From NCBI RefSeq assembly GCF_013415905.1, contig NZ_CP058909.1:2232001-2296000 (forward strand): a DNA stretch of 64,000 nt. Reading direction: 5' to 3'. Both the position numbers and the translations under genes were made by a program. This stretch comes from Halosimplex pelagicum (GTDB lineage Archaea > Halobacteriota > Halobacteria > Halobacteriales > Haloarculaceae). Below are positions 1 through 64,000 of this stretch, piece by piece; within the stretch, counting starts at the first letter, position 1, and every line of letters begins with the position of its first letter. The notes below the pieces were generated by a model. The model was not told where the DNA came from and searched no databases. It saw only the letters and a list, made by a program, of their open reading frames with translations.

Positions 1-180
1 ACGGTGATCCAGTCGGTGAGCGCCCGCCAGCGACAGGTGGTCCACTATGGACTTGGTGTGTTGTTCATTGGGCTCGGATACATACTGTTGGCAATGGGAC
101 TCATGCGGTTTGGCGTCATGCTCCCGATGCCCGATATCCCGTACTATCAACCGATCGTCGAGTCGGAGGTGGTTACCTGA
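1..180 (+). CDS. C-terminal end of an unidentified membrane protein
   Basis: The frame is open from base 1 to a TGA at 178-180, giving the last 59 residues of a gene that begins outside the window. It contains one long hydrophobic stretch (residues about 15-37, starting YGLGVLFIGLGYILL), so it is probably membrane bound. The stop lies one base before the ATPase start, and its last codons contain the Shine-Dalgarno-like GGAGGT (165-170) for that gene, so the two are probably co-transcribed. I do not recognise the family. Confidence 0.6.
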   Translation, partial: TVIQSVSARQRQVVHYGLGVLFIGLGYILLAMGLMRFGVMLPMPDIPYYQPIVESEVVT

Positions 181-181
181 G

Positions 182-2617
182 ATGTCTACCTGCACACTCT
201 GTGAGCTCCCCGTCGACGATCCAATCACCGACGAAGACATCGACGGCAGGTTCTGCTGTCGGGGCTGTCTAGAGGTCGCACGCCTGGTTGACGACGGTGA
301 GGACGTCGACCTTTCGATTGCAGCCGTCCGTGACCGTGTCGCAGCCGAGGATGACAAACTCGATGTCCCTGAGGATGCCGAAACAGCTTATCTATCGATC
401 GACGGAATGCACTGTCAGACCTGTGAAGGATTCATTGAACTCCTCGCTGAGGAAGCGGCCGGCGTTCACGAAGCGCGTGCGAGCTATGCGACTGAAATGG
501 CCCAGGTAGTGTACGATCCCGACCGCCTCGATCGCAACGGGATCGCTGCGGCACTAAGCCGACTGGGCTATCAGGCCCGCGGTCCCGACGAGGAAAACGA
601 CTCGCTGCGCTCGCGCGTCGAGTTCGGCAAATACCGTGCGGTGATCGCAGCGATACTGATGATGCCGGTGTTGATTCTCTACGTCCTGTTCATCTATCCG
701 GTGTATCTCGGTATCTACCCCGAGAGCTTCCTCTACGGGAGTACCGTTGAAGCGATGGTTTTCGGGCCGTTAGCGGTCTGGAGCACGCTTATCCTCATCG
801 GACTTGGATACCCCATTTTCCGCGGGGCCTATGTGAGCCTGCGAGTCGGTCGCCCGAATATGGACGTGCTGATTGCCATCGCAGTGCTCGCAGCGTACGT
901 CTACTCGCTGGCAACCTATCTCACAGGCGGGCGCGACCCGTACTTCGACGTCGTGGTGATGGTGCTTGCAATCGTCACTATCGGCAACCATCTGGAGTCA
1001 CGGGTCAAACGTGCTGCGCTCGGCAATCGTGCTGACCTCACTGATTCGCGCGTCGATGAAGCCCGTCGGCTCGACGACGACAGCGATGCTACCGAAACCA
1101 TCGAAATTGCAGAGTGTGAGCCGGGAGATCGTCTGTTAGTCAAACCTGGCGAACGGATCCCAGTCGACGGCCAGATCGTCGACGGAACCGCCGCGATCGA
1201 CGAGGCGCTCGTCACGGGTGAATCGCTCCCGCAACGCAAATCTGTCGGAGACAGCGTACTCGGCGGGTCGGTCCTCACTGATAGCGCGATTGTTGTCGAA
1301 GTTGGGCCAGATGCCACCAGCACGATGGATCGCCTCGTCGAACTCCTCTGGAACGTCAAGAGTTCGGCGACGGGCGTCCAGCGTATTGTCAACCGCTTTG
1401 CGGTGCTGTTCGTCCCGCTCGTCCTCGGACTCGCCGCGCTGACTGCCGCTGGCTGGTTCCTCCTTGGGAATGACCCGAACACAGCCATACTAGCCGGTGT
1501 GTCCGTGTTAGTGGTCTCGTGTCCGTGCTCGCTTGGGATCGCGACCCCGCTTGCCCTCGCGGCAGCCACTCGCGATGCAACCGACAATCGGATGCTCGTT
1601 CTCAACGAGACGGTGCTCGAACGGATCGACGACTCCTCAGTCGTCGTGTTCGACAAGACAGGGACGCTCACCACGGGAGAGATGGAACTCGCGGACGTCG
1701 TGGGCGACAATCCCGACGAAGTGCTCTCGATGGCAGCCGCCGTCGAGCGCCGGTCGAGCCACCCCATCGCCGCTGCGATCGACGATTCCGCCCCACCGAC
1801 CACACGCTCGGTGTCGAGCTTCGAGCGCGCCGACCGGACCGTCTCGGCGCTCGTCGACGACGCCCCCGTCGTGGTCGGCCATCCCGACTCCTTCGACGCC
1901 GACGAGTGGACGATTCCCGCGGCGATCGAGGCAGCCGTCACGGACGCCTACGAGTCGGGCACTCATCCCACGGCGGTCGCGTGGGACGGCGTCGTCCGAG
2001 GAATCGTCACGGTGCGAGACACGCCCCGTGAGAACTGGGAGTGCGTGGTTTCCAATCTCGCGGACGCGGATCGAGAACTCGTCGTGCTGACCGGCGACGA
2101 CGAGCGGATGACCGAGACGTTCGCGAACCATCCAGCGATCGATCACGTATTCGCGGGCGTGCGCCCCGAGTCGAAGGAAGCGATCGTCCGGGGACTTCGC
2201 GAGCGTGGGACGACAACGATGATCGGCGACGGCACGAACGATGCGCCCGCACTCGCGAGCGCAGACCTCGGGATCGCGGTCTCAAGCGGCACCGAGCTGG
2301 CGATCGAGGCGGCCGACGCGGTGGTGCTGGACGACCGTCTCGACGCTGTTCCCGAGCTATTCGGGCTGGCGAGTGACACTCGGGGACGAATCAAACAGAA
2401 TCTCGTCTGGGCGGCTGGCTACAACGCAATCGCGCTTCCATTGGCGATGACTGGCATGATTACGCCATTGATTGCCGCCGTTATGATGGCGATCAGCAGT
2501 CTCATCGTCGTCTTTAATTCGAAGCGCCGACTCCTTCCGGCGAACGGAGAAAATTCGGCTGAGACCGACTCTAGCGAGCGTAGCAGCCGACTCGGGCCGC
2601 CAGCACATTCGGACTAA
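182..2617 (+). CDS. Copper-type P1B ATPase, CcoI/FixI-like
   Basis: This 811 aa protein should pump copper or a related soft metal across the cytoplasmic membrane, using ATP. The N-terminus has a Cys-rich metal-binding segment (C4, C7, C25, C26, C29), then an HMA domain with C78-x2-C81. The membrane CPC motif is at 447-449, the phosphorylation motif DKTGT starts at D491, and the hinge motif GDGTND is at 682-687. The Cys-rich domain before the HMA is typical of the CcoI/FixI branch, which loads copper into haem-copper oxidases; that role here is inference. I chose the ATG at 182 because GGAGGT lies 11 bases upstream and the preceding gene ends at 180. An upstream in-frame start at 47 would overlap that gene. 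Confidence 0.93.
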   Translation: MSTCTLCELPVDDPITDEDIDGRFCCRGCLEVARLVDDGEDVDLSIAAVRDRVAAEDDKLDVPEDAETAYLSIDGMHCQTCEGFIELLAEEAAGVHEARASYATEMAQVVYDPDRLDRNGIAAALSRLGYQARGPDEENDSLRSRVEFGKYRAVIAAILMMPVLILYVLFIYPVYLGIYPESFLYGSTVEAMVFGPLAVWSTLILIGLGYPIFRGAYVSLRVGRPNMDVLIAIAVLAAYVYSLATYLTGGRDPYFDVVVMVLAIVTIGNHLESRVKRAALGNRADLTDSRVDEARRLDDDSDATETIEIAECEPGDRLLVKPGERIPVDGQIVDGTAAIDEALVTGESLPQRKSVGDSVLGGSVLTDSAIVVEVGPDATSTMDRLVELLWNVKSSATGVQRIVNRFAVLFVPLVLGLAALTAAGWFLLGNDPNTAILAGVSVLVVSCPCSLGIATPLALAAATRDATDNRMLVLNETVLERIDDSSVVVFDKTGTLTTGEMELADVVGDNPDEVLSMAAAVERRSSHPIAAAIDDSAPPTTRSVSSFERADRTVSALVDDAPVVVGHPDSFDADEWTIPAAIEAAVTDAYESGTHPTAVAWDGVVRGIVTVRDTPRENWECVVSNLADADRELVVLTGDDERMTETFANHPAIDHVFAGVRPESKEAIVRGLRERGTTTMIGDGTNDAPALASADLGIAVSSGTELAIEAADAVVLDDRLDAVPELFGLASDTRGRIKQNLVWAAGYNAIALPLAMTGMITPLIAAVMMAISSLIVVFNSKRRLLPANGENSAETDSSERSSRLGPPAHSD

Positions 2618-2680
2618 GCGCTTGAACGCAGGCATCCTCCGTGACCATCGTACTACGCTTTTGGATCTACGGTCTGTTGC

Positions 2681-3655
2681 TTACTCGCTGAAAGCACTCG
2701 CCACGAGCAGTGGGAAGACGAGTGTCGCTTCTGCCTCGACCTGTGTGTAATTCGTACGCTCATCGTCCTTGATCTTCCCCCACGACACTGCCTCGTTCGG
2801 GGGCGCTCCAGAGAGTGACCCATCTCCTTCCATACCGGTCGAGATGTAGACGACGTAATCCGCCCCGCCGCGGAACAGATTCGTCATGATCGCGTGGTGT
2901 TTCGGCACGCCACCTCCGACCGCGATCAGACCCGTCGTGTCGGCGAGCATCCCATCCTCGATGAGCGAGTCGTAATCGTCGAGAATTTCGATGCCGACCT
3001 CCGAATCGTACCCCTGTCGGTAGTAATAGAGAAAGTTCCCGACTTCGGCGTCTGTCAGCGCCGGACAGTACATGGGAACGTCGTTATCCGCTGCTTGTTT
3101 CAGTACCGAATCCGGATCGTCGAGTGTGTCCCCTAGTTCGCGGGCAAATGCCGTCGGCGTCCGAATCTTTTCGTCGGCGAAGAAATCCTCGAAGAAGTCG
3201 TACAAGTACTCTTCCAGCCAGACATACCGATCAGAGGGAACGAAGAGATTTCCAAGACGGTTGATTCCTTGTTCCCGGAGCGCGGCTTCGTCTGCATCCC
3301 ACTCCCCCATTTTGAATGGTTTCGCCGTCTTGATGACGTCCTCTGCCAGCGATCCCGAGGTCGTGATAAGCACATCGACGTATCCTTCGCGAACGAGGTA
3401 GGCGACGACTTCACGCAATCCCGACGAGATGATATTCGACGTACACGTGAGATAGATCGTGGCATCAGCGTCTTGCATCTGCTCGGCGATGTCGATGGCC
3501 TCTGCGAGTTGTGTCGCCTGAAAACCCGTCGTCGCATAGGATTCCAGCATCTCCTGAAAGTCGAATTCCCCGCGGAAGTCGTAACCCTGCACGTCTGGCG
3601 TGGCTAACTCTTCGTCACTTCCGGGAACAACGTGGTTATGAGAATCGTCGTTCAT
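2681..3655 (-). CDS. dys: Deoxyhypusine synthase
   Basis: This 324 aa enzyme transfers the aminobutyl group of spermidine, or an agmatine equivalent in archaea, to a lysine of initiation factor aIF5A in the NAD-dependent first step of hypusine formation. The C-terminal signature GDGSLSGAPPNEAVSWGKI is present, with the catalytic lysine at about K294, and the Rossmann-like body is full length. An in-frame extension upstream of 3655 has no family resemblance, so I start at the ATG reading MNDDSHNHV. It is divergent from hemD with about 90 bp between the two starts. Confidence 0.95.
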   Translation of the reverse strand: MNDDSHNHVVPGSDEELATPDVQGYDFRGEFDFQEMLESYATTGFQATQLAEAIDIAEQMQDADATIYLTCTSNIISSGLREVVAYLVREGYVDVLITTSGSLAEDVIKTAKPFKMGEWDADEAALREQGINRLGNLFVPSDRYVWLEEYLYDFFEDFFADEKIRTPTAFARELGDTLDDPDSVLKQAADNDVPMYCPALTDAEVGNFLYYYRQGYDSEVGIEILDDYDSLIEDGMLADTTGLIAVGGGVPKHHAIMTNLFRGGADYVVYISTGMEGDGSLSGAPPNEAVSWGKIKDDERTNYTQVEAEATLVFPLLVASAFSE

Positions 3656-3746
3656 ACCGGTACTTTGTAAGATGGGGATTTGAATCGTTCGAGACCGGTC
3701 GCTGATTCTCGATACACACAAGTCCAGCATCGGCTAATTGTCTGGC

Positions 3747-4484
3747 ATGTCCAAGCCAACGGTGGCTGTGCTCCGCCCTGACGACGACCGCATCGTCAAT
3801 GCGGTCGAGTATCTCCAGTCACTCGATGTATCTCCGATCCCAGACCCGATGCTGACAATCGATCCGACTGGTCTAGTTCCACAGCATGCGGACTACTGTG
3901 TCTTCACGAGCAAGACCGGCGTTGACCTGGCCGCGAGAGCAGGATGGGAACAACGGAAAACCACTATTTGTGCCGTCGGAGATCAGACTGCGACCGCATT
4001 ACACAATCGAGGCTATTCAGTTGATGTCGTTCCGTCGACGTTCACATCCGCAGGACTCGTCGACGAGTTATCCGCCGAGGTTGAGGGCCAGACTGTCGAA
4101 ATCGCTCGGAGTGCGCACGGCAGCGACGTGCTTGTCGAAGGAGTAGAAGCAGCGGGCGCAGTCGTCAGTGAAACCCACCTGTATCACTTGGAACGACCGG
4201 AGACTGCGGGACAGTCGGTTTCACTTGCGGTAGACGGTGAGCTGGATGGGATACTGTTCACGTCGCCAAAGACGGTCGAGCACTTCTTTCAGATTACGAC
4301 TGAACGCGACGCTGTCATTGCACTACAACGCGGGTTAGAGGAGACAATTGTTGGTGCGATAGGAGCACCGACAGAGCGTGCTGTCGATAAGCGAGCGATT
4401 CCTGTTGATGCCGTGCCGGACACAGTCGGTTTTAGACGGCTTGCTGAGGTCGCAGTACGTCGAATTCGGGAGGTCAAACAGTGA
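3747..4484 (+). CDS. hemD: Uroporphyrinogen-III synthase
   Basis: A 245 aa HemD-family protein, which closes and inverts ring D of hydroxymethylbilane to make uroporphyrinogen III for haem and corrinoids. The two-domain pattern is visible, with the conserved FTSKTGVD segment in the first half and the matching FTSPKTVEHF segment in the second. HemD sequences diverge widely, so these paired TS motifs are the main evidence. An in-frame TTG nine bases upstream (3738) is an alternative start. It is not beside hemC or a uroporphyrinogen methyltransferase gene here, so it could be a solitary or second copy. Confidence 0.85.
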   Translation: MSKPTVAVLRPDDDRIVNAVEYLQSLDVSPIPDPMLTIDPTGLVPQHADYCVFTSKTGVDLAARAGWEQRKTTICAVGDQTATALHNRGYSVDVVPSTFTSAGLVDELSAEVEGQTVEIARSAHGSDVLVEGVEAAGAVVSETHLYHLERPETAGQSVSLAVDGELDGILFTSPKTVEHFFQITTERDAVIALQRGLEETIVGAIGAPTERAVDKRAIPVDAVPDTVGFRRLAEVAVRRIREVKQ

Positions 4485-4587
4485 ACTGATTAAATACGCA
4501 GGTCTGCTCATTGTCCGGTTTCTGATTTAAGCTACCAGTAGCCGAGAGTCACAACTATTACCACACGGACACTGTTATCAAACTACA

Positions 4588-5103
4588 ATGGACTTCGTAC
4601 ACCTACCAGAGACGCAAGGTACCACATCGATACACGTGGAGACAACAGAGACGGACAATGTCAGTGATGTCGATCAGCTACGGGTATCGAAGGGTGGAGA
4701 TGCATCAGATATCATCCCAGATGAGATACTCACATATCGGATTCGATCGTACGGGAGATTCAACCAAGACGATGCGTCCCCAGCAGTCACGATTCGTGGG
4801 GAGTTTGCACAATTACAGCGTGAGTTGGAAAGCAGAATTGAGCAATTTGACCATACCTGTAATGTCTGTTACGAGGATTCTGAGGTAATCATCTATCAAC
4901 TTGACAAGCAGAAAGACTACGAGTATCTCCTTGATTACTGTGAGATCGAAAACCTTCAACTCCGTGTGATTATTGTCGAGTTGATGAGGGAGATTGCTGC
5001 TGACCGGTCTGAAGATGTGGGTCAGTACCCTCTCGTCATACGCAAACCACGTATGTTCCGAAGTGGCGAACGCCATCTCCTCAATCAACTGTTTCCAGTC
5101 TAG
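4588..5103 (+). CDS. Conserved hypothetical protein
   Basis: A 171 aa soluble acidic protein with no signal peptide, membrane segment or motif that I recognise. It has two cysteines close together (HTCNVCYED near residue 90). It stands alone, 103 bp after hemD and about 170 bp before the isomerase gene. The composition is ordinary for a haloarchaeon, so it is likely a real gene. Confidence 0.6.
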   Translation: MDFVHLPETQGTTSIHVETTETDNVSDVDQLRVSKGGDASDIIPDEILTYRIRSYGRFNQDDASPAVTIRGEFAQLQRELESRIEQFDHTCNVCYEDSEVIIYQLDKQKDYEYLLDYCEIENLQLRVIIVELMREIAADRSEDVGQYPLVIRKPRMFRSGERHLLNQLFPV

Positions 5104-5271
5104 AATCTTCAACTAATCTTACGAGGAGTGACAATGGATTGATTAGTAATGTGTTCACTTAATGGATCGTTTTACGAGTTGTCGGCTTCATCTCCGAGGT
5201 CAAGCCTTGGGGTATTCGCTTGTCCGCTGATAAACAGTACCGTTTTGCAACCCCTTCCTCAAGGTAAACTA

Positions 5272-6354
5272 ATGACGGAAGGCCGCTCGTCGGAGACTGA
5301 AGATCGAAAAGACGACCACATCCGGATCGTTCAGGACCGGGACGTCGAAACCACGGGAACGGGCTTCGAAGACGTTCAGCTCGTCCACGAAGCGCTTCCG
5401 GAACTCCATTACGACGCTATCGATACGTCCATCGAATTCCTGGACCACGAGTTATCCGCTCCGATTTTCATCGAGAGCATGACAGGGGGACATCAAAACA
5501 CCACAGAACTCAATCGTGCACTGGCTCGCGCTGCTGGCGAGACAGGTATCGCTATGGGACTTGGAAGCCAGCGAGCTGGCCTCGAACTCAATGATGACGG
5601 TGTTCTCGAATCCTATACTGTCGTCCGTGATGCCGCACCCGATGCGTTCATCTACGGGAATCTCGGCGCAGCACAACTTCGAGAGTACGACCTCGAAATG
5701 GTTGAGCGCGCAGTGGAGATGATTGAAGCGGATGCACTCGCAGTCCACCTGAACTTCCTCCAGGAAGCCGTCCAACCTGAAGGCGACGTTGACGGCCGGG
5801 ATTGTCTGACAGCCATTGAGCGAGTGGCCGCGGATCTCTCTGTACCAATCATTGTCAAGGAAACGGGTAATGGAATTTCAGGGGAGACTGCCCGAAAACT
5901 GTCTAAGGCCGGCGTTGACGCGATTGATGTCGCTGGAAAAGGCGGTACGACATGGTCCGGGATCGAAGCTTACCGGGCAGCAGCGGCGAACGCACCGCGA
6001 CAGGAACGAATTGGTACGCTGTTCCGAGAATGGGGAATTCCGACCGCTGCAAGCACGACCGAGTGTGTCGCCGAACACAACTGCGTAATTGCGAGCGGCG
6101 GTGTACGGACGGGATTGGACATAGCAAAGGCGGTCGCGTTAGGTGCACTCGCCGGTGGGTTGGCCAAACCGTTCCTGAAACCGGCTACTAACGGATTTGA
6201 TGCCGTCGTTGAACGAGTCGAGGACTTGATTGCCGAGCTACGGACAGCAATGTTTGTCACCGGTTCGAAATCGATCCCGGACCTTCAACAGACGGAGTAC
6301 GTCTTGCAAGGAGAAACGCACGAATACGTCACCCAACGAACCAGCAGAGAGTAG
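5272..6354 (+). CDS. fni: Type 2 isopentenyl-diphosphate delta-isomerase
   Basis: A 360 aa FMN-dependent enzyme that interconverts isopentenyl and dimethylallyl diphosphate for the isoprenoid chains of archaeal lipids. Family features are the N-terminal RKDDHI segment, the [12 protein letters not shown]/substrate segment, the GLGSQR segment, the VKETGNGIS strand, the [15 protein letters not shown] loop and a glycine-rich IASGGVRTG phosphate-binding segment. I start at the ATG at 5272 (MTEGRSSET). The frame extends 41 codons further upstream, but that part has no family resemblance. It converges on the MFS gene. Confidence 0.95.
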
Positions 6355-6460
6355 CAGCCAGATGAGGCGCCTTCAGTACCTTGGCAGGACAATATGTTGA
6401 GCGAGTGTGTGACTCTCTGAGGAATCCAACAGAACCGATCGGTCACGTGGTTCTGAGTAT

Positions 6461-7627
6461 TCACAAACGTCTTGTTGTAAACCACGTTACTCCGATGAGG
6501 AAGGCACCGACACCAGACACGAACAACGTTTGTCGGTAACCGAATACCGTTGCAGCCCCGACGCTAAGCGGTGGGCCGACCGTCGTGCCGAGTCTGAGCA
6601 CGCTCGTTCGAATACTCATAATACTCCCCCGAAATTCGTCCGGTGCTCGTTCGTTGAGTGCCGTATCCGTAATCGGCTCCGCGAGCCCCTGACCAAGGCC
6701 GAACAGAAGGAGTGCGCCCGCAACCACGTAGATGGAGTCTGCGAGAGCGACGACGACGAGTCCAATCCCATAACTCACGAACCCGAGCGCGATTGATTGG
6801 AAACTCGTGAGTACTTGAAGCACTCGATCGCCCTGCATTGCGGTCATTCCCATCGTGACCGCAGGTAGTCCCACGAGAAGACCGATCCCTGCTGACGAGA
6901 GCTGATAATCGTTGGCGAGCAGGAACGGAACAGCAGTGAGTTGTGCGCCATAGAGGATGACGAATATCCCAAAGATAGCGAGGTACAGCACAGCGAAGGG
7001 AGTCATCGGAGTTGGTCCAGTAAGAAACTCATGAATACTTGAACTCGAATTGGCTCTGTCCCGGTCGGGTTCCTCAAGCAACGTTATCCCGGGGATTGCG
7101 ACGAGAAGAGCGAGGAGGAAACATGCGAACGGCGCCGACCAGGCCAGTGTTGCAAGTGCCCCACCGAGCAGCGGATAGCCGGCAGCGCCAACCGCGAGAA
7201 TCGCCGCGTTCGTGCCGATCAACACGCGTCGTTGTTCACCGGTAAAGAGGTCGCCAAGGAGTGTGACCGTCAGCATCACGATCGCACTGCTCGCCGCACC
7301 TTGGATTGCTCGTAGGACAAGAATCAGCGTGAACTCGGAGATGAAGATGATGCCGCCCCCACTGAGTCCGAATACGACGAGCGCTGGGATCAGAATCGGT
7401 TTCCGACCGATTCGGTCGGACAGCAGTCCGATAGGAAGTGTGAGAAATATCCCGGGAAGCGTGAACGCTGATAGTAAGAGACTGGTCTGTGACTCGGAGA
7501 TATTCCACGCTTCCTGCACCGCAGGGAGTGCCGGGCTGATGAGTGAGACGCCCATGACCGCGACGAGCGTACTTGCGAAAATCACCGCTGCTGCCGGTGA
7601 TTCCCGGAGGGTCCGTCTCCATTCCAT
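6461..7627 (-). CDS. MFS transporter, drug-efflux type
   Basis: A 388 aa major facilitator protein with about 12 hydrophobic segments. It has the loop 2-3 signature of the family (GLLSDRIGRKP, motif A) and motif C-like glycines in segment 5 (AVGAAGYPLLGG), a pattern seen in proton-coupled drug exporters. The substrate cannot be read from the sequence. It lies among other small export and salvage genes and is divergent from the deaminase gene. Confidence 0.88.
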   Translation of the reverse strand: MEWRRTLRESPAAAVIFASTLVAVMGVSLISPALPAVQEAWNISESQTSLLLSAFTLPGIFLTLPIGLLSDRIGRKPILIPALVVFGLSGGGIIFISEFTLILVLRAIQGAASSAIVMLTVTLLGDLFTGEQRRVLIGTNAAILAVGAAGYPLLGGALATLAWSAPFACFLLALLVAIPGITLLEEPDRDRANSSSSIHEFLTGPTPMTPFAVLYLAIFGIFVILYGAQLTAVPFLLANDYQLSSAGIGLLVGLPAVTMGMTAMQGDRVLQVLTSFQSIALGFVSYGIGLVVVALADSIYVVAGALLLFGLGQGLAEPITDTALNERAPDEFRGSIMSIRTSVLRLGTTVGPPLSVGAATVFGYRQTLFVSGVGAFLIGVTWFTTRRL

Positions 7628-7773
7628 TCGTTCTGTCTACCTCTTCACAACTCTTTGCCGTAAACCGTCCGATACTGGATGATGACGATTGCCACGCAAC
7701 TATTGCAATGACGCTCGTAAACAGAATCCAGCAGAGATTTGTGTGAACTGCTCCGAGTCCCTCAACAGTACGT

Positions 7774-8238
7774 ATGTCTGGTTCCACCTTCGACGAGTTC
7801 GATCATGACTCGCATATGAGAACGGCGTTTGAACTCGCTCAGGAGGCCGCTGCCCGAGGCGATCGACCGTTCGGATCCGTGCTCGTCCGCGACGATACAG
7901 CCATCATGACCGATTCGAATCGTGTCGTCACCGAAGACGACATCCGGCGACATCCTGAGCTCCATCTCGCGTACCGTGCGTGCCAAGAATACGATCCCGA
8001 CGAACGTGCGGAGATGGTGATGTACACGAGTACGGAGCCGTGCCCGATGTGTGCTGGCGGAATGAGGACTGCGGGGTTCAGTCGCGTCGTCTACAGCGTC
8101 GGAAGTGATGAAATTGCAGCGTTCACCGGAAACGAGCCGACAGTCCGCTCCGCAGAAATCCTCGATGGCATCAGTGACGTTGTTGGGCCTGTCCTGAACG
8201 ACGAAGGCCGTCACGTCCACCGAGAATACGACTGGTAA
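7774..8238 (+). CDS. Nucleoside/guanine deaminase family protein
   Basis: A 154 aa zinc-dependent deaminase of the cytidine/deoxycytidylate deaminase fold. The second zinc motif TEPCPMCAGG is complete. The first zinc and proton-shuttle motif reads HPEL instead of the more common HAE, and still supplies the His and the Glu. The length and the GAFRPFGSV-like segment (GDRPFGSVLV) fit guanine deaminase or TadA-like nucleoside deaminases that act on free bases. The exact substrate is unknown. Confidence 0.85.
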   Translation: MSGSTFDEFDHDSHMRTAFELAQEAAARGDRPFGSVLVRDDTAIMTDSNRVVTEDDIRRHPELHLAYRACQEYDPDERAEMVMYTSTEPCPMCAGGMRTAGFSRVVYSVGSDEIAAFTGNEPTVRSAEILDGISDVVGPVLNDEGRHVHREYDW

Positions 8239-8268
8239 GGTCCTCAAACGACGAGTACCGAGCCGTCG

Positions 8269-8592
8269 TTAGTGTCCCCCAGAGACAAAGTGGAGGCCGA
8301 CGATTCCGAAGACGATCACGGAAATAAAGAGGAGGCGAAGACTCGTGGCTGGTTCATCGAAGAGCACGATACCGAGCGACGCAGTTCCGACAGCGCCAAT
8401 TCCAGTCCAGACGGCATACGCGGTCCCGATCGGCAGATTCTGAACTGCTTTTGCGAGCAACACCATACTGATAATGAGCGCAATGACCGTTCCAGCCGTT
8501 GGGATCGGTTCCGTGAGACCATCAGAGTACTCCAAACCAATTGCCCAAGCGATCTCGAATAGGCCAGCTACGAAGAGTAGGAGCCAAGACAT
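8269..8592 (-). CDS. SMR exporter, SugE/Gdx-like
   Basis: A 107 aa small multidrug resistance protein with four membrane helices, acting as a proton-coupled antiporter dimer. The conserved membrane-embedded glutamate is in LFEIAWAIGLEYSDG (E13), and the helix 3 motif GTAYAVWTGIGAVG is of the SugE/Gdx type, whose known members export guanidinium. Whether this one does is inference. The promoter side has a palindrome that looks like an operator (see 8613-8660). Confidence 0.9.
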   Translation of the reverse strand: MSWLLLFVAGLFEIAWAIGLEYSDGLTEPIPTAGTVIALIISMVLLAKAVQNLPIGTAYAVWTGIGAVGTASLGIVLFDEPATSLRLLFISVIVFGIVGLHFVSGGH

Positions 8593-8612
8593 TCCGCTAA
8601 ACCTTGCTCACA

Positions 8613-8660
8613 GATCGGACTATAGCTTTCGATATCGAAAGACAACTGTCGATTCGATAT
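8613..8660 (-). promoter_or_regulatory. TATA box and palindromic operator of the SMR gene
   Basis: A TATA-like CTATAG (8620-8625) lies about 28-33 bases before the start codon of the minus-strand SMR gene, as in a leaderless promoter. Directly upstream is a perfect 16-bp palindrome, CTTTCGATATCGAAAG (8626-8641). The half-site TTCGATATC recurs at about 8653-8661 and forms a 9-bp inverted repeat with the first site. The position suggests a repressor or activator site. Confidence 0.55.
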
Positions 8661-8846
8661 CTCCAGGACGGGGAAGCACCATTTCGATTGCTTCTACCAA
8701 CAGCGCGGCATTCCGCCGGGACGGTTGATGTGTGGATTCTCTCTGCTGGAGCTCTCAACGGCACAGATTAGCCATATACGGCCTCTCACCGGCATAGAAA
8801 CCTACCGGACAGTTAAACACAGACACCCACCGGGAAATTGACTACG

Positions 8847-8866
8847 CTTAGCAGCCAACAGCTAAG
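8847..8866 (+). promoter_or_regulatory. Short inverted repeat before the DUF488-type gene
   Basis: CTTAGC (8847-8852) and GCTAAG (8861-8866) form an inverted repeat ten bases before the start codon of the broken DUF488-type gene. It could be an operator or a small leader hairpin. The assignment rests only on position and symmetry. Confidence 0.25.
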
Positions 8867-8875
8867 ACAGAGACT

Positions 8876-9316
8876 ATGACCACCTCTGACATTCTCGACG
8901 ATACGCATGTTGCAGCACTACAGCATGATCTCGCGGACGTTCCTGCAGAGGCTACGCTCGTGGGAGTGGTTCGACGGCCAACCGGCTGGTTCAGATCGAC
9001 GATCGACGAGAACTATCCAGTACCAGTACTCGGTTCCCCGGCAGACCTCTTCGATGAGTTCAAACAGCGACAAGAGGATTTCACGATACGGGGGATGTGT
9101 GACGAAGGTGCGCATAATGCTGCTTGGGATGAGGTCGGATTCGAGGATCGGTACTGAACACATCTCACTGAAGCAGAGGCTGCCCAAGACGCAGTCGCTG
9201 AACTTATCGATCGACTCCGTGCCAAGGAACAGCTTGTCTTTGCCTGTTTCGAAAACACCAACCAGAAACGCTGTCACCGGACAATTCTCAAAGACCAGAT
9301 CACTGAACAGCTGTAG
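8876..9316 (+). pseudogene. DUF488-type protein gene interrupted by an in-frame TGA
   Basis: The reading frame starts MTTSDILDD, stops at a TGA (9155-9157) after 93 codons, and then continues in the same frame for 52 further sense codons to a TAG at 9314-9316. The part after the TGA reads THLTEAEAAQDAVAELIDRL and ends with FENTNQKRCHRTILKD. The CHR segment after a CFE motif is the usual C-terminal signature of DUF488-like proteins, so it belongs to the same gene. A single base change explains the break. The function of the family is not established. Confidence 0.75.
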
Positions 9317-9716
9317 CCGGGCTCTGTCGTGTGGCGCTCTGTTCGAGCTCCTCAACCTACGTAATCGCAAGCCGCCTGACTACACGATCCGATTGACAGG
9401 TTCCTTGCCAGTGTCGATGAGTCCCACGTCGAAGACGTCCGTGAGGGCGTCCCGCAACTGTTTGGGGAAAGACAGCCGAGACGGACTCATCTACTGCGAT
9501 GCTCGCGATCTCCATATTCATTTTGTTCGGTCGAACGCGTATTCAAGAACCCGAAGGCTACCGGGACAGAATTGATTTTGCAACCCAACTCGGAGTCGTG
9601 ACGGCCACACGTGCCATTCCACCTCACGACTCGTCGCTGTTCCGGGACGGATGGCAGGGGCAGTCCGCAGATACTCGTTGTCGTCCGTTGGAGCGGGGAT
9701 TCAGTTGTTGATGGGG
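9317..9716. other. 400-bp stretch with no intact gene, possibly degraded coding sequence
   Basis: Between the broken DUF488-type gene and the convergent membrane-protein gene there is no convincing intact frame. Two plus-strand frames read plausibly protein-like over short runs (for example LIYCDARDLHIHFVRSN near 9490-9540), but they are interrupted or change frame. This suggests a decayed gene. I could not name a family. Confidence 0.3.
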
Positions 9717-10880
9717 TTAATCCGCTGGAACTATCGACGTAGGTTGTCCGGCTTGTTGTGTGGATTCGACGGAATAGATTAGGCTCCCTGTAAACAGTAC
9801 GACGCTCCCGATGATGAACAGGGTACTGACCGGGGAGGCGGAGTCGACGAAGATCCAGTATAGCGGGGCGGCAATCGATGGCCCTGCGGCCAATACCGCT
9901 ATTTTGGCAACGAGTGGCCCACAGCAACCACAGGTACATGAACCGACAATCGCAGCGCTTCCCGCAGTGCCCTCTGTCAAGCCTGCCCGTTCTTCGACCC
10001 GCCAGTGGCGGGCGATAAGCGCTGCATTCAATCCAATTAGCGTGCTCAGCATTCCGACAACGATGAGTTGCGCGGGTGATATCGCGATGAAGAGGGGAAT
10101 ATGCGGGAGATAGATCTCGAGAACGGGCCACGTCACGAGTTGGTAAATCGTAGGGATGACGACGATTACCCGCTCGTGGGGGAGACCTTCTTCCGCGAAA
10201 AACGAGAGATAGCCGGTGACAGAGACGAAGAAAAGTGCCATGATGGCACCCACACCGACTCCGAACCACCGGACAATTGGATCCCGCAGAACCGCGCGCA
10301 GGACGCTTCCGGCATCCGTCCAGATGACGTAGCCGACGAGAAGCGGGGTAGCCACGACGATAGCATACCCGAGTGGATGAGTGTCACTCGCCTGACCGGG
10401 AATGAGGTACGGATACGAGATCCAGAGCCCCATCAGAAGTCCAAGGAACGTATACCGGGGGCGGGTCGGCCAGCGAAGCCACCCGACGACCAAACTCACC
10501 AGCATGATCATGGAGCCGACTGAGACTGACAGAAGGGGGTACCACGACCGCGGGAACGGCATCGAATGTGCCGTATAGGTTGGATCCGGTGATAGTCCCT
10601 CAAAGAGGACAGCACCAAGGGCAGTCACAGCGATGCCGACGAATACGCCATAAAGGGCGACTGTTGGCGAGATGTGGTTCGTTCGTTTGAGAACGCTAGC
10701 ACCGCTGAGAAGACTGACGCCAATCAGAGCGAGAATAATCCCGTGTCCCTGGGAGAGGCCACCAGTCGCCGTCGAACCATGTGCGGATACGATGGGGATT
10801 TGTGTAAGTCCGACGAGCAGGCAGAACAGAATGGACAGTGGTCGACAAAAGCCACGAAGCGAAGACTGTTCTGGAGCCAT
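9717..10880 (-). CDS. Polytopic membrane protein with a Cys-rich CTCGCCGP motif
   Basis: A 387 aa protein with an N-terminal hydrophobic signal (ending near VSAHGS) and about nine further membrane segments. Near residue 310 it carries GSCTCGCCGP, a compact cluster of four cysteines before a membrane helix, which suggests a metal or redox site. It lies next to the multicopper oxidase on the same strand with about 135 bp between them, so a role in copper handling or electron transport is plausible but inferred. I know no characterised homologue. Confidence 0.7.
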   Translation of the reverse strand: MAPEQSSLRGFCRPLSILFCLLVGLTQIPIVSAHGSTATGGLSQGHGIILALIGVSLLSGASVLKRTNHISPTVALYGVFVGIAVTALGAVLFEGLSPDPTYTAHSMPFPRSWYPLLSVSVGSMIMLVSLVVGWLRWPTRPRYTFLGLLMGLWISYPYLIPGQASDTHPLGYAIVVATPLLVGYVIWTDAGSVLRAVLRDPIVRWFGVGVGAIMALFFVSVTGYLSFFAEEGLPHERVIVVIPTIYQLVTWPVLEIYLPHIPLFIAISPAQLIVVGMLSTLIGLNAALIARHWRVEERAGLTEGTAGSAAIVGSCTCGCCGPLVAKIAVLAAGPSIAAPLYWIFVDSASPVSTLFIIGSVVLFTGSLIYSVESTQQAGQPTSIVPAD

Positions 10881-11015
10881 TATCGAGTCTTGAGCGAGGT
10901 GCCACTTCTACCTGACTGATTCAGCCGAAATCGTAGTGGCCCGATGATCAACATTGAGGTGCTGCAACTGGTGCTGTCCGGATTCGATTCGTACACGATC
11001 TGTCGAATGAGAATT

Positions 11016-12851
11016 TCATTCACGTGTATTTTCACCAGAATCCGGCAGTACTCTGAAAGGTCGCATCATATCGTGGTCCTCGTGTTCGAGCATATGACAG
11101 TGCCACATATACCAGCCGATTTGGTCGTTGAATAGTCCCTCAAACTCGCCGAAGTGAACGATCACGTGGGTCACTTCGCCCGGATTCGCCGTGACGATGT
11201 CGTTCCAGCCAGCTTCTTCCGGTGCGGGGGCTTCAAGCGACTCGACATCGATCGTCTCCGACTCGGGGTCGTACTCACTGTACGGCTGTCGCCCAAGCAC
11301 CTGGAAGTGCACGAGGTGCAAATGCATCGGGTGGGACACTCCCGTCAGATTCGCGAAGCTCCATATTTCCGTGTCGTTGAGGTTTGGCGTCTCGGTAACC
11401 GGATCGTACAGTTTGTGGGGCGATGACTCCGCGTCTGAGCCCAAGAGGTGCAAGGGTCGTCCGTAATCGTCGGAACTCATAGTCATCGGGAGGTACCGTT
11501 CCTCGTCGACCGAGTTGACGGGGATGTCGGGCACATCGGTCAGCGTGCTCGGAACCTGGTTCGGATCGTCAACGTCAACGGAGGCGACGTCAACAAGCAT
11601 CACTTCCGGCAGCGGCTGTTGATCCCCGGAATTAATGTCCGGTCCACGGTAGGGCGCCACGGCGTTGTTGTGTAGTAGGAGTGTCTGTCCGGAATAGTCC
11701 GAGAAGTCAACGACCACGTCGGCACGCTTGCCCGTGCCGATCTCTAGCCGGTCCTCGATCGTGATTGGCGAGGCCAGTAGACCACCGTCGTTTCCGACGA
11801 GCGTGAACGGCGGCCCGCCAGTTCTGGTTGTACCGGTCGATTCGTCGTATTCGAACAGTTTGAGGTTGTAGAACCGACAGTTCGAACCGTTGAGAATCCG
11901 AAATCTGTACTTCCGAGGGTCGACCGAAAGCCGCGGCCAGGCTTTCCCGTTGACGACGGACGTGTCGCCGAAGAACTGCGGAACGATGCTCGGATCGGGC
12001 TTTTCCGAGTCGTTATCCGTATCAGAGTCGCCGGTCGGGTAGAATAACGAACCGTCGTCGTTGAAGCTGCGGTCCTGGAGCACTAGTGGTATCTCGTACT
12101 CGCCCGACGGCAGGCCGAGTGACTCCTCGTGGTCGTTCCGGAGGAGATAGAGTCCAGCGAGACCGGCGTAGACGTTCAGCCGAGTAATGCCGAGGGAGTG
12201 GTCGTGATACCAGAGCGTAGCCGGGGACTGATCGTTGACGTAATAGTAGTCTTTCTTCTCGAATTTCGGGCCGGTTTGCTCGAAGTCCCGCGTGAACCAC
12301 GCCTTCGGCTTGCCATCGCTCGTGTGCTCGACATTCCCGCCGTGGAGGTGGGTCACGACTCGGACACCAGTAGTGTCGTAGGCGACCTTACTACTGTGTA
12401 TCGTCTCATCGACCGGTAGGAGATGCTCGTCTGGCAGCTTGTTCTCCCAGCGTACGGAGACAGGTTCACCCTGCTGAGCCTCTATCGTCGGCCCCGGATA
12501 CTGGCCGTCGTACCCCCAGACAGTTGTTGGTGGAAGATCAGGGTGAATCTGCTGCTCGACCTCGCGCATTTCCACCTCGTAATAGGGGTTCCCGTTCTTC
12601 GTCCCGACTGGGTCTAGGACACTTGGATGGGGGACTTCCGCAACCCACTTTTCGAGCCCGGGCGACGAATGGTCAGGTGAGGATGGCTGGGACGGTGTGT
12701 CAGGTGTGGGTGACTGGGACGGGGGTTCTGTCCTACCAGTGGTGGCTGAACACCCTGCCAGACTCAGCACGCCGGCACTAGCCATCGCTACGATGGCCTC
12801 TCGACGTGAGATGCCTGTGCGGGGCGCTCCAAGACGGTCGCTCGGGGCCAT
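11016..12851 (-). CDS. Multicopper oxidase, TAT lipoprotein
   Basis: A 611 aa exported multicopper oxidase of the CotA/bilirubin-oxidase type. The N-terminus has a twin-arginine motif (SRREAIVAM) and a lipobox (SLAGC), so the protein should be exported folded and anchored by a lipid. The copper ligand motifs are present in order: HLHGG, WYHDH, HPMHLHLVHF and the C-terminal WHCHMLEHEDHDMM. Such enzymes oxidise phenols, Cu(I) or Mn(II) and reduce oxygen to water; the substrate here is unknown. The start at 12851 is chosen because it gives the TAT signal directly. It is divergent from the halocyanin gene, and the gap holds a palindrome. Confidence 0.93.
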   Translation of the reverse strand: MAPSDRLGAPRTGISRREAIVAMASAGVLSLAGCSATTGRTEPPSQSPTPDTPSQPSSPDHSSPGLEKWVAEVPHPSVLDPVGTKNGNPYYEVEMREVEQQIHPDLPPTTVWGYDGQYPGPTIEAQQGEPVSVRWENKLPDEHLLPVDETIHSSKVAYDTTGVRVVTHLHGGNVEHTSDGKPKAWFTRDFEQTGPKFEKKDYYYVNDQSPATLWYHDHSLGITRLNVYAGLAGLYLLRNDHEESLGLPSGEYEIPLVLQDRSFNDDGSLFYPTGDSDTDNDSEKPDPSIVPQFFGDTSVVNGKAWPRLSVDPRKYRFRILNGSNCRFYNLKLFEYDESTGTTRTGGPPFTLVGNDGGLLASPITIEDRLEIGTGKRADVVVDFSDYSGQTLLLHNNAVAPYRGPDINSGDQQPLPEVMLVDVASVDVDDPNQVPSTLTDVPDIPVNSVDEERYLPMTMSSDDYGRPLHLLGSDAESSPHKLYDPVTETPNLNDTEIWSFANLTGVSHPMHLHLVHFQVLGRQPYSEYDPESETIDVESLEAPAPEEAGWNDIVTANPGEVTHVIVHFGEFEGLFNDQIGWYMWHCHMLEHEDHDMMRPFRVLPDSGENTRE

Positions 12852-12886
12852 GGATAGCGTTATGGAAACAGCGACAGTCAATCGAC

Positions 12887-12915
12887 GGCGGACTCCCGGG
12901 AAATGGGAATCCGCC
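12887..12915. promoter_or_regulatory. 29-bp interrupted palindrome between oxidase and halocyanin genes
   Basis: The half-sites GGCGGACTCCC (12887-12897) and GGGAATCCGCC (12905-12915) are separated by seven bases. They lie in the 98-bp gap between the divergent oxidase and halocyanin starts. A nearly identical site with the same 11-7-11 layout is found upstream of the TFB gene at 13583-13611. This points to a shared DNA-binding regulator. Confidence 0.65.
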
Positions 12916-12949
12916 AAAGTGGTCTCTCCTTGGGGTACCGATACCATCT

Positions 12950-13489
12950 ATGGAGCGTCGACAAGTCTTGAAGGCAAGTGGAATCGCTGCAACCGCAGGG
13001 CTCACCGCGCTCGCTGGCTGTAGCAGTTCGAATGACGACCCAAGCGGTGAGACGGATACACCATCGAACGGGGGCTCGAATACGGTGCTGATGGTCACGA
13101 AAGGAAGCGATTATTACTTCGAACCGATCGGGCTCTTCGTCGAAGCCGGCGAAACTGTTACGTTCGAAAATGATAGTGGAAACCACTCTGCGACGGCATA
13201 CAAGCAGGGGAACGGGCAGGCGTCAGTTACCCGCGTCCCTGACGGTGCTGGGGCTTTCGATAGCGGTATCCTCAGCGAACAGGGCGTCACCTTCGAACAC
13301 ACCTTCGAGACGACAGGGACGTACGACTATTTCTGTACGCCACACAAGAGCCTCGGCATGGTCGGCCGCATCGTCGTCGGAGAGCCTGGTGGATCAGCAG
13401 AGGGGAGTATGCCGCCGGATGGAGACGTGCCCGAGAGCCAAACGATCGTTGATCAAGGAGCAGTTTCGTATAACGACTTTTCGGGGTGA
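12950..13489 (+). CDS. Halocyanin-like cupredoxin, lipoprotein
   Basis: A 179 aa blue copper protein predicted to carry electrons at the outer face of the membrane. It has a twin-arginine-like start (MERRQVLKA), a lipobox (ALAGC), a short Ser/Thr/Pro-rich linker, then one plastocyanin-like domain. The copper ligands are visible as the His in NHSATAY and the C-terminal cluster FCTPHKSLGM, which supplies Cys, His and Met. The start is placed at the ATG giving the signal peptide. It is divergent from the multicopper oxidase, which may be its redox partner. Confidence 0.92.
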   Translation: MERRQVLKASGIAATAGLTALAGCSSSNDDPSGETDTPSNGGSNTVLMVTKGSDYYFEPIGLFVEAGETVTFENDSGNHSATAYKQGNGQASVTRVPDGAGAFDSGILSEQGVTFEHTFETTGTYDYFCTPHKSLGMVGRIVVGEPGGSAEGSMPPDGDVPESQTIVDQGAVSYNDFSG

Positions 13490-13582
13490 CGACGTTATCC
13501 TATCCGCGGACCGTTCGTTTTTGAAGGGACGCATCTACGTTTCGGAACTGCGCATTTTCGTTTGGCAGTTGTAAATCAAATT

Positions 13583-13611
13583 AGCGGATTCTCAAAGACT
13601 GGGAGTCCGCC
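13583..13611. promoter_or_regulatory. 29-bp interrupted palindrome upstream of the TFB gene
   Basis: The half-sites AGCGGATTCTC (13583-13593) and GGGAGTCCGCC (13601-13611) are separated by seven bases. The right half is the exact reverse complement of the left half of the palindrome between the oxidase and halocyanin genes. The site lies between the halocyanin stop and the TFB start, about 85 bp before the latter. Confidence 0.6.
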
Positions 13612-13649
13612 GGATACTCTTGTGCTTTCGCCCCACCTTTGCTAGAGAC

Positions 13650-13666
13650 ACCCATTCGAAGTGGGT
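13650..13666. promoter_or_regulatory. Second palindrome upstream of the TFB gene
   Basis: ACCCA and TGGGT flank a seven-base spacer about 29-45 bp before the TFB start codon, overlapping where the basal promoter should be. It may be an operator. A similar TCCCA-N7-TGGGA occurs at 20857-20873 upstream of the permease gene. Confidence 0.3.
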
Positions 13667-13694
13667 CGAACGTTGGTACCGAGACCCAATATTC

Positions 13695-14669
13695 ATGACT
13701 AAAACGCAACTCGATATTGAAGACGGCCGCACTGCTGACGGGAAACCGGTCACCGAGTCCCAACCGCGTTCATCGTGTCCGGAGTGCGACGGACAGGTCG
13801 TTCACGACGACGAACACGGCGAGAGGACCTGTGAAGAGTGCGGGTTGGTTCTTGACGAGAATTCCATCGACCGGGGACCGGAGTGGCGGGCGTTCTACAG
13901 CGATGAAAAAGACGAGAAAAGTCGGGTGGGAGCGCCGACCACCCAGCTCATGCACGACAAGGGGCTCAGTACGACAATTAGCTGGCAGAATAAGGATGCG
14001 TATGGTCAATCGGTGTCCGACCGAAAGCGAGCCCGCCTCCAGCGCCTTCGCACGTGGGACGAACGGTTCCGGACGAAAGACGCCCACGAGCGGAATCTCA
14101 AACAGGCGCTCGGCGAAATCAGTCGCATGGCATCCGCTCTCGACGTTTCGGATCCCGTTCGGGAAACCGCTGGGGCGATCTATCGACGGGCAGTCGAGGA
14201 AGACCTCCTGCCAGGCCGGTCCATCGAAGGCATGGCCACAGCCGCCCTGTACGCGGCAGCCAGACAACACGGAACACCACGGCAACTGGTCGCGTTCGCT
14301 GAAGTCAGTCGTGTCGAGGAAATCCGCATTCAGCGGGCCTATCGGTACGTCTCGAAAGAACTTGGACTGGCAATCGAGCCAGCTGATCCGCTGGAATACG
14401 TCCCCCAGTTCGCATCAGCACTCGACGTGAGCGATGAGGCAACGCGTCAGGCTCGGGACCTCCTCACGACAGCGAAGGACATCGGCGCACATAGCGGAAA
14501 GAGTCCTGCCGGCCTCGCCGCGGCCGCACTTTACGCGGCGACCCACCTCACGAACGAACAACTGACACAAGAGACGGTGAGCAACGCGGCCCACGTGAGC
14601 CAGGTAACGATTCGAAATCGCTACCAAGAACTGCTCGAGGTCTACGCCGAGAACGGAGGGTATGCTTGA
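13695..14669 (+). CDS. tfb: Transcription initiation factor IIB paralogue
   Basis: A 324 aa TFB, which recruits RNA polymerase to TBP-bound promoters. It has the N-terminal zinc ribbon (C28, C31, C45, C48), a B-reader/linker segment, then two cyclin-like repeats; the first contains SIEGMATAALYAAAR and the second KSPAGLAAAALYAA. The ATG at 13695 is preferred over an upstream in-frame start because family similarity begins near MTKTQLDI. Haloarchaea carry several TFBs. This one sits beside the halocyanin gene and shares its palindromic upstream element, so it may steer a metal or redox regulon. Confidence 0.95.
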   Translation: MTKTQLDIEDGRTADGKPVTESQPRSSCPECDGQVVHDDEHGERTCEECGLVLDENSIDRGPEWRAFYSDEKDEKSRVGAPTTQLMHDKGLSTTISWQNKDAYGQSVSDRKRARLQRLRTWDERFRTKDAHERNLKQALGEISRMASALDVSDPVRETAGAIYRRAVEEDLLPGRSIEGMATAALYAAARQHGTPRQLVAFAEVSRVEEIRIQRAYRYVSKELGLAIEPADPLEYVPQFASALDVSDEATRQARDLLTTAKDIGAHSGKSPAGLAAAALYAATHLTNEQLTQETVSNAAHVSQVTIRNRYQELLEVYAENGGYA

Positions 14670-14965
14670 TGACCAAACCAATAGAATCACGCCCCGAAGA
14701 TTCGACGACTGCTGGTCGAGACAGGAATGTAATGAGTGAACTCGGTCGCAGCACCGACCGGGAGATCCTCACAATACTCGTCGCGGATTCGCCACTTCAT
14801 GTCATGGATATTTCCCAAACTGCGAATCGCCATCCGATCACGGTTGACCAAACGTGTGCTCGACTCTATGAGCAAGGGCACATCTGTCCCGTCGGTTGGG
14901 GGCTCTATGACATCACAGAGGACGGGAAACGTTGGGTCAAGAAACGTTCAGAATCTCACTCCTAA
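14669..14965 (+). CDS. PhiH1-repressor-like winged-helix protein
   Basis: A 98 aa small regulator with a winged helix-turn-helix pattern (DREILTILVADSPLHVMDIS, then a recognition-helix region, then LYDITEDGKRWV). Such proteins are frequent next to TFB and element genes in haloarchaea. Its ATG overlaps the TFB stop (14667-14669), so it is translationally coupled to TFB and may modulate the same regulon. Confidence 0.75.
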   Translation: MTKPIESRPEDSTTAGRDRNVMSELGRSTDREILTILVADSPLHVMDISQTANRHPITVDQTCARLYEQGHICPVGWGLYDITEDGKRWVKKRSESHS

Positions 14966-15055
14966 GGAGGTAATAGTGGCTCCAGACTAGAGTCGCTCTC
15001 CGTGTGATGAGTCGTAACCGGATAGCATATCCCGAGAACCTACCAATCTCAGACA

Positions 15056-15430
15056 ATGGTGCGTGATTCAGCAGCATCTGAGGACCCCCCATCGCTACAG
15101 GCTGTCCTCAATGCGCTGGACGACACCGACTGCCGGGCCATCCTCCGTGAGATAGATGAACCTATGACCGCAACCGAACTTATCGACACCTGTGATATCC
15201 CCGAATCGACGATGTACCGGAAACTCGAACGCCTCAGCAATGCCTCGCTCGTTCGCGAACGGGACACGATCAACTCCGGAGGAGGCCGAACCACGACATA
15301 CGAACGCGACTTCGACGACGTACTGATCTCTATGGAGGACGGCAGCCTCTCGGTCACGGTCGAACGACCGCCACGGAACGCCGACGAACGCCTCAAAGAC
15401 ATCTGGTCAAAGATGGGAGACGAACTATGA
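15056..15430 (+). CDS. ArsR-like winged-helix regulator
   Basis: A 124 aa protein with an ArsR-type winged helix (LNALDDTDCRAILREI, then TATELIDTCDIPESTMYRKL as the DNA-binding helices). It is followed by a beta wing and a short C-terminal part. Its stop overlaps the start of the next gene by four bases (ATGA), a pairing often seen for haloarchaeal HTH and small membrane proteins. Confidence 0.82.
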   Translation: MVRDSAASEDPPSLQAVLNALDDTDCRAILREIDEPMTATELIDTCDIPESTMYRKLERLSNASLVRERDTINSGGGRTTTYERDFDDVLISMEDGSLSVTVERPPRNADERLKDIWSKMGDEL

Positions 15431-15708
15431 CCTGGACGGGAACAGCGATTGTCGCCGTGAAGACCGCGATTTTGCTTCTGGGAAGCGGAATCACGTATAT
15501 CGCGTACAGAGCCTATCGTCGCACAGGGACGCCCTCACTCCGCGTTCTCGGCATCGGGTTCGGTGTCATCACATTCGGCGCACTACTCGCAGGAATCGCC
15601 CATCAAATCCTTTCAGTCTCCTTAGAGAAAGGGGTTTTGATCAATAGCATCCTCGTGGCAATCGGCCTGGCAATCGTCTTGTACTCGCTCTATCTCGAAC
15701 GCGGGTGA
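15427..15708 (+). CDS. Small three-helix membrane protein (DUF7521-like)
   Basis: A 93 aa protein made of three hydrophobic helices (AIVAVKTAILLLGSGITYIA; LGIGFGVITFGALLAGIAH; the INSILVAIGLAIVLYSLYL end). It is coupled to the upstream HTH gene by an ATGA overlap and is probably a membrane partner or sensor of that regulator. I recall such HTH-linked proteins in haloarchaea under the name DUF7521, but the name is from memory. Confidence 0.7.
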   Translation: MTWTGTAIVAVKTAILLLGSGITYIAYRAYRRTGTPSLRVLGIGFGVITFGALLAGIAHQILSVSLEKGVLINSILVAIGLAIVLYSLYLERG

Positions 15709-15729
15709 GCCACGCTGTACATCCCAGAA

Positions 15730-16846
15730 TGCTCTGTTGAACGCAAGAGGGCTGCCGTATTAGTAAATTGATATTGAATATTCTGGAAGTAGAACAGCTA
15801 TATGCACAATTTTCAATAACGGACGATTTACTCACAGCCTGTTTGGGCTGCTCTAATCATCAGCTTCTTTCAATATCACGCGAAGTTGGAGACGGACGAT
15901 GGCGATGTCTCTGGACAGTACGTTCAGAGAAGGAGAGCAGGCAGCGAGTTATTGGCTCGCTGCCTGCGAGAGATTATGCACGATGCACTTGCGTGTCAGC
16001 TCACGGAACTGGCTGTGCCAGGATCGCGAGCGCAACTTCTCGCCTTCGTCCTTCAGCATCCCAAAGACCGTTTCACTCATTGATCGCTGGTTGTAGACAT
16101 CATCGTCAATCCGAGCGTTATGAGCTTTCTTCAGGGCGTTCTGCTCACAGTGTTTGATTACTGGTCGTGTGCCGTTCTCTCGGCACGCAGCTCGGAATTC
16201 GCCCCATGAATACATCTTGTCAGCCAGAAGCGTCTGCAGGTCTTTGGCGTTCCGCCGAAAGACCTGCAATCCAATATGCCCGTCATAGGACTTCTTCGTC
16301 GTGAAATGTGCGTCTTTGATGATCAGTGACTCCGGGTCAATCAGCAGCGTCGTCTTCATCGCATTGAATGAGTACCCTGCACGGTGGCGGTAGTGCGAGC
16401 TGGACTGATCTCGCTGGAATCCGCTGGCATCGATTGAACCAGTACCCGAGAAATCTGCCTGCTCCGCGGATCTGCGGAGCAGGCAGCGCAACTCTTTCAT
16501 CGGAAATTCGTCATCCCAGAGGCTGAATGATGAATGATCGGGCGAACTCTCAACACCAAACACGTCAAGAATTCCTGGCATTTCGTTGAGATAATCTTCG
16601 AGCTTCCGCAGCGGTTTGTTGATCTCCTCCTTGAGCAGCAGCATGCCGATCTTGGTCGAGATATCGTACCCGCCGTCGCCGTCATCGTCGGCGACGGCAG
16701 GGTCGTATTCATCCGCAACGTACTCCGTAGTGAATTCGTGAATGCTCTCTGCGAGGTTCCGTAATCTACCCATATCGCCAGAAGGCGTCCAAATCCCCTG
16801 AAATCAGCGATCAAACCCGCAGAGGGAACCGAGGTTCAACAGAGCA
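15730..16846 (-). mobile_element. Complete IS5-type insertion sequence (ISH1-like ends)
   Basis: The element is 1117 bp, bounded by perfect 13-bp inverted repeats (TGCTCTGTTGAAC at 15730-15742 and its reverse complement at 16834-16846). It is flanked on both sides by the same 8-bp sequence TCCCAGAA (15722-15729 and 16847-16854), a target-site duplication of the length known for ISH1-type elements. It carries one transposase gene on the minus strand. It landed just downstream of the small membrane-protein gene and breaks no obvious gene. The perfect duplication suggests a recent insertion. Confidence 0.9.
15949..16773 (-). CDS. IS5-family transposase
   Basis: A 274 aa DDE transposase that excises and inserts its own element. 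The catalytic segments are IDASGFQRD for the first Asp, TLLADKMYSWGEF for the second, and the C-terminal signature RSMSETVFGMLK with the Glu in the Y-x2-R-x3-E-x6-K pattern. Nothing appears truncated. A decayed relative lies at 23306-24205. Confidence 0.92.
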   Translation of the reverse strand: MGRLRNLAESIHEFTTEYVADEYDPAVADDDGDGGYDISTKIGMLLLKEEINKPLRKLEDYLNEMPGILDVFGVESSPDHSSFSLWDDEFPMKELRCLLRRSAEQADFSGTGSIDASGFQRDQSSSHYRHRAGYSFNAMKTTLLIDPESLIIKDAHFTTKKSYDGHIGLQVFRRNAKDLQTLLADKMYSWGEFRAACRENGTRPVIKHCEQNALKKAHNARIDDDVYNQRSMSETVFGMLKDEGEKLRSRSWHSQFRELTRKCIVHNLSQAASQ

Positions 16847-17068
16847 TCCCAGAAGATATCCAAGGGGAAAAGGAAGTTCGTGTATATCTCGAGATAGTTG
16901 GCCACGCTGTTGATGACCGACCCAGTATCCTACACAGCGATTGCAACGAGCCGTCTTTCCCGACACCTAGCTAACTCTCAAACACCGACATCGTCCAAGT
17001 TGGCTCATCGAGACAGTCCCGTATCCACCGATACGAGTGGGGTAGCACCGTCGACATCAGTCTCCCGG

Positions 17069-18703
17069 TCAACTAAATCGCCGTTCGAATCGTGTGATGG
17101 ATTCGTCCGTACCAGCGACGACGACTTCGTCTCCAGCTTCGAAGGTGGTTGTTGTCGGGTCGAAATCGGTGATGGTTTCGCTGCCTCTGTCGATTGCGAC
17201 GACGGTACACCCCGTCTCCGATCGGACGGCCGCACCAGCTAGTGTCCTCCCCTCCAACCCGTCTGCAGGCAGACGGACGACGCTGATCTGTCGGTCGTAC
17301 ACGAGTACCTCTTCGTCCTCGAACACTGTCGACGCAAGCATCCGTCCGCTGACCGTGGCCAACGATTGCACGTAATCAGCTCCAGCCTGATACAGTTTCT
17401 CAACATCTGGCTCCTCGTTTGCCCGCACGACGATATGCAGATCCGGATTCAATTCGCGGGCGATAAGTGTCGTGAAAATGGCCGTCGTGTCGTCCCCAAC
17501 CATGAGAACCATCGCGGCCATATCCGTTATCCCGACTTCCTCCAACACCGCGGGATCACGCGCATCCCCCACACAATCGACCTGGTCTCCGTCTTCGATA
17601 TCGAGCACAGTGAGGTTGGAATGCGAGTCATGTAGCGCATCGTACGCTGCCTGCCCGGAATCCCCGTAGCCAGCGAGCACGACCCGCTGGGAGGAAAACG
17701 CCTGGACAGTTGCGGTCGTCGCTTCCTGAAGGGCTGCTACCTGCTCGGATTCGCCGATGACGAGCAGTCGCGTTCCGGCCGTCAGTTTGTCGGTCGGATC
17801 AACGGGCGATTCGAAATCGCCATTGAACCACGCGCCGATGACGTTCACGCCGAAGCGCTGGCGCAGACGGGCGTCGACGAACGTCTGCTGACACAGTTCA
17901 CTTGACTCGGCGACGGCAACTTCGACGAGTTCGAAGTTCTCGTCGATACTGACGCCCTCGTCGATCTCCGTCGTGACCGCAGTCGGGATTTCGGTAGCCA
18001 AGCTCCGTCCCAGTAACTGACGCGGGGAGAGAACGTCGTCTGCACCGGCTGCACGATGGTACTGAGCGAGTTCGGCGTCTTCAACGAGCGTGATCACGCG
18101 GATGTCAGGCGCTGCCTCACGCGCCGAAAGCGTAATGCTCGCGTTGATTTCGTCAGTGACGTCGGTAACCACTGCGAGCGCTGTCTCAATCCCGACGTTC
18201 GAGAGTGTTGTAGTGGCCTCGGGATCACCGTGAACGACTCGATACCCCGATTCGTGGAGGTCACCTGCCGCGTCGTGGTTAGATTCGACGAGGACGTATT
18301 CTTGGTCGCGGGCCTCGAGTTCGGTGATAAACGCGTCAGTGCGAGGGGTGTGACCACAGATGATGACGTGGTCTTCGACGTCCGTGACCGCGTCGGGAGC
18401 CGTCGGTGTGAGGGCACTCCGAAGCCACGGAACGGCAAACACGTCGACTGCTGTCAGGATGAGACCGATGCCAGCGAGTTGCATCGCAATCACGAGCGCG
18501 TTCATCTGGGGCGTTTGCCACGGGGCATCCTCGCCGTACCCGGTCGTCGTGAAACTCTGGATGACGATTTCGAGCGAGCGATACAGTGGCTGCTGATGCC
18601 CCTCCCACAGTGCCATGCCGGTGTTGTACGCCACAGTGAACACCAGCGTCGTCACGGCGACTAACAGGAGGTAGTAGACGGTTCGACGGGATCGAAACGA
18701 CAT
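17069..18703 (-). CDS. TrkA-N potassium channel protein
   Basis: A 544 aa protein with two membrane helices around a pore loop whose selectivity filter reads TTTGYGE (residues 52-58). A third hydrophobic segment is followed by two RCK modules, each a TrkA-N Rossmann domain (VIICGHTPRTDAF and VVLAGYGDSGQAAY) plus a TrkA-C domain. It should be a ligand-gated K+ channel, relevant to the salt-in lifestyle. The ATG at 18703 gives the usual short N-terminus. The neighbouring UspA gene ends 59 bp upstream on the same strand, so they are likely one unit. Confidence 0.9.
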   Translation of the reverse strand: MSFRSRRTVYYLLLVAVTTLVFTVAYNTGMALWEGHQQPLYRSLEIVIQSFTTTGYGEDAPWQTPQMNALVIAMQLAGIGLILTAVDVFAVPWLRSALTPTAPDAVTDVEDHVIICGHTPRTDAFITELEARDQEYVLVESNHDAAGDLHESGYRVVHGDPEATTTLSNVGIETALAVVTDVTDEINASITLSAREAAPDIRVITLVEDAELAQYHRAAGADDVLSPRQLLGRSLATEIPTAVTTEIDEGVSIDENFELVEVAVAESSELCQQTFVDARLRQRFGVNVIGAWFNGDFESPVDPTDKLTAGTRLLVIGESEQVAALQEATTATVQAFSSQRVVLAGYGDSGQAAYDALHDSHSNLTVLDIEDGDQVDCVGDARDPAVLEEVGITDMAAMVLMVGDDTTAIFTTLIARELNPDLHIVVRANEEPDVEKLYQAGADYVQSLATVSGRMLASTVFEDEEVLVYDRQISVVRLPADGLEGRTLAGAAVRSETGCTVVAIDRGSETITDFDPTTTTFEAGDEVVVAGTDESITRFERRFS

Positions 18704-18762
18704 ACGAGAGCATCTGTCTGCACCGATGTTATCAGTACGGAACTGGACCGACACCGAGAGTA

Positions 18763-19212
18763 CTATTCGCTGACTTTAGTTTTCACGACGGTCGCTGGGC
18801 GGGTGGTCAATCGAAGGACGCGATCTGTGACGCTCCCGAGCAAAGCGCGATATTCCTCCGGTCGATGTTTCGTTCCGAGCACGAGCAGGTCCGTGTCCTG
18901 GTCGTCTGCGTACTCCACGATGGTTTCGGCGGGGCGACCGTGATGCATCGCCGTTTCGACATCGACGCCAGCCTCCGATGCTCGGTGACGGAGGTCCGAA
19001 AGCGTCTCTTCCCCGTGTTCTTCGAGGCCGTGTTCAGGGCCTTCAGCTTCGTCGACGTACTCGTCACCGCTGTACGCAGTCACGACATCCTCGTCGACGA
19101 CATAGAGCACGTAGAGGTCTGCGTCGTGAGCGGCTGCGAGATCAAGTGCGTGCGACTCGGCCTGTTCAGACGCAACCGTGCCGTCCGTCGAAAGTAGAAT
19201 CCGGTCGTACAT
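18763..19212 (-). CDS. Universal stress protein UspA
   Basis: A 149 aa single-domain Usp starting MYDRILLSTDGT. The C-terminal nucleotide-binding pattern is LLVLGTKHRPEEYRALLGSVTDRVLR, close to the ATP-binding G-2x-G-9x-G-S type. It lies directly upstream of the TrkA-N channel gene, and UspA proteins often act as regulatory partners of transporters. Confidence 0.9.
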   Translation of the reverse strand: MYDRILLSTDGTVASEQAESHALDLAAAHDADLYVLYVVDEDVVTAYSGDEYVDEAEGPEHGLEEHGEETLSDLRHRASEAGVDVETAMHHGRPAETIVEYADDQDTDLLVLGTKHRPEEYRALLGSVTDRVLRLTTRPATVVKTKVSE

Positions 19213-19367
19213 TCACTCGAACGTCAAAGCCGGATACAATAAAATGGGCTTCCGATTCTCGTCGCTCGGGAGGCACGCACCAGCGACCTATATGTTCCCA
19301 TCGTTGAATCAACAGAGTGGCGAACGAGGATGACTCTCTGTATGGGTACGAAGCCGCAATGTGATTG

Positions 19368-20753
19368 TTAGTGGTCGTGGCCGTCCATCACCATCGGATG
19401 TCCGGTGGCGTACTCCACTGGGTTGTCCTCAAAGTTCTCCTTGCAGGTCTGTGAGCAGAAGTAGTACGTCTCGTCGTCGTGTGTCGCTGCTGGCTCACTG
19501 TCGTCGGTCCGCATCCCACAGACCGGGTCGCGGTACTCCCCGGGCGCACCCAGTCCCCGACGGTAGACGTACAGCAGGAACCCCGAGAGACCGAATGCAA
19601 TCACGTTGAGGTAGAACGTGTAGTTGAGTTTGAAGTACGTCTGCTCGCTCGCGGTCTGGCCACCCGCGAGATTCGGAACGATACCGAGGGCGTCGAACAG
19701 CTCCTCCATGAGAAAGCCAGAGAAGGCCATCGTGACGAAGAACACGCCGAGGATGTAGGCCATCACCGTCCAGCCGTAGTACTTCCGATACACGTTAAGC
19801 ACAGGCACCGTGATGAGGTCGGCGTAGACGAACGCGATGACACCCGCGAAGCTGACGCCACCGCCCCACAGCGCGACCGCGAACGGGACGTTCCCCATGC
19901 TCCCGACGAAACTGAGCACGGCGACAGCCACGCCCATGACCGCGTTCTCGGCACTCACGAGCACCCCCTCGCCCTGGAGGAACAGCGAGTTCCACACCCA
20001 CTGCGGAACGAACACGATGACGAATCCCGAAATCAGAAAGCCAGCGACGATATCCGTCCAGATCATCGACCACTCCTTGCGGTACTGGTTGCCGATCTTG
20101 TACCAGCCGCCCCACGACAGCAGTTCGTCGCGCCAGCTGCCGCTACTTGCGGCCTCTTGCTGGTAGGTCTCCAGACATCCCTCCGAGCAGAACTTCAGCG
20201 TCTCGCCGCCGCCGGTCACGATCGAGTACTCGTCTTTGCCCTCCATCCCACAGGTCGGGTCCTCCGTGACGCCCTGCTCGTGATCGCGCTGAATGAGTTC
20301 CTCGCGAACGCTCTCGAAGAGGTTCTCGGGGAGCGTCAGGTGGACGATGACGGCCATGACCGCGATGAGGATGATACCGCCGAGGAGTTCGGCGACGAGG
20401 AACTCCCAGCCCAGCAAGATCAGGATCATCAGGCCGAGTTCGACGATGAGGTTCGTCGAGGCGAACATGAACGCGAGGAAGTTCACCGTGTGTGCGCCTT
20501 TCTTGAACAGGCCTTTGCCGATGGCGACGGCGCCGAAACTACAGCCACTACTCGCGGCCCCGAATACCGTCGCTTTCGTGAGGCCGCTCAGATCACCGTC
20601 CCCCAGTACCTGTGCCATTCGCTCTTTGGAGACGTATACCTGGACGAGACTCGTGATTGTGAGCCCCATGATGATCGCCCACGCCGCCGTCCAGAGGAAG
20701 CCGACTCCGATTCGTAATGACTCGAGAACGCCGTCGACGACCGTGGCCTGCAT
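19368..20753 (-). CDS. YraQ/ArsP-type permease with two YHS metal-binding domains
   Basis: A 461 aa predicted permease in two membrane halves. The first half includes GAASSGCSFGAVAIGKGLF, with the conserved small-residue/Cys motif of the DUF318 (YraQ/ArsP) family, and the second includes FVGSMGNVPFAVALWGGG. A YHS/TRASH module lies between the halves (DPTCGMEGKDEYS followed by FCSEGCLETY) and a second one at the C-terminus (DPVCGMRTDDSE followed by FCSQTCKENF). The protein probably exports a metal or metalloid compound and senses or delivers it through the Cys pairs. The C-terminus is His/Asp-rich (GHPMVMDGHDH). Confidence 0.88.
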   Translation of the reverse strand: MQATVVDGVLESLRIGVGFLWTAAWAIIMGLTITSLVQVYVSKERMAQVLGDGDLSGLTKATVFGAASSGCSFGAVAIGKGLFKKGAHTVNFLAFMFASTNLIVELGLMILILLGWEFLVAELLGGIILIAVMAVIVHLTLPENLFESVREELIQRDHEQGVTEDPTCGMEGKDEYSIVTGGGETLKFCSEGCLETYQQEAASSGSWRDELLSWGGWYKIGNQYRKEWSMIWTDIVAGFLISGFVIVFVPQWVWNSLFLQGEGVLVSAENAVMGVAVAVLSFVGSMGNVPFAVALWGGGVSFAGVIAFVYADLITVPVLNVYRKYYGWTVMAYILGVFFVTMAFSGFLMEELFDALGIVPNLAGGQTASEQTYFKLNYTFYLNVIAFGLSGFLLYVYRRGLGAPGEYRDPVCGMRTDDSEPAATHDDETYYFCSQTCKENFEDNPVEYATGHPMVMDGHDH

Positions 20754-21125
20754 ACGTAACCCATCACAGGCATCGACTTTTGCAGTTTCTCTTCGGAATG
20801 TAAAGCACTCAGAGTCGTTTACTTAAGATTCCCAGATACTCTCGTTCAAGCTGCGATCCCATCATATGTGGGAGAACAATCTCATACGAGCCTGATGGGA
20901 TGTCGACCGGGTAACAGACTGGAGTGCCAAGCTAAGACAGAAGTTCGTCACGGCATTCCGCTCGTGAGATCGCTGACAACGAGCATATGATCCCCAATAA
21001 TGGCTCGCCGCGAAACCGGACGAACCGGTCGCGCTATCCTCGGTAGTACTGCCGACACCCGTTGTTGGGGCTGGCAAACAGCCACCATAATCAGTCCATA
21101 GAATGAACAGCCCATACCAGAGCCC
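20754..21125. other. Divergent intergenic region between permease and UspA genes
   Basis: A 372-bp stretch without an intact gene. It contains a palindrome TCCCA-N7-TGGGA (20857-20873), similar in layout to the ACCCA-N7-TGGGT before TFB. It also has an A/T-rich TTAAG segment near 20821-20828 that could be the permease TATA region. A frame running across it on the minus strand looks like a shadow. Confidence 0.35.
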
Positions 21126-21998
21126 ATGTACGACAACATCCTCATTCCGACGGACGGGAGTGACGGAGCGACAGTCGCGTTCAATCACGCCCTCGACATC
21201 GCCACCACACACGATGCGACGATCCACATCCTCAACGTGGCGGACACGACTCGGGACAGTATCACGCAGATACGGGGCGATGTCGTCGACACGCTCGAAA
21301 CGGAAGGTGACGAGATTGTTCTCGACGCTGCTGACCGCGCACAACAACGCGGCCTTACCACGAAAACGGATGTGCTACAGGGCGAACCCTACAGTACGAT
21401 CGTTGACTACGCCGAGGCCCGCGACGTCGGTCTGATCGTCATGCCGACGCACGGCCGGCGAGGACTCGAGCGATTCCTGCTGGGAAGCACCACCGAACGT
21501 GTCGTTAGACGGGCGGACACCCCCGTACTCACGATCCGTCCGGACGAAGACATCACAGTTACGTATCCGTATCAAGATATACTGCTACCGACTGATGGGA
21601 GCGACTGTGCGACGGACGCTCTCACAACGGGCATCGATGTAGCCACTGCTGAGAAAGCGACACTCCAGCTTTTGTCCGTCGTCAACATGACGAGTCTCGG
21701 CGCGGACGTCCTCATCCAGATGCAGATGGAGGCCCTCGAAGAGAGCGCGAACACCATTATCGAGGAAGCAACCGACCACGCGGAGACTGAAGGCGTCGAC
21801 TCCGTGTCCGGCTCAGTCGAATTTGGTTCGTCGATCCACCGCGCGATTCTCTCACACATCGAGGAGCACGATGTCGATCTCGTCGTCGTCGGGACGCACG
21901 GACGGACTGGCTTCGATCGGTACGTGCTGGGGAGCGTCACCGAGAAGCTCGTTCGAACGTCACCCGTTCCTGTACTCACAGTTCGATCGAGCCAATGA
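21126..21998 (+). CDS. Tandem UspA protein
   Basis: A 290 aa protein with two Usp domains (starts MYDNILIPTDGSDGA; second domain from about residue 147 with ILLPTDGSDCA). Both domains end in the GTHGRxGxxRxxLGSxTE-type ATP-binding pattern (PTHGRRGLERFLLGS and GTHGRTGFDRYVLGS). Double-domain Usps act as pseudo-dimers. It lies 101 bp before a paralogue. Confidence 0.92.
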   Translation: MYDNILIPTDGSDGATVAFNHALDIATTHDATIHILNVADTTRDSITQIRGDVVDTLETEGDEIVLDAADRAQQRGLTTKTDVLQGEPYSTIVDYAEARDVGLIVMPTHGRRGLERFLLGSTTERVVRRADTPVLTIRPDEDITVTYPYQDILLPTDGSDCATDALTTGIDVATAEKATLQLLSVVNMTSLGADVLIQMQMEALEESANTIIEEATDHAETEGVDSVSGSVEFGSSIHRAILSHIEEHDVDLVVVGTHGRTGFDRYVLGSVTEKLVRTSPVPVLTVRSSQ

Positions 21999-22099
21999 AT
22001 ACGTACCGAGACAGTCGGTAAGAATCGCATCTCCGAGTGCTTCGGGGTGCAGCGTGAGTTTATTTGAACCGACGCCCATATATCACGTAGAGATACGGT

Positions 22100-22993
22100 A
22101 TGTATGAGACGATTCTCATTCCGACCGGTGGTAGCGACCATGCGATTCGTGCCGCCGAACACGGACACTATCTCGCACGACGGTTCGACGCGACAGTGCA
22201 CGTGATCAACGTCGTCGATGTACAGGCCGCTGCCGGCGCGTTCAGTGCCGGCGGTGTGGGCGAGGAGTTCATCGGCCGCCTCGAAACGGAAGGTGAGAAC
22301 ACGATCGAAGCCGTCGAGGCCGCTATTGGCGAGACGGACTCGCTGCAGACAACAACTGTGAGAGGCAAGCCGGGTGAGGCGATACTCGAGTACGCAGACG
22401 GCCACGACGCCGATCTGCTCGCGATGGGGACCCACGGTCGAACAGGAATCAATCGATACATCGCAGGCAGCGTCACCGAACGCGTCGTTCGCCTCGCCGA
22501 CTGCCCGGTCCTGACGGTTCGGGCCACCGACCGGAGCCGCGTCACCGAGGACTACGACGAGATCCTCATTCCGACCGATGGGAGCGAGCCAGCAGCTGCA
22601 GCTGTCGAACACGGGCTCGCGATCGCAGCCCAAACCGGCGCTCGCGTCCACGCGGTGAACATCGTCGACATCGGCGACATCGCCGCCAGTCCTGAATATA
22701 CGCCACCAACGGCGGTGATAGAGCAGCTCGAATCCGAGGGGGAAGCCGCGACTGAGAGGATTGCGACGCAAGCACAGGACCGTGACCTTGACGCCGTCAC
22801 TGCTGTTCGCGAGGGATTGCCGGCACGAGACATCCTCGAGTACGCCGATGACGCTGATATCGACCTGATTGCGATGGGCACGGCCGGGCGAACGGGCCTC
22901 AATCGCTATCTCTTGGGGAGTACGGCCGAACGGATCGTCAGGCACGCCGAGATGCCGGTCGTTGCGGTTAACGCACGCGATCGAGTGCGCTGA
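22100..22993 (+). CDS. Tandem UspA protein, paralogue
   Basis: A 297 aa two-domain Usp starting MYETILIPTGGSDHA. The ATP-binding patterns are GTHGRTGINRYIAGS in the first half and GTAGRTGLNRYLLGS in the second; the latter has Ala in place of His. It is clearly a duplicate of the upstream gene. CATATA about 22 bases before the ATG is a likely promoter element. Confidence 0.92.
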   Translation: MYETILIPTGGSDHAIRAAEHGHYLARRFDATVHVINVVDVQAAAGAFSAGGVGEEFIGRLETEGENTIEAVEAAIGETDSLQTTTVRGKPGEAILEYADGHDADLLAMGTHGRTGINRYIAGSVTERVVRLADCPVLTVRATDRSRVTEDYDEILIPTDGSEPAAAAVEHGLAIAAQTGARVHAVNIVDIGDIAASPEYTPPTAVIEQLESEGEAATERIATQAQDRDLDAVTAVREGLPARDILEYADDADIDLIAMGTAGRTGLNRYLLGSTAERIVRHAEMPVVAVNARDRVR

Positions 22994-23009
22994 TAGGAGT
23001 TGAGTGGAT

Positions 23010-23025
23010 AATTATTCTAATAATT
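23010..23025. promoter_or_regulatory. A/T-rich perfect inverted repeat
   Basis: AATTATT and AATAATT separated by two bases, 17 bases after the UspA stop and 22 bases before a small open frame. It could serve as TATA region and operator of that small gene, or as part of a terminator. Confidence 0.3.
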
Positions 23026-23047
23026 TGAACAGATCGATAACGGGGAG

Positions 23048-23206
23048 ATGAGGCCTCTGCCGAAGCCAGGCATTCATGAACGAAACGCCGTGTCAAAGTA
23101 CTTCTCTGAAAAAATGCCGTTGGCACATTATGATCCAGAGAATGATCAGGTTGAGCATCTCGACCACTTGGTGGAGATTATGGTCAACGGAGGAATCCAG
23201 GAATGA
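23048..23206 (+). CDS. Small hypothetical protein
   Basis: An open frame of 52 codons (starts MRPLPKPGIHERNAVSKYF, ends MVNGGIQE). It has haloarchaeal acidic composition and an A/T-rich element in promoter position. It ends seven bases before the left end of the decayed insertion sequence, so it may be the truncated remnant of a longer gene. No family is recognised. Confidence 0.35.
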   Translation: MRPLPKPGIHERNAVSKYFSEKMPLAHYDPENDQVEHLDHLVEIMVNGGIQE

Positions 23207-23212
23207 CTGACG

Positions 23213-24280
23213 ACGCTCTGTTGATCGGGCACTAAACGAGTATCTGAGATGCTCTCAGATCGGTTTTCCGTGACATTAACGTCGAATTGGACGCCGTCTG
23301 GCGATATGGGGGCGTCTCAGCACTCTCGCACGAACGTTTCGGGACTTTGTCACGAACCACGTAGAAGAACCGGACGTACCCGCCGCGTCCGATGGCGCGG
23401 ACGGGTACGCCAAGTCCACGAAAATCGCGCTCATTCTGCTCAAGGAGAAAATCAACAAGCCACTCCGCCAGCTCGAAGATTACCTGAACGAGATGCCGGG
23501 AATCCCCAATGTGTTCGGGCTTGAGGAATCCCCTGATCACTCGTCGTTCAGTGTCTGGGACGACAAATTTCCAATACAGGAGTTGCGCCGCCTGCTCCGC
23601 CGCTCAGCGGAGCAGGCGGGGCTCTCTGGAACTGCATCAATTGACGCCAGCGGCTTCCAGCGAGACAAGGCCAGTTCACACTACCGCAACCGTGTTGGCT
23701 ACTCGTTCAACGCGATGAAGACGACGCTGCTCGTTGATACGGAGTCGCTTGCTATCATGGACGCCCATTTCACGACGAAAAAGGCCTATGACGGGCATAT
23801 CGGGCTGCAGGTCTTCGGCGTTCCGCCGGAAGACCTGTAGGCACTGCTGGCTGACAAGATGTACTCATGGAGCGATCTTTGGAAAGCCTGTCGTGACGCA
23901 TCCACGCGCCCAGTGATCAAAAACACTGTGAGCAAAACGCGCTGAAGAAGGCTCTTAACGCCGGAATTGACGATGATGTCTACAATCAGCGCTCAATGAG
24001 CGAGACCGTGTTTGCGATGCTGAAAGACGACGGCGACGAAATCCGCTCTCGGAGCTGGCATGGCCAGTTCCGAGAGCTCACTCGGAAGTGCATCGTGCAT
24101 AACCTCGCGCAGGCGGCGAGTTCTCGCCGACTGCACCCTTTCTCCGGACATATTCGGGAGAGGCATCGCCATTGTCCACTTGCTACTACGTACGGTATGA
24201 CCTGAATCTGATGTTTGAATACCGACCAAGTGAGCCAAAATCGAATCGTCTGGTCTTAGATTCTGTCGATAGAGCGTAGA
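23213..24280 (+). mobile_element. Decayed IS5-type element, relative of the intact copy
   Basis: The left end ACGCTCTGTTGATC (23213-23226) matches the terminal repeat of the intact element at 15730. The leader before the transposase ATG is also alike in both copies (GGACGCC, then TCTGGCGATATGGG). A degraded right end with AGAGCG near 24271 is possible but weak, so the right border is uncertain. Confidence 0.55.
23306..24205 (+). pseudogene. IS5-family transposase pseudogene
   Basis: This is homologous to the intact transposase at 15949-16773 but broken at least three times. One extra G follows the ATG near 23308-23312 and shifts the frame. A TAG lies at 23838-23840, where the intact copy has a Gln codon after DL. 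Extra A residues near 23920-23930 disrupt the HCEQNALKK region. The C-terminal signature RSMSETVFAMLKDDGDE is still readable near 23994-24044. Confidence 0.85.
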
Positions 24281-24543
24281 TACTGTCGCAAATCTCCATG
24301 TCAACATTTCAATTCGGAGGCTATCTTGCGTTCAACACTGCAAGACACGAAGAAAGTCAGTGCGAGCGCGCGTGTCTACTGGCAACCATGTCAGGGAAAA
24401 GAGGCCGAGTGCTTCGAAACGTGACTCCGAGACCATTCACTCGACAGGACAACTAATCAGCGAAATTCTCGGAAATATTTGGTCAAACGACTGCATATCA
24501 CTCTCCGCCAGCATTTATTAGTGCTTAGGGCGTAGTATCCTCT
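24206..24543. other. Intergenic stretch after the decayed element
   Basis: There is no convincing gene here. Near the right end a TATA-like TTTATTA (24513-24519) lies 31 bases before the start of the DUF433 gene, consistent with a leaderless promoter for the toxin-antitoxin pair. Confidence 0.4.
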
Positions 24544-24843
24544 ATGACAGAAATCGTCTCGACGGCTGATACGCTAGGTGGTGCGCCCCGGATCAAGGGC
24601 AGGCGTATCGGCGTCCATCATATCGCTAAACGGGTAATCGATGCTGGCGACTCTCCCGAACAGGTTGCCGCCGACTACGACCTCGATATCGCTGATGTCT
24701 ACCGTGCTCTCGTGTACTACTACGATCACGCTGAGGAGATGCGGCGGGTCCAAGCTGAGCGACAGACCGTCTCTGACGAGCGCTCCGTCATTCGCAGTCC
24801 TGACGATCTCGACACAAGGACCCAGTCAGAACCCGAAGCATGA
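24544..24843 (+). CDS. DUF433-type antitoxin
   Basis: A 99 aa protein with the DUF433 pattern: IVSTADTLGGAPRIKGRRIGV, then AAD-Y-LDIADVYRALVYYYDH, a small HTH-like domain. DUF433 proteins pair with DUF5615 PIN-like toxins. Here the toxin gene follows with an ATGA overlap, which supports the antitoxin role. Confidence 0.85.
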   Translation: MTEIVSTADTLGGAPRIKGRRIGVHHIAKRVIDAGDSPEQVAADYDLDIADVYRALVYYYDHAEEMRRVQAERQTVSDERSVIRSPDDLDTRTQSEPEA

Positions 24844-25175
24844 GGCTACTGGCTGACGAACACATCCCACCAGCAATCGTTTCTGCGCTCCGTGGTGAAG
24901 GTCACGATATTACAGTCGTTGGGGATGATATCGATCTTGGGTCTGAAGATACAGACCTTTTGGAACACGCACGCGACACGAACCGTCTCATTCTGAGCGA
25001 AGACACTGACTTTCGCGGTGCCGATCCTGAATTAGATATCGAGGATCAACCAGGGATTCTTGCCTGTGAGACAACTGCCCCACCAGGGGAAATCGCTGCG
25101 GCAATCCGTCGGATCGAGACGTTCACTGACGACTGTATGGGGACCGTTCTGTACGTGCCGGGTGACTGGGTGTGA
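24840..25175 (+). CDS. DUF5615 PIN-like toxin
   Basis: A 111 aa protein with the short PIN-like fold of DUF5615: an N-terminal LLADEHIPPAIVSAL with the first acidic residue, and a central ILSEDTDFRGAD with further acidic residues expected at the nuclease site. It is predicted to be an RNase-type toxin held in check by the DUF433 protein. Confidence 0.85.
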   Translation: MRLLADEHIPPAIVSALRGEGHDITVVGDDIDLGSEDTDLLEHARDTNRLILSEDTDFRGADPELDIEDQPGILACETTAPPGEIAAAIRRIETFTDDCMGTVLYVPGDWV

Positions 25176-25240
25176 AAATTCACTTCAGTTCGGTAGACCG
25201 TCCAGAAATCCTACCACGCTACAGAACTACCGCATAACTA

Positions 25241-25594
25241 ATGGCAGAGAACGATAGCAGTCACCCATATCCAGTACTACCAGGAACCGACGAGTACAAA
25301 GTCCTCAGCTTCCTCGTCCGAAATCGAGGGGATCGGTTCAGTTTAGCCGAAATTGCGTCAGCGATTGATAGTAGCGAAACGGAAGCGACGAGCACGATAG
25401 AGATTCTCGCTGAGGATCAACTAATAGAGAGGTCACAAGACACGTATTTCGTTGATTCAGAGTGCGGTCAGTATCTTCAACGCCGTCTCGAATCAGTTGA
25501 TACAGCTAAGCGTCTGCATGACACTACCCCGGACGACGATATGTATGCGAGAGAGGACTGGGAACGCGAACTCAGCTCGTTAGACTCCCGATAG
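25241..25594 (+). CDS. MarR-like winged-helix protein
   Basis: A 117 aa protein with one winged helix domain (DEYKVLSFLVRNRGDRFSL, then AEIASAIDSSETEATSTIEIL as the recognition region) and a C-terminal helical tail. It has the size of a small transcription regulator. Its stop is 31 bp from the end of the convergent ribbon-helix-helix gene. Confidence 0.7.
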   Translation: MAENDSSHPYPVLPGTDEYKVLSFLVRNRGDRFSLAEIASAIDSSETEATSTIEILAEDQLIERSQDTYFVDSECGQYLQRRLESVDTAKRLHDTTPDDDMYAREDWERELSSLDSR

Positions 25595-25625
25595 ACCGCT
25601 GGGGGTGCCACTTCTTGGACAGGTT

Positions 25626-26297
25626 CTACAAATCGCCCCGATTGAACGTGTATTGCCCATATTCTGGCCGGTCGAATCCGGGAAGTTCGTCGTAGAGACG
25701 TTCAACCGTTGATGCCCACAGTGCCTCGGCAGAATCGTACGCCTCTGGATGCTGATCGAACAGTTGCTGTCGTAATTCGCTTGCTCCAAGCGGTCCTTGC
25801 TCATCGAGAATCCGAGCAGCGTCCAACAGAACAGTACGAGCGTTAGCACTCTGGGGGCCGTCACTCTCGAGCCAGGACTCAAATTCAGCAAGATCCGTAT
25901 CGCTGTCCGCTGAGTGAGCGTCACCGTCGGATCGTTCTCCAGTAGGTGATTCTCCATCTGTAGACGGCGTCTCCGGTGTTGAACTCACAGGAGATGAGGG
26001 TGAGGAAGAAGATGAGTCTCCGTCACTGGAAGCAGTTTCCCCCTCAAGGTCAGTTACCCGTTGCGTGAGTAGTTCGATCCGCTCCGTCAGCTCGTCGACG
26101 GTTTGATCGAGTTCTTCGACTCGTTCAGTCTCTGGTGTTGCTGTCGATCCATCTGTGGTCGCCAGTTGACTGAGGTCGGGGCGATTGAAGAGAAGATGGC
26201 GGACGTATTCTGATCGACTACTGAATCCAGCTTCTTCCGATTCGGTATCTAACTCTTCGAGGAGGTCAGTTGGTAGCCGGAGTGTAATTGGTTCCAT
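25626..26297 (-). CDS. Ribbon-helix-helix regulator with long acidic linker
   Basis: A 223 aa protein. The N-terminus is a CopG-type ribbon-helix-helix (ITLRLPTDLLEELDTESEEA, then SRSEYVRHLL). A heptad-like segment follows (about residues 65-85, VEELDQTVDELTERIELLTQRV), probably a coiled coil, then a disordered Ser/Asp-rich linker. The C-terminus is helical (LDAARILDEQGPLGASELRQ, a possible winged helix). Palindromes directly upstream of its start suggest autoregulation. Confidence 0.75.
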   Translation of the reverse strand: MEPITLRLPTDLLEELDTESEEAGFSSRSEYVRHLLFNRPDLSQLATTDGSTATPETERVEELDQTVDELTERIELLTQRVTDLEGETASSDGDSSSSSPSSPVSSTPETPSTDGESPTGERSDGDAHSADSDTDLAEFESWLESDGPQSANARTVLLDAARILDEQGPLGASELRQQLFDQHPEAYDSAEALWASTVERLYDELPGFDRPEYGQYTFNRGDL

Positions 26298-26370
26298 ATC
26301 GTATCAACTACGATGATGACGCCACTCATTCATAATAATGCGTAGTCTATCCGATGGTAGATAGACTACG
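26298..26370 (-). promoter_or_regulatory. Palindromes upstream of the ribbon-helix-helix gene
   Basis: Directly upstream of the start codon ATCGTA and TACGAT form an inverted repeat with five bases between (26298-26313). Further out CGTAGTCTATC (26341-26351) and GATAGACTACG (26360-26370) form a perfect 11-bp stem around eight bases. Both contain a CGTA/TACG element, the type of short repeat that RHH dimers bind side by side. The assignment is positional inference. Confidence 0.45.
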
Positions 26371-26651
26371 AAGTTCGTTCCGTATTGTCGTAATCGAATC
26401 GATATTGATCCAGCTACACTAGCGTTGCTACTTCTCTCTAGATAATCTGACAGTAACTCCTACTATATTGACGGGTATTCTTGGGCGAAATGAAGTCGTG
26501 AACGTTTCATGTCGTTCGTAACTTAACCAGGGGCACCGGCCGGCGACATCGGCTGAAACTATTATATAAATCTACCGGCACTGAAACTGAATTCTCAGCA
26601 CCAAAACGATCAATACCCATCGCCCTGGTCTTTCACTCACGGCACGCATCT
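26371..26651. other. Intergenic stretch with a strong TATA-like element
   Basis: There is no gene here. ATTATATAAAT (about 26560-26570) is a good TATA box; it would start a transcript near 26590 that reaches the next gene after a leader of about 60 bases. Confidence 0.35.
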
Positions 26652-26996
26652 ATGACAGCTGACCAGCCGAGAAGCGGCGATGACTTAAATACGGGAAATT
26701 CAGAGAGAATGCCATCAAAACAGGGTTACCGCTACCGTCGGCACACAGTCCACGGAATCAACGTCCTCATCGCTATACTCGCTGTTATAATAGTGGGGGC
26801 GACAGACTCATTTGGTCTTGTAGTCGAATTGATGGCCACAAATACGCCAGACACAGAACTACCGGATAAAGCGAAGCCTGTCATAGCAGGATTTGTATTC
26901 GCCGCTACGGTCGTGGTCCTTACTCCGATAAATCTCTTCCTCCATCATCGGTGGGAGAAAAACCAAAGTCCGTTTGGACCATCAAGAGAAAACTGA
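26652..26996 (+). CDS. Small two-helix membrane protein
   Basis: A 114 aa protein with a polar N-terminal 33 residues, a first membrane helix (INVLIAILAVIIVGATDSF), a loop, and a second helix (VIAGFVFAATVVVLTPINLFL). It has a short basic C-terminus. No family is recognised. Confidence 0.55.
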   Translation: MTADQPRSGDDLNTGNSERMPSKQGYRYRRHTVHGINVLIAILAVIIVGATDSFGLVVELMATNTPDTELPDKAKPVIAGFVFAATVVVLTPINLFLHHRWEKNQSPFGPSREN

Positions 26997-27047
26997 ATAC
27001 GAAAACGGTGACCAGCGACTACTGTAACCTATGCCACGGCTTAGGAT

Positions 27048-27080
27048 AGGTTTTTACCCGCCTGTAGAGTGATGAGGAGT
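27048..27080 (+). promoter_or_regulatory. Element promoter motif, copy 1
   Basis: TTTTTA at 27051-27056 is followed at once by CCCGCC and a G-rich tract that runs up to the ATG at 27081. It is most like the copy at 63263. The layout suits a leaderless or nearly leaderless mRNA. Confidence 0.5.
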
Positions 27081-27491
27081 ATGAAATTCACTTGCCCTGC
27101 GTGCGTGGAAGATGTTGAGGTTGATCCAGTACGAATCGATGGCGCTCAGTTCAACTACCGAGTCAGCTGTTCGACACCCGGCTGTGAGTACGAGACGAAG
27201 GCAAATCCGCTCCCCAGTGTCGAGGAATTCGTCCAAGCGAAGCACTACGCGATCCTCGAGACCGGTTCGCCCGGTGGTCTTCGGTCGTTCCACCACGTCG
27301 ATCAGTTCGGCATCCCTGGAGGTGCCGTGGACGTCTTCCTCTGCGTCACCGCCGCCGGAGAAGTAGTCTGGATCGTCCAGTCGATGGGCGCAACCGGCCT
27401 CTACCGCCCTGATGACCACGAGAATATCGAAGCGGTCGTCCAGGCACACACCGATCTCGAACGCGAACTGTTCGACCAGAGTACCGACTAA
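27081..27491 (+). CDS. Zinc-ribbon protein, hypothetical
   Basis: A 136 aa protein with an N-terminal zinc ribbon (FTCPACVEDV and, about 30 residues later, VSCSTPGCEY) and a soluble C-terminal domain of unknown fold. In-frame starts also exist at 27069 (GTG) and 27072 (ATG). I prefer 27081 because it lies 30 bases after the TATA-like TTTTTA at 27051. Confidence 0.65.
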   Translation: MKFTCPACVEDVEVDPVRIDGAQFNYRVSCSTPGCEYETKANPLPSVEEFVQAKHYAILETGSPGGLRSFHHVDQFGIPGGAVDVFLCVTAAGEVVWIVQSMGATGLYRPDDHENIEAVVQAHTDLERELFDQSTD

Positions 27492-27536
27492 CCTTCTGTC
27501 GTTCAGTTCTGTACGAGTTGAGGGTGATCAGCCGAA

Positions 27537-27582
27537 CCTTACCAAGTCGTTTGAACGGGGGCGTCTCATTCACTTGGTAAGG
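27537..27582. repeat. Long inverted repeat CCTTACCAAGT
   Basis: CCTTACCAAGT (27537-27547) and its perfect reverse complement ACTTGGTAAGG (27572-27582) enclose 24 bases. It lies between the convergent ends of the zinc-ribbon and HalOD1 genes, so a terminator hairpin is possible. The same CTTACCAA/TTGGTAAG pair recurs at 56664-56708 in a promoter, which suggests a protein-binding site. Confidence 0.5.
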
Positions 27583-27607
27583 TGAGCAAAAAACGACCTG
27601 CATCTTC

Positions 27608-27895
27608 TTAGGTGTGGTCACTCTGGTCGTGTTCGGGAGGCTTCCTGCATTTGTTAGCCAGCACTGCTTCGATTCCGTCACCATCGTGAACTCTTACAGT
27701 GACTCCAGAGAACGTGAAGGTCACATCTACCGCACTGGTTGAATCCTTCTTTGCCCGTTCTACCAGCTCGTTCAAAGCATCCGGGTTGATCTGCTCACCC
27801 AAGGGCGGCAACTCCGTAGGGTCGACCCCCTTCTCATCAGCAACAGTCTGGATGACCTTCATGCTGATTGGCTCGTCTTCCACTGGAATGTTCAT
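27608..27895 (-). CDS. HalOD1 domain protein
   Basis: A 95 aa protein consisting of one HalOD1 (haloarchaeal output domain 1) module: IQTVADEKGVDPTELPPLGE, then NPDALNELVE, then the beta pair VTFTFSGVTVRVHDGDGI. The domain is common in haloarchaeal signal proteins and also stands alone; its molecular role is not established. The start is the ATG at 27895 giving MNIPVEDEP. A longer upstream frame is not credible. Confidence 0.8.
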   Translation of the reverse strand: MNIPVEDEPISMKVIQTVADEKGVDPTELPPLGEQINPDALNELVERAKKDSTSAVDVTFTFSGVTVRVHDGDGIEAVLANKCRKPPEHDQSDHT

Positions 27896-28034
27896 ACTCA
27901 CTATTGTCGTTCGTTGAAGAAAACTCTGCCGTAGTGCCGGGGGTGCGGTGCTCAAGGAGTACGCCGTCCAAGAGAAAATACTGAAGGTTACCTGCCAGCC
28001 GTCGCCCACACCTCTCTTCTCCGTGAAATCCGGT

Positions 28035-28322
28035 TCACTGAGCAGCTTCGGTCGATACGAACTGACCTTCCCATTCTCGACGGGCTTCGATTTCCCGTTC
28101 GCCACGCCGTGTGATCGAGTACGAGTTCGTTCGCCGGTCGTGTTCACCTTTCTCGACGAGTCCTTTGTTGACGAGGGTGTCAAGATTCGGATAGAGGCGT
28201 CCGTGATGTATCTCTTTCTCGTAGTAGTCTTCGAGTTCATCCTTGATCGCGAGGCCGTGAGGCTCCGATTTGCCAGCGATAGCGTACAGGAGGTCTCGCT
28301 GAAAGCCAGTCAAGTCGTACAT
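28035..28322 (-). CDS. PadR-family transcription regulator
   Basis: A 95 aa PadR winged-helix protein: LTGFQRDLLYAIAG, GLAIKDELEDYY, then HHGRLYPNLDTLVNKGLVEKG, the recognition helix and wing. It likely represses a nearby promoter in response to a ligand. A/T-rich near-palindromic sequence (TATATTGTCCTATATA, near 28357-28372) lies 35-50 bp upstream of its own start, fitting autoregulation. Confidence 0.88.
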   Translation of the reverse strand: MYDLTGFQRDLLYAIAGKSEPHGLAIKDELEDYYEKEIHHGRLYPNLDTLVNKGLVEKGEHDRRTNSYSITRRGEREIEARREWEGQFVSTEAAQ

Positions 28323-28473
28323 CGTCCAATTGAAGTTCTAATCCGGTAACGTAAATATATTGTCCTATATATCCCGGAATTGATGACAGTTACTTAATCC
28401 GAACACGGACGGTTGAAAGCGGCCTATCCTCACCGCCAGCTGAAGGTTGAGTGAGATCACGGTTCTGTAAGGT

Positions 28474-28504
28474 GGGTTTGTATCACTCGGTATGTGGTAG
28501 AAGT
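28474..28504 (+). promoter_or_regulatory. Element promoter motif, copy 2
   Basis: GTGGG, then TTTGTA (28477-28482), then TCACTCGG and a G/T-rich tract. The start codon of the RPA-like gene is 94 bases after the TATA-like element, so an mRNA leader of about 65 bases is expected, unlike the leaderless copies. Confidence 0.55.
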
Positions 28505-28570
28505 GTATCATTCCAAAGGGTTTCCAGAGAAGGTTTCATCACCCGTCACGGAATAATCCACAAGAAAGCC

Positions 28571-29971
28571 ATGACTACAATCAAAGACGTCTACCAGGAC
28601 CTCGACAGCGACACCAGTTTCGAGGAGTTTGAGGAACAGGTCGAAAACAAAATCGAGGAGATGAATGGCCTCGTCGACAAGGATGCGGCTGCCGTCCTCG
28701 TCTCCGATGGTCTCACTACTGGCCGAGTACAGAACATCGAGGAGATCGACGCCGGCATGGACGAGGTGGAGTTCCTCGGGAAGATACTGACGATCGGCGA
28801 CCTCAACACGTTCTCTCGTGACGGTGAAGACTCAGACGGGACCGTCTGCAATATCGAGGTCGGCGACGAAACCGGCCAGATTCGGGCCGCCCTCTGGGAT
28901 GAGATGGCCGAAGACGCTGTCGAGGAACTTGAAGTCGGAGAGGTCCTCGAAATCAGCGGAACGCCCAAGGACGGGTACAACGGCTTGGAAGTCAGCGCCC
29001 ACGACGTAGTAGTGCAGGAGGACGTTGAGATCGGCATCGAGGCGCTCGAATCGTACCATGTCGCGGACCTCTCAGCAGGTCTCTCCGCCGTGACGATGAA
29101 GGGGCTGGTGCTCGGTACGACATCGATCAACACGTTCGAGCGTGACGACGGGAGCGACGGGCAGGTCGCCAACATCGTCATCGGCGACAAGACCGGAGAA
29201 ATCCAGGTCACGATGTGGGGCGAGGCAGCAGAAGCGGTCGATGACTACCGGGTGAAACAGAGCGTCGAAGTCACAAACGCGGACGTGCGTGATGGAGATA
29301 ACGGACTGGAACTCCACATCAGCAGTCCCGACGACATCACGCACATCAAAGAGCAGATCAAGTACATCCCCGAGACGACGCCGATCGGTGAGGCAGAGCT
29401 CGGAGACTCGGTCAACCTCGCCGGCGGTGTGACCTACCTGGACGAGAAGCGGGCCTTCGACCGGGACGACGGTTCCTCCGGTCAAGTGCGAAATCTCAAC
29501 CTCGAAGATGACTCCGGTAACATCCGAGTGTCTCTTTGGGGTGACAAAGCCGAGATGGACATCAACGTCAGCGACGAGATTCTGATTACGAACGCAGAGA
29601 TCGAACAGGGCTGGGAAGACGAGCCCGAAGCGTCGACAGGGTACCAATCGACGGTACTCATCACCGGTCGTGGGTCCTACGATGTCGAAGAAGACGAAGA
29701 AGCCGATGAGGGCGAGAAAGACGATTCCAGTAGCTCCAGCGGCTCCACAAAGAGCATCGATGAGTACGAGTCGGATGGCGACGACGCCGGCGAAGAAGTG
29801 CAAGTCGCAGGTACGGTCCTCGGAGTCGGAGAGGAGATCACTCTCGATACGCCTAACGGCGAAATCACCATCACGGGAGGCAGTGATTTCGATGTCAGGC
29901 TCGGGCAGTCTATCACGGTTCGGGGAACGCAGAACGACGACGATTCCATCGCTGCATCGGAGATCTTCTGA
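28571..29971 (+). CDS. RPA-like single-stranded DNA-binding protein
   Basis: A 466 aa protein with three consecutive OB-fold domains of the archaeal RPA type. Each has the repeating pattern of a T-F-x-R-D segment, G-x-V-x-N, then D-x-T-G-x-I-x-x-x-x-W (for example GDETGQIRAALWDE, GDKTGEIQVTMWGE, EDDSGNIRVSLWGD). An acidic Ser-rich linker and a small fourth OB-like piece follow at the C-terminus. It binds ssDNA in replication and repair. The start at 28571 (MTTIKDVYQ) is chosen over an extension of 40 codons because the family begins there. It is the first replication gene of the element-like region. Confidence 0.9.
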   Translation: MTTIKDVYQDLDSDTSFEEFEEQVENKIEEMNGLVDKDAAAVLVSDGLTTGRVQNIEEIDAGMDEVEFLGKILTIGDLNTFSRDGEDSDGTVCNIEVGDETGQIRAALWDEMAEDAVEELEVGEVLEISGTPKDGYNGLEVSAHDVVVQEDVEIGIEALESYHVADLSAGLSAVTMKGLVLGTTSINTFERDDGSDGQVANIVIGDKTGEIQVTMWGEAAEAVDDYRVKQSVEVTNADVRDGDNGLELHISSPDDITHIKEQIKYIPETTPIGEAELGDSVNLAGGVTYLDEKRAFDRDDGSSGQVRNLNLEDDSGNIRVSLWGDKAEMDINVSDEILITNAEIEQGWEDEPEASTGYQSTVLITGRGSYDVEEDEEADEGEKDDSSSSSGSTKSIDEYESDGDDAGEEVQVAGTVLGVGEEITLDTPNGEITITGGSDFDVRLGQSITVRGTQNDDDSIAASEIF

Positions 29972-30015
29972 CGGACAGGCAAGCTTTCAAGAGACCAATT
30001 CCACAATAACAACCC

Positions 30016-31029
30016 ATGAAACAGTACCAGCACCTCGTCAAAGCAGCTTTAGCTACCGGGACGTACAAACCGAACCGAACAGCCGTCGACACCATCAGTT
30101 CGTTCAGTGAGCACTATTCGATCGACCTCGAGAACGGATATCCGTTGCTCACGACGAAGAAGATGGACGGCTTCCGATGGCGGTCGATGATTCACGAACT
30201 ACTATGGTACCTGAGCGGTCAGGAGCATATCCGCGAGTTACGTGAGAAGACCGGCATCTGGGATGAGTGGGCTGACGAAGATGGCCGACTCGATACCGCC
30301 TACGGCAGATTTTGGCGTCGGTATCCAATCCCGACCGAAACCGAACAGCTCGAAGGCGAATCGTGGCCAGATGCAGATCATCGATGGGTGAACGACGAAG
30401 ACGACGGCCGTCGACTCACGTTCGACCAGCTGCAGTACATCATCGACTCCCTGCAGGAAAATCCCAGTACGCGCCGGCTCGTGGTCAACGCTTGGCATCC
30501 TCCGAATGCGGCCATCTCGACCCTTCCACCGTGCCACTTCACGTTCGTCTTCAACGTCCAGGGGGACCGACTGAACCTGCATCTCACTCAGCGATCAGGT
30601 GATATCGCCCTCGGAATTCCCTTCAATATCGCTGCGTATTCACTCCTCCTCAAGGCCATCGCCCAACAAACTGACTTCACACCCGGAACGTTCTCCCACA
30701 CGATCGTGGACGCGCACGTGTACTGTGGAACAGGAGAACGCGGGGAGTGGTACGGGAACCACCTCGAAGAGTTCCAACAGCACCTCCAAGATGTGGAAGC
30801 GCCGAATGACTTCCTCGACGTCCGAGACTGGTTGGAGGGTGAAGCACCGACCGACAACGAAGACGAGAAGGACCACATCCCGAACCTCCTGACTCAACTA
30901 TCACGAGAACCGAAGTCTCGCCCGATTCTGGACATCGCAGCGAAGCCAGTCGACGCCCTCGAGTTCGACGACATCACCCTACGCGACTACGAGAGTGCAG
31001 CCGGACTCTCTTTCGGTATCGCAGAGTAA
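30016..31029 (+). CDS. thyA: Thymidylate synthase
   Basis: A 337 aa ThyA enzyme that methylates dUMP to dTMP with methylene-tetrahydrofolate. The catalytic cysteine is C173 in LPPCHFTFVF. The dUMP-binding segment QRSGDIALGIPFNIAAYSLL and the C-terminal VDAHVYCG loop are intact. Compared with bacterial ThyA (about 264 aa) it has insertions near residues 100-140 and 270-295. It lies 44 bp after the RPA-like gene and may be co-transcribed with it. ThyA genes are frequent passengers of viruses and plasmids. Confidence 0.95.
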   Translation: MKQYQHLVKAALATGTYKPNRTAVDTISSFSEHYSIDLENGYPLLTTKKMDGFRWRSMIHELLWYLSGQEHIRELREKTGIWDEWADEDGRLDTAYGRFWRRYPIPTETEQLEGESWPDADHRWVNDEDDGRRLTFDQLQYIIDSLQENPSTRRLVVNAWHPPNAAISTLPPCHFTFVFNVQGDRLNLHLTQRSGDIALGIPFNIAAYSLLLKAIAQQTDFTPGTFSHTIVDAHVYCGTGERGEWYGNHLEEFQQHLQDVEAPNDFLDVRDWLEGEAPTDNEDEKDHIPNLLTQLSREPKSRPILDIAAKPVDALEFDDITLRDYESAAGLSFGIAE

Positions 31030-31052
31030 CCGTTTACCGATCAACTCCTACG

Positions 31053-31613
31053 ATGAATTCGACAATCGAAACCAACAGCAGTAGCCACGAGTCCAAACTG
31101 GAGAAGGTCCGAGAGTGTGTTGTTGCTGCTCGTCAGTCCCGGCTCAGTGATCACGGGCTGGAAGAGGATGATGGTGGTCGGTACTATGAGGACCCACCTC
31201 TGATTGGGGAATGCCACCTAAACGCCCTCTCCCTCTGTGAAGAATTGTACGAAGCAGATTTCGCTCCGGTTCTGGTCTGGGGCGCTCTCCATTTCGAAGA
31301 CCCATCAGGAGGTTCCGACTTCGAGCCGCCCCAAACAGTTTCAGACGCTGAATCCAGAGGTGCTGTCCACTTCTGGGTAGAACTCGACTGGAACGAAAGT
31401 ACATTGGTCGTCGACATCAGTTCTGAGCTCCCCGTTCAGTTTGGTGAACCCTACATCGACTCCGCACTCCCCTACTGCTACGTGAGGCCTGACGACTGCC
31501 GATTTATCTATGAACCCGGTCGGGGAATCACAACGAACCAGCTGCGGAACGAAGAAGGCTACCAATTCCTCATCGACGAAGGGCTTCTGGTCTCTGGGGA
31601 GCCGCAATCATAG
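31053..31613 (+). CDS. Hypothetical protein with a possible Cys-His-Asp triad
   Basis: A 186 aa soluble protein. The order GECHLNALSLCEELY, GAVHFWVELDW, LVVDISSELP resembles the Cys, His and Asp strands of transglutaminase-like or papain-like folds. A smaller protein with the same order is encoded at 51058-51438. No family name can be given, and the catalytic role is inference. Confidence 0.6.
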   Translation: MNSTIETNSSSHESKLEKVRECVVAARQSRLSDHGLEEDDGGRYYEDPPLIGECHLNALSLCEELYEADFAPVLVWGALHFEDPSGGSDFEPPQTVSDAESRGAVHFWVELDWNESTLVVDISSELPVQFGEPYIDSALPYCYVRPDDCRFIYEPGRGITTNQLRNEEGYQFLIDEGLLVSGEPQS

Positions 31614-31616
31614 TAC

Positions 31617-31988
31617 TCAGAGGAGCCATGCCGGGTAGATCGGGCCGGAGATTCGCACCAACATCTCGAAGGGCACGCCCAGACCACTGGGTTGTTCCCA
31701 AAGCATCTGTCCAGCAGAGCTCGGAAAGATCACCAGTGGAAGCAATCCGGGAGCAAGCCAGTTTACCAAACCGAGGCCGACGAACAGTACTCCTCCGGCA
31801 ACAGTGATGTAGGCCGCCACGTCCAACAGTCCGCTTACCGCAGACAGGACGACCGATGCGACGAACAGGACGAGGCCGAGGGTAAGCAACCAGGACTGCG
31901 TGATGATGTCGATGATGCCCATCACCTGAAGTGGGTCAACGAAGATGGGGCCAGCTGTTCTAATGACAGTCTCAACTACCTGCTCCAT
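31617..31988 (-). CDS. Small membrane protein
   Basis: A 123 aa protein with two or three hydrophobic segments (SWLLTLGLVLFVASVVLSAV; ITVAGGVLFVGLGLVNWLA). It converges on the preceding gene, with their stop codons three bases apart. The family is unknown. Confidence 0.55.
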   Translation of the reverse strand: MEQVVETVIRTAGPIFVDPLQVMGIIDIITQSWLLTLGLVLFVASVVLSAVSGLLDVAAYITVAGGVLFVGLGLVNWLAPGLLPLVIFPSSAGQMLWEQPSGLGVPFEMLVRISGPIYPAWLL

Positions 31989-32613
31989 ACATACCCTGTG
32001 TATGGACAGTACAAAGAAATAACGCTCATACAGTGGATCATCCCCCCGGCGTGTAATTTATTACCAAAGCCTGTGTCGATTTAGATGTGGTCGCCCGAGT
32101 AGACCAGGTGAAAGCGTCCACTGAAAATAGTAGGCGGGTGTCGCGATCGGCCGAATCGTTCCTCAACCACAGTGTAGGGCAGATCCAACACTACGGTTAG
32201 AGGATCGACTACCACGTGGCGGTCAAAGGAAACCATGAGCCACCAACGAACGCCAGAAGAACGGAAAGCCCCTCAGATGACTGCGACCAGACAAAAGCAG
32301 TTGCGTGGGCGCGAATCTATTCCTCAACGGGAGGTGGTTCTGTAGAGGTTGATCGATGCTTACCCGATGGGCGATCGGGGACATGAATTAGTGTCCCCGG
32401 CGACGGTTTCTCTCAGACCCCGATTTTTCTTGGTGGACATGCTGAACACGGCTAAGACGCGCATATCGAAGTCTTGAGCGACCCTACTCCCGCGACGTTG
32501 ACAGCCTCCCTCAGACCACCCTGAGACGGCCGTGAACGCTCTGAGAGCAGCATTTTGGCGGAGAAACCCCGATTTCCCGAACCTTCATAAATGATACCGT
32601 CGCAAAATGGAGT
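31989..32613. other. 625-bp intergenic region upstream of the PAN gene
   Basis: I see no clear gene here. A frame of 36 codons (32235-32345, starts MSHQRTPEERK) may or may not be expressed. A perfect palindrome, CGGGGACA-N8-TGTCCCCG, lies at 32376-32399. Near the right end TCATAAAT (about 32583) lies 31 bases before the PAN start, fitting a leaderless promoter. The length and symmetry would also suit a replication or partition site, but no direct repeats were found. Confidence 0.35.
32376..32399. repeat. Perfect 8-bp palindrome CGGGGACA
   Basis: CGGGGACA (32376-32383) and TGTCCCCG (32392-32399) flank eight A/T-rich bases. It is isolated in a non-coding stretch 215 bp before PAN. It could be a terminator hairpin or a protein-binding site. 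Confidence 0.4.
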
Positions 32614-33849
32614 ATGACGGAAACCACGGAAGAACCTAACCTCCCGAATGGCGGAACCGCAGACGCGGAACAGATGGAGGAGCTCCAGGAAGAAGTGGAA
32701 CTCCTGCGTGAGCAGAACCAGGAGATGGAAGAGAAACTGCTCGACGCGAACGCCGAAAAGAATCGGGTCGAGCAGAAGCTTGACCGTGTCACCCGTGAAA
32801 ACGAGAAACTCAAGCAGAACCCGCTGTTCATCGCGACCGTCGAGGAGGTGACCGACGACGGCGTCATCGTCCGGCAGCACGGCAACAACCAGGAGGCTCT
32901 CACCGAGATCACGGAAGAACTCCGTGAAGACCTCGAAGCCGGGGACCGCGTCACCATCAACAACCAGCTGGCGGTCGTGGACAAGATCGACGCCGAGACC
33001 GACGCTCGAGCCCAGGCGATGCACGTCGACGCCTCCCCGGATGTCACGTACGACGAGATCGGCGGCATCGAGAACCAGATGCAGGAAGTTCGAGAAACCA
33101 TCGAGATGCCGCTCGAAGACCCCGAACAGTTCAACGCAGTCGGCATCGACCCGCCGAGTGGCGTGCTCCTTCACGGCCCGCCGGGGACTGGGAAGACGAT
33201 GCTCGCGAAGGCCGTCGCGAATCAGACCGACGCGACGTTCATCAAGATGGCCGGCAGCGAACTCGTCCACAAGTTCATCGGCGAGGGCGCGAAGCTCGTC
33301 CGGGACATCTTCGAAGTCGCGCGTGAGGAAGAGCCCGCCGTCCTGTTCATCGACGAAATCGACGCCATCGCCGCCGAACGGACGGACTCGAAGACGTCCG
33401 GTGACGCCGAAGTGCAGCGGACGATGATGCAGCTGCTCTCTGAGATGGACGGTTTCGACGACCGTGGCGACGTCCGCATCATCGCGGCCACGAATCGGTT
33501 CGACATGCTGGACGACGCCATCCTCCGGCCCGGCCGGTTCGACCGCCTCATCGAGGTCCCGAAGCCGGATGTTAGTGGCCGGGAGAACATCTTCCAGATC
33601 CACGCCGCCGGCATGAACACGGAAGACCTCGACTACAACGAACTGGCGGCGATGGCGGAAAGCGCGTCCGGTGCGGATATCGAAGCGATCTGCACGGAAG
33701 CCGGGATGTTCGCCATCCGCGACAGCCGCACCACGGTCACGATGCAGGACTTCAAGGACGCACACGCGAAAATCCGAGACGCCAACGCGGAGGAAGGTGC
33801 GGAACAGAACAACGTCGACGACATCTCGCGTCCCAGCGCCTTCGCGTAG
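32614..33849 (+). CDS. pan: Proteasome-activating nucleotidase (PAN)
   Basis: A 411 aa AAA ATPase that unfolds proteins and feeds them to the 20S proteasome. Domains in order are an N-terminal coiled coil (about residues 17-68), an OB domain (about 70-130) and an AAA module with Walker A GPPGTGKT, Walker B VLFIDEID, sensor AATNR and arginine fingers in RPGRFDR. The last residues read SRPSAFA, so the usual C-terminal hydrophobic-Tyr-x docking motif has Phe in place of Tyr. Haloarchaea often carry two PANs. The location next to element genes suggests this could be an accessory one. Confidence 0.93.
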   Translation: MTETTEEPNLPNGGTADAEQMEELQEEVELLREQNQEMEEKLLDANAEKNRVEQKLDRVTRENEKLKQNPLFIATVEEVTDDGVIVRQHGNNQEALTEITEELREDLEAGDRVTINNQLAVVDKIDAETDARAQAMHVDASPDVTYDEIGGIENQMQEVRETIEMPLEDPEQFNAVGIDPPSGVLLHGPPGTGKTMLAKAVANQTDATFIKMAGSELVHKFIGEGAKLVRDIFEVAREEEPAVLFIDEIDAIAAERTDSKTSGDAEVQRTMMQLLSEMDGFDDRGDVRIIAATNRFDMLDDAILRPGRFDRLIEVPKPDVSGRENIFQIHAAGMNTEDLDYNELAAMAESASGADIEAICTEAGMFAIRDSRTTVTMQDFKDAHAKIRDANAEEGAEQNNVDDISRPSAFA

Positions 33850-34067
33850 GAGTTCCGGCCCGACCTTTCCTTTTGGCCTCGTAATCCCCTTCTCAGACGC
33901 TCGAACCTTGTTTTGAGGTTGAGTTTCGGTTCAGAACTCACAGAGTTGTAGAGGGATGGGTGCTGTGGGACATGGTTAGGCTGTCCCATCAGTAAGAAAC
34001 GGCGGTAGAGTACCAAAATCGATAGTCCAGACTAATGTTTATATGTGGGTGGGCATATCGAATACGT

Positions 34068-34658
34068 ATGAAGCGGAGAGCGTTCCTCGCAGCAGCAGGT
34101 GGTAGTATTGCCTTCAGTGCTGGCTGTCTCAGCAGCGCCAGCTCGACAGAGATGGACCCGCAAGATCCAGACTGGTCGGAGAGTGAGGTTGGGCTCGCAC
34201 CAGATCCAATCGAGGTCCCGGAGCGTGACGTCGACGAAAGTCGATTCAAGGACTACCAGACGGAAGGGACGACAATCAAACTGATTCCGCTGGATGTCGC
34301 CTACTACTGGTACAACACGCGGAAAGCGCGGTTCGTCGATACGAGAGTTCGCGAACAGTACGACGCGGTTCATATCAAGGGCGCTGCTCACAGCCCCGCG
34401 CCGGAGGGTGGCAACGACGACCCGCTCGACGGAGTCAGCAAACAGGACCGTATCGTCGCCTACTGCACCTGCCCACACCACCTCTCCGGGATTCGCACCG
34501 CGAACCTCTTGGATAACGGGTATTCAGGCCCGTACGCACTGGACCCCGGATTCGACCCGTGGGTCAACGAAGGCTATCCGATCGGCGGCACGGACTCTAA
34601 CAACCCGAACATGGAGAACTACCCCGACGACTACTCCAGAGTCGGTGGCACCGATTAA
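34068..34658 (+). CDS. Rhodanese-like TAT lipoprotein
   Basis: A 196 aa exported protein. The signal MKRRAFLAAAGG with lipobox SAGC indicates TAT export and lipid anchoring. A rhodanese fold follows (ARFVDTRVREQYDAVHIKGA), and the active-site loop reads YCTCPHHLSG, with the first Cys in catalytic position. It may act in extracytoplasmic sulfur or redox chemistry. The TATA-like TTTATAT lies 32 bases before the ATG at 34068, which excludes the longer in-frame start at 34035. Confidence 0.85.
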   Translation: MKRRAFLAAAGGSIAFSAGCLSSASSTEMDPQDPDWSESEVGLAPDPIEVPERDVDESRFKDYQTEGTTIKLIPLDVAYYWYNTRKARFVDTRVREQYDAVHIKGAAHSPAPEGGNDDPLDGVSKQDRIVAYCTCPHHLSGIRTANLLDNGYSGPYALDPGFDPWVNEGYPIGGTDSNNPNMENYPDDYSRVGGTD

Positions 34659-34699
34659 TCTATTACGAGTTGGGTCGATACAGATAGCAAGGTGAGACA

Positions 34700-35986
34700 G
34701 TGATTGAATCCCTGAGCGGCGTTTTACCTGATGTCGCCACTGTTCCGAGGGTATTTCTCCAAAGTGGCGACTCTGGCTCGCTTGTTGTCATCATCACTGG
34801 AATCCTCGGGGCAATAGCTGTTCTACTCCGGGCGGCATCCACTCACTTCGACCCCTCGTGGGACGACGATGAAGATGAAACGGAAGTCGAGATCGCAACG
34901 GGAGAAGGGCATGGCGGTGGCGGCGGGCATCATTCGAGCCTCGAGGAGACTGTCACTGCCGAAGTCACCGCTGACCCCGGTGCGGGGGACATCAAAGTCA
35001 GTCGGGGGCCGGTTTCGGACGATCACGGGCGCGGTCAGAAAGTCGAGTCAGTCAATAAGCGGTCTGCGACCCAGTGTTCCCATTGCGGAGCGGTCAACAG
35101 AGACTCCAACGGGCTCTGCTGGAACTGTGGGTCAAATCCAGACGCAGCGATCAAAGAAGACGCGCTCTCTACGATCAACGACCGGCTCAGGAAGAGTGCC
35201 GCCGACGACTCCTATGCCGTGCGGAAAGGCGAGGAGCCACGTCCGTACCCGGTGGACACCGCTGCCACCCCACAAGAAAACGACGAGTTCGAGGACGATA
35301 AGGGAACTACCGAGGAGGATATTCGGAAGAAGGAAGCGCCACCCATCTGGCGCGTGTGGACTGGTGCGTTCCTCGGGTGGCTCCAGAAGTGGCAGATGCT
35401 CATCAACGTTCACGCCCGGAGTATGCTCCTGGTGACTCTCGTAGCCGCTGTCGTCTGGGGTAGCACCCTCATCTATGGAGCAGCTCGGTTCGGGGTTTCT
35501 GGGTTCATCTCCCTCCTCGGCGCGAGCCTTATCGCCGTCCTTTCCGCCTCCATCGCAGCCCTGTTCTTCCTCGTCCCTGGAAAGCGGAAAACAATCGGGC
35601 TCGCTTACCCGTTCTCCCTGAACGTGGTTCTGCTCCCCCCGCTTATCATCGCCTACTACGAGCCATTCCTCACGTTTGTGTGGGACTACAGTAGCTACAC
35701 CGCCATCTGGATTCTCGATAACCTCCTCCACTACTACAACATCAACAGCTACCTCCGGCAGAACTACACGATGACCAAACAGGGTTACATCATCATGTGG
35801 TTCGCGATCTCCTACCCTCTCGGGTGGCTACTCGGGTCATCCATCTACACCTCAAAAACTCACGGCCCGTCACTCATCTCGGCACTCCGGCAGCCCTTCA
35901 CCGGGAAGGACGACACGTTTGACTCTCCGCCGGAAGACTTTGATACCGACACGAATAGCGGCGATAAGGCCGGAACCGAAGACTAA
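34700..35986 (+). CDS. Membrane protein with cytoplasmic zinc ribbon
   Basis: A 428 aa protein. A first membrane helix (VVIITGILGAIAVLLRAAS) is followed by an acidic, His/Gly-rich linker. A zinc ribbon (QCSHCGAVNRDSNGLCWNCG, about residues 128-147) comes next, then four to five membrane helices in the C-terminal half. The start is a GTG at 34700. It may belong to a membrane complex together with the neighbouring lipoprotein and pilin-like genes. No family is recognised. Confidence 0.65.
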   Translation: MIESLSGVLPDVATVPRVFLQSGDSGSLVVIITGILGAIAVLLRAASTHFDPSWDDDEDETEVEIATGEGHGGGGGHHSSLEETVTAEVTADPGAGDIKVSRGPVSDDHGRGQKVESVNKRSATQCSHCGAVNRDSNGLCWNCGSNPDAAIKEDALSTINDRLRKSAADDSYAVRKGEEPRPYPVDTAATPQENDEFEDDKGTTEEDIRKKEAPPIWRVWTGAFLGWLQKWQMLINVHARSMLLVTLVAAVVWGSTLIYGAARFGVSGFISLLGASLIAVLSASIAALFFLVPGKRKTIGLAYPFSLNVVLLPPLIIAYYEPFLTFVWDYSSYTAIWILDNLLHYYNINSYLRQNYTMTKQGYIIMWFAISYPLGWLLGSSIYTSKTHGPSLISALRQPFTGKDDTFDSPPEDFDTDTNSGDKAGTED

Positions 35987-36049
35987 GACCCTCTACACCG
36001 ACTGACCACAGGTATAAGTCGCACCCGACACTCTGTGTGAATAGTAGAT

Positions 36050-37012
36050 ATGGAACGACGGAGGTTCTTAGCTATCACGGCCAGTACTCTCGCTGGCGGG
36101 ATCGCAGGTTGTACTGGGGCGTCCTCATCGGTTGGTGATGTCGTCGAGGATCAAGCTCAGCCGGCTGGGGACGAGGACCTGAATATAGAGCTCTCGACGA
36201 GTGGGCCGGCACTCCTGATCAAACCAACAGAAGCCCTCCCGTTCAAGACTGAACTCCATCAGGGCGGTAAGAAGGTAACCGAAATCAAGATGCCCGGCGT
36301 CAACAGGTCGGCCTACCAGGAAATCATCAACTGCGAGAAGGCCAGCAACCCGGACGGACGAATGTTCGAGCCCGGAACTATCGAACTGGTCTTCATCGAT
36401 TCAGAAGGCGAAGAGATGGGGACGAAAGACTGGCAGTTCCAACCCTTCCCCGTGGTCGAGGGCTTCACGATCTCGACCGTCTCTACCTACGACCCGACCC
36501 ACCACCTCTCTGAAACAACGCCTGTCTTCCGCGTTCGTAATATCGGTACTGGGCCGACGTGCATCACAGATATAGAGATCACCAACCCCCGGAAAACGGT
36601 CACACTAGCTGATGGAGAAGAAACCGTTGACTCCCCGATGTTGCAGACAGGCAAGTACAACGTTGACGGCTCACGGATCTCACTTCATGAGATGCCAAAC
36701 CAGAAAGCAAAACTCCTCCCGGTTGATCGAGACTCCTACATCGCGGTCGATGGACTCTTTACGGCAACCACCCCCGTTGGACCCGAATCCACAGGCAATG
36801 TGCCCGACAGCTTGAACCAATCTTTCGACGTTGTCATCCATACTGCGTACGGCGAGTCCTACACGACGACTGTCGACATCGCGATGGTCGGTGGAGTGAC
36901 GTACTCAGACTCCAGTGAAAGGGAGTGGACCCACCGATATCGGACGATTCGGCTGGATGGCATCTCCTACGAAGACTCGCAACCTTCCAATATAGAAACG
37001 TTACGAGACTAG
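36050..37012 (+). CDS. TAT lipoprotein, hypothetical
   Basis: A 320 aa secreted protein with signal MERRRFLAITAS and lipobox IAGC. The mature part is beta-rich. It shares segment order with the lipoprotein at 40042-41082 (RVRNIGTGPTCI against TFSNSGVGPTYL, then a D-G-L/I-F strand, then a V-D-I/F-x-G-G-V/I-T end), so the two are paralogues. Its function is unknown; a surface or envelope role is likely. Confidence 0.7.
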   Translation: MERRRFLAITASTLAGGIAGCTGASSSVGDVVEDQAQPAGDEDLNIELSTSGPALLIKPTEALPFKTELHQGGKKVTEIKMPGVNRSAYQEIINCEKASNPDGRMFEPGTIELVFIDSEGEEMGTKDWQFQPFPVVEGFTISTVSTYDPTHHLSETTPVFRVRNIGTGPTCITDIEITNPRKTVTLADGEETVDSPMLQTGKYNVDGSRISLHEMPNQKAKLLPVDRDSYIAVDGLFTATTPVGPESTGNVPDSLNQSFDVVIHTAYGESYTTTVDIAMVGGVTYSDSSEREWTHRYRTIRLDGISYEDSQPSNIETLRD

Positions 37013-37069
37013 CCATTTGGCGCAGTCAGCGGCGTTAAATTCATAATCCGGGAATCTGTTTGCACAGAT

Positions 37070-37462
37070 ATGCAGATCAGGAGCGCCATCGCACGGATAA
37101 GTATAGCCACACTTGTCCTATCCGTTCTGGCTTTCAGTGTCGGCGGACCAGTCGGGGCCGTCGCCGCCCAGAGCGATTGTAACATGGAAAGTCCAGACCA
37201 AATGAGTGACTGCGAAGACCCGAGCCTGAATCCCTTCGAGGGAATGCTCAACAACGTCTTCGCCGTCGCTGAGGCCGCCCTACAGTACTCAGGGTTCGTC
37301 GCCGTCTTCGCCGGCGTGACGCTATGGTTCGCGACTGGGAAGAACTCCGACAGGGCGCAGATCGGTATGTGGCTCACCATCGGTGGGCTCTGTATGATCG
37401 TCCTGTTCTTCGGGTTCTCGAGCCTCGTCGAGATGGCGAAGTGGGTCGGTGGCGGCACCTAA
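37070..37462 (+). CDS. Pilin-like secreted two-helix protein
   Basis: A 130 aa protein with a cleavable-looking signal (ISIATLVLSVLAFSVGG, Ala-rich end), a short Cys-containing loop (two cysteines in CNMESPDQMSDC) and two hydrophobic helices (SGFVAVFAGVTLWFA and IGGLCMIVLFFGFSS). This is the size and layout of VirB2/TrbC-type conjugative pilins, but sequence alone does not prove it. A TATA-like TTCATAAT lies about 30 bases before the start. Confidence 0.55.
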   Translation: MQIRSAIARISIATLVLSVLAFSVGGPVGAVAAQSDCNMESPDQMSDCEDPSLNPFEGMLNNVFAVAEAALQYSGFVAVFAGVTLWFATGKNSDRAQIGMWLTIGGLCMIVLFFGFSSLVEMAKWVGGGT

Positions 37463-37521
37463 CACACCCCCATCTCCTGATTTCATCTCACCAGAGCATC
37501 GCGTATCTTCAGAGAGGGGTG

Positions 37522-37552
37522 GGGTTTTTGTCTCCCGATTGGAAGTGGTGAA
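37522..37552 (+). promoter_or_regulatory. Element promoter motif, copy 3
   Basis: GGTGGGG, then TTTTTG (37525-37530), then TCTCCCGATTGG and a G/T-rich tract, ending just before the TTG start of the methyltransferase gene. Confidence 0.55.
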
Positions 37553-37557
37553 GTGAA

Positions 37558-38603
37558 TTGAGTGAGAGCGCGGATCTGACATCGTTTTCCCAGACTCAAC
37601 CTCAGGACGGTGACGAAGATGATCCTGAAAGTGAGCCGTCACCGCCCGAAGAAGGTGAAAACGGTGACGATAGTAGTGATGAGTACGGGACTCCTCGATG
37701 GCTGATTCGACGATTACAGGAGGCACTTGTTGGAAGTGGGCGGACTCTGTTCGACTTAGACCCAACTAGTGGGGCAGAACCGCTACAGATTGCAGAAATG
37801 CGATATACGAAACAAGACGATGGCCTACAGCAACCCTGGGCACTCCCGGCGGTCAATACGATCTACCTGAACCCTCCGTACTCTGATCCAGAACCCTTCC
37901 TTCGGAAGCTCAAGCAGATCATCGACCCCGACGACCCGGACGCCCCCTCGTTGGGAATCAGCCTAACGAAGTCCGATACCAGCGGTTTCACGACCACCTT
38001 ACCGAAGCGCGGGTCATCTGTTTCCTCGATACTCGCCTATCGTTCCACGGCGGTGACCAAGGTGCCAAATTCCCGAACGCGATCGGCGTTTTCGGAGAGC
38101 CCCACGAGGAACTCTTGGAGACGCTCTCTGACATCGGCGAACTCTACAGCCGGGTTGAGGTTGAGACGGCGCTCGAGCAGCAGCGTCTCGATGACCTCAT
38201 CAGTGACGGGGGCTGTATGGCAGCAATCCCGGTCGGGAAATCGACGAGTCCGGCCGAAAACGAATCCGCCTCTCACTCACCCTCAGCTACGTACACGTCG
38301 TTAGATTTCGTATCTCCTCACGACCTAATCGAGATGACGTTCGACACATCCTCCCTCGCGACGAGACATCGTGACCTTCCGAAAAAGGTCGAACTGCGTG
38401 TCCTCCCGAATGGAAGAGAAATTGAACCAGATACGGGGACCATCACTATCGATACCATCGGGAAAACGTCCGAAGGAGAAGACGTCTGCGTGAGTATTCG
38501 GAACTCCGCCGAGATTGCGAGTCACTTAGAGGTGAGTGTAGCCGTTGCATCCGGTGGGTGGGAGTTAGCAACCCCGAAAACCGTCAATATTATAGATGGT
38601 TGA
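37558..38603 (+). pseudogene. DNA N6-adenine methyltransferase (phage Dam type), frameshifted
   Basis: The gene begins with a TTG (MSESADLTS) and an acidic linker. It then has the phage-type Dam pattern (EYGTPRWLIRRL, then YLNPPYSDP as the catalytic NPPY motif, then GISLTKSDTS). The frame is lost near 37983: after DTS the expected continuation RFHDHLTEARVICFLDTRLSF and GGDQGAKFPNAIGVFG is in the next frame and runs on to a TGA at 38603. Restoring one base would give a single frame of 349 codons. Either a real one-base deletion or a sequence error explains this. If inactive, the element has lost its own adenine mark. Confidence 0.8.
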
Positions 38604-38970
38604 GTCCAAGCGTGCCAATATGGGCCACGCGAATGTGGATGGCCAGGGGAGACTCTGGACTATCACAAGACAGCTCACACAAGCAGACACTCCGACGATC
38701 GTGACTGAATCGGGCGAACGAACACTACAAGTCAAGGAGGAGGCGGTCGAAGTACACCAGAACCCGTTCCCGTACGACGGTCTGTTCGTTGTACTGCACG
38801 ACCCCACCACAAACAAAGAGTTCTCCCTCTTAGTCCCGGAGAACGATACCTTGTCCTCGCGGTTGGTTTCTCCAACGGATGCCCACGGTGAACCAGTCAG
38901 TTGCATCAAGACCGATACGCCCATCATCACGGGAACAACAGCCAACGACCTCGGAATCCCACTACAATGA
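38596..38970 (+). CDS. Hypothetical protein
   Basis: A 124 aa beta-rich soluble protein whose ATG lies inside the end of the methyltransferase gene (8-base overlap), so they are coupled. No motif is recognised. It ends with an ATGA overlap with the next gene. Confidence 0.6.
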   Translation: MVESKRANMGHANVDGQGRLWTITRQLTQADTPTIVTESGERTLQVKEEAVEVHQNPFPYDGLFVVLHDPTTNKEFSLLVPENDTLSSRLVSPTDAHGEPVSCIKTDTPIITGTTANDLGIPLQ

Positions 38971-39284
38971 CAGCCGAAGACCCTATCAGCGGTAGAGAGT
39001 ACGAACAGTCGATCGAAGGCATCAAACGATGGGCAGCAAACGAGCTGCCCTACGGCGTCCCGCTCCTCTACGGCCTCGTCGGATTCGCCGTCATCACCAC
39101 GCTCATCTACGGAGGACTGAGCGCCACAGCATGGCTCCTCAACTGGTCGGTACCCAGCTGGACCTACGTCGGGATCGTCATTCTCGGCATCATCTGGGCC
39201 TTCGGTGGGTGGCAGCATGGCGAGGAAGCCGAGTCCGAACTCGACCTGGACAGCAGCGACCAGTTCGAGAAGGTCAGTCCGTAG
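38967..39284 (+). CDS. Small two-helix membrane protein
   Basis: A 105 aa protein with two membrane helices (YGLVGFAVITTLIYGGLSATA; WTYVGIVILGIIWAFGGW) and an acidic C-terminus. Its start overlaps the preceding stop by ATGA. The ATG at 38967 is preferred over a longer in-frame extension for this reason. Confidence 0.6.
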   Translation: MTAEDPISGREYEQSIEGIKRWAANELPYGVPLLYGLVGFAVITTLIYGGLSATAWLLNWSVPSWTYVGIVILGIIWAFGGWQHGEEAESELDLDSSDQFEKVSP

Positions 39285-39304
39285 TTCGGTCGCCGCAGAG
39301 GATC

Positions 39305-39341
39305 TATTTCTATCCCCCGAAAGCGGACAGAAGGTAGTATC
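39305..39341 (+). promoter_or_regulatory. Element promoter motif, diverged copy 4
   Basis: TTTCTA (39307-39312) followed by TCCCCCG, 35 bases before the ATG at 39342. The core fits the family but the downstream G/T tract is weaker. Confidence 0.35.
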
Positions 39342-39542
39342 ATGATAGGCCCGTTGACCGCATACAGCAACTCCAGTATCGAGTTGGACACACCGACGCC
39401 CACTCAGGTTGTCGTAACCTTCCAGACTGTAGCCTACTGCAGCTTGTTCTTCTGGCTATGGCAAGTAGCAGTTGGATACGCCGTCCTCTCCCTCCTCTGT
39501 GCGTTCGGGCTTGGAACATTCCGATTCCTAATCTTAGACTAA
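39342..39542 (+). CDS. Small membrane protein
   Basis: A 66 aa protein, hydrophobic from residue 23 on (VVVTFQTVAYCSLFFWLWQVA and VLSLLCAFGLGTF), with one long or two short membrane helices. No family is recognised. Confidence 0.5.
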   Translation: MIGPLTAYSNSSIELDTPTPTQVVVTFQTVAYCSLFFWLWQVAVGYAVLSLLCAFGLGTFRFLILD

Positions 39543-39596
39543 TCGGACCGACAGATAGGCGGAAACCCTATTGCAGACGCGCAGTAACACGTTCCC

Positions 39597-40079
39597 ATGA
39601 GCCAACCAGAGAGTGAACAGACTGACGACGATATCCCTCTCGACGAAACCGGCGTGACTGACGCCTCCGACATCAATGGGATGATCGTCGACTCAGCAGA
39701 AGCAGCAACGGAACCGGGCCGGAACGTTGACCACATAACCGCCGTCCTCGAAAAAGTTCAACACGGAGACCGAGTCAAAATCGTCTTCGGGACATCCTCG
39801 CTCAAGACATCCATTTCCGGCAAAGTCGTGGGGATCAAAGGGCCGAAGTCAAGCCGACCGCCAGATGCTGGGTGGACGAAAACCATCGAGGTTCTCGGGC
39901 CTGAAGGCGACGACACGAAGGGCCGTCTCTACAGGATGGGTGCTGGTGGAACCAAAGCCGACCCTTGGCTCATCTACAGCTATCAGTACTACCCAGAGCT
40001 CGATATGCTGGAAATGGAGGACGCCGCGTGGCACGGCTGGATCATCGACGTTCAGCGTGTCCCCGAAGAGTGGGGATAG
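39597..40079 (+). CDS. Hypothetical protein
   Basis: A 160 aa acidic soluble protein with a disordered first 40 residues and a beta-rich core (VKIVFGTSSLKTSISGKVVG). Its last 38 bases overlap the end of the convergent lipoprotein gene. The family is unknown. Confidence 0.55.
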   Translation: MSQPESEQTDDDIPLDETGVTDASDINGMIVDSAEAATEPGRNVDHITAVLEKVQHGDRVKIVFGTSSLKTSISGKVVGIKGPKSSRPPDAGWTKTIEVLGPEGDDTKGRLYRMGAGGTKADPWLIYSYQYYPELDMLEMEDAAWHGWIIDVQRVPEEWG

Positions 40080-41082
40080 CCCCTCTTTTTATCGAAGAAT
40101 AACTCACACCGGAACGGGAGCTCTGCGGCGACTCGATTTGTTCTACGTTTGCCTCGAACTCCTCGAAGCAGTACACCTTAGCATCAGACGCAGTCTCCAT
40201 CGACGCTTCGGTGATACCCCCACTGAAATCGACAGTAACCTCGAAGATGAATTCGCGATTCAGTTCAGTCTTCGCGACGACCTCGAAGACTTGTGTGAAC
40301 GTTTCGGTTGGTTCTGGTTCCGGTCCGGTATAGCTGAAGATGCCGTCCCCACCGAATGAGAGCGGCACTCCTTGTGGAAGGAATAGGTCCTCGTTGTCCT
40401 CGTCGATCCCGACCGCGTCGAACAGGTCGCTATCTCGGCCAGTCACTTTCCCAGTCCTGACCATCGTGGTTTCTTCTTCCCCATAGTCATCTGGTTCAGT
40501 GAGTGGAAGCGTATTCTCAGCATTCTGCACCTCGAAAGACTTCAGATACGTCGGGCCGACTCCACTATTCGAGAACGTGAAGAGAGCCGACGACTTCGGG
40601 TCTTCCGCTTGCTGGTAGACTGAGCCAGATGCCGCACGGACGTTCAGAACGAGATCTGGGTCGTACTCGAAAGTACCTTCCCCGACAACTTCGCCCTCCT
40701 TATCATAGAGGAGAACAGTCACCTCTCCAGGTCCGATCGGTCGGACATCAGGCCTGCCAGCCCGCCTTGGGTCGATGATCTCTTTCCGCCCCTCGTTACC
40801 TGAGAGTTGGATGGTCGTTCCTTGTCCCGTCTCGGACTGGATTTCTACGTGGTCTGTTACGCCCCTCGTGTCACTCACTGCGACGACGAGTTCTTTCCCA
40901 TCGAATCCGACATCTCTTAACCCGAGGCGAGTTGGGGTATCCGCCTCCTCTTGAGCGTCACTACTATTTCCGGGCGTATCTTGCTGGTCGCGGACAGGAT
41001 TCTCTCCCTTCTCGAAACCACTACACCCAGCCAGACCAACGATGCTACCGCTCGTTAGAGCGAGGAACTTCCGACGGTCCAT
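40042..41082 (-). CDS. TAT lipoprotein, paralogue of the 36050 gene
   Basis: A 346 aa secreted protein with signal MDRRKFLALTSGSI and lipobox GLAGC, then a disordered acidic linker. The mature beta-rich part shares segment order with the other lipoprotein (see 36050-37012). The ATG at 41082 gives the cleanest signal peptide, and TTTAAA about 28 bases upstream fits a leaderless promoter. It is the only minus-strand gene in this stretch, and its 3' end overlaps the facing gene. Confidence 0.7.
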   Translation of the reverse strand: MDRRKFLALTSGSIVGLAGCSGFEKGENPVRDQQDTPGNSSDAQEEADTPTRLGLRDVGFDGKELVVAVSDTRGVTDHVEIQSETGQGTTIQLSGNEGRKEIIDPRRAGRPDVRPIGPGEVTVLLYDKEGEVVGEGTFEYDPDLVLNVRAASGSVYQQAEDPKSSALFTFSNSGVGPTYLKSFEVQNAENTLPLTEPDDYGEEETTMVRTGKVTGRDSDLFDAVGIDEDNEDLFLPQGVPLSFGGDGIFSYTGPEPEPTETFTQVFEVVAKTELNREFIFEVTVDFSGGITEASMETASDAKVYCFEEFEANVEQIESPQSSRSGVSYSSIKRGAIPTLRGHAERR

Positions 41083-41165
41083 ACTATTGATTCTCCCTAA
41101 CATCATTTAAAGGGTCGGACTGGTGTTCCGTCCGCTGAAAACGGTCGTATGCTCGCTGACACAGT

Positions 41166-41195
41166 TGGTTTTTATCTCTCGGAAGGGGTGAGAGT
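41166..41195 (+). promoter_or_regulatory. Element promoter motif, copy 5
   Basis: TTTTTA (41169-41174), then TCTCTCGG and AAGGGGTGAGAG up to the ATG at 41196, exactly 27 bases after the first T. This is a reference example of the leaderless form. Confidence 0.6.
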
Positions 41196-41708
41196 ATGGT
41201 TGGTAATGATGCGCTCCCGGTTGATCTGGAGCCAGCCTGTCAGAGCGACCCTATCGAGTGTGAAGGCGTGATAACCATCGAGAACCCAGCGTTTGTGTTC
41301 GACCTTCCGGTCAACGAGGTTGTCGCCGAATTCAAGCAACAACTCCAAGAACAGGGCGCTGACCGATCGTGGGAGAACGACTACGATGGGTTCGAAGTAT
41401 TCCATCTGAAGGCAGAGAACGCAATTCGAAAGGTGGTTGACCACACCCACCCTCGAGTCAGCGAGTGTTCCTCCCCCGGCATCGTGATCGAAAATATCGG
41501 GCCGGATGCTGAACGTCACTACGACAGCTGGGAAGATGTCGCAGAAGCGTGGGTTCGGGAATGGATTCGAATGTATAATTCGATCCTGAAAGCCCGGACA
41601 GAGGAGGACATCGACCAGCTGCAAGTGGACATCGAGGAGGCTGGCCGAAACAACCTCCTGACCACCGAGGACGTAAAAGCAGTCACAGAACAGCTGACGG
41701 GCCCCTAA
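41196..41708 (+). CDS. Hypothetical protein
   Basis: A 170 aa acidic, mainly helical soluble protein with no motif I recognise. It is the only gene between two copies of the element promoter motif, so it is probably monocistronic. Confidence 0.6.
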   Translation: MVGNDALPVDLEPACQSDPIECEGVITIENPAFVFDLPVNEVVAEFKQQLQEQGADRSWENDYDGFEVFHLKAENAIRKVVDHTHPRVSECSSPGIVIENIGPDAERHYDSWEDVAEAWVREWIRMYNSILKARTEEDIDQLQVDIEEAGRNNLLTTEDVKAVTEQLTGP

Positions 41709-41723
41709 TCAAGCAGATAGAGT

Positions 41724-41754
41724 TGTTTTATAGCTCCCGTTTGGGGTGATGGGG
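41724..41754 (+). promoter_or_regulatory. Element promoter motif, copy 6
   Basis: TTTTATA (41726-41732), then GCTCCCGTTTGGGGTGATGG. The start codon of the downstream gene is 96 bases after the TATA-like element, so a leader of about 69 bases is expected. Confidence 0.6.
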
Positions 41755-41766
41755 ATTAGACCTGTG

Positions 41767-41788
41767 GGGGTTCCAGCAGGAAGTCCCC
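41767..41788 (+). promoter_or_regulatory. Leader hairpin before the 490 aa gene
   Basis: GGGGTTCC, a four-base loop, then GGAA-GT-CCCC can fold into an 8-bp stem with a two-base bulge. It lies inside the predicted mRNA leader, 35-56 bases before the start codon. Confidence 0.4.
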
Positions 41789-41822
41789 GTTAGAGAAAAC
41801 ACAGTTTCGGATGTGATTCACC

Positions 41823-43295
41823 ATGTCTCAAGCAAGTTCCAACGCAAATCCAGTCGAACAAGTCGAAACGGCAGCCAGTATCGTGAGTGTGACCGACCTC
41901 GTCGAACAGAACGGCACAGTCCCGTTCCTCGGCGTCAACGACGCCGCCGATGCCGAGTACCCGGACACCATCAACGCTCGGGGCCGGCGATATGTCCAGG
42001 ACGGCAAACAATCGTTCAAGACCGCGCTGTCGGTGCTCCCACACGCCGGTGAGGGCGACCTCTGGGCCGATAACGAATTCGTCGCTCCCAGTGACGACGG
42101 GACCGTCGACGTCAACCTCGATGCGATTCGGAACGTCCACGGTCTGGACGTCGCCGCCCTCGAACAGCGCACGGGGATGGACCTCAAAACGATGGTCCAG
42201 CAGGCCGACCCCGAGCCGCTCATCGGCGTCGGCACCCACAAGGACATCATCGACCGGCGGCGACTCGCCCTTCGCACGCTGGGCTTCGATGTGAAGTTCC
42301 GGTGGCAGATCGCCTCCAGTCGCTACTCGCCGGGCGATATGCGGGAGTTCTTCAAGCGGAAGATCGCCGCCTGTCAGAAACACGGCGCAGAGAACGCCTT
42401 CGGGTGGATTCGGCACTACGACTGGGGCGGTTCGGTCACGCTCACGACCATCTATCCCTCGAAGGCCTACGCGATCGACCCCGCTGACGATACCGACATC
42501 GACCTGCAGAACGGCGAACTCACCATCGCCGCCGGCGAGGACTTCGATGAGGGCGACATCGACAACTCGGAGCCGACCACCATCTACTACGGCGACCAGC
42601 TGAAGTACGACTTCCGTGGCCACCAGAAACTCTCCGTGACGCCTGTCATCTACATTCCCGAGGTCGATACGATGATTCCCCTGCCCCACCCCGAGGCAGA
42701 CCTCGCACGGAAGCACACGGGCAACCTGATGGAAGACGCCATCGACTGGCACGAGCGCGTTCTCTCGACGCTCGATGACCTCTGTGAGACGGTCAACCAG
42801 GAGATCAAACGCGCCCGACTGGTCGCCATCGACTTCTCGGACCTGCCGTTCAGCGTCGAAGACTTCTACGGCTACATCGGTGTCGGGAACGACGACTACG
42901 TCGAAGCCGCCGCCGACCGCGCGACGGCGCTGGCCAAGCCATCGGACCAACCGACGCTGTGGAACCTGCAACTGAGCCTCAAGCTCGCGATTCTGGACAA
43001 TTTCGACGGCAATCGAGCCGGAAAAACCTACCGCGAGTACCAGGAACTCGCCGGCGAGATTCTTCGCCATCCGGCGACGATGATCACGACGGCGAAAGAG
43101 CAGTTCCGACTCGAGGCCGACCAGGACGATGACGAGGACGTGGCCCTCGATGCGGAGCAGACGACGCTCGCCGAATCCCTCGAAGACGTGATGGACCTGA
43201 CTGGCGTCACGGAGAACCGAATCGATGCGACGGAGGCACAGCAGATCGAACAACGTGTGCAACAGCGGCTTCCCGACAGTGGGGGTGAGAACTGA
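41823..43295 (+). CDS. Large hypothetical protein of the MoxR/VWA gene trio
   Basis: A 490 aa soluble protein with no recognised catalytic motif. The central part (YSPGDMREFFKRKIAACQKHG, then FGWIRHYDWGGSVTLTTIYPS) vaguely recalls DUF932-like proteins of phages and plasmids, but this is uncertain. The C-terminal third is helical. Its stop overlaps the start of the AAA ATPase gene (ATGA), so it is an obligate neighbour and possible substrate or scaffold of that ATPase. Confidence 0.65.
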   Translation: MSQASSNANPVEQVETAASIVSVTDLVEQNGTVPFLGVNDAADAEYPDTINARGRRYVQDGKQSFKTALSVLPHAGEGDLWADNEFVAPSDDGTVDVNLDAIRNVHGLDVAALEQRTGMDLKTMVQQADPEPLIGVGTHKDIIDRRRLALRTLGFDVKFRWQIASSRYSPGDMREFFKRKIAACQKHGAENAFGWIRHYDWGGSVTLTTIYPSKAYAIDPADDTDIDLQNGELTIAAGEDFDEGDIDNSEPTTIYYGDQLKYDFRGHQKLSVTPVIYIPEVDTMIPLPHPEADLARKHTGNLMEDAIDWHERVLSTLDDLCETVNQEIKRARLVAIDFSDLPFSVEDFYGYIGVGNDDYVEAAADRATALAKPSDQPTLWNLQLSLKLAILDNFDGNRAGKTYREYQELAGEILRHPATMITTAKEQFRLEADQDDDEDVALDAEQTTLAESLEDVMDLTGVTENRIDATEAQQIEQRVQQRLPDSGGEN

Positions 43296-45109
43296 TGTCC
43301 AGCGCCGAGCAGAACAGCCCGCCCGCCAGCGACCAGCAGGTCCTCAGTCACTTCGTCTACCGGAAGATTCGGGAGAACGGCGGTGCAGTCGCGCTGTCGA
43401 CCATCCTCTACTCGGTCAGCGACGTCGCGGATCTGACCCAAGAGGATGCCCGCGACCTCATCGACACCGGTGAGACCGCCGGGATTTACACCATCTCTCG
43501 GGACCAGCACAACGAGAAGCAGATCCAGAGCGTCGACCCGGTCGGCCCGGAGCCACCGGTCATCGGAGAGCGTTTCGGGGATCTGGACCACACCGGCGCG
43601 GACTTCGTGACGATGGACGGCGTCGACGCGACGATCGAAACGGCGCTACACGATGGTGGATACGAATCCTTCGAGGCCCTCGCGGAAGCGGACCCAAGCA
43701 CCGTCGCCGACGCGATCAACGACGAACTGGACACCCAGGCCGAGCCCGCCGACTTCGACCAGCTCACCGGGCTGACGGATTCGGAGATCACGGCCCTGCA
43801 AGATGAGGGCATCGTCACGAAGCGGGACCTCGTGCAGGCCGACCCCCAGGCAGTCGAGGCGAACACGCAGTCGGCCACACTCCTTGCCGCGAAGGTGAAA
43901 CAGGCCCAACGGCAGGTCGAAAGCGATGTCCACATCTACGACGAGCGGGAGGTCCAGCAGTTCATCAGCGAGGCCCAGCAGTCCATCCCCGCTGGAAACG
44001 AGATCGCTGCCACACAGATCCAGCGCCACGAAGCCCGGAAAAGCGAACTCGGGCACGCCGGGGCCGTCGTTCGCGAGGTCGAGGAACAGACCGAGACCGT
44101 CGGCGAGCCGCTGGCAGTTGTGGATTCGAGTCTCGATCCCGGCGACCCCGAAGCCAACTACGTCTCAGATATCGGGTTCAACGCCGACGACCCCGTGAAC
44201 ACCGGCTTCCCGGTGCTGGACGACATCGGGTACGACCTCGTGCCGAAACCGGACACACACCCCGACGCCGGCCATTCGGCGCTGCCGACCGACGAGGATG
44301 GGGCGGTCGTCCCACCGACCGTGCCCCTCGAACGGGACCTCCAGATGCCCATCGACGAACTGGTCGCGAAGAAGCTCGGTCGGAACGTCCCAGTGCGGAT
44401 CGTCGGCCCGCGTGGGTCTGGGAAGAACTACTTGATGAAGTACCTCTGCTACAAGACAAACCGGGGCTACAGGTCCTTGGACGTGGACAAAGCGACGATG
44501 CCCCAGGATTTGTTCGGCCCGATCGCCCCCGACGAAGACGGGAAGCTCGAACCGAAGAACGCCGAGGTCAAGCAGGGCCTCCTCAACGGTGACGTCATCG
44601 TGCTCAACGAGTTCCCCGTCATGCAGGCTGGGGCCGCGATGAGCCTCCACCAGCTACTCAACGAGAACAAGATCGTCATCAAAAGCCACGGCCAGGAGAT
44701 CGAACCCCACCCACAGGCGCGGCTCGTCATCACGATGAATCCGCCGACGCGGGAGTACCGGGACAGCGAGCCGATGAACTCCGCGACTCGCGGCCGGTTC
44801 CGGTCGTTCTGGCAGGGGTATCCCGACACCGTTGAGGACGAGGTCCGGGCGCTGGCCCAGCAGGTGAACACGGGCCGCACCGTCGTCGACGAACAGACGT
44901 TAGAGAAGATCGTCGAGTTCGCCCACCGAACCCGCAAAGACCAGTTCACCAACTGGCCGACGCTCTCAACGCGGAATCTCACCATCGTGTGTGAGCACAT
45001 TGCGGATGGAGCCTCTCCAAAGGCCGCGACGAAGAACGTCCTGCGGATGGTCGCAGAGCCGAACCAGCATCCCGGTGACGCCTTCGACTCGTTGGGAGAG
45101 GTGCTGTAG
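43295..45109 (+). CDS. MoxR/CobS-type AAA ATPase with N-terminal HhH region
   Basis: A 604 aa protein. The N-terminus (residues about 15-65) looks like a winged helix. Two helix-hairpin-helix-like segments follow (GGYESFEALAEADPSTVADA and TDSEITALQDEGIVTKRDL), as in nucleic-acid-binding proteins. The C-terminal AAA domain has Walker A GPRGSGKNY (371-379), Walker B VIVLNE (434-439, Asn in place of the first Asp), sensor LVITMNPP and arginine finger ATRGRFRSFW. MoxR-type ATPases work with VWA proteins; here a VWA gene follows closely. The pair resembles CobS/CobT and RavA/ViaA in organisation, and the substrate is unknown. Confidence 0.85.
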   Translation: MSSAEQNSPPASDQQVLSHFVYRKIRENGGAVALSTILYSVSDVADLTQEDARDLIDTGETAGIYTISRDQHNEKQIQSVDPVGPEPPVIGERFGDLDHTGADFVTMDGVDATIETALHDGGYESFEALAEADPSTVADAINDELDTQAEPADFDQLTGLTDSEITALQDEGIVTKRDLVQADPQAVEANTQSATLLAAKVKQAQRQVESDVHIYDEREVQQFISEAQQSIPAGNEIAATQIQRHEARKSELGHAGAVVREVEEQTETVGEPLAVVDSSLDPGDPEANYVSDIGFNADDPVNTGFPVLDDIGYDLVPKPDTHPDAGHSALPTDEDGAVVPPTVPLERDLQMPIDELVAKKLGRNVPVRIVGPRGSGKNYLMKYLCYKTNRGYRSLDVDKATMPQDLFGPIAPDEDGKLEPKNAEVKQGLLNGDVIVLNEFPVMQAGAAMSLHQLLNENKIVIKSHGQEIEPHPQARLVITMNPPTREYRDSEPMNSATRGRFRSFWQGYPDTVEDEVRALAQQVNTGRTVVDEQTLEKIVEFAHRTRKDQFTNWPTLSTRNLTIVCEHIADGASPKAATKNVLRMVAEPNQHPGDAFDSLGEVL

Positions 45110-45152
45110 GCAGCGCGAGTCGGCACCTTCACATCCGACACTCTCGGTAGAG

Positions 45153-45180
45153 TGGTTTTATGCCCCGATCAAGATTGCGT
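45153..45180 (+). promoter_or_regulatory. Element promoter motif, copy 7
   Basis: GAGTGG is supplied by the upstream bases, then TTTTA (45156-45160), then TGCCCCGATC. It lies before a short frame without a normal start codon. Confidence 0.4.
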
Positions 45181-45356
45181 TCCACGAGCAGGCGACTGTC
45201 CACGCCGAGGACAAGGCGGTACTCGAATGCGGTGAAGACGCCCGGCGTTCGTACTCGATGGCCACACTCAAGCAGACGCTGATCGCAGTCTTCGGCGCGG
45301 CACAGTCGGTCACGAGAGCCGAGGACGAGCAAGCGGACCTCGGGAGCTACTTCTGA
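45156..45356 (+). CDS. Short frame with no clear start codon
   Basis: The frame encodes IKIAFHEQATVHAEDKAVLE and ends in DEQADLGSYF. It reads like a real haloarchaeal protein of about 60 aa, and a promoter-motif copy lies where its 5' end should be. However, no ATG, GTG or TTG occurs in frame before the ATG at 45258, which would leave only 32 aa. It may be a truncated gene or use an unusual start. Confidence 0.35.
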   Translation, partial: FYAPIKIAFHEQATVHAEDKAVLECGEDARRSYSMATLKQTLIAVFGAAQSVTRAEDEQADLGSYF

Positions 45357-45386
45357 CTGTAGTGTTCGGCTGGAGGTCCGCAGAGT

Positions 45387-45415
45387 GGGTTTGTATCTCT
45401 CGGTTTGAGTAGAAG
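45387..45415 (+). promoter_or_regulatory. Element promoter motif, copy 8
   Basis: GTGGG, then TTTGTA (45390-45395), then TCTCTCGGTTTGAGTAGAAG directly before the ATG at 45416, 26 bases from the first T. This is one of the best matches. Confidence 0.6.
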
Positions 45416-45610
45416 ATGTCTCAGGAGAGTGCAGCGGAGGTGTCTCCAGCGGAAGCGGGGGACCTCACGTGCGCGGAGTGTGGTGAAGCACGACCGCCGG
45501 GGTCGAAGTTCTGCCCGGCCTGTGAAGACCAGCCTGGAGCCGTCCAGTACGCACAGGCCCCGCCGGGAACGCGGTCGCGACGGCCGTCCCACGGCAACAC
45601 CACCCGGTAA
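45416..45610 (+). CDS. Small zinc-ribbon protein
   Basis: A 64 aa protein with a compact zinc ribbon (LTCAECGEARPPGSKFCPAC, four cysteines) and a Pro/Arg-rich C-terminal tail. It starts directly at a promoter-motif copy and ends 16 bases before the VWA gene, so it is the first gene of that transcript. Its role is unknown; it may be an adaptor for the VWA protein. Confidence 0.65.
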   Translation: MSQESAAEVSPAEAGDLTCAECGEARPPGSKFCPACEDQPGAVQYAQAPPGTRSRRPSHGNTTR

Positions 45611-45626
45611 CCACATCACCAAATCA

Positions 45627-48600
45627 ATGAGTCAACGAGTACACGACACGGCGGCGACAGCCGCCGACCTCACGCCACCCGAAGCCGCACAGGTGCGGAC
45701 CTCTCGGCAACGAGCAGCAAGCCTCAAGCAGTACATCGAAGGACTGCTGCCGTCCCAGCTGGCCGCCGAGGTCGATGTCGTCATCACCGAACAGGTCTCG
45801 ACGGCGGCGGTTCTCCCGGCCACAGCCGAGGCGCTGCTGGATGGCGAGGAGACCGACTTCGACAGACAGCAGGCCAAACAGCTGGTCGAGCGCGTCAACG
45901 GCGACTACCTCGTGCTGGTCACGGGCCGCGAGGCCGATACGAGTGCGATCTGTCTCTCGGACCAACTGACCGCCGACACCGCCCACCAATTTGGGCTCGC
46001 GTTCCACGAGACCTTGCACATCCTGAAAACGTCGTTCGGCGCTGTCCAGACGCTCGTCGAGGATGAGGTCGAGGACCAATACCAGGAGTTCGTTCACGAA
46101 CTCATCAACATCGGTGAGGACGGCGCGATCGAACACGAAGCCCAGACCGGCGACGATTTCACAGAGAAAGCCGGGAATCGGCTGACGCTCGTCCGGGAGA
46201 TGCACTCCCAGACCGTCGCAGACCTGCCTTCCGAGAAGCGTGCATTCTCGTTCGGAGATGCGCTCCTGAAGGCGCTCCACGACGAGATTATCTTCCCGAC
46301 GGGCGTGACCGAGGCACTGTTGGATGACTCGGATAGTCGCGTGGGGTTCCAGAGCGCCGACGGACGAGAGGCCTTCGTTGAGGTTCACCCCGAAATCGAG
46401 TCGCTGCGGGACGACCTCCTCGCACTGCGGAGCGACCGGAGCGACCGGCTGTACGACGATGACCGGGAGGCGTCTCTCCAGCGGGCAAAGCGGATCGTCG
46501 CGTTCTGGCAGGACGTGTTGAAGCCACTCATCGAAAACGGCCACCCCCCGGCCCAACAGGGTGCGTCGGGCCAACAGCAGGGGTCGGACCACCGACAGGA
46601 GCCCCAGCAAGGCACCGGACAGGAACAGCCCCAGCAAGGCGGTGAGTCGACGCCGGGCGATCAGCAAGCCCCCGACGACGAGACGCCGGACACCGGCGAG
46701 GCCAGCCAGTCCGACCGATCGGACCCAGCCGAAGACGACGAGTTTGACTGTCCCGAGTGTGACGAGTCGTTCGACTCCGACCACGGCCGGCGCGTTCACT
46801 ACGGGCAACAGCATGGCGATACGGACGACCTCGACGACCAGCTCGAAGACGCCGGGACGGACAGCCCACAGGCCGACGCCGGCGACAGCAACAGCAGCCC
46901 GTCACCGGACGGAACGGTCGACCCAGAAGACCTCTCGCTTGAGACAGAAAACTACGACAACCCGCTCCAGAGCGTCGGCGAGCACCCATCCGTCGATGAC
47001 GAGCCTGACCCCGCGGACGTCGACGACAGCAATCTGCGCCCGGTCTCGGGGAGCCCGGACACCGACGCCGACGACACCCAGGAGACTACCGCCGACGACG
47101 GGCCGACCGGGGACGAGGCCGAGACAGGCTCGGACACTCCCCCTGCGGACGCACCCGAGGCGGGTCCAGACGGGGAGCCGGACACCGACCCCGGTAGTGA
47201 TGGAGCCGAGCCCTCCAGTAGTCCCGGCGAGCCGCCCAACAGCGACGATACCACCGCCGATGGGACGGCCCCTGGAGCCATCGGTGACGAGTCCAGCGAG
47301 ACGCCGGGAAGCGATACCGGCGACGACGGTAGTACCAGTGCCAGTAAGGGACAGGCCGAGGCCGACTCGGAGCGTGGCGACGAACAGGCGGACCCGGAAA
47401 CGACATCCACGGCATCGAGTGCAGCCACGTCCGACCTCGCGTCCCACACCGACCAGAGTGGGGCAGACGACGAGAACCAACAGGCAACCTTCGGGGACTT
47501 CACGACCGACGACAGCGACGACACCGACGAGACTGGGGCCGGGAAGGACGACGTGGCTGGTGACGACACGGCCGACAACGCACCCGACACCGAGCCGGCC
47601 GCAGACGGCGCTGACAGCGATGGCGCTACCGAGCCGGGGGACTCGACCGCGGATAGCGACCAACCGGACACGGACCATCCTGACACGCCGAGCGGCGACG
47701 GGCAGGACAACGACGAGGATGGGATGGACTTCGATCCCAGCGGCGGGTCGAGCGGGCCGGACACGCCGACGGCCACGGACGGCGATTCACAGCCGGATGC
47801 AGCCAGTACGCTCAACGACACCGACACGACCGCCGATGACAGCAGCGAGTCGGCCACCGAGACGACACCCTCCAGCAATACCGAGGCTGGGGGTGAAACG
47901 GACTCGGCATCGGCAACCGGAAGCGAGGCAGCTGACCAGAACGACGGCGACAGCGACAACGCCACGGCTGGTCGCGACGAGGACACCCCGGACGGCCCGG
48001 CCCACGCCGGGGCCGACCTAGAGCCCGAGGACTTCGCGGGGGACCGCCAGCGGGCCACCAGAACGGCCGAGGAGAGTACCATCGACGAACAGGGTCTCGA
48101 AGAAGACCTCCAATCGCTCGAATCGGCGCTCGGGGACGAAGCAGAGACGGCACCGGACGGCGACGACGGCGGCGGCGACGGCGCGGGACCGGGGTCGGTC
48201 GACGAGCTCACCATCCTGCCCGATCCCGAGGACGGCGAGTTGAGCGAGGACTGGCAGGCGATCGAACGGTCGGCAGGTACGGTTGCGGACACGCTGGCGA
48301 AAGAACTCCGACTCGACCAGCAGACGAGCGCGCGAAACGGGCTCTCCTCCGGGACGCAGGTCAACACCAAGACGGCCTACCGGCTGAACCACAACGACCC
48401 TCGGACGTTCTCGGAGACGCTGCCCGGCGAGGAGAAGGAGTATTTCGTCGTGTTCGTGCTGGACCGGTCCTCCTCGATGGGGCCGGGCTACTACGCGAAT
48501 CGGTCAACTGGTCCCGCAAAGATCGACGTCGCGACGAGTGCCGTCGCCCGGTTCGCGGTCGCGTGTGAGGACCTGGACATTGACGTGGCGATCATCGACT

Positions 48601-48992
48601 TCTACGACGAGGAGGCCCGATACGTCAAGCCACCGTCGGTCGAGGCGGAGTTCGCCCAGCAATCCATCCTGAACACGGACAACGCCGGCGGCACGCCGCT
48701 CTCGGATGCGCTGTCGCTGGCCCGGACAGTCGCCGACGCCGACGCCAAGGAGTCACTGATCATCACCATCACCGACGACAAGCCGGCCGACGTCGAAGAT
48801 GTCGAAACCCAGATCAAGGCGTCGTACGCGCCGGTGTGTTCGCTCACCATCGCCACCGACTGTGAGTTCGGGAATCCGCCCGCCAAGGCTGAGCGGCTGG
48901 AGAAGACCTACGACCAAACGACGACGGTGTACGACCCCTCGAAGCTCGAAGACAGAATCGACCAGCTGGCTTCGCTCCTCGGGGCGTACTGA
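45627..48992 (+). CDS. Metallopeptidase-like VWA protein (CobT/DUF2201-like), giant acidic linker
   Basis: A 1121 aa protein. The N-terminal domain carries HETLH at 127-131 (HExxH zinc-protease type, in AFHETLHILK), followed by a conserved acidic stretch (HELINIGEDGAIEHE). A C2H2 zinc finger follows (C375, C378, H391, H396). Residues about 400-880 are an almost pure Asp/Glu/Ser/Thr/Pro/Gly low-complexity linker. The C-terminal von Willebrand A domain (from about 938) has a complete MIDAS: DRSSS at 946-950, then GGTPLSDAL and a later Asp. The start at 45627 is chosen because upstream codons give an Arg-rich shadow peptide. It is the likely partner of the AAA ATPase. Confidence 0.85.
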   Translation: MSQRVHDTAATAADLTPPEAAQVRTSRQRAASLKQYIEGLLPSQLAAEVDVVITEQVSTAAVLPATAEALLDGEETDFDRQQAKQLVERVNGDYLVLVTGREADTSAICLSDQLTADTAHQFGLAFHETLHILKTSFGAVQTLVEDEVEDQYQEFVHELINIGEDGAIEHEAQTGDDFTEKAGNRLTLVREMHSQTVADLPSEKRAFSFGDALLKALHDEIIFPTGVTEALLDDSDSRVGFQSADGREAFVEVHPEIESLRDDLLALRSDRSDRLYDDDREASLQRAKRIVAFWQDVLKPLIENGHPPAQQGASGQQQGSDHRQEPQQGTGQEQPQQGGESTPGDQQAPDDETPDTGEASQSDRSDPAEDDEFDCPECDESFDSDHGRRVHYGQQHGDTDDLDDQLEDAGTDSPQADAGDSNSSPSPDGTVDPEDLSLETENYDNPLQSVGEHPSVDDEPDPADVDDSNLRPVSGSPDTDADDTQETTADDGPTGDEAETGSDTPPADAPEAGPDGEPDTDPGSDGAEPSSSPGEPPNSDDTTADGTAPGAIGDESSETPGSDTGDDGSTSASKGQAEADSERGDEQADPETTSTASSAATSDLASHTDQSGADDENQQATFGDFTTDDSDDTDETGAGKDDVAGDDTADNAPDTEPAADGADSDGATEPGDSTADSDQPDTDHPDTPSGDGQDNDEDGMDFDPSGGSSGPDTPTATDGDSQPDAASTLNDTDTTADDSSESATETTPSSNTEAGGETDSASATGSEAADQNDGDSDNATAGRDEDTPDGPAHAGADLEPEDFAGDRQRATRTAEESTIDEQGLEEDLQSLESALGDEAETAPDGDDGGGDGAGPGSVDELTILPDPEDGELSEDWQAIERSAGTVADTLAKELRLDQQTSARNGLSSGTQVNTKTAYRLNHNDPRTFSETLPGEEKEYFVVFVLDRSSSMGPGYYANRSTGPAKIDVATSAVARFAVACEDLDIDVAIIDFYDEEARYVKPPSVEAEFAQQSILNTDNAGGTPLSDALSLARTVADADAKESLIITITDDKPADVEDVETQIKASYAPVCSLTIATDCEFGNPPAKAERLEKTYDQTTTVYDPSKLEDRIDQLASLLGAY

Positions 48993-49014
48993 GTCACAGA
49001 CCCTCTGCCGGGGT

Positions 49015-49045
49015 CTGTTTTTGTCCTCCGGCTGAGGTGAGGAGG
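49015..49045 (+). promoter_or_regulatory. Element promoter motif, copy 9
   Basis: TTTTTG (49018-49023), then TCCTCCGGCTGAGGTGAGG. The next start codon is 94 bases after the first T, so this belongs to the long-leader class. Confidence 0.55.
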
Positions 49046-49065
49046 ATAAGTAGTGGAGAGGAATC

Positions 49066-49087
49066 CCCTCACGAAGTCGTGTGAGGG
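49066..49087 (+). promoter_or_regulatory. Leader hairpin before the 135 aa gene
   Basis: CCCTCAC (49066-49072) and GTGAGGG (49081-49087) form a perfect 7-bp stem with an eight-base loop inside the predicted mRNA leader, 25 bases before the start codon. Confidence 0.45.
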
Positions 49088-49111
49088 CGATTCTGCCGCT
49101 ACTGGTGTCCA

Positions 49112-49519
49112 ATGACGTACAACATCACCGACAAACAGAGAGAACGGCTGCGAACCGTCGTAGAGATCGACGACCCCCGTGAACGGGTTGTTGAGTTAGC
49201 CGAGGTGACGACGGAAATCGGAGAGCAGAACGACGCCCCCGATATGGAGGCCCTCGCGAGACACGTCGCGACTCACGAAGTCGTGGGGACAGGGATGGGA
49301 ATGGCGCTTTCAGAGGTCCTCGAGCATCTCTCCGACCTGACGCAACTTCGGGACGGACTCGATATCCCCACGCACGGTGGGGACGGGGATCTACTGGAAG
49401 ACATGACGCTGCACGAGCGATTCGACCACGACGTGTACTATGCGCTTCAAACCCTCTACGGGAAGCTCATCTACGACGAGTTGCCAGACCACCAGAAGAC
49501 GGTAATGAACCTACGATGA
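49112..49519 (+). CDS. Hypothetical protein
   Basis: A 135 aa acidic, mostly helical soluble protein with no recognised motif. It is preceded by a long-leader promoter copy with a hairpin and coupled by ATGA to the next gene. Confidence 0.6.
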   Translation: MTYNITDKQRERLRTVVEIDDPRERVVELAEVTTEIGEQNDAPDMEALARHVATHEVVGTGMGMALSEVLEHLSDLTQLRDGLDIPTHGGDGDLLEDMTLHERFDHDVYYALQTLYGKLIYDELPDHQKTVMNLR

Positions 49520-50514
49520 CCGAAACAGACAGTCCGAACCAACAGTCGCTCGACGCTTTCCAGGCCGAGAGTAGTGACACGGCAGGCGAACAACAGAACC
49601 AATCAACCCCGACCCAGACAGAAAGCACTTCCAGCAATACGAGTCCGCTTACTGAACTCTACGAGGTTCTCACCAAAGCCTCAGAAGATCGACTCCCGGC
49701 AGCGGCTCAGGACCTCGCCATTTCGAACACAATAGAGCCGGATTCGCGACGGCACACGACGAAGGACCTTCCAGACGGAGTCCCGGCACTCCCGTTCGAG
49801 ATCGGGCAATGGGAACTTGCGGTCTCAAATAGCGAGCGCGTCATCTACGCGACATCCGGGGACGCCTACGACTACCGCTGGGGCGAAGGTGGCGCTCTCT
49901 GCGGGATGGAGGTTTACCTGAACAATCGGGGCGCGAACAAGGACGGCAAGTACCACCGCCGGGTTTCGACGGTCGTCGGCTTCGAGAACGGAGACCAGAT
50001 CCAGCGCAAGAGCGTTGACTCGAAAGACGACCTAATCTCTGTTCGTGGACACAACGTTGGAGAGAACGACGGCGACTACGGGTACGGCTCCGGGACGAAA
50101 ACAAGAGCTGAGACAGCGGAAGAGGCTATCATCGAACTCCTACTCCACCTCCACCACAATCCGGGACCGTTCGGCCGATATGTGGAGACCGAGCCGACCA
50201 CTGACTGGTCGCTCCACAAGCTCTCTCCCCGAAGCGTGACTTGGACCGCAGATGGACCGACGCAGATTGACGATGATACGCTGCGGCTCTCACTCCACGA
50301 CGACAAACTCTCGATCAAGAGCAACGACGAGGACCAGCCAGCACACATGAGGTCATGCTACAACCTCCCGACCCTCGAATCAATCTCGGATTCGTTAGTA
50401 GTCGAGCAGGGGAAAATCCACGAGTTCGAGACGCCGGCGGCGGCCATCACCGCAGCGAACGACCTACTTTCAGATTCGCCGGGCGAGTCGATTACGGCCG
50501 GTCAAGTAGAGTAG
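49516..50514 (+). CDS. Hypothetical protein with N-terminal PIP-box-like motif
   Basis: A 332 aa protein. Near its N-terminus NQQSLDAFQ (about residues 8-16) fits the Q-x-x-L-x-x-F pattern of PCNA-interacting peptides, set in a disordered Ser/Thr/Gln-rich tail. The rest is a soluble domain of unknown family. Coupling to the preceding gene by ATGA suggests a joint function. Confidence 0.6.
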   Translation: MTETDSPNQQSLDAFQAESSDTAGEQQNQSTPTQTESTSSNTSPLTELYEVLTKASEDRLPAAAQDLAISNTIEPDSRRHTTKDLPDGVPALPFEIGQWELAVSNSERVIYATSGDAYDYRWGEGGALCGMEVYLNNRGANKDGKYHRRVSTVVGFENGDQIQRKSVDSKDDLISVRGHNVGENDGDYGYGSGTKTRAETAEEAIIELLLHLHHNPGPFGRYVETEPTTDWSLHKLSPRSVTWTADGPTQIDDDTLRLSLHDDKLSIKSNDEDQPAHMRSCYNLPTLESISDSLVVEQGKIHEFETPAAAITAANDLLSDSPGESITAGQVE

Positions 50515-50544
50515 TACGATAGCCGATTTCTGTTCAGTGGACCC

Positions 50545-50583
50545 CAGTTTGTATGCCCCGTTTTGGTTGAGGGAAATCTGAAT
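50545..50583 (+). promoter_or_regulatory. Element promoter motif, copy 10
   Basis: TTTGTA (50548-50553), then TGCCCCGTTTTGGTTGAGGG. The ATG at 50584 is 36 bases after the first T. It drives a run of four genes with short gaps or overlaps. Confidence 0.55.
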
Positions 50584-51048
50584 ATGAGTGTTCAGTCGCC
50601 TACAAGCCAAAGTCCGCATACCAAGGAGAAGGCCGCCGGTCGGTTCATCAAGCAGCTGCTGGAACTGCGGCGAGGCCAGCATCTCAGGGTCCACCTGGAG
50701 GACTGTCCGGTTCCTGACTTCCATTCGGAAGACAACGTGTACGAGGTCACCAAGACGGTGGTAGCGACCTCGAAAAGCGGCGAGGAGTGTTACTTCAAGA
50801 TTTTTCTCGGGTCCGATCACGTCCACTCGATGAGTGATCCCGTATTCAAAATCGTCGTCTCTCGAAACGTTCCCAACAAGATTGGGATGACACGCCCGAA
50901 GGCCGAATGGGGGAAGCACTGGATGAACGCTCGCACCGGGAAGAATCGATGGGGGAACAACAAGTGGAAGCAACTACACGGCAACCCTGAGGACATCACG
51001 ATCGTCGCCGACGTCAATCGGTGTTCAGAGTGTGGACGTCCCCTGTAG
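50584..51048 (+). CDS. Hypothetical protein with C-terminal Cys pair
   Basis: A 154 aa basic-to-neutral soluble protein. The last residues RCSECGRPL hold a CxxC pair, possibly half of a zinc site shared with a partner or a dimer. The start at 50584 follows the promoter motif. The next gene begins nine bases after its stop. Confidence 0.6.
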   Translation: MSVQSPTSQSPHTKEKAAGRFIKQLLELRRGQHLRVHLEDCPVPDFHSEDNVYEVTKTVVATSKSGEECYFKIFLGSDHVHSMSDPVFKIVVSRNVPNKIGMTRPKAEWGKHWMNARTGKNRWGNNKWKQLHGNPEDITIVADVNRCSECGRPL

Positions 51049-51057
51049 CAAGAGCCG

Positions 51058-51438
51058 ATGACCACTTCAGATCATCTGCGCGACCTCGGATACCGAGCTC
51101 GAGAGCGAGAAGACACTCCGATTCACAACTGCGAGCCAATCTCGAAGGCGCTCGCTGAACTCTGCCGGCGGGCGGATATTCCCGCGGAAGCCCGCGAACG
51201 GGCACTGGGCGAACAGCATATCACGCACTATGTCGTGATGGTTCCCGCCAGCGAAATCTCCGATATCGACCACGATGACGGGACTGTCTACGTGGACCCG
51301 ACCATCGACCAGTTCACTCTCGAAAACTGGCGGAATGGGACTACGAAAGTCGGGCTCGCCCGTCGTGAGGATCTCCCAGAGGTCGGCATCTATCCGCCTG
51401 ACGCCGAGGAGCGAGAGGTGTGGTATCACCGAAAATGA
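51058..51438 (+). CDS. Small protein with a possible Cys-His-Asp triad
   Basis: A 126 aa protein. HNCEPISKALAELC, ITHYVVMVPASEI and VYVDPTIDQF place Cys, His and Asp in the order seen in transglutaminase-like hydrolases, the same layout as the 186 aa protein at 31053. Catalysis is inference. It ends with an ATGA overlap with the GNAT gene. Confidence 0.55.
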   Translation: MTTSDHLRDLGYRAREREDTPIHNCEPISKALAELCRRADIPAEARERALGEQHITHYVVMVPASEISDIDHDDGTVYVDPTIDQFTLENWRNGTTKVGLARREDLPEVGIYPPDAEEREVWYHRK

Positions 51439-51770
51439 GCACGGACAGCAATACCCCCAATGCCAATTCCTCAATCCGGTTGGGCTCTGAATTCACTATC
51501 TTCCACGGGGACACGCCGATCGGGTACATCGAACCGTTCGGAGACCGTAATCACATCATCGGGCACATCGAGATTATGGAAGAGTACCGTGGGAGCGGAT
51601 ACGGGAAGGCCGCAACCGAAGCCTTCGTCCAACGGGCGAAGGCAAACGGAGCCGTCAGCGTGGAAACCTCGGTTGTAATCTCGCCGGCGTTCGAGCATAT
51701 CGCGCGTGAGTTGGGGTTCACTGAAACCGCTCATGAAGAAGATGGTCTCTACCTCTCGAAATCGCTATGA
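51435..51770 (+). CDS. GNAT-family N-acetyltransferase
   Basis: A 111 aa minimal GNAT. The acetyl-CoA-binding motif A is clear: HIEIMEEYRGSGYGKAATEAFV (R/Q-x-x-G-x-G/A). The C-terminal part (HIARELGFTETA) is the usual motif B. The short length leaves the N-terminal strands reduced. It acylates an unknown substrate. Overlaps on both sides show tight coupling. Confidence 0.85.
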   Translation: MSTDSNTPNANSSIRLGSEFTIFHGDTPIGYIEPFGDRNHIIGHIEIMEEYRGSGYGKAATEAFVQRAKANGAVSVETSVVISPAFEHIARELGFTETAHEEDGLYLSKSL

Positions 51771-52093
51771 GCCAAACGAAACCCGACTTCGAGGACGACT
51801 ACGACACCGACCCGCCAGTCCCGATCGAAGCGAGCGGGCAAGTCGCGAACAGTTGTCTCGACCGGGACAACGTACCAGAGAAGCTCTTTCCCGAGGAACA
51901 CACAGCCGAAGTCAACGATATGAAAGTCATCCGTTCAGGGTGGGGCTGTCCGCAATGCGGGTCGAACGTATTCCTACATCCTGATTCCATCATCCCCAGG
52001 AATAGCGTGTACTGCTTCCACTGTTCCTTCGCACCACTCGGATTAGCATGGTGGGAGGACGCCCGTCTCAACGATATCCTTCCCGATGAATAG
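51767..52093 (+). CDS. Zinc-ribbon hypothetical protein
   Basis: A 108 aa protein with an acidic N-terminal tail and a zinc ribbon near the C-terminus (GCPQCGSN, then VYCFHCSF). It is the last gene of the coupled run that starts at 50584. Its function is unknown. Confidence 0.6.
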   Translation: MSQTKPDFEDDYDTDPPVPIEASGQVANSCLDRDNVPEKLFPEEHTAEVNDMKVIRSGWGCPQCGSNVFLHPDSIIPRNSVYCFHCSFAPLGLAWWEDARLNDILPDE

Positions 52094-52150
52094 CCACCCG
52101 ACCGAATAACAACCAGAGCGACCAAAACCGGCACACTACCCAAGAAAACT

Positions 52151-52582
52151 ATGGACGGAATCACAGAACTCAGACCGAACCTGTACGTCACTGACGCAGA
52201 AACTGTTCAAGACCTTCCAGCCGACAACCAGTTCGACGAGGTCGTCACCCTCGGCTACATGGATATCTTCGGGAATACCGTCCCTGATGCTTCAACGACT
52301 GGCAACCGACACAAGTTCCGAGACGGTCCACACGACTACGAGGACTTTGCCGCAGCTGCCAACCACGTAATCGACAGTCTGGAGCGCGGAGAATCGGTTC
52401 TCGTCCACTGCCAAGCTGGTGTCTCTCGAAGTCCGACGATCTGCTGTACTGCCCACGCTGTGACAGAGGGAAAGACAGCCGAAAACGCCTTAGAGGAGAT
52501 CGAGGAACTCCATCCAAAGACGAATCCTGAGCCTCGAGTATGGGAAAGTGCAATCCGATTCGTCGAGGAGAACTCGGATTGA
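52151..52582 (+). CDS. Dual-specificity protein phosphatase
   Basis: A 143 aa cysteine phosphatase with the P-loop HCQAGVSRS, catalytic C87 and phosphate-binding R93. The general-acid Asp is probably in the FRDGPHDYEDF segment. It would remove phosphate from Tyr or Ser/Thr residues or from a small molecule. It is separated by 57 bp from the preceding run. Confidence 0.88.
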   Translation: MDGITELRPNLYVTDAETVQDLPADNQFDEVVTLGYMDIFGNTVPDASTTGNRHKFRDGPHDYEDFAAAANHVIDSLERGESVLVHCQAGVSRSPTICCTAHAVTEGKTAENALEEIEELHPKTNPEPRVWESAIRFVEENSD

Positions 52583-52595
52583 AACGATATAGAAG

Positions 52596-52880
52596 TCAGT
52601 CACATAATCGGGAGAGATCCAATTCACCATCTAGGTACTTCCTCCCATCAGAGCTTAAAGAATAATTCTGGTAGTTCTTATCCAGCAATCCGCGATCATG
52701 GAGTTCATTACACCGTCTCGTAATATACTGCCGTGAAAAGTCGATTCCTTCACCGATATCATTCAACTGTTCCGTGATGGCTGAAGGCGGATGATATCCA
52801 TTGTCTCGAAGCCACTCCATTATTCGATCGTCGGCCCGAGTCGTCCAATCCGCCATTTTGCGGAGATCCTCGTCAACCAT
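52596..52880 (-). CDS. PhiH1-repressor-like winged-helix regulator
   Basis: A 94 aa winged helix protein: DWTTRADDRIMEWLRDNGYH, then the helix-turn-helix, then YITRRCNELHDRGLLDKNYQN. This resembles the small repressors of haloarchaeal virus PhiH1 and related elements. It is transcribed opposite to its neighbours and has its own TATA (GATATATTT, about 30 bases upstream) without the element motif. It is a candidate controller of the element promoters, by position only. Confidence 0.75.
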   Translation of the reverse strand: MVDEDLRKMADWTTRADDRIMEWLRDNGYHPPSAITEQLNDIGEGIDFSRQYITRRCNELHDRGLLDKNYQNYSLSSDGRKYLDGELDLSRLCD

Positions 52881-52987
52881 GTATTTACATTACCGATGAT
52901 TAGACAAATATATCTTAGGCATTCCTTCAGCACCACGATAGGAACCCTCGCTATTTGCAGGACGAACAAGACTATCTCTGAAGAAGT

Positions 52988-53017
52988 GGGTTTCTACCTC
53001 CCGATTTGGGTAGGAGA
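52988..53017 (+). promoter_or_regulatory. Element promoter motif, copy 11
   Basis: GTGGG, then TTTCTA (52991-52996), then CCTCCCGATTTGGGTAGGAG up to the ATG at 53018, exactly 27 bases from the first T. This is one of the best matches. Confidence 0.6.
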
Positions 53018-53389
53018 ATGAGTATGAAAGAAGTGGTCGCGGACATCCCCGATGAGGTTTCGGGAACACCCGTTCAGACTATCAAGTCGGGAGCTCGGCT
53101 TCCGTGCCCGCATTCCGACTGTACCTTCCAGTACTGGAACATCGGCGACCGGCGTGGGAAACGAACGCCGACGGTACAGGACAAGTTCAGTGCGCGAGAC
53201 GAACCCTGTCGGCACTACCATACGAAGTGGAGTCCTGCGAGTACAGAGTCGCTCGAGACTGTACTTGCGGATGCTGCCGAGAGCGCGTCGGAAATCTTCT
53301 GCGTCGTCGACGAGCAGATCCCACTCGACGATTCGACCCTCGTGGTAGCCGTCTACGTCGAGCAGCAGACGACCTTAGGAGGGTTCTGA
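53018..53389 (+). CDS. Hypothetical protein with Cys/His cluster
   Basis: A 123 aa protein. LPCPHSDCTFQYW and later EPCRHYHTKW could form a zinc site of Cys and His. The ATG at 53018 lies 27 bases after the TATA-like element, so I prefer it over the TTG at 53006. It stops six bases before the methyltransferase gene and should be co-expressed with it. Confidence 0.6.
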   Translation: MSMKEVVADIPDEVSGTPVQTIKSGARLPCPHSDCTFQYWNIGDRRGKRTPTVQDKFSARDEPCRHYHTKWSPASTESLETVLADAAESASEIFCVVDEQIPLDDSTLVVAVYVEQQTTLGGF

Positions 53390-53395
53390 ACTACC

Positions 53396-55228
53396 ATGTC
53401 GACACGATCAGACGCACTTGAGGACGGCCAGCGTCAGCGACAATCCCGGTCGGTCCCATCGGTCACCTTCTGGACCGATACGACGGAGGGATCAACGTTC
53501 CAATCGGACAAGCTCAGGCACTGGACCGAGTCGCACCTGGAGGACGCCGAGCGAATCCTCAACCCCTGCGCCGGAGTTGCATCACTCAGCGTCGACGGTG
53601 AAGTCCTCCGGGTGGACGTCGACGAGGAGGCGGACGCCGACCTCCACATCGATTTCCGTGACCTACCTGACCACGTGGAGACCGAGTCGTTCGACGCGAT
53701 CGTCTACGACCCGCCCTACACCCCGAACCAAGCCCGCTCGAAGTACGGGCTGGACATCTCTGACGAGGAGTTCTACTTCTACAGCCGGAAGGTGAAGGCG
53801 TTGTTCGACCAGCTCCTCGCGCCGGGCGGCGTGTTCATCCAGTTCGGATACTCGACGGCCGCAATGCCCCGAAACTTTGGCTACCAGACGATGAGCGTCG
53901 GGTTGTTCAACAAACTCGGTTCGCAGAATGACTACCTCGGTGTCGCGGCCCGCAAGCCGACCAGCCCGACCCAGCAGGTGTCGCCGGTCGCGGTCACGGA
54001 AACGGTCACGCAGAACGCCGGTGCAAACGAGATCGACGCTGGCGACATCTCCACTGGCGGGAACGGCGGGAACAGCATCGAGATGCGGTACAAACAAGCT
54101 GCCAACGACACCAGCTTCGAGGACGTGCTCGCCGGCGCTGTCGGAGAGTGGGTGCGTCCCGGCGACCGTGTCCTACATATCTTCGAGGACGAGCCCCGCG
54201 TCTCGCTATCTGGTAGTCGGTACACGACATGCCGCTACGACTGCGTGGACATCAACTCGCCGGACGATCCTGCGGCGGCTGACGTAGTCGAGACGCCGTG
54301 GAACATCGACGCTCGGTTCGGAACCGGCGTCTTCGATGTGATCGTACTCGATATTCCGCATTCGGCGTTCCAGCGGAACATCCGCACGCCACAGGAAGAG
54401 GCGAGTGGCGGGTCGGACGTGACACATATCGACACGGCACTGAAGCGGAGTCTCACCGACCTCGTGCGTGGCGACGGTGGTCGAGTCGTCCAGATCGGGC
54501 GGACGGCGACGTTGATGTCGGGCAACGACTACGACTATCATCGCGCCGGTGTGAGTATTCTCGAGCATCCAGCCGTCTCGCACGACCGGGTCGTCGCCGT
54601 CGACAAGAAACCTCACGAGAATCTGGAGATCGTCGGGCTCGGTGACGGCGAGGTCGACCGGCTCCACCAGCACCCGCACGGAGCGCCGGGAATCACGAGT
54701 AAACACCGACGGTCAGCGTTTGAACCGACAGCAGACAGCGAGTTCTGCGTTCACTGTGGCAACTCCTTCTTCCACCATCCAGCAGCGTACGTCGCCTGTC
54801 CTGAATGCGGTGCGGCAGCAGGAACCGGCTGTGTGACCGAGGACGGCACGCCGATTCCGCCAAGCGGTAGAGACCATCGAATCACGGCCGACGATGTTCA
54901 CCAGGACCGGTTGGACATCGCTGCTGCGAAGCACTCTGGAGACTGTAACAGTAAGTCCCCGTCCTATCTGGATGCCGATCCAGAGATAGTCTCAGGACTG
55001 TTGGACGAGCTCTCTTCGAGCGCGTTCGACCGGGAGTGGGGACTGCTTGAGCGCAAACGACTGAAGGCGGACATCGAAGACCGATTCACGTCGGAGCCTC
55101 GGTCAATAGACCTGCCCGAACGAATCATCGACGAGTTGACGGGCAAAAACACGCACCAGAAAGCGGCCCCGGCCTCAACCTCGGATACGCGCTCGACAAG
55201 TGAGACCAGCTTGGACGACTTCCTGTAG
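53396..55228 (+). CDS. DNA methyltransferase with duplicated fold, zinc ribbon and PIP-like tail
   Basis: A 610 aa protein. The first half is a Rossmann methyltransferase with catalytic motif DPPYT (105-109) and, further on, the LLAPGGVFIQFGYS strand. The second half repeats the fold but has DIPH (319-322) where DPPY would be expected, so it may be inactive. A zinc ribbon follows (C451, C454, C468, C471). The last residues, TSLDDFL, match the core of a PCNA-interacting box. It probably methylates adenine or cytosine-N4 in DNA during replication. No restriction enzyme gene is adjacent, although a GIY-YIG-like nuclease lies 3.3 kb downstream. Confidence 0.82.
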   Translation: MSTRSDALEDGQRQRQSRSVPSVTFWTDTTEGSTFQSDKLRHWTESHLEDAERILNPCAGVASLSVDGEVLRVDVDEEADADLHIDFRDLPDHVETESFDAIVYDPPYTPNQARSKYGLDISDEEFYFYSRKVKALFDQLLAPGGVFIQFGYSTAAMPRNFGYQTMSVGLFNKLGSQNDYLGVAARKPTSPTQQVSPVAVTETVTQNAGANEIDAGDISTGGNGGNSIEMRYKQAANDTSFEDVLAGAVGEWVRPGDRVLHIFEDEPRVSLSGSRYTTCRYDCVDINSPDDPAAADVVETPWNIDARFGTGVFDVIVLDIPHSAFQRNIRTPQEEASGGSDVTHIDTALKRSLTDLVRGDGGRVVQIGRTATLMSGNDYDYHRAGVSILEHPAVSHDRVVAVDKKPHENLEIVGLGDGEVDRLHQHPHGAPGITSKHRRSAFEPTADSEFCVHCGNSFFHHPAAYVACPECGAAAGTGCVTEDGTPIPPSGRDHRITADDVHQDRLDIAAAKHSGDCNSKSPSYLDADPEIVSGLLDELSSSAFDREWGLLERKRLKADIEDRFTSEPRSIDLPERIIDELTGKNTHQKAAPASTSDTRSTSETSLDDFL

Positions 55229-55290
55229 CCCGACTGAGCGCGTCACCGATAGAATAATCAGACACCAAGCAACAAATCACAGACAGACCG

Positions 55291-56301
55291 ATGAGGCTGA
55301 AGTACTGCAATAACTGTAAGCAAAATGTGAACCCCGAAGGGCACGGGGTCGATTGGCTCATCGCGGCTATTCTACTGCTCGCGGCCATCATCCCCGGTGT
55401 GGTCTATATCGCATACTGCTTCACCCTGAAGAAGCGGCGTGTAGACCCAACCTGCCCTGTCTGCAACGGCACGGACTTCTCACCGAAACAGACGCAGGAT
55501 GTACTGGAAGACGAAGGAGAAGGGGGAGACACCGGAACGCCGGAAGAAGATACGACGCCGTTCAGTGAGCGAAGCAGGTACCACACGGTGCTTGCAGCGT
55601 TCGGTATCGGGTTCGGAACGATAATCCTTGTTGGACTCTGGACTGGTATCTTCGGTGGAATCTACTACGGGATCACCGGCGACGTTCCAGCACAAGTCGA
55701 GATGATGCTTAGCAACGTAAGCCTCATCGCCGGAACTGGCTCAATCATGTGGCTCTACTTCCGGTACTCCGACAAGACTCCCAACTTCCTCGACATCAAA
55801 ATCCCATCGACAAAAGCGGTCGGCATCGGCGCACTAGGGACCGTCGTGCTGTTAATCGCCGCAACAGGGCTGGAACAGGTTTTCCGATTATTCGACATCA
55901 CCGCCGCCGAACATCAGATATACGAGTTGGCTACAGCTGAGAGTGGTGGAATCTCCCCTGAGTTCTTGCTGTTGATGATTCCGATAGCCATTCTCGTGAT
56001 CGGGCCGACAGAGGAGCTCATCTATCGGGGCGTCATCCAGAAATCACTATACTCGAAGTTCTCCAAGAGCCATGCGGTCGTACTGACGAGCCTCATCTTC
56101 GCCCTAGTTCACTTCCCGGCGTACCTCACAAGTACGGCCGCGAACGCGACTATCACCGTCACGACCGTGTTCATGCTATCGCTGGTGCTGGGGAAGATCT
56201 ACGCCCACACCGAGAACATCGTGATTCCGAGTCTCAGTCACGGACTCTACAACGCAGTACTGTTCGGCCTCCTCTACATCGAAGTCGCTGGAATGGCGTA
56301 G
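55291..56301 (+). CDS. CPBP (CAAX-like) intramembrane protease with N-terminal zinc ribbon
   Basis: A 336 aa membrane protein. The N-terminus has a split zinc ribbon (YCNNCKQN, then CPVCNGTDF) around a membrane helix. The C-terminal part has the CPBP motifs: EELIYRG (E241, E242, R246), H274 in FALVHFP, and SHGLYN (H317, N321). These proteases cleave within or near the membrane. In prokaryotes they are linked to bacteriocin maturation or immunity and to anti-sigma processing; the role here is unknown. Confidence 0.87.
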   Translation: MRLKYCNNCKQNVNPEGHGVDWLIAAILLLAAIIPGVVYIAYCFTLKKRRVDPTCPVCNGTDFSPKQTQDVLEDEGEGGDTGTPEEDTTPFSERSRYHTVLAAFGIGFGTIILVGLWTGIFGGIYYGITGDVPAQVEMMLSNVSLIAGTGSIMWLYFRYSDKTPNFLDIKIPSTKAVGIGALGTVVLLIAATGLEQVFRLFDITAAEHQIYELATAESGGISPEFLLLMIPIAILVIGPTEELIYRGVIQKSLYSKFSKSHAVVLTSLIFALVHFPAYLTSTAANATITVTTVFMLSLVLGKIYAHTENIVIPSLSHGLYNAVLFGLLYIEVAGMA

Positions 56302-56304
56302 TCT

Positions 56305-56661
56305 TCAACCCCCATCAGAAACCGGACCGAGACACTTCCAATTCTGCCCGCCGTTCCCGTCAGGCGTCACCCGCCACTTGTACGGGCCGTGCCCCTTCCC
56401 GTCATTACACTCGCAGTCTGCACCACATTTCTGCCATTTCTTAACGATGTACCCTTCACCCTCTGTCTCATCTACGTCAACTACGTCAGGGTCATCAACG
56501 ACATCGTCCTCGCCCATATCGCGTTCTTGAACCTCTCGCTTGTAGGCGCGTAGTTCGCGAGCGTACTCCTCGACCGCTTCGAGTTTCTCGGGCGTCTGCC
56601 GGTCGAGTGCCTCAACAACGTATTCTGCCAGGACCTCTGGCGGAGCAGGTTTCCCCTCCAT
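56305..56661 (-). CDS. DUF6788-like small zinc protein
   Basis: A 118 aa protein with an N-terminal helical part (PPEVLAEYVVEALDRQTPE) and a C-terminal Cys motif KCGADCECNDGKGHGPYKWR. This is close to the CGxxxCxC-x-G-x-x-HGPY pattern of DUF6788-type proteins found in mobile elements. It converges on the CPBP gene with three bases between the stops. Its promoter lies inside an inverted repeat. Confidence 0.7.
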   Translation of the reverse strand: MEGKPAPPEVLAEYVVEALDRQTPEKLEAVEEYARELRAYKREVQERDMGEDDVVDDPDVVDVDETEGEGYIVKKWQKCGADCECNDGKGHGPYKWRVTPDGNGGQNWKCLGPVSDGG

Positions 56662-56663
56662 GT

Positions 56664-56708
56664 CTTACCAAGTAATTGGGGCCGATGCGTTATAACGATG
56701 TTGGTAAG
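56664..56708 (-). promoter_or_regulatory. Inverted repeat CTTACCAA flanking the promoter of the DUF6788-like gene
   Basis: CTTACCAA (56664-56671) and TTGGTAAG (56701-56708) surround 29 bases that contain TTATAA (56690-56695), about 30 bases before the minus-strand start at 56661. A protein bound to both half-sites would control this promoter. The same repeat, with longer arms, is present at 27537-27582. Confidence 0.5.
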
Positions 56709-56755
56709 GTTGGGGGAAGAAAGCCCACTAATCCACCGTTCGTGTGGATGAGAGA

Positions 56756-56786
56756 CTGTTTTTACATCTCGGTGGATGATGGAAGA
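56756..56786 (+). promoter_or_regulatory. Element promoter motif, copy 12
   Basis: TTTTTA (56759-56764), then CATCTCGGTGGATGATGG. The next real start codon is at 56878, so a leader of about 92 bases is expected. Confidence 0.5.
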
Positions 56787-56792
56787 TGTGGT

Positions 56793-56812
56793 AGTGAGTG
56801 AAGCCTCTCACT
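56793..56812 (+). promoter_or_regulatory. Leader hairpin before the 333 aa gene
   Basis: AGTGAG (56793-56798) and CTCACT (56807-56812) form a perfect 6-bp stem with an eight-base loop near the predicted 5' end of the mRNA. It resembles in size and place the hairpin at 49066-49087. Confidence 0.4.
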
Positions 56813-56877
56813 GTCAGACTGTTCGAGCCTTGTAGACCGATAGAGGCCAACACCGCTCCAGAGAAACACATTCACCT

Positions 56878-57879
56878 ATGTCAGTAAGAGAAATCCAATC
56901 CAGTTCCAACCTACCGGCGCTTCGGTTGCCTCCGGGAGCACTTTCCCCGGAAGACAGGCAATACGAACACGACCCAGCTACTGAACCATCAGCCATCGAA
57001 CCGATCGAACACAAGTTGCGGGTAGACCTGATGACCGCAGGGATGCCCGATTCTAGCCGACAGCTCCTGAACGAATACAGCCACTACCGAGCAGGGCCGG
57101 GTGACGACGACCCGTGGTGGTCAAAATCTCACGATAAGCCCCTCGCCATCCTGTACGCAGAGCGGACAATCAAACGGCAATGGGCCTCTGAAAAGGAATA
57201 CTTCGAGGAGTACGAATCTGATTCGGTTATCGAGGATGCGCCTGCGTACTTGGAACAGCAACTCCGTAACGCTCGCGCAGCGAGTAATCCCGATACGAAG
57301 GTTGAGAACGAGCGCGAGAACCGAGAAAAGTGGTACAACCTCATGCCGTGGAAGAACCTGTACCCGATATTCAAAAAGGACAACATCGGGGAGCTGATCG
57401 AAACCAACCATCGGTGGCCGTCACAGGCTGAAGCACTCCACGGCCAGGGGCGAGAAAAGACAAGCTTCGTTGGGGTCCTGGTCATCCCGAATGACCGTGA
57501 CGAGAAGACTGCCGCAAACCAGTACGGCGTGGACAGCGCCTACGTCTACAAAGAACAACAGTTCGCTTCCCGTGGTAATGCGGACCTGAAGATACCGACT
57601 GACTATGGTATCGAATTGCCCGCACCCCTACTGATGGGCAAGTATCCGAACGGCTCAAACTACCTCTTCATCCCGTGGTCGTCGGGGTTGGTCTGCCAAG
57701 GGCCGTTCAAGCAGAACAAGCCCTATCGGGTTTCGTGTAAGCACGAGGCTCTTGCAGCGTTCGTGCTCGCTCAACAGGATGGGATCTTCCTCCCTGTCGA
57801 CGAAGGGCTAGAAGTCCCCGCTCGGGCACGGCGGTTCATCGACCCGAAGATCGCGACAAGCCACACGCCAGAACAATAG
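56878..57879 (+). CDS. Hypothetical protein
   Basis: A 333 aa soluble protein with a helical middle (residues about 85-160, rich in Glu and Arg) and a beta-rich C-terminal half. No signal, membrane helix or known motif is visible. It is first in a run of four soluble genes ending with the GIY-YIG-like protein. Confidence 0.6.
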   Translation: MSVREIQSSSNLPALRLPPGALSPEDRQYEHDPATEPSAIEPIEHKLRVDLMTAGMPDSSRQLLNEYSHYRAGPGDDDPWWSKSHDKPLAILYAERTIKRQWASEKEYFEEYESDSVIEDAPAYLEQQLRNARAASNPDTKVENERENREKWYNLMPWKNLYPIFKKDNIGELIETNHRWPSQAEALHGQGREKTSFVGVLVIPNDRDEKTAANQYGVDSAYVYKEQQFASRGNADLKIPTDYGIELPAPLLMGKYPNGSNYLFIPWSSGLVCQGPFKQNKPYRVSCKHEALAAFVLAQQDGIFLPVDEGLEVPARARRFIDPKIATSHTPEQ

Positions 57880-57889
57880 AGGCCCTAAC

Positions 57890-58288
57890 ATGGACGATTC
57901 CGAATATACCGCTCCGAACAGAGGAGTGCCACATCCAGACGAAACGCCGATCAGTCCCTACAACAAGCAAGAACTCCGCGACCTCGAAAGAACTGAACAC
58001 AAACGAACTCTTCTAGCGTTCGCGAAGAAGATCAGGACGACAGAGGCCCAGTTGAAGAGTGAACTTCGAAAACTCGGGCTCAGCAGACGAGATAATCTTC
58101 TCGACGTCCCGATCAACAAGAACCAGAGGATGGTTCAAGACCCAACTTCTCTGCCAGCTGCGAGACGAGCAGAAACCGCGCAATCGAACCTACGGAACCA
58201 CTATCAACGGTGGGCGCAAGTATGCGAACAGCACATTCAGGCGGCTAAAGCATCGGACACGGATGCCGACAAGGAGGACTCAGAATGA
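57890..58288 (+). CDS. Hypothetical protein
   Basis: A 132 aa charged, helical protein with a possible helix-turn-helix-like stretch (FAKKIRTTEAQLKSELRKLGLSRR is one long basic helical region). It is ten bases after the preceding stop and coupled by ATGA to the next gene. The family is unknown. Confidence 0.55.
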   Translation: MDDSEYTAPNRGVPHPDETPISPYNKQELRDLERTEHKRTLLAFAKKIRTTEAQLKSELRKLGLSRRDNLLDVPINKNQRMVQDPTSLPAARRAETAQSNLRNHYQRWAQVCEQHIQAAKASDTDADKEDSE

Positions 58289-58566
58289 CAGACCAAGACA
58301 ACCCTCTTGAACATTGGACGACCATCAGCGTCGACGAACTACCCGAACAGTACCCTGACCACGTGACCCTCGACGACGGACCGTTCGGATGGAAGAACAT
58401 ACATACAGACACAGTACTCCATCTTGAGTACGAAAGCGGCAACGGCGAGTGGATTGTAGCCGGATGTAATTCCGTCGTCGGGCGTGCAGAAGACCTGCCG
58501 AGCATCAAGGCAGAAGCGCGTGAGTATATGCGTAACCATCGGCGGCCATCTCCGATAGTCGGATAA
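58285..58566 (+). CDS. Hypothetical protein
   Basis: A 93 aa acidic soluble protein with no recognised motif. It starts inside the stop of the preceding gene (ATGA) and ends six bases before the GIY-YIG-like gene. Confidence 0.55.
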   Translation: MTDQDNPLEHWTTISVDELPEQYPDHVTLDDGPFGWKNIHTDTVLHLEYESGNGEWIVAGCNSVVGRAEDLPSIKAEAREYMRNHRRPSPIVG

Positions 58567-58572
58567 CGAACA

Positions 58573-59361
58573 ATGGTCGTACTGCTGTCTACGATCTCGA
58601 ATCCGTCGCGACCGACGAAACTTCAAGAGTTTCACCAGAAACTCGGTGTCCTTCGCGACGAAGCTGGAGGTCCGTTCTACCTCTCAGATGCCGACGGGTC
58701 CGATGATTGGCCCGAGCGCGGTATCTACGTGTTCTTCAGCCACGATACCGAACCACTCGTAGACCCAGTTGAGGAGTGGACAATTACGAGGATCGGCACG
58801 GTCGGTGACAGTAGCGGGAGTACAAGTACGATGTGGGACAGGCTACGGGCTCACCGAGGTACTGTGAACAGCGACTATGGTGAAATGGGGGGTAACCACC
58901 GTGGGAGTATTTTCCGCAAACATGTCGGTCGTGCTTTCATCGAACGAGAGGGCCTCCATGACGAGTATCCTCACTGGGGTGTTCCCCACCGGAACTTACC
59001 AGACGGCATCTCAACATCCGAAATCAGAACTCAAGAACACGAGCTTGAACAGCGTGTATCCGAGTACATTCGCACACTCCCGTATCTGGTCATCGACATC
59101 CCCGGTGAACCAGGGCCAGACTGTGAACGTGCGATGCTCGAGAAGAACCTGATCGCGCTGGTTTCACACGCACGTCGGACAAGTCCAGACCTGAAGAAAG
59201 ACGACTGGCTTGGATATCACTCTCCCCGCGCAGAGATCGCGAAAACTGGACTCTGGAACATTCAGCACGTCTCTTCCTTCTACTCTGACGATATCATTCA
59301 AAGGGTCGAACCTCATATCAAAGACACAGACCCAGTCATGCCCGAAGAACACTCCAATTAG
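58573..59361 (+). CDS. GIY-YIG-like nuclease
   Basis: A 262 aa protein. RGIYVFF (about residues 49-55) and ITRIGTVG (71-78) correspond to the GIY and YIG strands. They are followed by an Arg in WDRLRAHRG and a later GSIFRKHVGRAFI segment as in restriction enzymes of the GIY-YIG fold. The conserved metal-binding Glu may be one of those in the helix with EHELEQRV or near AMLEKNLI. It could be a restriction or homing-type endonuclease. The DNA methyltransferase of the element lies 3.3 kb upstream. Confidence 0.65.
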   Translation: MVVLLSTISNPSRPTKLQEFHQKLGVLRDEAGGPFYLSDADGSDDWPERGIYVFFSHDTEPLVDPVEEWTITRIGTVGDSSGSTSTMWDRLRAHRGTVNSDYGEMGGNHRGSIFRKHVGRAFIEREGLHDEYPHWGVPHRNLPDGISTSEIRTQEHELEQRVSEYIRTLPYLVIDIPGEPGPDCERAMLEKNLIALVSHARRTSPDLKKDDWLGYHSPRAEIAKTGLWNIQHVSSFYSDDIIQRVEPHIKDTDPVMPEEHSN

Positions 59362-59416
59362 TCTCTACTGGTTCTATCACGCAGAATTATAATCCTCGAA
59401 CTGTTACGAACTGCTA

Positions 59417-59734
59417 ATGGCAGTAAAACAGGAACTCCTCAGTAGGGCCGAAAGCGTGAAACCGTACTTCCAATACCTACTCGGTATCCTCCTCGTGATC
59501 AACGGAATAGGGCTATTCACGTACTCTATCGGAAGTGGTGTTTTCATGGTTCTCGCCGGCCTACTGGTCTTTCCCAAAGTCCAGGATGCGATCGAGCGGC
59601 ACGCAGATACCAACCTCCACCCGTTAGTACTCGCGGGGGCTATCGGCATTCTGTTCGTGGCGTCATCAGCTCTCCTGCTCACTGCGGTAGACCTTAGTCA
59701 AGCACCGGACTTCCTCGTGCCGTTTGAGCAGTAG
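59417..59734 (+). CDS. Small membrane protein
   Basis: A 105 aa protein with three hydrophobic helices (YLLGILLVINGIGLFTYS; GVFMVLAGLLVF; LVLAGAIGILFVASSALLL). ATTATAAT about 30 bases before the ATG fits a leaderless promoter. No family is recognised. Confidence 0.55.
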   Translation: MAVKQELLSRAESVKPYFQYLLGILLVINGIGLFTYSIGSGVFMVLAGLLVFPKVQDAIERHADTNLHPLVLAGAIGILFVASSALLLTAVDLSQAPDFLVPFEQ

Positions 59735-59751
59735 GACGGCTTAGCCCCCAA

Positions 59752-59789
59752 TTCTTATATCTCCGTAAGATGAATGCCGAAGTACGCTT
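59752..59789 (+). promoter_or_regulatory. Element promoter motif, diverged copy 13
   Basis: TTATAT (59755-59760) directly followed by CTCCG, 35 bases before the ATG at 59790. Only the TATA and core parts fit the motif. Confidence 0.35.
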
Positions 59790-60119
59790 ATGATAGGAAC
59801 GATCAGTTTCCTTATCGCACTGGTAGTCGGTAGTCTCTTCACAGCCTCTATGATCGGGTTTGGTGTCCAGTGGGCGGCAAGCGAATTCGAGTTAGGACCG
59901 ATCCCCCGAGCTTTCATCGGCGGATTCTTCATTATCACGACGGTCCTAGCGACAGCGATCGACCTCGATATCGTTCGAGCCATCCCGATCCTGCTGTTTA
60001 TCTTCTATCTCGGCACATTCCAGATCGGGACACGAATCGGCCACGTTGTTGGGATGCAAGCCCCAGACGACAACGACCCACCCGAGATTTTCTTCGAGCT
60101 GTTCAACCGATACCAGTAA
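59790..60119 (+). CDS. Small membrane protein
   Basis: A 109 aa protein with three hydrophobic segments (MIGTISFLIALVVGSLFTAS; AFIGGFFIITTVLATAI; IPILLFIFYLGTFQIG) and an acidic tail. It lies 36 bp before the STT3-like gene and may be part of the same membrane complex. The family is unknown. Confidence 0.55.
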   Translation: MIGTISFLIALVVGSLFTASMIGFGVQWAASEFELGPIPRAFIGGFFIITTVLATAIDLDIVRAIPILLFIFYLGTFQIGTRIGHVVGMQAPDDNDPPEIFFELFNRYQ

Positions 60120-60155
60120 CTAACATCGAAGACCACCTGTTCAAGCCACCAATCT

Positions 60156-62876
60156 ATGGAGTTGAATACATCCAACGTCCCCTCTCTACATGATACCTAC
60201 CACACTATCGTGAACGCCAGCTGGGAATCCGTCGCCCACGCGATCGTGATGGTCGGTTTGCTGGGATTCATCTTCGCCAACCGTGTTCGAAACTACACGA
60301 ACGTCATCCGAGCAGACGGCACAGTTGTATTTCAATCTGCAGACGGCTGGTATCATCAACGAGCTACCGTCTATACTGTCGAGAACTACCCAGAGACACT
60401 CAACTTTGACCCGTACACCGGTTTCGATGCGGGAAATCAAGTAGGTCAGTTCGGGACCCTCTTTGATCAAATCCTGGCGACAGTGGCGCTCGTCATCGGT
60501 GGGGGGAACCCGTCGATATCAACTATCAATTCCGTTCTTGCATTCACCCCCCCTATACTTGCTGTCGCTGCCGGCATTTCAGTATACTATCTCAGTAAAG
60601 CGATCACGAACCGCTGGGGTGGCTTAACCGCTGTCGGGTTATTAGCCCTCACACCCGGCCTCTTCCTCTCGCACTCGATGGTCGGATTCATTGACCACCA
60701 CATCGCAGAGACTGTGTTAGTCTCCATCTCTCTCCTTTGCTGTGTGAGGTTCACTAAAGCAGCTACTGAAATCGGGCTTGGGCTAACCCAATTCAAAACA
60801 TCGGCGCTCAACTCACCGATAACTTGGAGCCTCTTCGCAGGCATAGCAAATGCGGTCTACCTCGTAATTTGGCCCCCAGGATTACTATACATCGCGATCT
60901 TGAGTGTATTCCTTGCAGCCGCTATCATCACCGAGTATCTAAAGGAGAATGACCCAGTTCCGCTTTCAGTTGCCGGTGCAGCGATGATGTTAACCAGCGG
61001 GATCGCAACCTTACCATTCGCTCCGACCGCCTCGCTCTCGGTGACAACGTTGAGCTTCATCCAAGTACTGATGCCGATTTCAGTCGGTATCGGGTGTCTC
61101 TTCCTCGGCTATACCGCACAAAAATTCGGCACCTGTCCGATTCGTAAGGTGGGCTACCTATTGGCTCTCGGGGCCGGTTCATGTTCCGTATTGGCGATCC
61201 TCGCATTAGTGAAACCCAGCATTATCGACTTCTTCATTCAGAACAGCAGTCGCGTATTCTGGTTCATAGGTCACGAGAGGGGAACACAAATCGCAGAAGC
61301 GGATACCCTCTCCAACCCGTTCAGATTCGGGTTCATCACCTACGGCTTCGCACTTATCGCGGCTATCGTCGGTTGGGTTCTGATGGTTGGTGAAGTGTTC
61401 TATAATGAATCAGGCACCCCAGCACGCCTCCTATTCGTCATTTTCACGCTGTTTATGACATCTGCGACCATTACCCAGCCTCGGTTCGACTACTATCTCG
61501 TAATCGCCGTTGCCGTCTTGACTGCGTACTCCATCTACAGCCTCCACCAGTACTCCCAGAAGTTGCTGGTTTCACGAGACATCACAACTCCAGAACTCAA
61601 GTCGAAGATAGCAGCAACAGGGGTTGCTATTCTGGTACTGATCCCACTGGTTCTCTCAGGCGCACCGATCGTAGCCGCAGATAGCTACACCTCGCCATCC
61701 AGCCACAACGGATGGACGCAATCCTTCGACTGGATCGAATCTGAGACTCCTGAATTCGGTTCTTATGGTGTAGAGTCATCCAACCAGCTCGACTACAACG
61801 GAGAGTTCCCAGCAGTTGACGACTACACCTATCAAGAAGGTCAGTATGGGATTCTAAGTCGGTGGGGGATCGGGCATCGACTAACCGTTGAAACAAGGCG
61901 AGTGCCCGTCTCAAACCCTCACCAACAGCATAGCACCGTTGCTGCAGATGTCCTTTTAGCTCCGTCAGAAGATACAGCAATAGACATACTCGACTCGAAA
62001 TTGGGCGAAGGTAGCGGTGTCCGATATGTCGTCCTTGGTCAACCGTGGGGAAGCGGTGATCTCCGGTCGTTTACTTCCCCCGCAGCATCCGAGGGTGAAT
62101 ACGACATTCAACCGGATCAGCTTGGGATAACTCTGCAAGACGCGAATACCGGAAGTTTCGTCCGTACTCTTCAGACAGAGCGGAGTTACGAGAGTCTAAG
62201 GACTCGACTATACCAATTCCACGGAAGTGCGACCACACAGTCTTCGTTCGTGATCCACGGCAAAGGCGACCTCTCTTCCAGAGATACAGTAACCTCCGAC
62301 AATATCGACATAGAGGAGTATGAAAACGCCATTGCTGCATCGAACCCCAGTAGTGGAAACTCCGCATTACACGGCGGTCTCTATGGTGAATCGCCACAAC
62401 AAATCGATGCACTCCAGCATTTCCGTCTTGTTCACGCGAGTGAGGGGACAGTAGCAGAGCATCCAGAATCGATCGCAGCAGAACACTCAGAGGTTAAATC
62501 TGGCGAGACATCTGCTGTAAAGACCTTCGAGCGGGTTCCCGGTGCAACCATCCAAGGAGAAGCACCTGAAAACACGACTGTAAAGGCCAGTGTCGAACTT
62601 AGGATCACCACGACCGGAAAAACGTTCACCTACACCCAGTACGCGACAGCGAACGAAAACGGAACATTCGATCTGGTAGTCCCCTACGCAACGACAGGAT
62701 ATAGCCAGTACACAACCGAAGATGGATATACGAACACCTCGATCCGCGCAGAAGGCCCCTACCGGATAACGACAGTCAGTGACCCCACATCCGATGTAGT
62801 CAGAATCGGGATTCCAGAAGGAGCGGTCCTCGGCGAGGAAACGATCAGTACCACAGTCCAGGTAGAAGGGTCGTAG
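60156..62876 (+). CDS. STT3/AglB-like oligosaccharyltransferase, divergent
   Basis: A 906 aa protein with an N-terminal half of about 12 membrane helices and a large extracellular C-terminal domain, the layout of archaeal AglB, which transfers lipid-linked glycans to Asn of surface proteins. The first acidic motif is SADGWYH (D63) and the second is FIDHHIAE (180-185). The expected WWDYG signature is replaced by SRWGIGHR (W570), with the Asp missing, although the following VPVSNPHQQ matches AglB. The enzyme may be altered in acceptor choice or inactive. Its place in an accessory region suggests element-specific surface glycosylation. Confidence 0.82.
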   Translation: MELNTSNVPSLHDTYHTIVNASWESVAHAIVMVGLLGFIFANRVRNYTNVIRADGTVVFQSADGWYHQRATVYTVENYPETLNFDPYTGFDAGNQVGQFGTLFDQILATVALVIGGGNPSISTINSVLAFTPPILAVAAGISVYYLSKAITNRWGGLTAVGLLALTPGLFLSHSMVGFIDHHIAETVLVSISLLCCVRFTKAATEIGLGLTQFKTSALNSPITWSLFAGIANAVYLVIWPPGLLYIAILSVFLAAAIITEYLKENDPVPLSVAGAAMMLTSGIATLPFAPTASLSVTTLSFIQVLMPISVGIGCLFLGYTAQKFGTCPIRKVGYLLALGAGSCSVLAILALVKPSIIDFFIQNSSRVFWFIGHERGTQIAEADTLSNPFRFGFITYGFALIAAIVGWVLMVGEVFYNESGTPARLLFVIFTLFMTSATITQPRFDYYLVIAVAVLTAYSIYSLHQYSQKLLVSRDITTPELKSKIAATGVAILVLIPLVLSGAPIVAADSYTSPSSHNGWTQSFDWIESETPEFGSYGVESSNQLDYNGEFPAVDDYTYQEGQYGILSRWGIGHRLTVETRRVPVSNPHQQHSTVAADVLLAPSEDTAIDILDSKLGEGSGVRYVVLGQPWGSGDLRSFTSPAASEGEYDIQPDQLGITLQDANTGSFVRTLQTERSYESLRTRLYQFHGSATTQSSFVIHGKGDLSSRDTVTSDNIDIEEYENAIAASNPSSGNSALHGGLYGESPQQIDALQHFRLVHASEGTVAEHPESIAAEHSEVKSGETSAVKTFERVPGATIQGEAPENTTVKASVELRITTTGKTFTYTQYATANENGTFDLVVPYATTGYSQYTTEDGYTNTSIRAEGPYRITTVSDPTSDVVRIGIPEGAVLGEETISTTVQVEGS

Positions 62877-62940
62877 TTCGGGCCACGACCAAAGCTTATG
62901 GGAATCGCCTACAAAGCTACGAAAGTAGCCACGACAACTC

Positions 62941-63246
62941 ATGGCACGCTCCAGTGTAGCTCCAAGTCTGCCGCACCGACCCCAATGGCTCTCAACGCCG
63001 ATCGGGAAAACCGAAAACGGCGCAACAGTCACGGACATCACTCTCCAACCGGCACGCCGTTGCGAACTGAGTCTCCGGTTGACAATCGAATTCGCCAACG
63101 ACCACCGGGAACCAGTGCGCTACTACCGGGTCAAGTACACTGGGGGCAAATGGGTGAACACAACGCCAGACGAGCCAAGTATCTGTGAAACCATCATCAG
63201 CTGGCTTGAGGAGAACGTAGGCGCTCCACCACTCCAGGTGGAATAG
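62941..63246 (+). CDS. Hypothetical protein
   Basis: A 101 aa protein, beta-rich in the middle (VTDITLQPARRCELSLRLTI) with a helical end. No motif is recognised. The start is uncertain; the ATG at 62941 gives a plausible N-terminus. Confidence 0.5.
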   Translation: MARSSVAPSLPHRPQWLSTPIGKTENGATVTDITLQPARRCELSLRLTIEFANDHREPVRYYRVKYTGGKWVNTTPDEPSICETIISWLEENVGAPPLQVE

Positions 63247-63259
63247 GAACTCGGTGAAT

Positions 63260-63293
63260 CAGTTTTTACCCGCCGATCAGGAGAGGAACTGAT
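63260..63293 (+). promoter_or_regulatory. Element promoter motif, copy 14
   Basis: TTTTTA (63263-63268), then CCCGCCGATCAGGAGAGG, 31 bases before the ATG at 63294. It is very similar to copy 1 at 27051, at the other end of the region. Confidence 0.5.
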
Positions 63294-64000
63294 ATGGATA
63301 AAGAAAGAGAGCTCAGACAGACGAAAGACCCAACCAAGACGCTGTTATCCAAGTCCGATCTTCACGAGAAGTACCTCTGTGACTACGTGCTCAATATCGG
63401 GACTGGATGTAGGCACGGCTGCGTCTGGTGTTACGTGCCGGGAACGCCGAACATTCGAGCCCGGCAAGAGATGTTGAAAGAGGAGGTCGGTGTAGAAGAC
63501 AGCCAAGAAGAGTGGGGTGACTATGTCCTCTACCGGACGCAAATCCCTGCTGAACTACCGGGCACAGTCGATCGAAAGCGAAAATGGAAAGAGACCGACA
63601 AGGGCCTCGGTACCGTCGGAATCAGCTTCCACACAGATGCCTACATGGATTCGACCGCTGCTGAACTTGCTACTCAGGCAGTTCGGATTCTCACCGATCG
63701 CGGCCACCATGTTCGAGTACTCACACGAGCGCCGATGAACGCTGCCACTCACCCGATTCGACGTGATCCAGCGGGTCGAGTAACGTTGCGAGGAGAAGAC
63801 GCACTCGCGAACGCAGGAAACAAGCTGACGGTCGGGGCATCCATCAACTCTCTCAACAACGGGGAAGTCACCGCAATCGAACGGAACGCACCACCAGTAG
63901 AAGCTCGAATTCAAGGGCTGAAGCGCCTGAACGAGGCCGGAGTCCAGACATACGTGAGCATGAGCCCTACCTATCCAACACAGGACAAGAGTGACCTCCG
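63294..64000 (+). CDS. Radical SAM protein, SPL-like, cut by the window edge
   Basis: The frame is open from the ATG at 63294 to the last base of the window (235 codons). The iron-sulfur cluster motif C-x3-C-x2-C is present as GCRHGCVWCY (C39, C43, C46). Later segments (LGTVGISFHTDAYMD, GHHVRVLTRAP, KLTVGASINS) fit the barrel of spore-photoproduct-lyase-like radical SAM proteins. It may act in DNA repair or modification. The C-terminus is outside the window. Confidence 0.82.
   Translation, partial: MDKERELRQTKDPTKTLLSKSDLHEKYLCDYVLNIGTGCRHGCVWCYVPGTPNIRARQEMLKEEVGVEDSQEEWGDYVLYRTQIPAELPGTVDRKRKWKETDKGLGTVGISFHTDAYMDSTAAELATQAVRILTDRGHHVRVLTRAPMNAATHPIRRDPAGRVTLRGEDALANAGNKLTVGASINSLNNGEVTAIERNAPPVEARIQGLKRLNEAGVQTYVSMSPTYPTQDKSDL

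Follow-up and report, generated by a model that had tools for sequence, protein, structure and literature searches.

The window analysed here, a stretch of 64,000 nucleotides, is part of the 5.2-Mb contig of Halosimplex pelagicum, and its forward strand carries, from about 27 kb onwards, copies of a recurrent motif (Table 1). The genes following these copies include an RPA-type OB-domain gene, a Dam-like DNA methylase and a long VWA gene. All genes were called with our own script and no published gene finder, and their starts may be wrong. The consensus of the motif reads GGTGG, TTTNTR, CYCYC, a short A/T-rich stretch, GGGTG, GRRG and ATG.

Table 1. Motif sites and associated genes in the window (window positions; score of the hold-out model)
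Feature	Position	Strand	Score	Remarks
Motif site 27051 (fair)	27045..27078	+	12.2	first T 27051; 17.2 with all sites
Motif site 28477	28471..28504	+	23.1	ahead of RPA-type OB-domain gene
RPA-type OB-domain gene	28571..29971			called start and end (script gene call); Pfam
Motif site 37525	37519..37552	+	24.6	ahead of Dam-like methylase ORF
Dam-like DNA methylase ORF	37558..38304			TTG start; Pfam Dam
Motif site 39307	39301..39334	+	16.2	ahead of ORF 39342-39542
Motif site 41169	41163..41196	+	31.1	ATG 41196; divergent minus-strand gene upstream
Motif site 41727 (reported as 41726)	41721..41754	+	26.6	ahead of ORF 41823-43295
45156, unsupported	45150..45183	+	6.9	
Motif site 45390	45384..45417	+	32.0	head of VWA gene
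VWA gene	start GTG 45429 or TTG 45405			1187 or 1195 aa; frame differs from ATG 45416
Motif site 49018	49012..49045	+	26.2	ahead of ORF 49112-49519
Motif site 50548	50542..50575	+	22.5	ahead of ORF 50584-51048
Motif site 52991	52985..53018	+	34.7	ATG 53018
Methyltransferase-like gene	53396..55228			next gene after site 52991; PHROG match
Motif site 56759	56753..56786	+	19.8	ahead of ORF 56878-57879
59755, unsupported	59749..59782	+	-15.1	
Motif site 63263	63257..63290	+	20.5	ahead of ORF starting 63294

A scoring model trained on the 86 motif sites outside the window detected 11 forward-strand sites with a score of at least 14, all of them at or after position 27000, where a first-order Markov simulation expects 0.05 per 37 kb. 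The top score in the controls, twenty 20-kb stretches comprising 800 kb of strand-bases, was 14.49. The original prediction had listed 14 sites between 27 and 63 kb, and the recurrence of the motif there was confirmed, since 11 of them outscored every control (range 16.2 to 34.7) and a twelfth, at 27051, came close. Nine of the ten sites described as strong or fair scored at least 19.8, site 27051 being only fair. Among the four described as partly diverged, 39307 and 63263 held, whereas 45156 and 59755 are unsupported because of their low scores. No such site had been noticed in the first 26 kb; indeed, no forward-strand site before 27000 reached 12, and one reverse-strand position did. An ATG 26 to 27 bases after the first T of the TATA-like box was found at 41196 (+27), 45416 (+26) and 53018 (+27) as predicted, but the one at 45416 opens a frame of only 64 codons.

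The motif extends far beyond the window. About 98 distinct forward sites were detected from 2259 to 2530 kb of the contig (274 kb), the zone reaching about 235 kb past the window end. At the same cut, which was chosen on the reverse-strand and control pools themselves, five reverse-strand positions (four places) passed within the zone, none of them upstream of a reverse gene, and one position passed in the controls. When up to 3 mismatches were allowed, a 26-mer pattern matched 49 times in the 5.2-Mb genome, 47 of these matches being forward and within the element. These values agree with the proposal that the motif is element-wide and rare elsewhere in the genome.

The position of the sites is that of a promoter. 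The ATG mostly lies about 24 to 39 bp after the first T of TTTNTR; at 61 of the 98 sites this holds for the first ATG opening at least 40 codons. An ATG opening at least 40 codons at +20 to +60 was found for 73% of the sites compared to 20% of random positions. Ten of the 98 sites lie inside called genes, and 17 follow a divergent gene with gaps of 57 to 660 bp, three of these behind one doubtful 43-aa call. A site precedes 65 of 178 forward leading genes (113 being without one at the cut used) and none of the 25 reverse-strand leading genes. The TATA-like box (TTWT type) of the haloarchaeal basal promoter is present and suitably spaced from the start, and no other AT-rich box stands out upstream in the AT profile from -60 to -1. 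The BRE of haloarchaeal basal promoters, described as being of the CGAAA type (PMC4983044), is absent from the consensus, in which GGTGG precedes the box. BRE-like words were found for 31 of 92 forward genes without the motif (shuffled mean 15.9), 12 of 65 genes with it (9.2), 6 of 25 on the reverse strand (2.9) and 5 of 24 in the stretch holding the VirB4-like gene (4.0). The corresponding values for TATA-like words are 14 (shuffled mean 4.8), 12 (3.3), 5 (1.9) and 5 (1.1).

The space separating the TATA-like box from the start is occupied by an inverted repeat with a width of about 20 bp, TTTNTR lying 5' of the dyad and outside it. Its floating register diluted column-by-column pair counts, and a register-free run test was used. 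The outer arms covary, with a longest complementary run of 3.49 compared to 3.19 in re-dealt sites (0 of 5000), and with 0 and 1 of 5000 when sites were re-dealt only among neighbours; the flanks of any two sites are at most 44% identical. Left-arm purines were matched by 3-mers in 24 of 44 cases versus 14.4 (0 of 5000), or versus 16.2 when a wider right arm was taken (23 of 5000). For 22 plasmid sites, of which 19 are distinct and many homologous, the run was 4.95 versus 4.09 (0 of 2000). Covariation weakened when sites were re-dealt within arm-GC classes (24 of 5000), a folding-energy test was weak (8 of 500), and a version with centred trinucleotides gave no signal (8 of 44 versus 7.3). Allowing G-U pairs lowered the signal from z 4.17 to 2.96. 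As the arms covary as Watson-Crick pairs without gain from G-U, the repeat appears to act in DNA. No basal promoter needs a dyad with covarying arms at this place. Neither this repeat nor the strand bias had been seen in the original prediction.

A TFB (349 aa) and a TBP are both encoded on the element, together with a divergent TFB-like gene. A motif site at 2457774 stands 88 bp ahead of the TFB gene, and the TBP gene lies on the minus strand without a motif. By eye, a related sequence was found ahead of 16 of 16 plasmid TFB genes compared to none of 6 other TFBs; when a scan started from the dyad, 31 of 35 haloarchaeal loci and none of 15 others were followed by a TFB match. By record title, the plasmid TFB genes tied to the motif come from 19 named genera. 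Plasmid pHH126 of Haloarcula hispanica has 18 motif sites, all on the plus strand, and on PHS2 of Halobacterium salinarum R1 the motif precedes the plasmid TFB gene. Plasmid sites can take forms such as CCCCTC-N7-GAGGGG, and their TTTCTG or TTTGTG are poor TATA boxes. In G068:C1 the sites occur in both orientations, in two blocks; the relatives search gave 10 matches in G068, but the reversed control pattern gave 7 there as well, and support comes from the clustering and orientation blocks, not from the count. The TFB of the element falls outside the plasmid-TFB clades on a long branch, with up to 48% identity to ordinary TFBs versus 36% to that of pHH126. Of five plasmid-like TFBs elsewhere in the genome, one had its upstream DNA in the stretch examined, with a weak variant (score 5.0). 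A dedicated TFB/TBP, as proposed in the original prediction, is plausible from the TFB and TBP genes on the element and the motif ahead of TFB genes, which is a correlation. We know of no TFB that reads the DNA between TATA box and start, and the dyad may therefore need another protein.

The motif region resembles a conjugative mega-plasmid in integrated form, equipped with TFB and TBP genes of its own. Its VirB4-type ATPase (956 aa) lies in the stretch from 2312 to 2357 kb, after which the motif sites cluster densely; methylase, ArdC-like and RPA/SSB-like genes are found downstream of sites. The best relatives of the VirB4-like protein are 47-51% identical over about 700 aa and lie on plasmid-size contigs; identity to the proteins of pHH126 and pHTS96 is 25% and 22%, respectively. 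No relative of this protein was found in IMG/VR, and a nucleotide search of 'phages' with positions 27000-50000 of the window gave no match. As to the capsid, portal and terminase of tailed viruses, one terminase match (7e-12) was obtained among 28 proteins scanned against PHROGs, on the VirB4-like protein. Relaxase models PF03432 and PF08751 gave no match, the ten flanking stretches scanned contained no tRNA, and the element ends were not found. A jumbo provirus, considered because of RNR, thymidylate synthase and CobS-like genes, was dropped in favour of the conjugative mega-plasmid on the relatives of the VirB4-like protein and further gene matches.

Judged from sequence, the motif would mark a promoter class shared by conjugative elements of haloarchaea, with a probable link to TFBs encoded on them. 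We lean slightly towards a promoter class of a haloarchaeal conjugative mega-element integrated in the chromosome, with the element-encoded TFB as the most likely specificity factor. We infer that the motif is an active promoter, at which host RNA polymerase would initiate about 25 bp after TTTNTR and produce transcripts with a short leader or none, and that the TFB, whose own gene bears the motif, would read it, perhaps together with the element TBP. The inverted repeat would work at DNA level. The forward-strand genes served would include the methylase, RPA/SSB-like and many small genes, and largely not the VirB4 module. It might also be that an element-encoded dimeric regulator binds the dyad and blocks or switches about 100 ordinary promoters, the TFB being one regulated gene. 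An archaeal repressor would block polymerase at such a repeat, the plasmid sites quoted above are operator-like, and a PadR-like regulator is common to the element and pHH126 (58% identical). However, fixed half-sites read by one protein would give conserved rather than covarying arms, the motif includes a TATA-like box and is strand-biased, and the PadR homologue is also present on a Halorussus plasmid stretch in which the motif was not found; we regard an operator as possible but unlikely. That ordinary basal promoters and ribosome-binding sites are alike by chance or composition is scarcely credible. TTTNTR and GGTGA do resemble common haloarchaeal signals, but across the 800 kb of control strand-bases a single position passed the cut, the 25 reverse leading genes are without sites, and the BRE position reads GGTGG instead of CGAAA (PMC4983044), all of which speaks against it.

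The covarying arms would also suit a hairpin in leader or intercistronic RNA, involved in translation control or processing, with TTTNTR being no TATA box; the right half is Shine-Dalgarno-like (GGTGA, GGAGG) and near the start codon. The loss of signal with G-U pairs, the 17 sites behind divergent genes, upstream of which no further AT-rich box is prominent, and the lack of any Rfam match in 27-64 kb at E values up to 1 make this improbable. A hairpin could instead form on the strand entering the cell in conjugation, the genes being read before second-strand synthesis, as with Frpo of F-like plasmids. The one-strand bias, seen also in pHH126, the DNA type of pairing, the genes downstream of sites and the dense cluster after the VirB4 stretch fit this idea, and Frpo/ssi of bacterial conjugative plasmids are promoters in hairpin form, found close to SSB and anti-defence genes of the leading region on the transferred strand (PMC11541004). 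Frpo, however, mimics a duplex including its -35/-10 promoter boxes, whereas TTTNTR lies outside the hairpin, and, unlike Frpo/ssi, the sites run over 270 kb. No relaxase of the two families searched was matched, the expected one-strand confinement does not extend to G068:C1, and the bias may be no more than a co-orientation of backbone genes. We consider such a single-stranded promoter very doubtful. An archaeal DNA-hairpin promoter, in which about 100 one-strand sites would become active on folding of the incoming strand and be read by the element TFB (and TBP), also has a low probability. If true, establishment genes (methylases, RPA/SSB, ArdC-like) would be expressed at once on entry, and we know of no earlier single-strand or hairpin promoter system from archaea.

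The stoperators of mycobacteriophage L5, which the operator reading would resemble, are numerous similar sites that a single repressor silences, and the virion-polymerase promoters of N4 are hairpins in DNA; both are bacterial phages, and no such repressor or polymerase was identified here. In halovirus HF2, intergenic repeats (class I and II) have a TATA at -26 and a viral regulator was proposed (PMC8707807). Like the motif, they are repeated, element-specific haloarchaeal promoters conserved around TATA box and start. HF2, however, is a virus and not a VirB4-bearing element, its nine repeats compare to about 98 sites, and the sequences differ: with one mismatch, the HF2 beta 10-mer TCTTTAAGTC matched the window 2 times (2.09 expected by chance), in neither case within the motif zone. 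A 9-bp inverted repeat is given for one repeat (IR4.5), and the portion of that account used here mentions no class-wide dyad (PMC8707807). SIRV2 and other archaeal viruses also have a common TATA/BRE sequence ahead of many early, likely anti-defence genes, two of these sequences with inverted repeats taken as repressor sites (PMC11065993). Hosts and sequence are different, and those repeats overlap the BRE instead of lying between TATA and start. In Halobacterium NRC-1, too, TFB and TBP genes lie on plasmids, and their products were proposed to recognise classes of promoters; that account, as far as used here, names no plasmid promoter motif (PMC2121645), whereas the motif precedes the TFB gene of PHS2.

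The motif may help to locate the genes with which conjugative elements of archaea establish themselves. TFB and TBP genes are numerous in haloarchaea, and we know of few clear promoter signatures for TBP-TFB pairs reading separate promoter classes; the motif is a sharply defined candidate signature of a TFB-linked class. Copies of it are available on plasmids of laboratory organisms, namely pHH126 and PHS2.

The window (bases 2232001-2296000) is part of a single contig of 5.199 Mb. A position matrix was built from the motif sites, and its threshold was set on the reverse strand of the element and on 20 control stretches of 20 kb each from elsewhere in the genome. At this threshold 129 forward positions were detected; once merged, they leave 98 distinct sites spanning 2259051-2529598. 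By comparison, 5 positions pass on the reverse strand of the element, at 4 places of which none precedes a reverse gene, and one position passes in the controls. With a hold-out matrix, for which only the 86 sites lying beyond the window served as training set, 11 forward sites of the window score at least 14; no control scores above 14.49, and Markov simulation gives a chance expectation of 0.05 per 37 kb. All 11 lie at or beyond 27000, in agreement with the original prediction, in which no site was noticed in the first 26 kb. Twelve of the 14 sites it listed hold with this matrix (27051 only fairly), whereas 45156 and 59755 fail. Among the three ATGs it named (41196, 45416 and 53018), the one at 45416 opens a frame of just 64 codons.

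Counted from the first T of the TATA-like box (position 0), the motif consists of a G-rich GGTGG at -5 to -1, the box TTTNTR at 0-5, C-bearing pyrimidines at 7-11, G at 12, A/T at 13-15, GGG at 17-19, T at 20 and purines at 21-26. An ATG opening at least 40 codons is present within +20 to +60 at 73% of the sites versus 20% for forward positions picked at random. In 61 of the 98 sites the first of these ATGs falls at 24-39, with peaks at 26-27, 31 and 35-36; 10 of the 98 sites lie inside called genes. The AT profile exhibits no peak from -60 to -1, thus no other TATA box is seen there. The box agrees with the TTWT proposed as haloarchaeal TATA box, but the BRE position disagrees with the proposed CGAAA (PMC4983044).

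In plasmid copies an inverted repeat behind the box is obvious, e.g. CCCCTC-AATGGGT-GAGGGG. Within single sites of the element, the left arm (5-11) complements the outer right arm (20-29) better than when the two arms come from different sites: the mean longest complementary run is 3.49 versus 3.19 after re-dealing the arms, and none of 5000 re-deals reaches the observed value. Re-dealing among 8 or 6 neighbouring sites gave 0/5000 and 1/5000, re-dealing inside GC classes 1/5000 (right-arm classes) and 24/5000 (both-arm classes), and slightly wider arms 2/2000. The inner right segment showed no complementarity signal with the left arm. Recent duplication is not the source of the complementarity, since the most similar pair of sites shares 44% flank identity. 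Rare left-arm purines were matched by 3-mers in 24 of 44 cases (14.4 expected, 0/5000; with a wider right arm 16.2 expected, 23/5000) and by 4-mers in 13 of 44 (16/5000 and 63/5000); a stricter centred test was null (8/44 versus 7.3). Permitting C-A pairs weakens the covariation (z from 4.17 to 2.49). In 22 sites from two other genomes, only 19 of them distinct and many homologous, the effect was larger (4.95 versus 4.09, 0/2000). A folding-energy test was weaker than the run test (8/500), and six single-stranded DNA folds gave z values of -1.9 to -3.1. We read the repeat as a dyad at the level of DNA; neutral quasipalindrome correction may produce it as well.

A pattern search of 145 related genomes gave in none of them a count similar to this one; clusters occur on the contigs G045:C3 and G068:C1. 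On G045:C3 the motif lies immediately 5' of a TFB-family gene with matches in 252 plasmid records. Box and dyad were present upstream of the gene in all 16 of these records that were inspected versus none of 6 other TFB genes, as judged by eye and not blind. A scan starting from the dyad, with a single 19-base form as query, covered 84,980 species at one genome each and yielded 50 loci, 35 haloarchaeal and 15 from other organisms as assigned by record title. A TFB match (tblastn) follows within the next 1.4 kb or less at 31 of the 35 haloarchaeal loci versus none of the 15 others, some loci having shorter downstream sequence; 29 of the 31 begin 54-61 bases after the locus. Among the remaining four, two share the initial codons with the others, one has just 67 downstream bases and one differs. 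The plasmid TFB promoters are mostly orthologous and therefore not independent. A site precedes the element's own TFB gene at a distance of 88 bp; the product of this gene lies outside the plasmid TFB clades on a long branch. The whole genome contains 35 TFIIB-repeat matches.

On balance we favour a promoter class which the host polymerase would read through TBP and TFB; specificity would probably come from an element-encoded TFB, and the dyad would act as DNA. The analysis establishes the sites, their strand and spacing, the covariation and the association with TFB genes, whereas promoter activity, start site and specificity factor are deduced. The main rival, a dimeric operator with the dyad as the site of a regulator, appears less probable. 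That the dyad instead forms an RNA hairpin is unlikely, because permitting G-U pairs lowers the covariation (z from 4.17 to 2.96) and because 17 sites follow a gene that runs divergently on the minus strand, with gaps of 57-660 bp (own gene calls; 3 rest on one doubtful 43-aa call). The HF2 repeats (PMC8707807) come closest as precedents, together with early-gene sequences of viruses (PMC11065993). Among the open-access papers searched, titles and abstract openings contained no description of such a motif on haloarchaeal plasmids.

The boldest reading, a promoter working in single-stranded DNA, is unlikely, although the strand bias, the DNA-type pairing, the methylase, ArdC and SSB-like genes and a site cluster adjoining the VirB4 stretch speak for it; the box lies outside the hairpin, and single-strand transfer, which it presupposes, is hypothetical here.

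None of 25 reverse genes heading a unit has a site versus 65 of 178 forward ones (Fisher 4e-5; for all genes 0/27 and 74/271; neighbouring sites are not independent, so p-values are guides only). In the stretch at 2312-2357 kb, holding the VirB4-like gene, 2 of 26 have a site, compared to 13/32 before and 50/120 after it. The scan of the Haloarcula hispanica plasmid pHH126 gave 18 plus-strand sites, 14 of them at 102.9-124.2 kb, and none on the minus strand, which carries its transfer genes (69.6-81.7 kb) and 46 of its 115 annotated genes (own count). On G068:C1 both orientations are represented, the sites forming two blocks.

We take the element to be an integrated conjugative mega-plasmid. 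A Pfam scan covered 58 proteins, a minority of the 401 ORFs called in a 364-kb stretch. Pfam and PHROG matches comprise RPA OB domains, thymidylate synthase, AAA proteins including a CobS-like one, a Dam-like and other DNA methylases, AglB, ribonucleotide reductase, a VirB4/HerA-like ATPase, XPD-type helicases, TFB and a second TFB-like protein, TBP, CARDB proteins, PCNA, an NrS-1-type primase and Orc1/Cdc6. No relaxase was found with the two families searched. The best relatives of the VirB4-like protein (47-51% identical) are on plasmid-size contigs; out of 392 genomes from this order, 252 yield at least one match at 1e-8. No tRNA was found in the island flanks examined. GC content is 0.52-0.65 across the low-GC island (5- and 10-kb bins) versus 0.65-0.71 in the control stretches, apart from one of the 20 at 0.55; the element thus sits within a longer island.

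Location of features in the H. pelagicum contig (G000:C1) and in related replicons
Feature	Location	Remark
Low-GC island	G000:C1 ~2146-2571 kb	>400 kb; motif zone is only part
Ordinary-type TFB gene	window 13620-14669 (G000 2246091-2246639)	In first 26 kb, outside motif zone
AglB-type oligosaccharyltransferase gene	window 60156-62876	On the element
Three successive ORFs	G000:C1:2318919-2326260	782, 781 and 782 aa; no Pfam match for the two searched
2303-aa ORF	G000:C1:2331134-2338045	Directly 3' of VirB4-like gene; no Pfam or PHROG match
Single high-scoring motif copy, related genome	G006:C1:1250370	Score 30.8; no TFB match in the 15 kb searched
Single high-scoring motif copy, related genome	G039:C6:22404	Score 31.2; no TFB match in the 15 kb searched
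Type I-B CRISPR-Cas set	pHH126 (L110) 38700-48308	Between transfer genes and motif cluster
Match of element 1342-aa protein	Halobacterium salinarum plasmid PHS2 (L071)	63% over 736 aa
Reading frame matching element TBP	PHS2 (L071) 26522	67.6% over 99 aa
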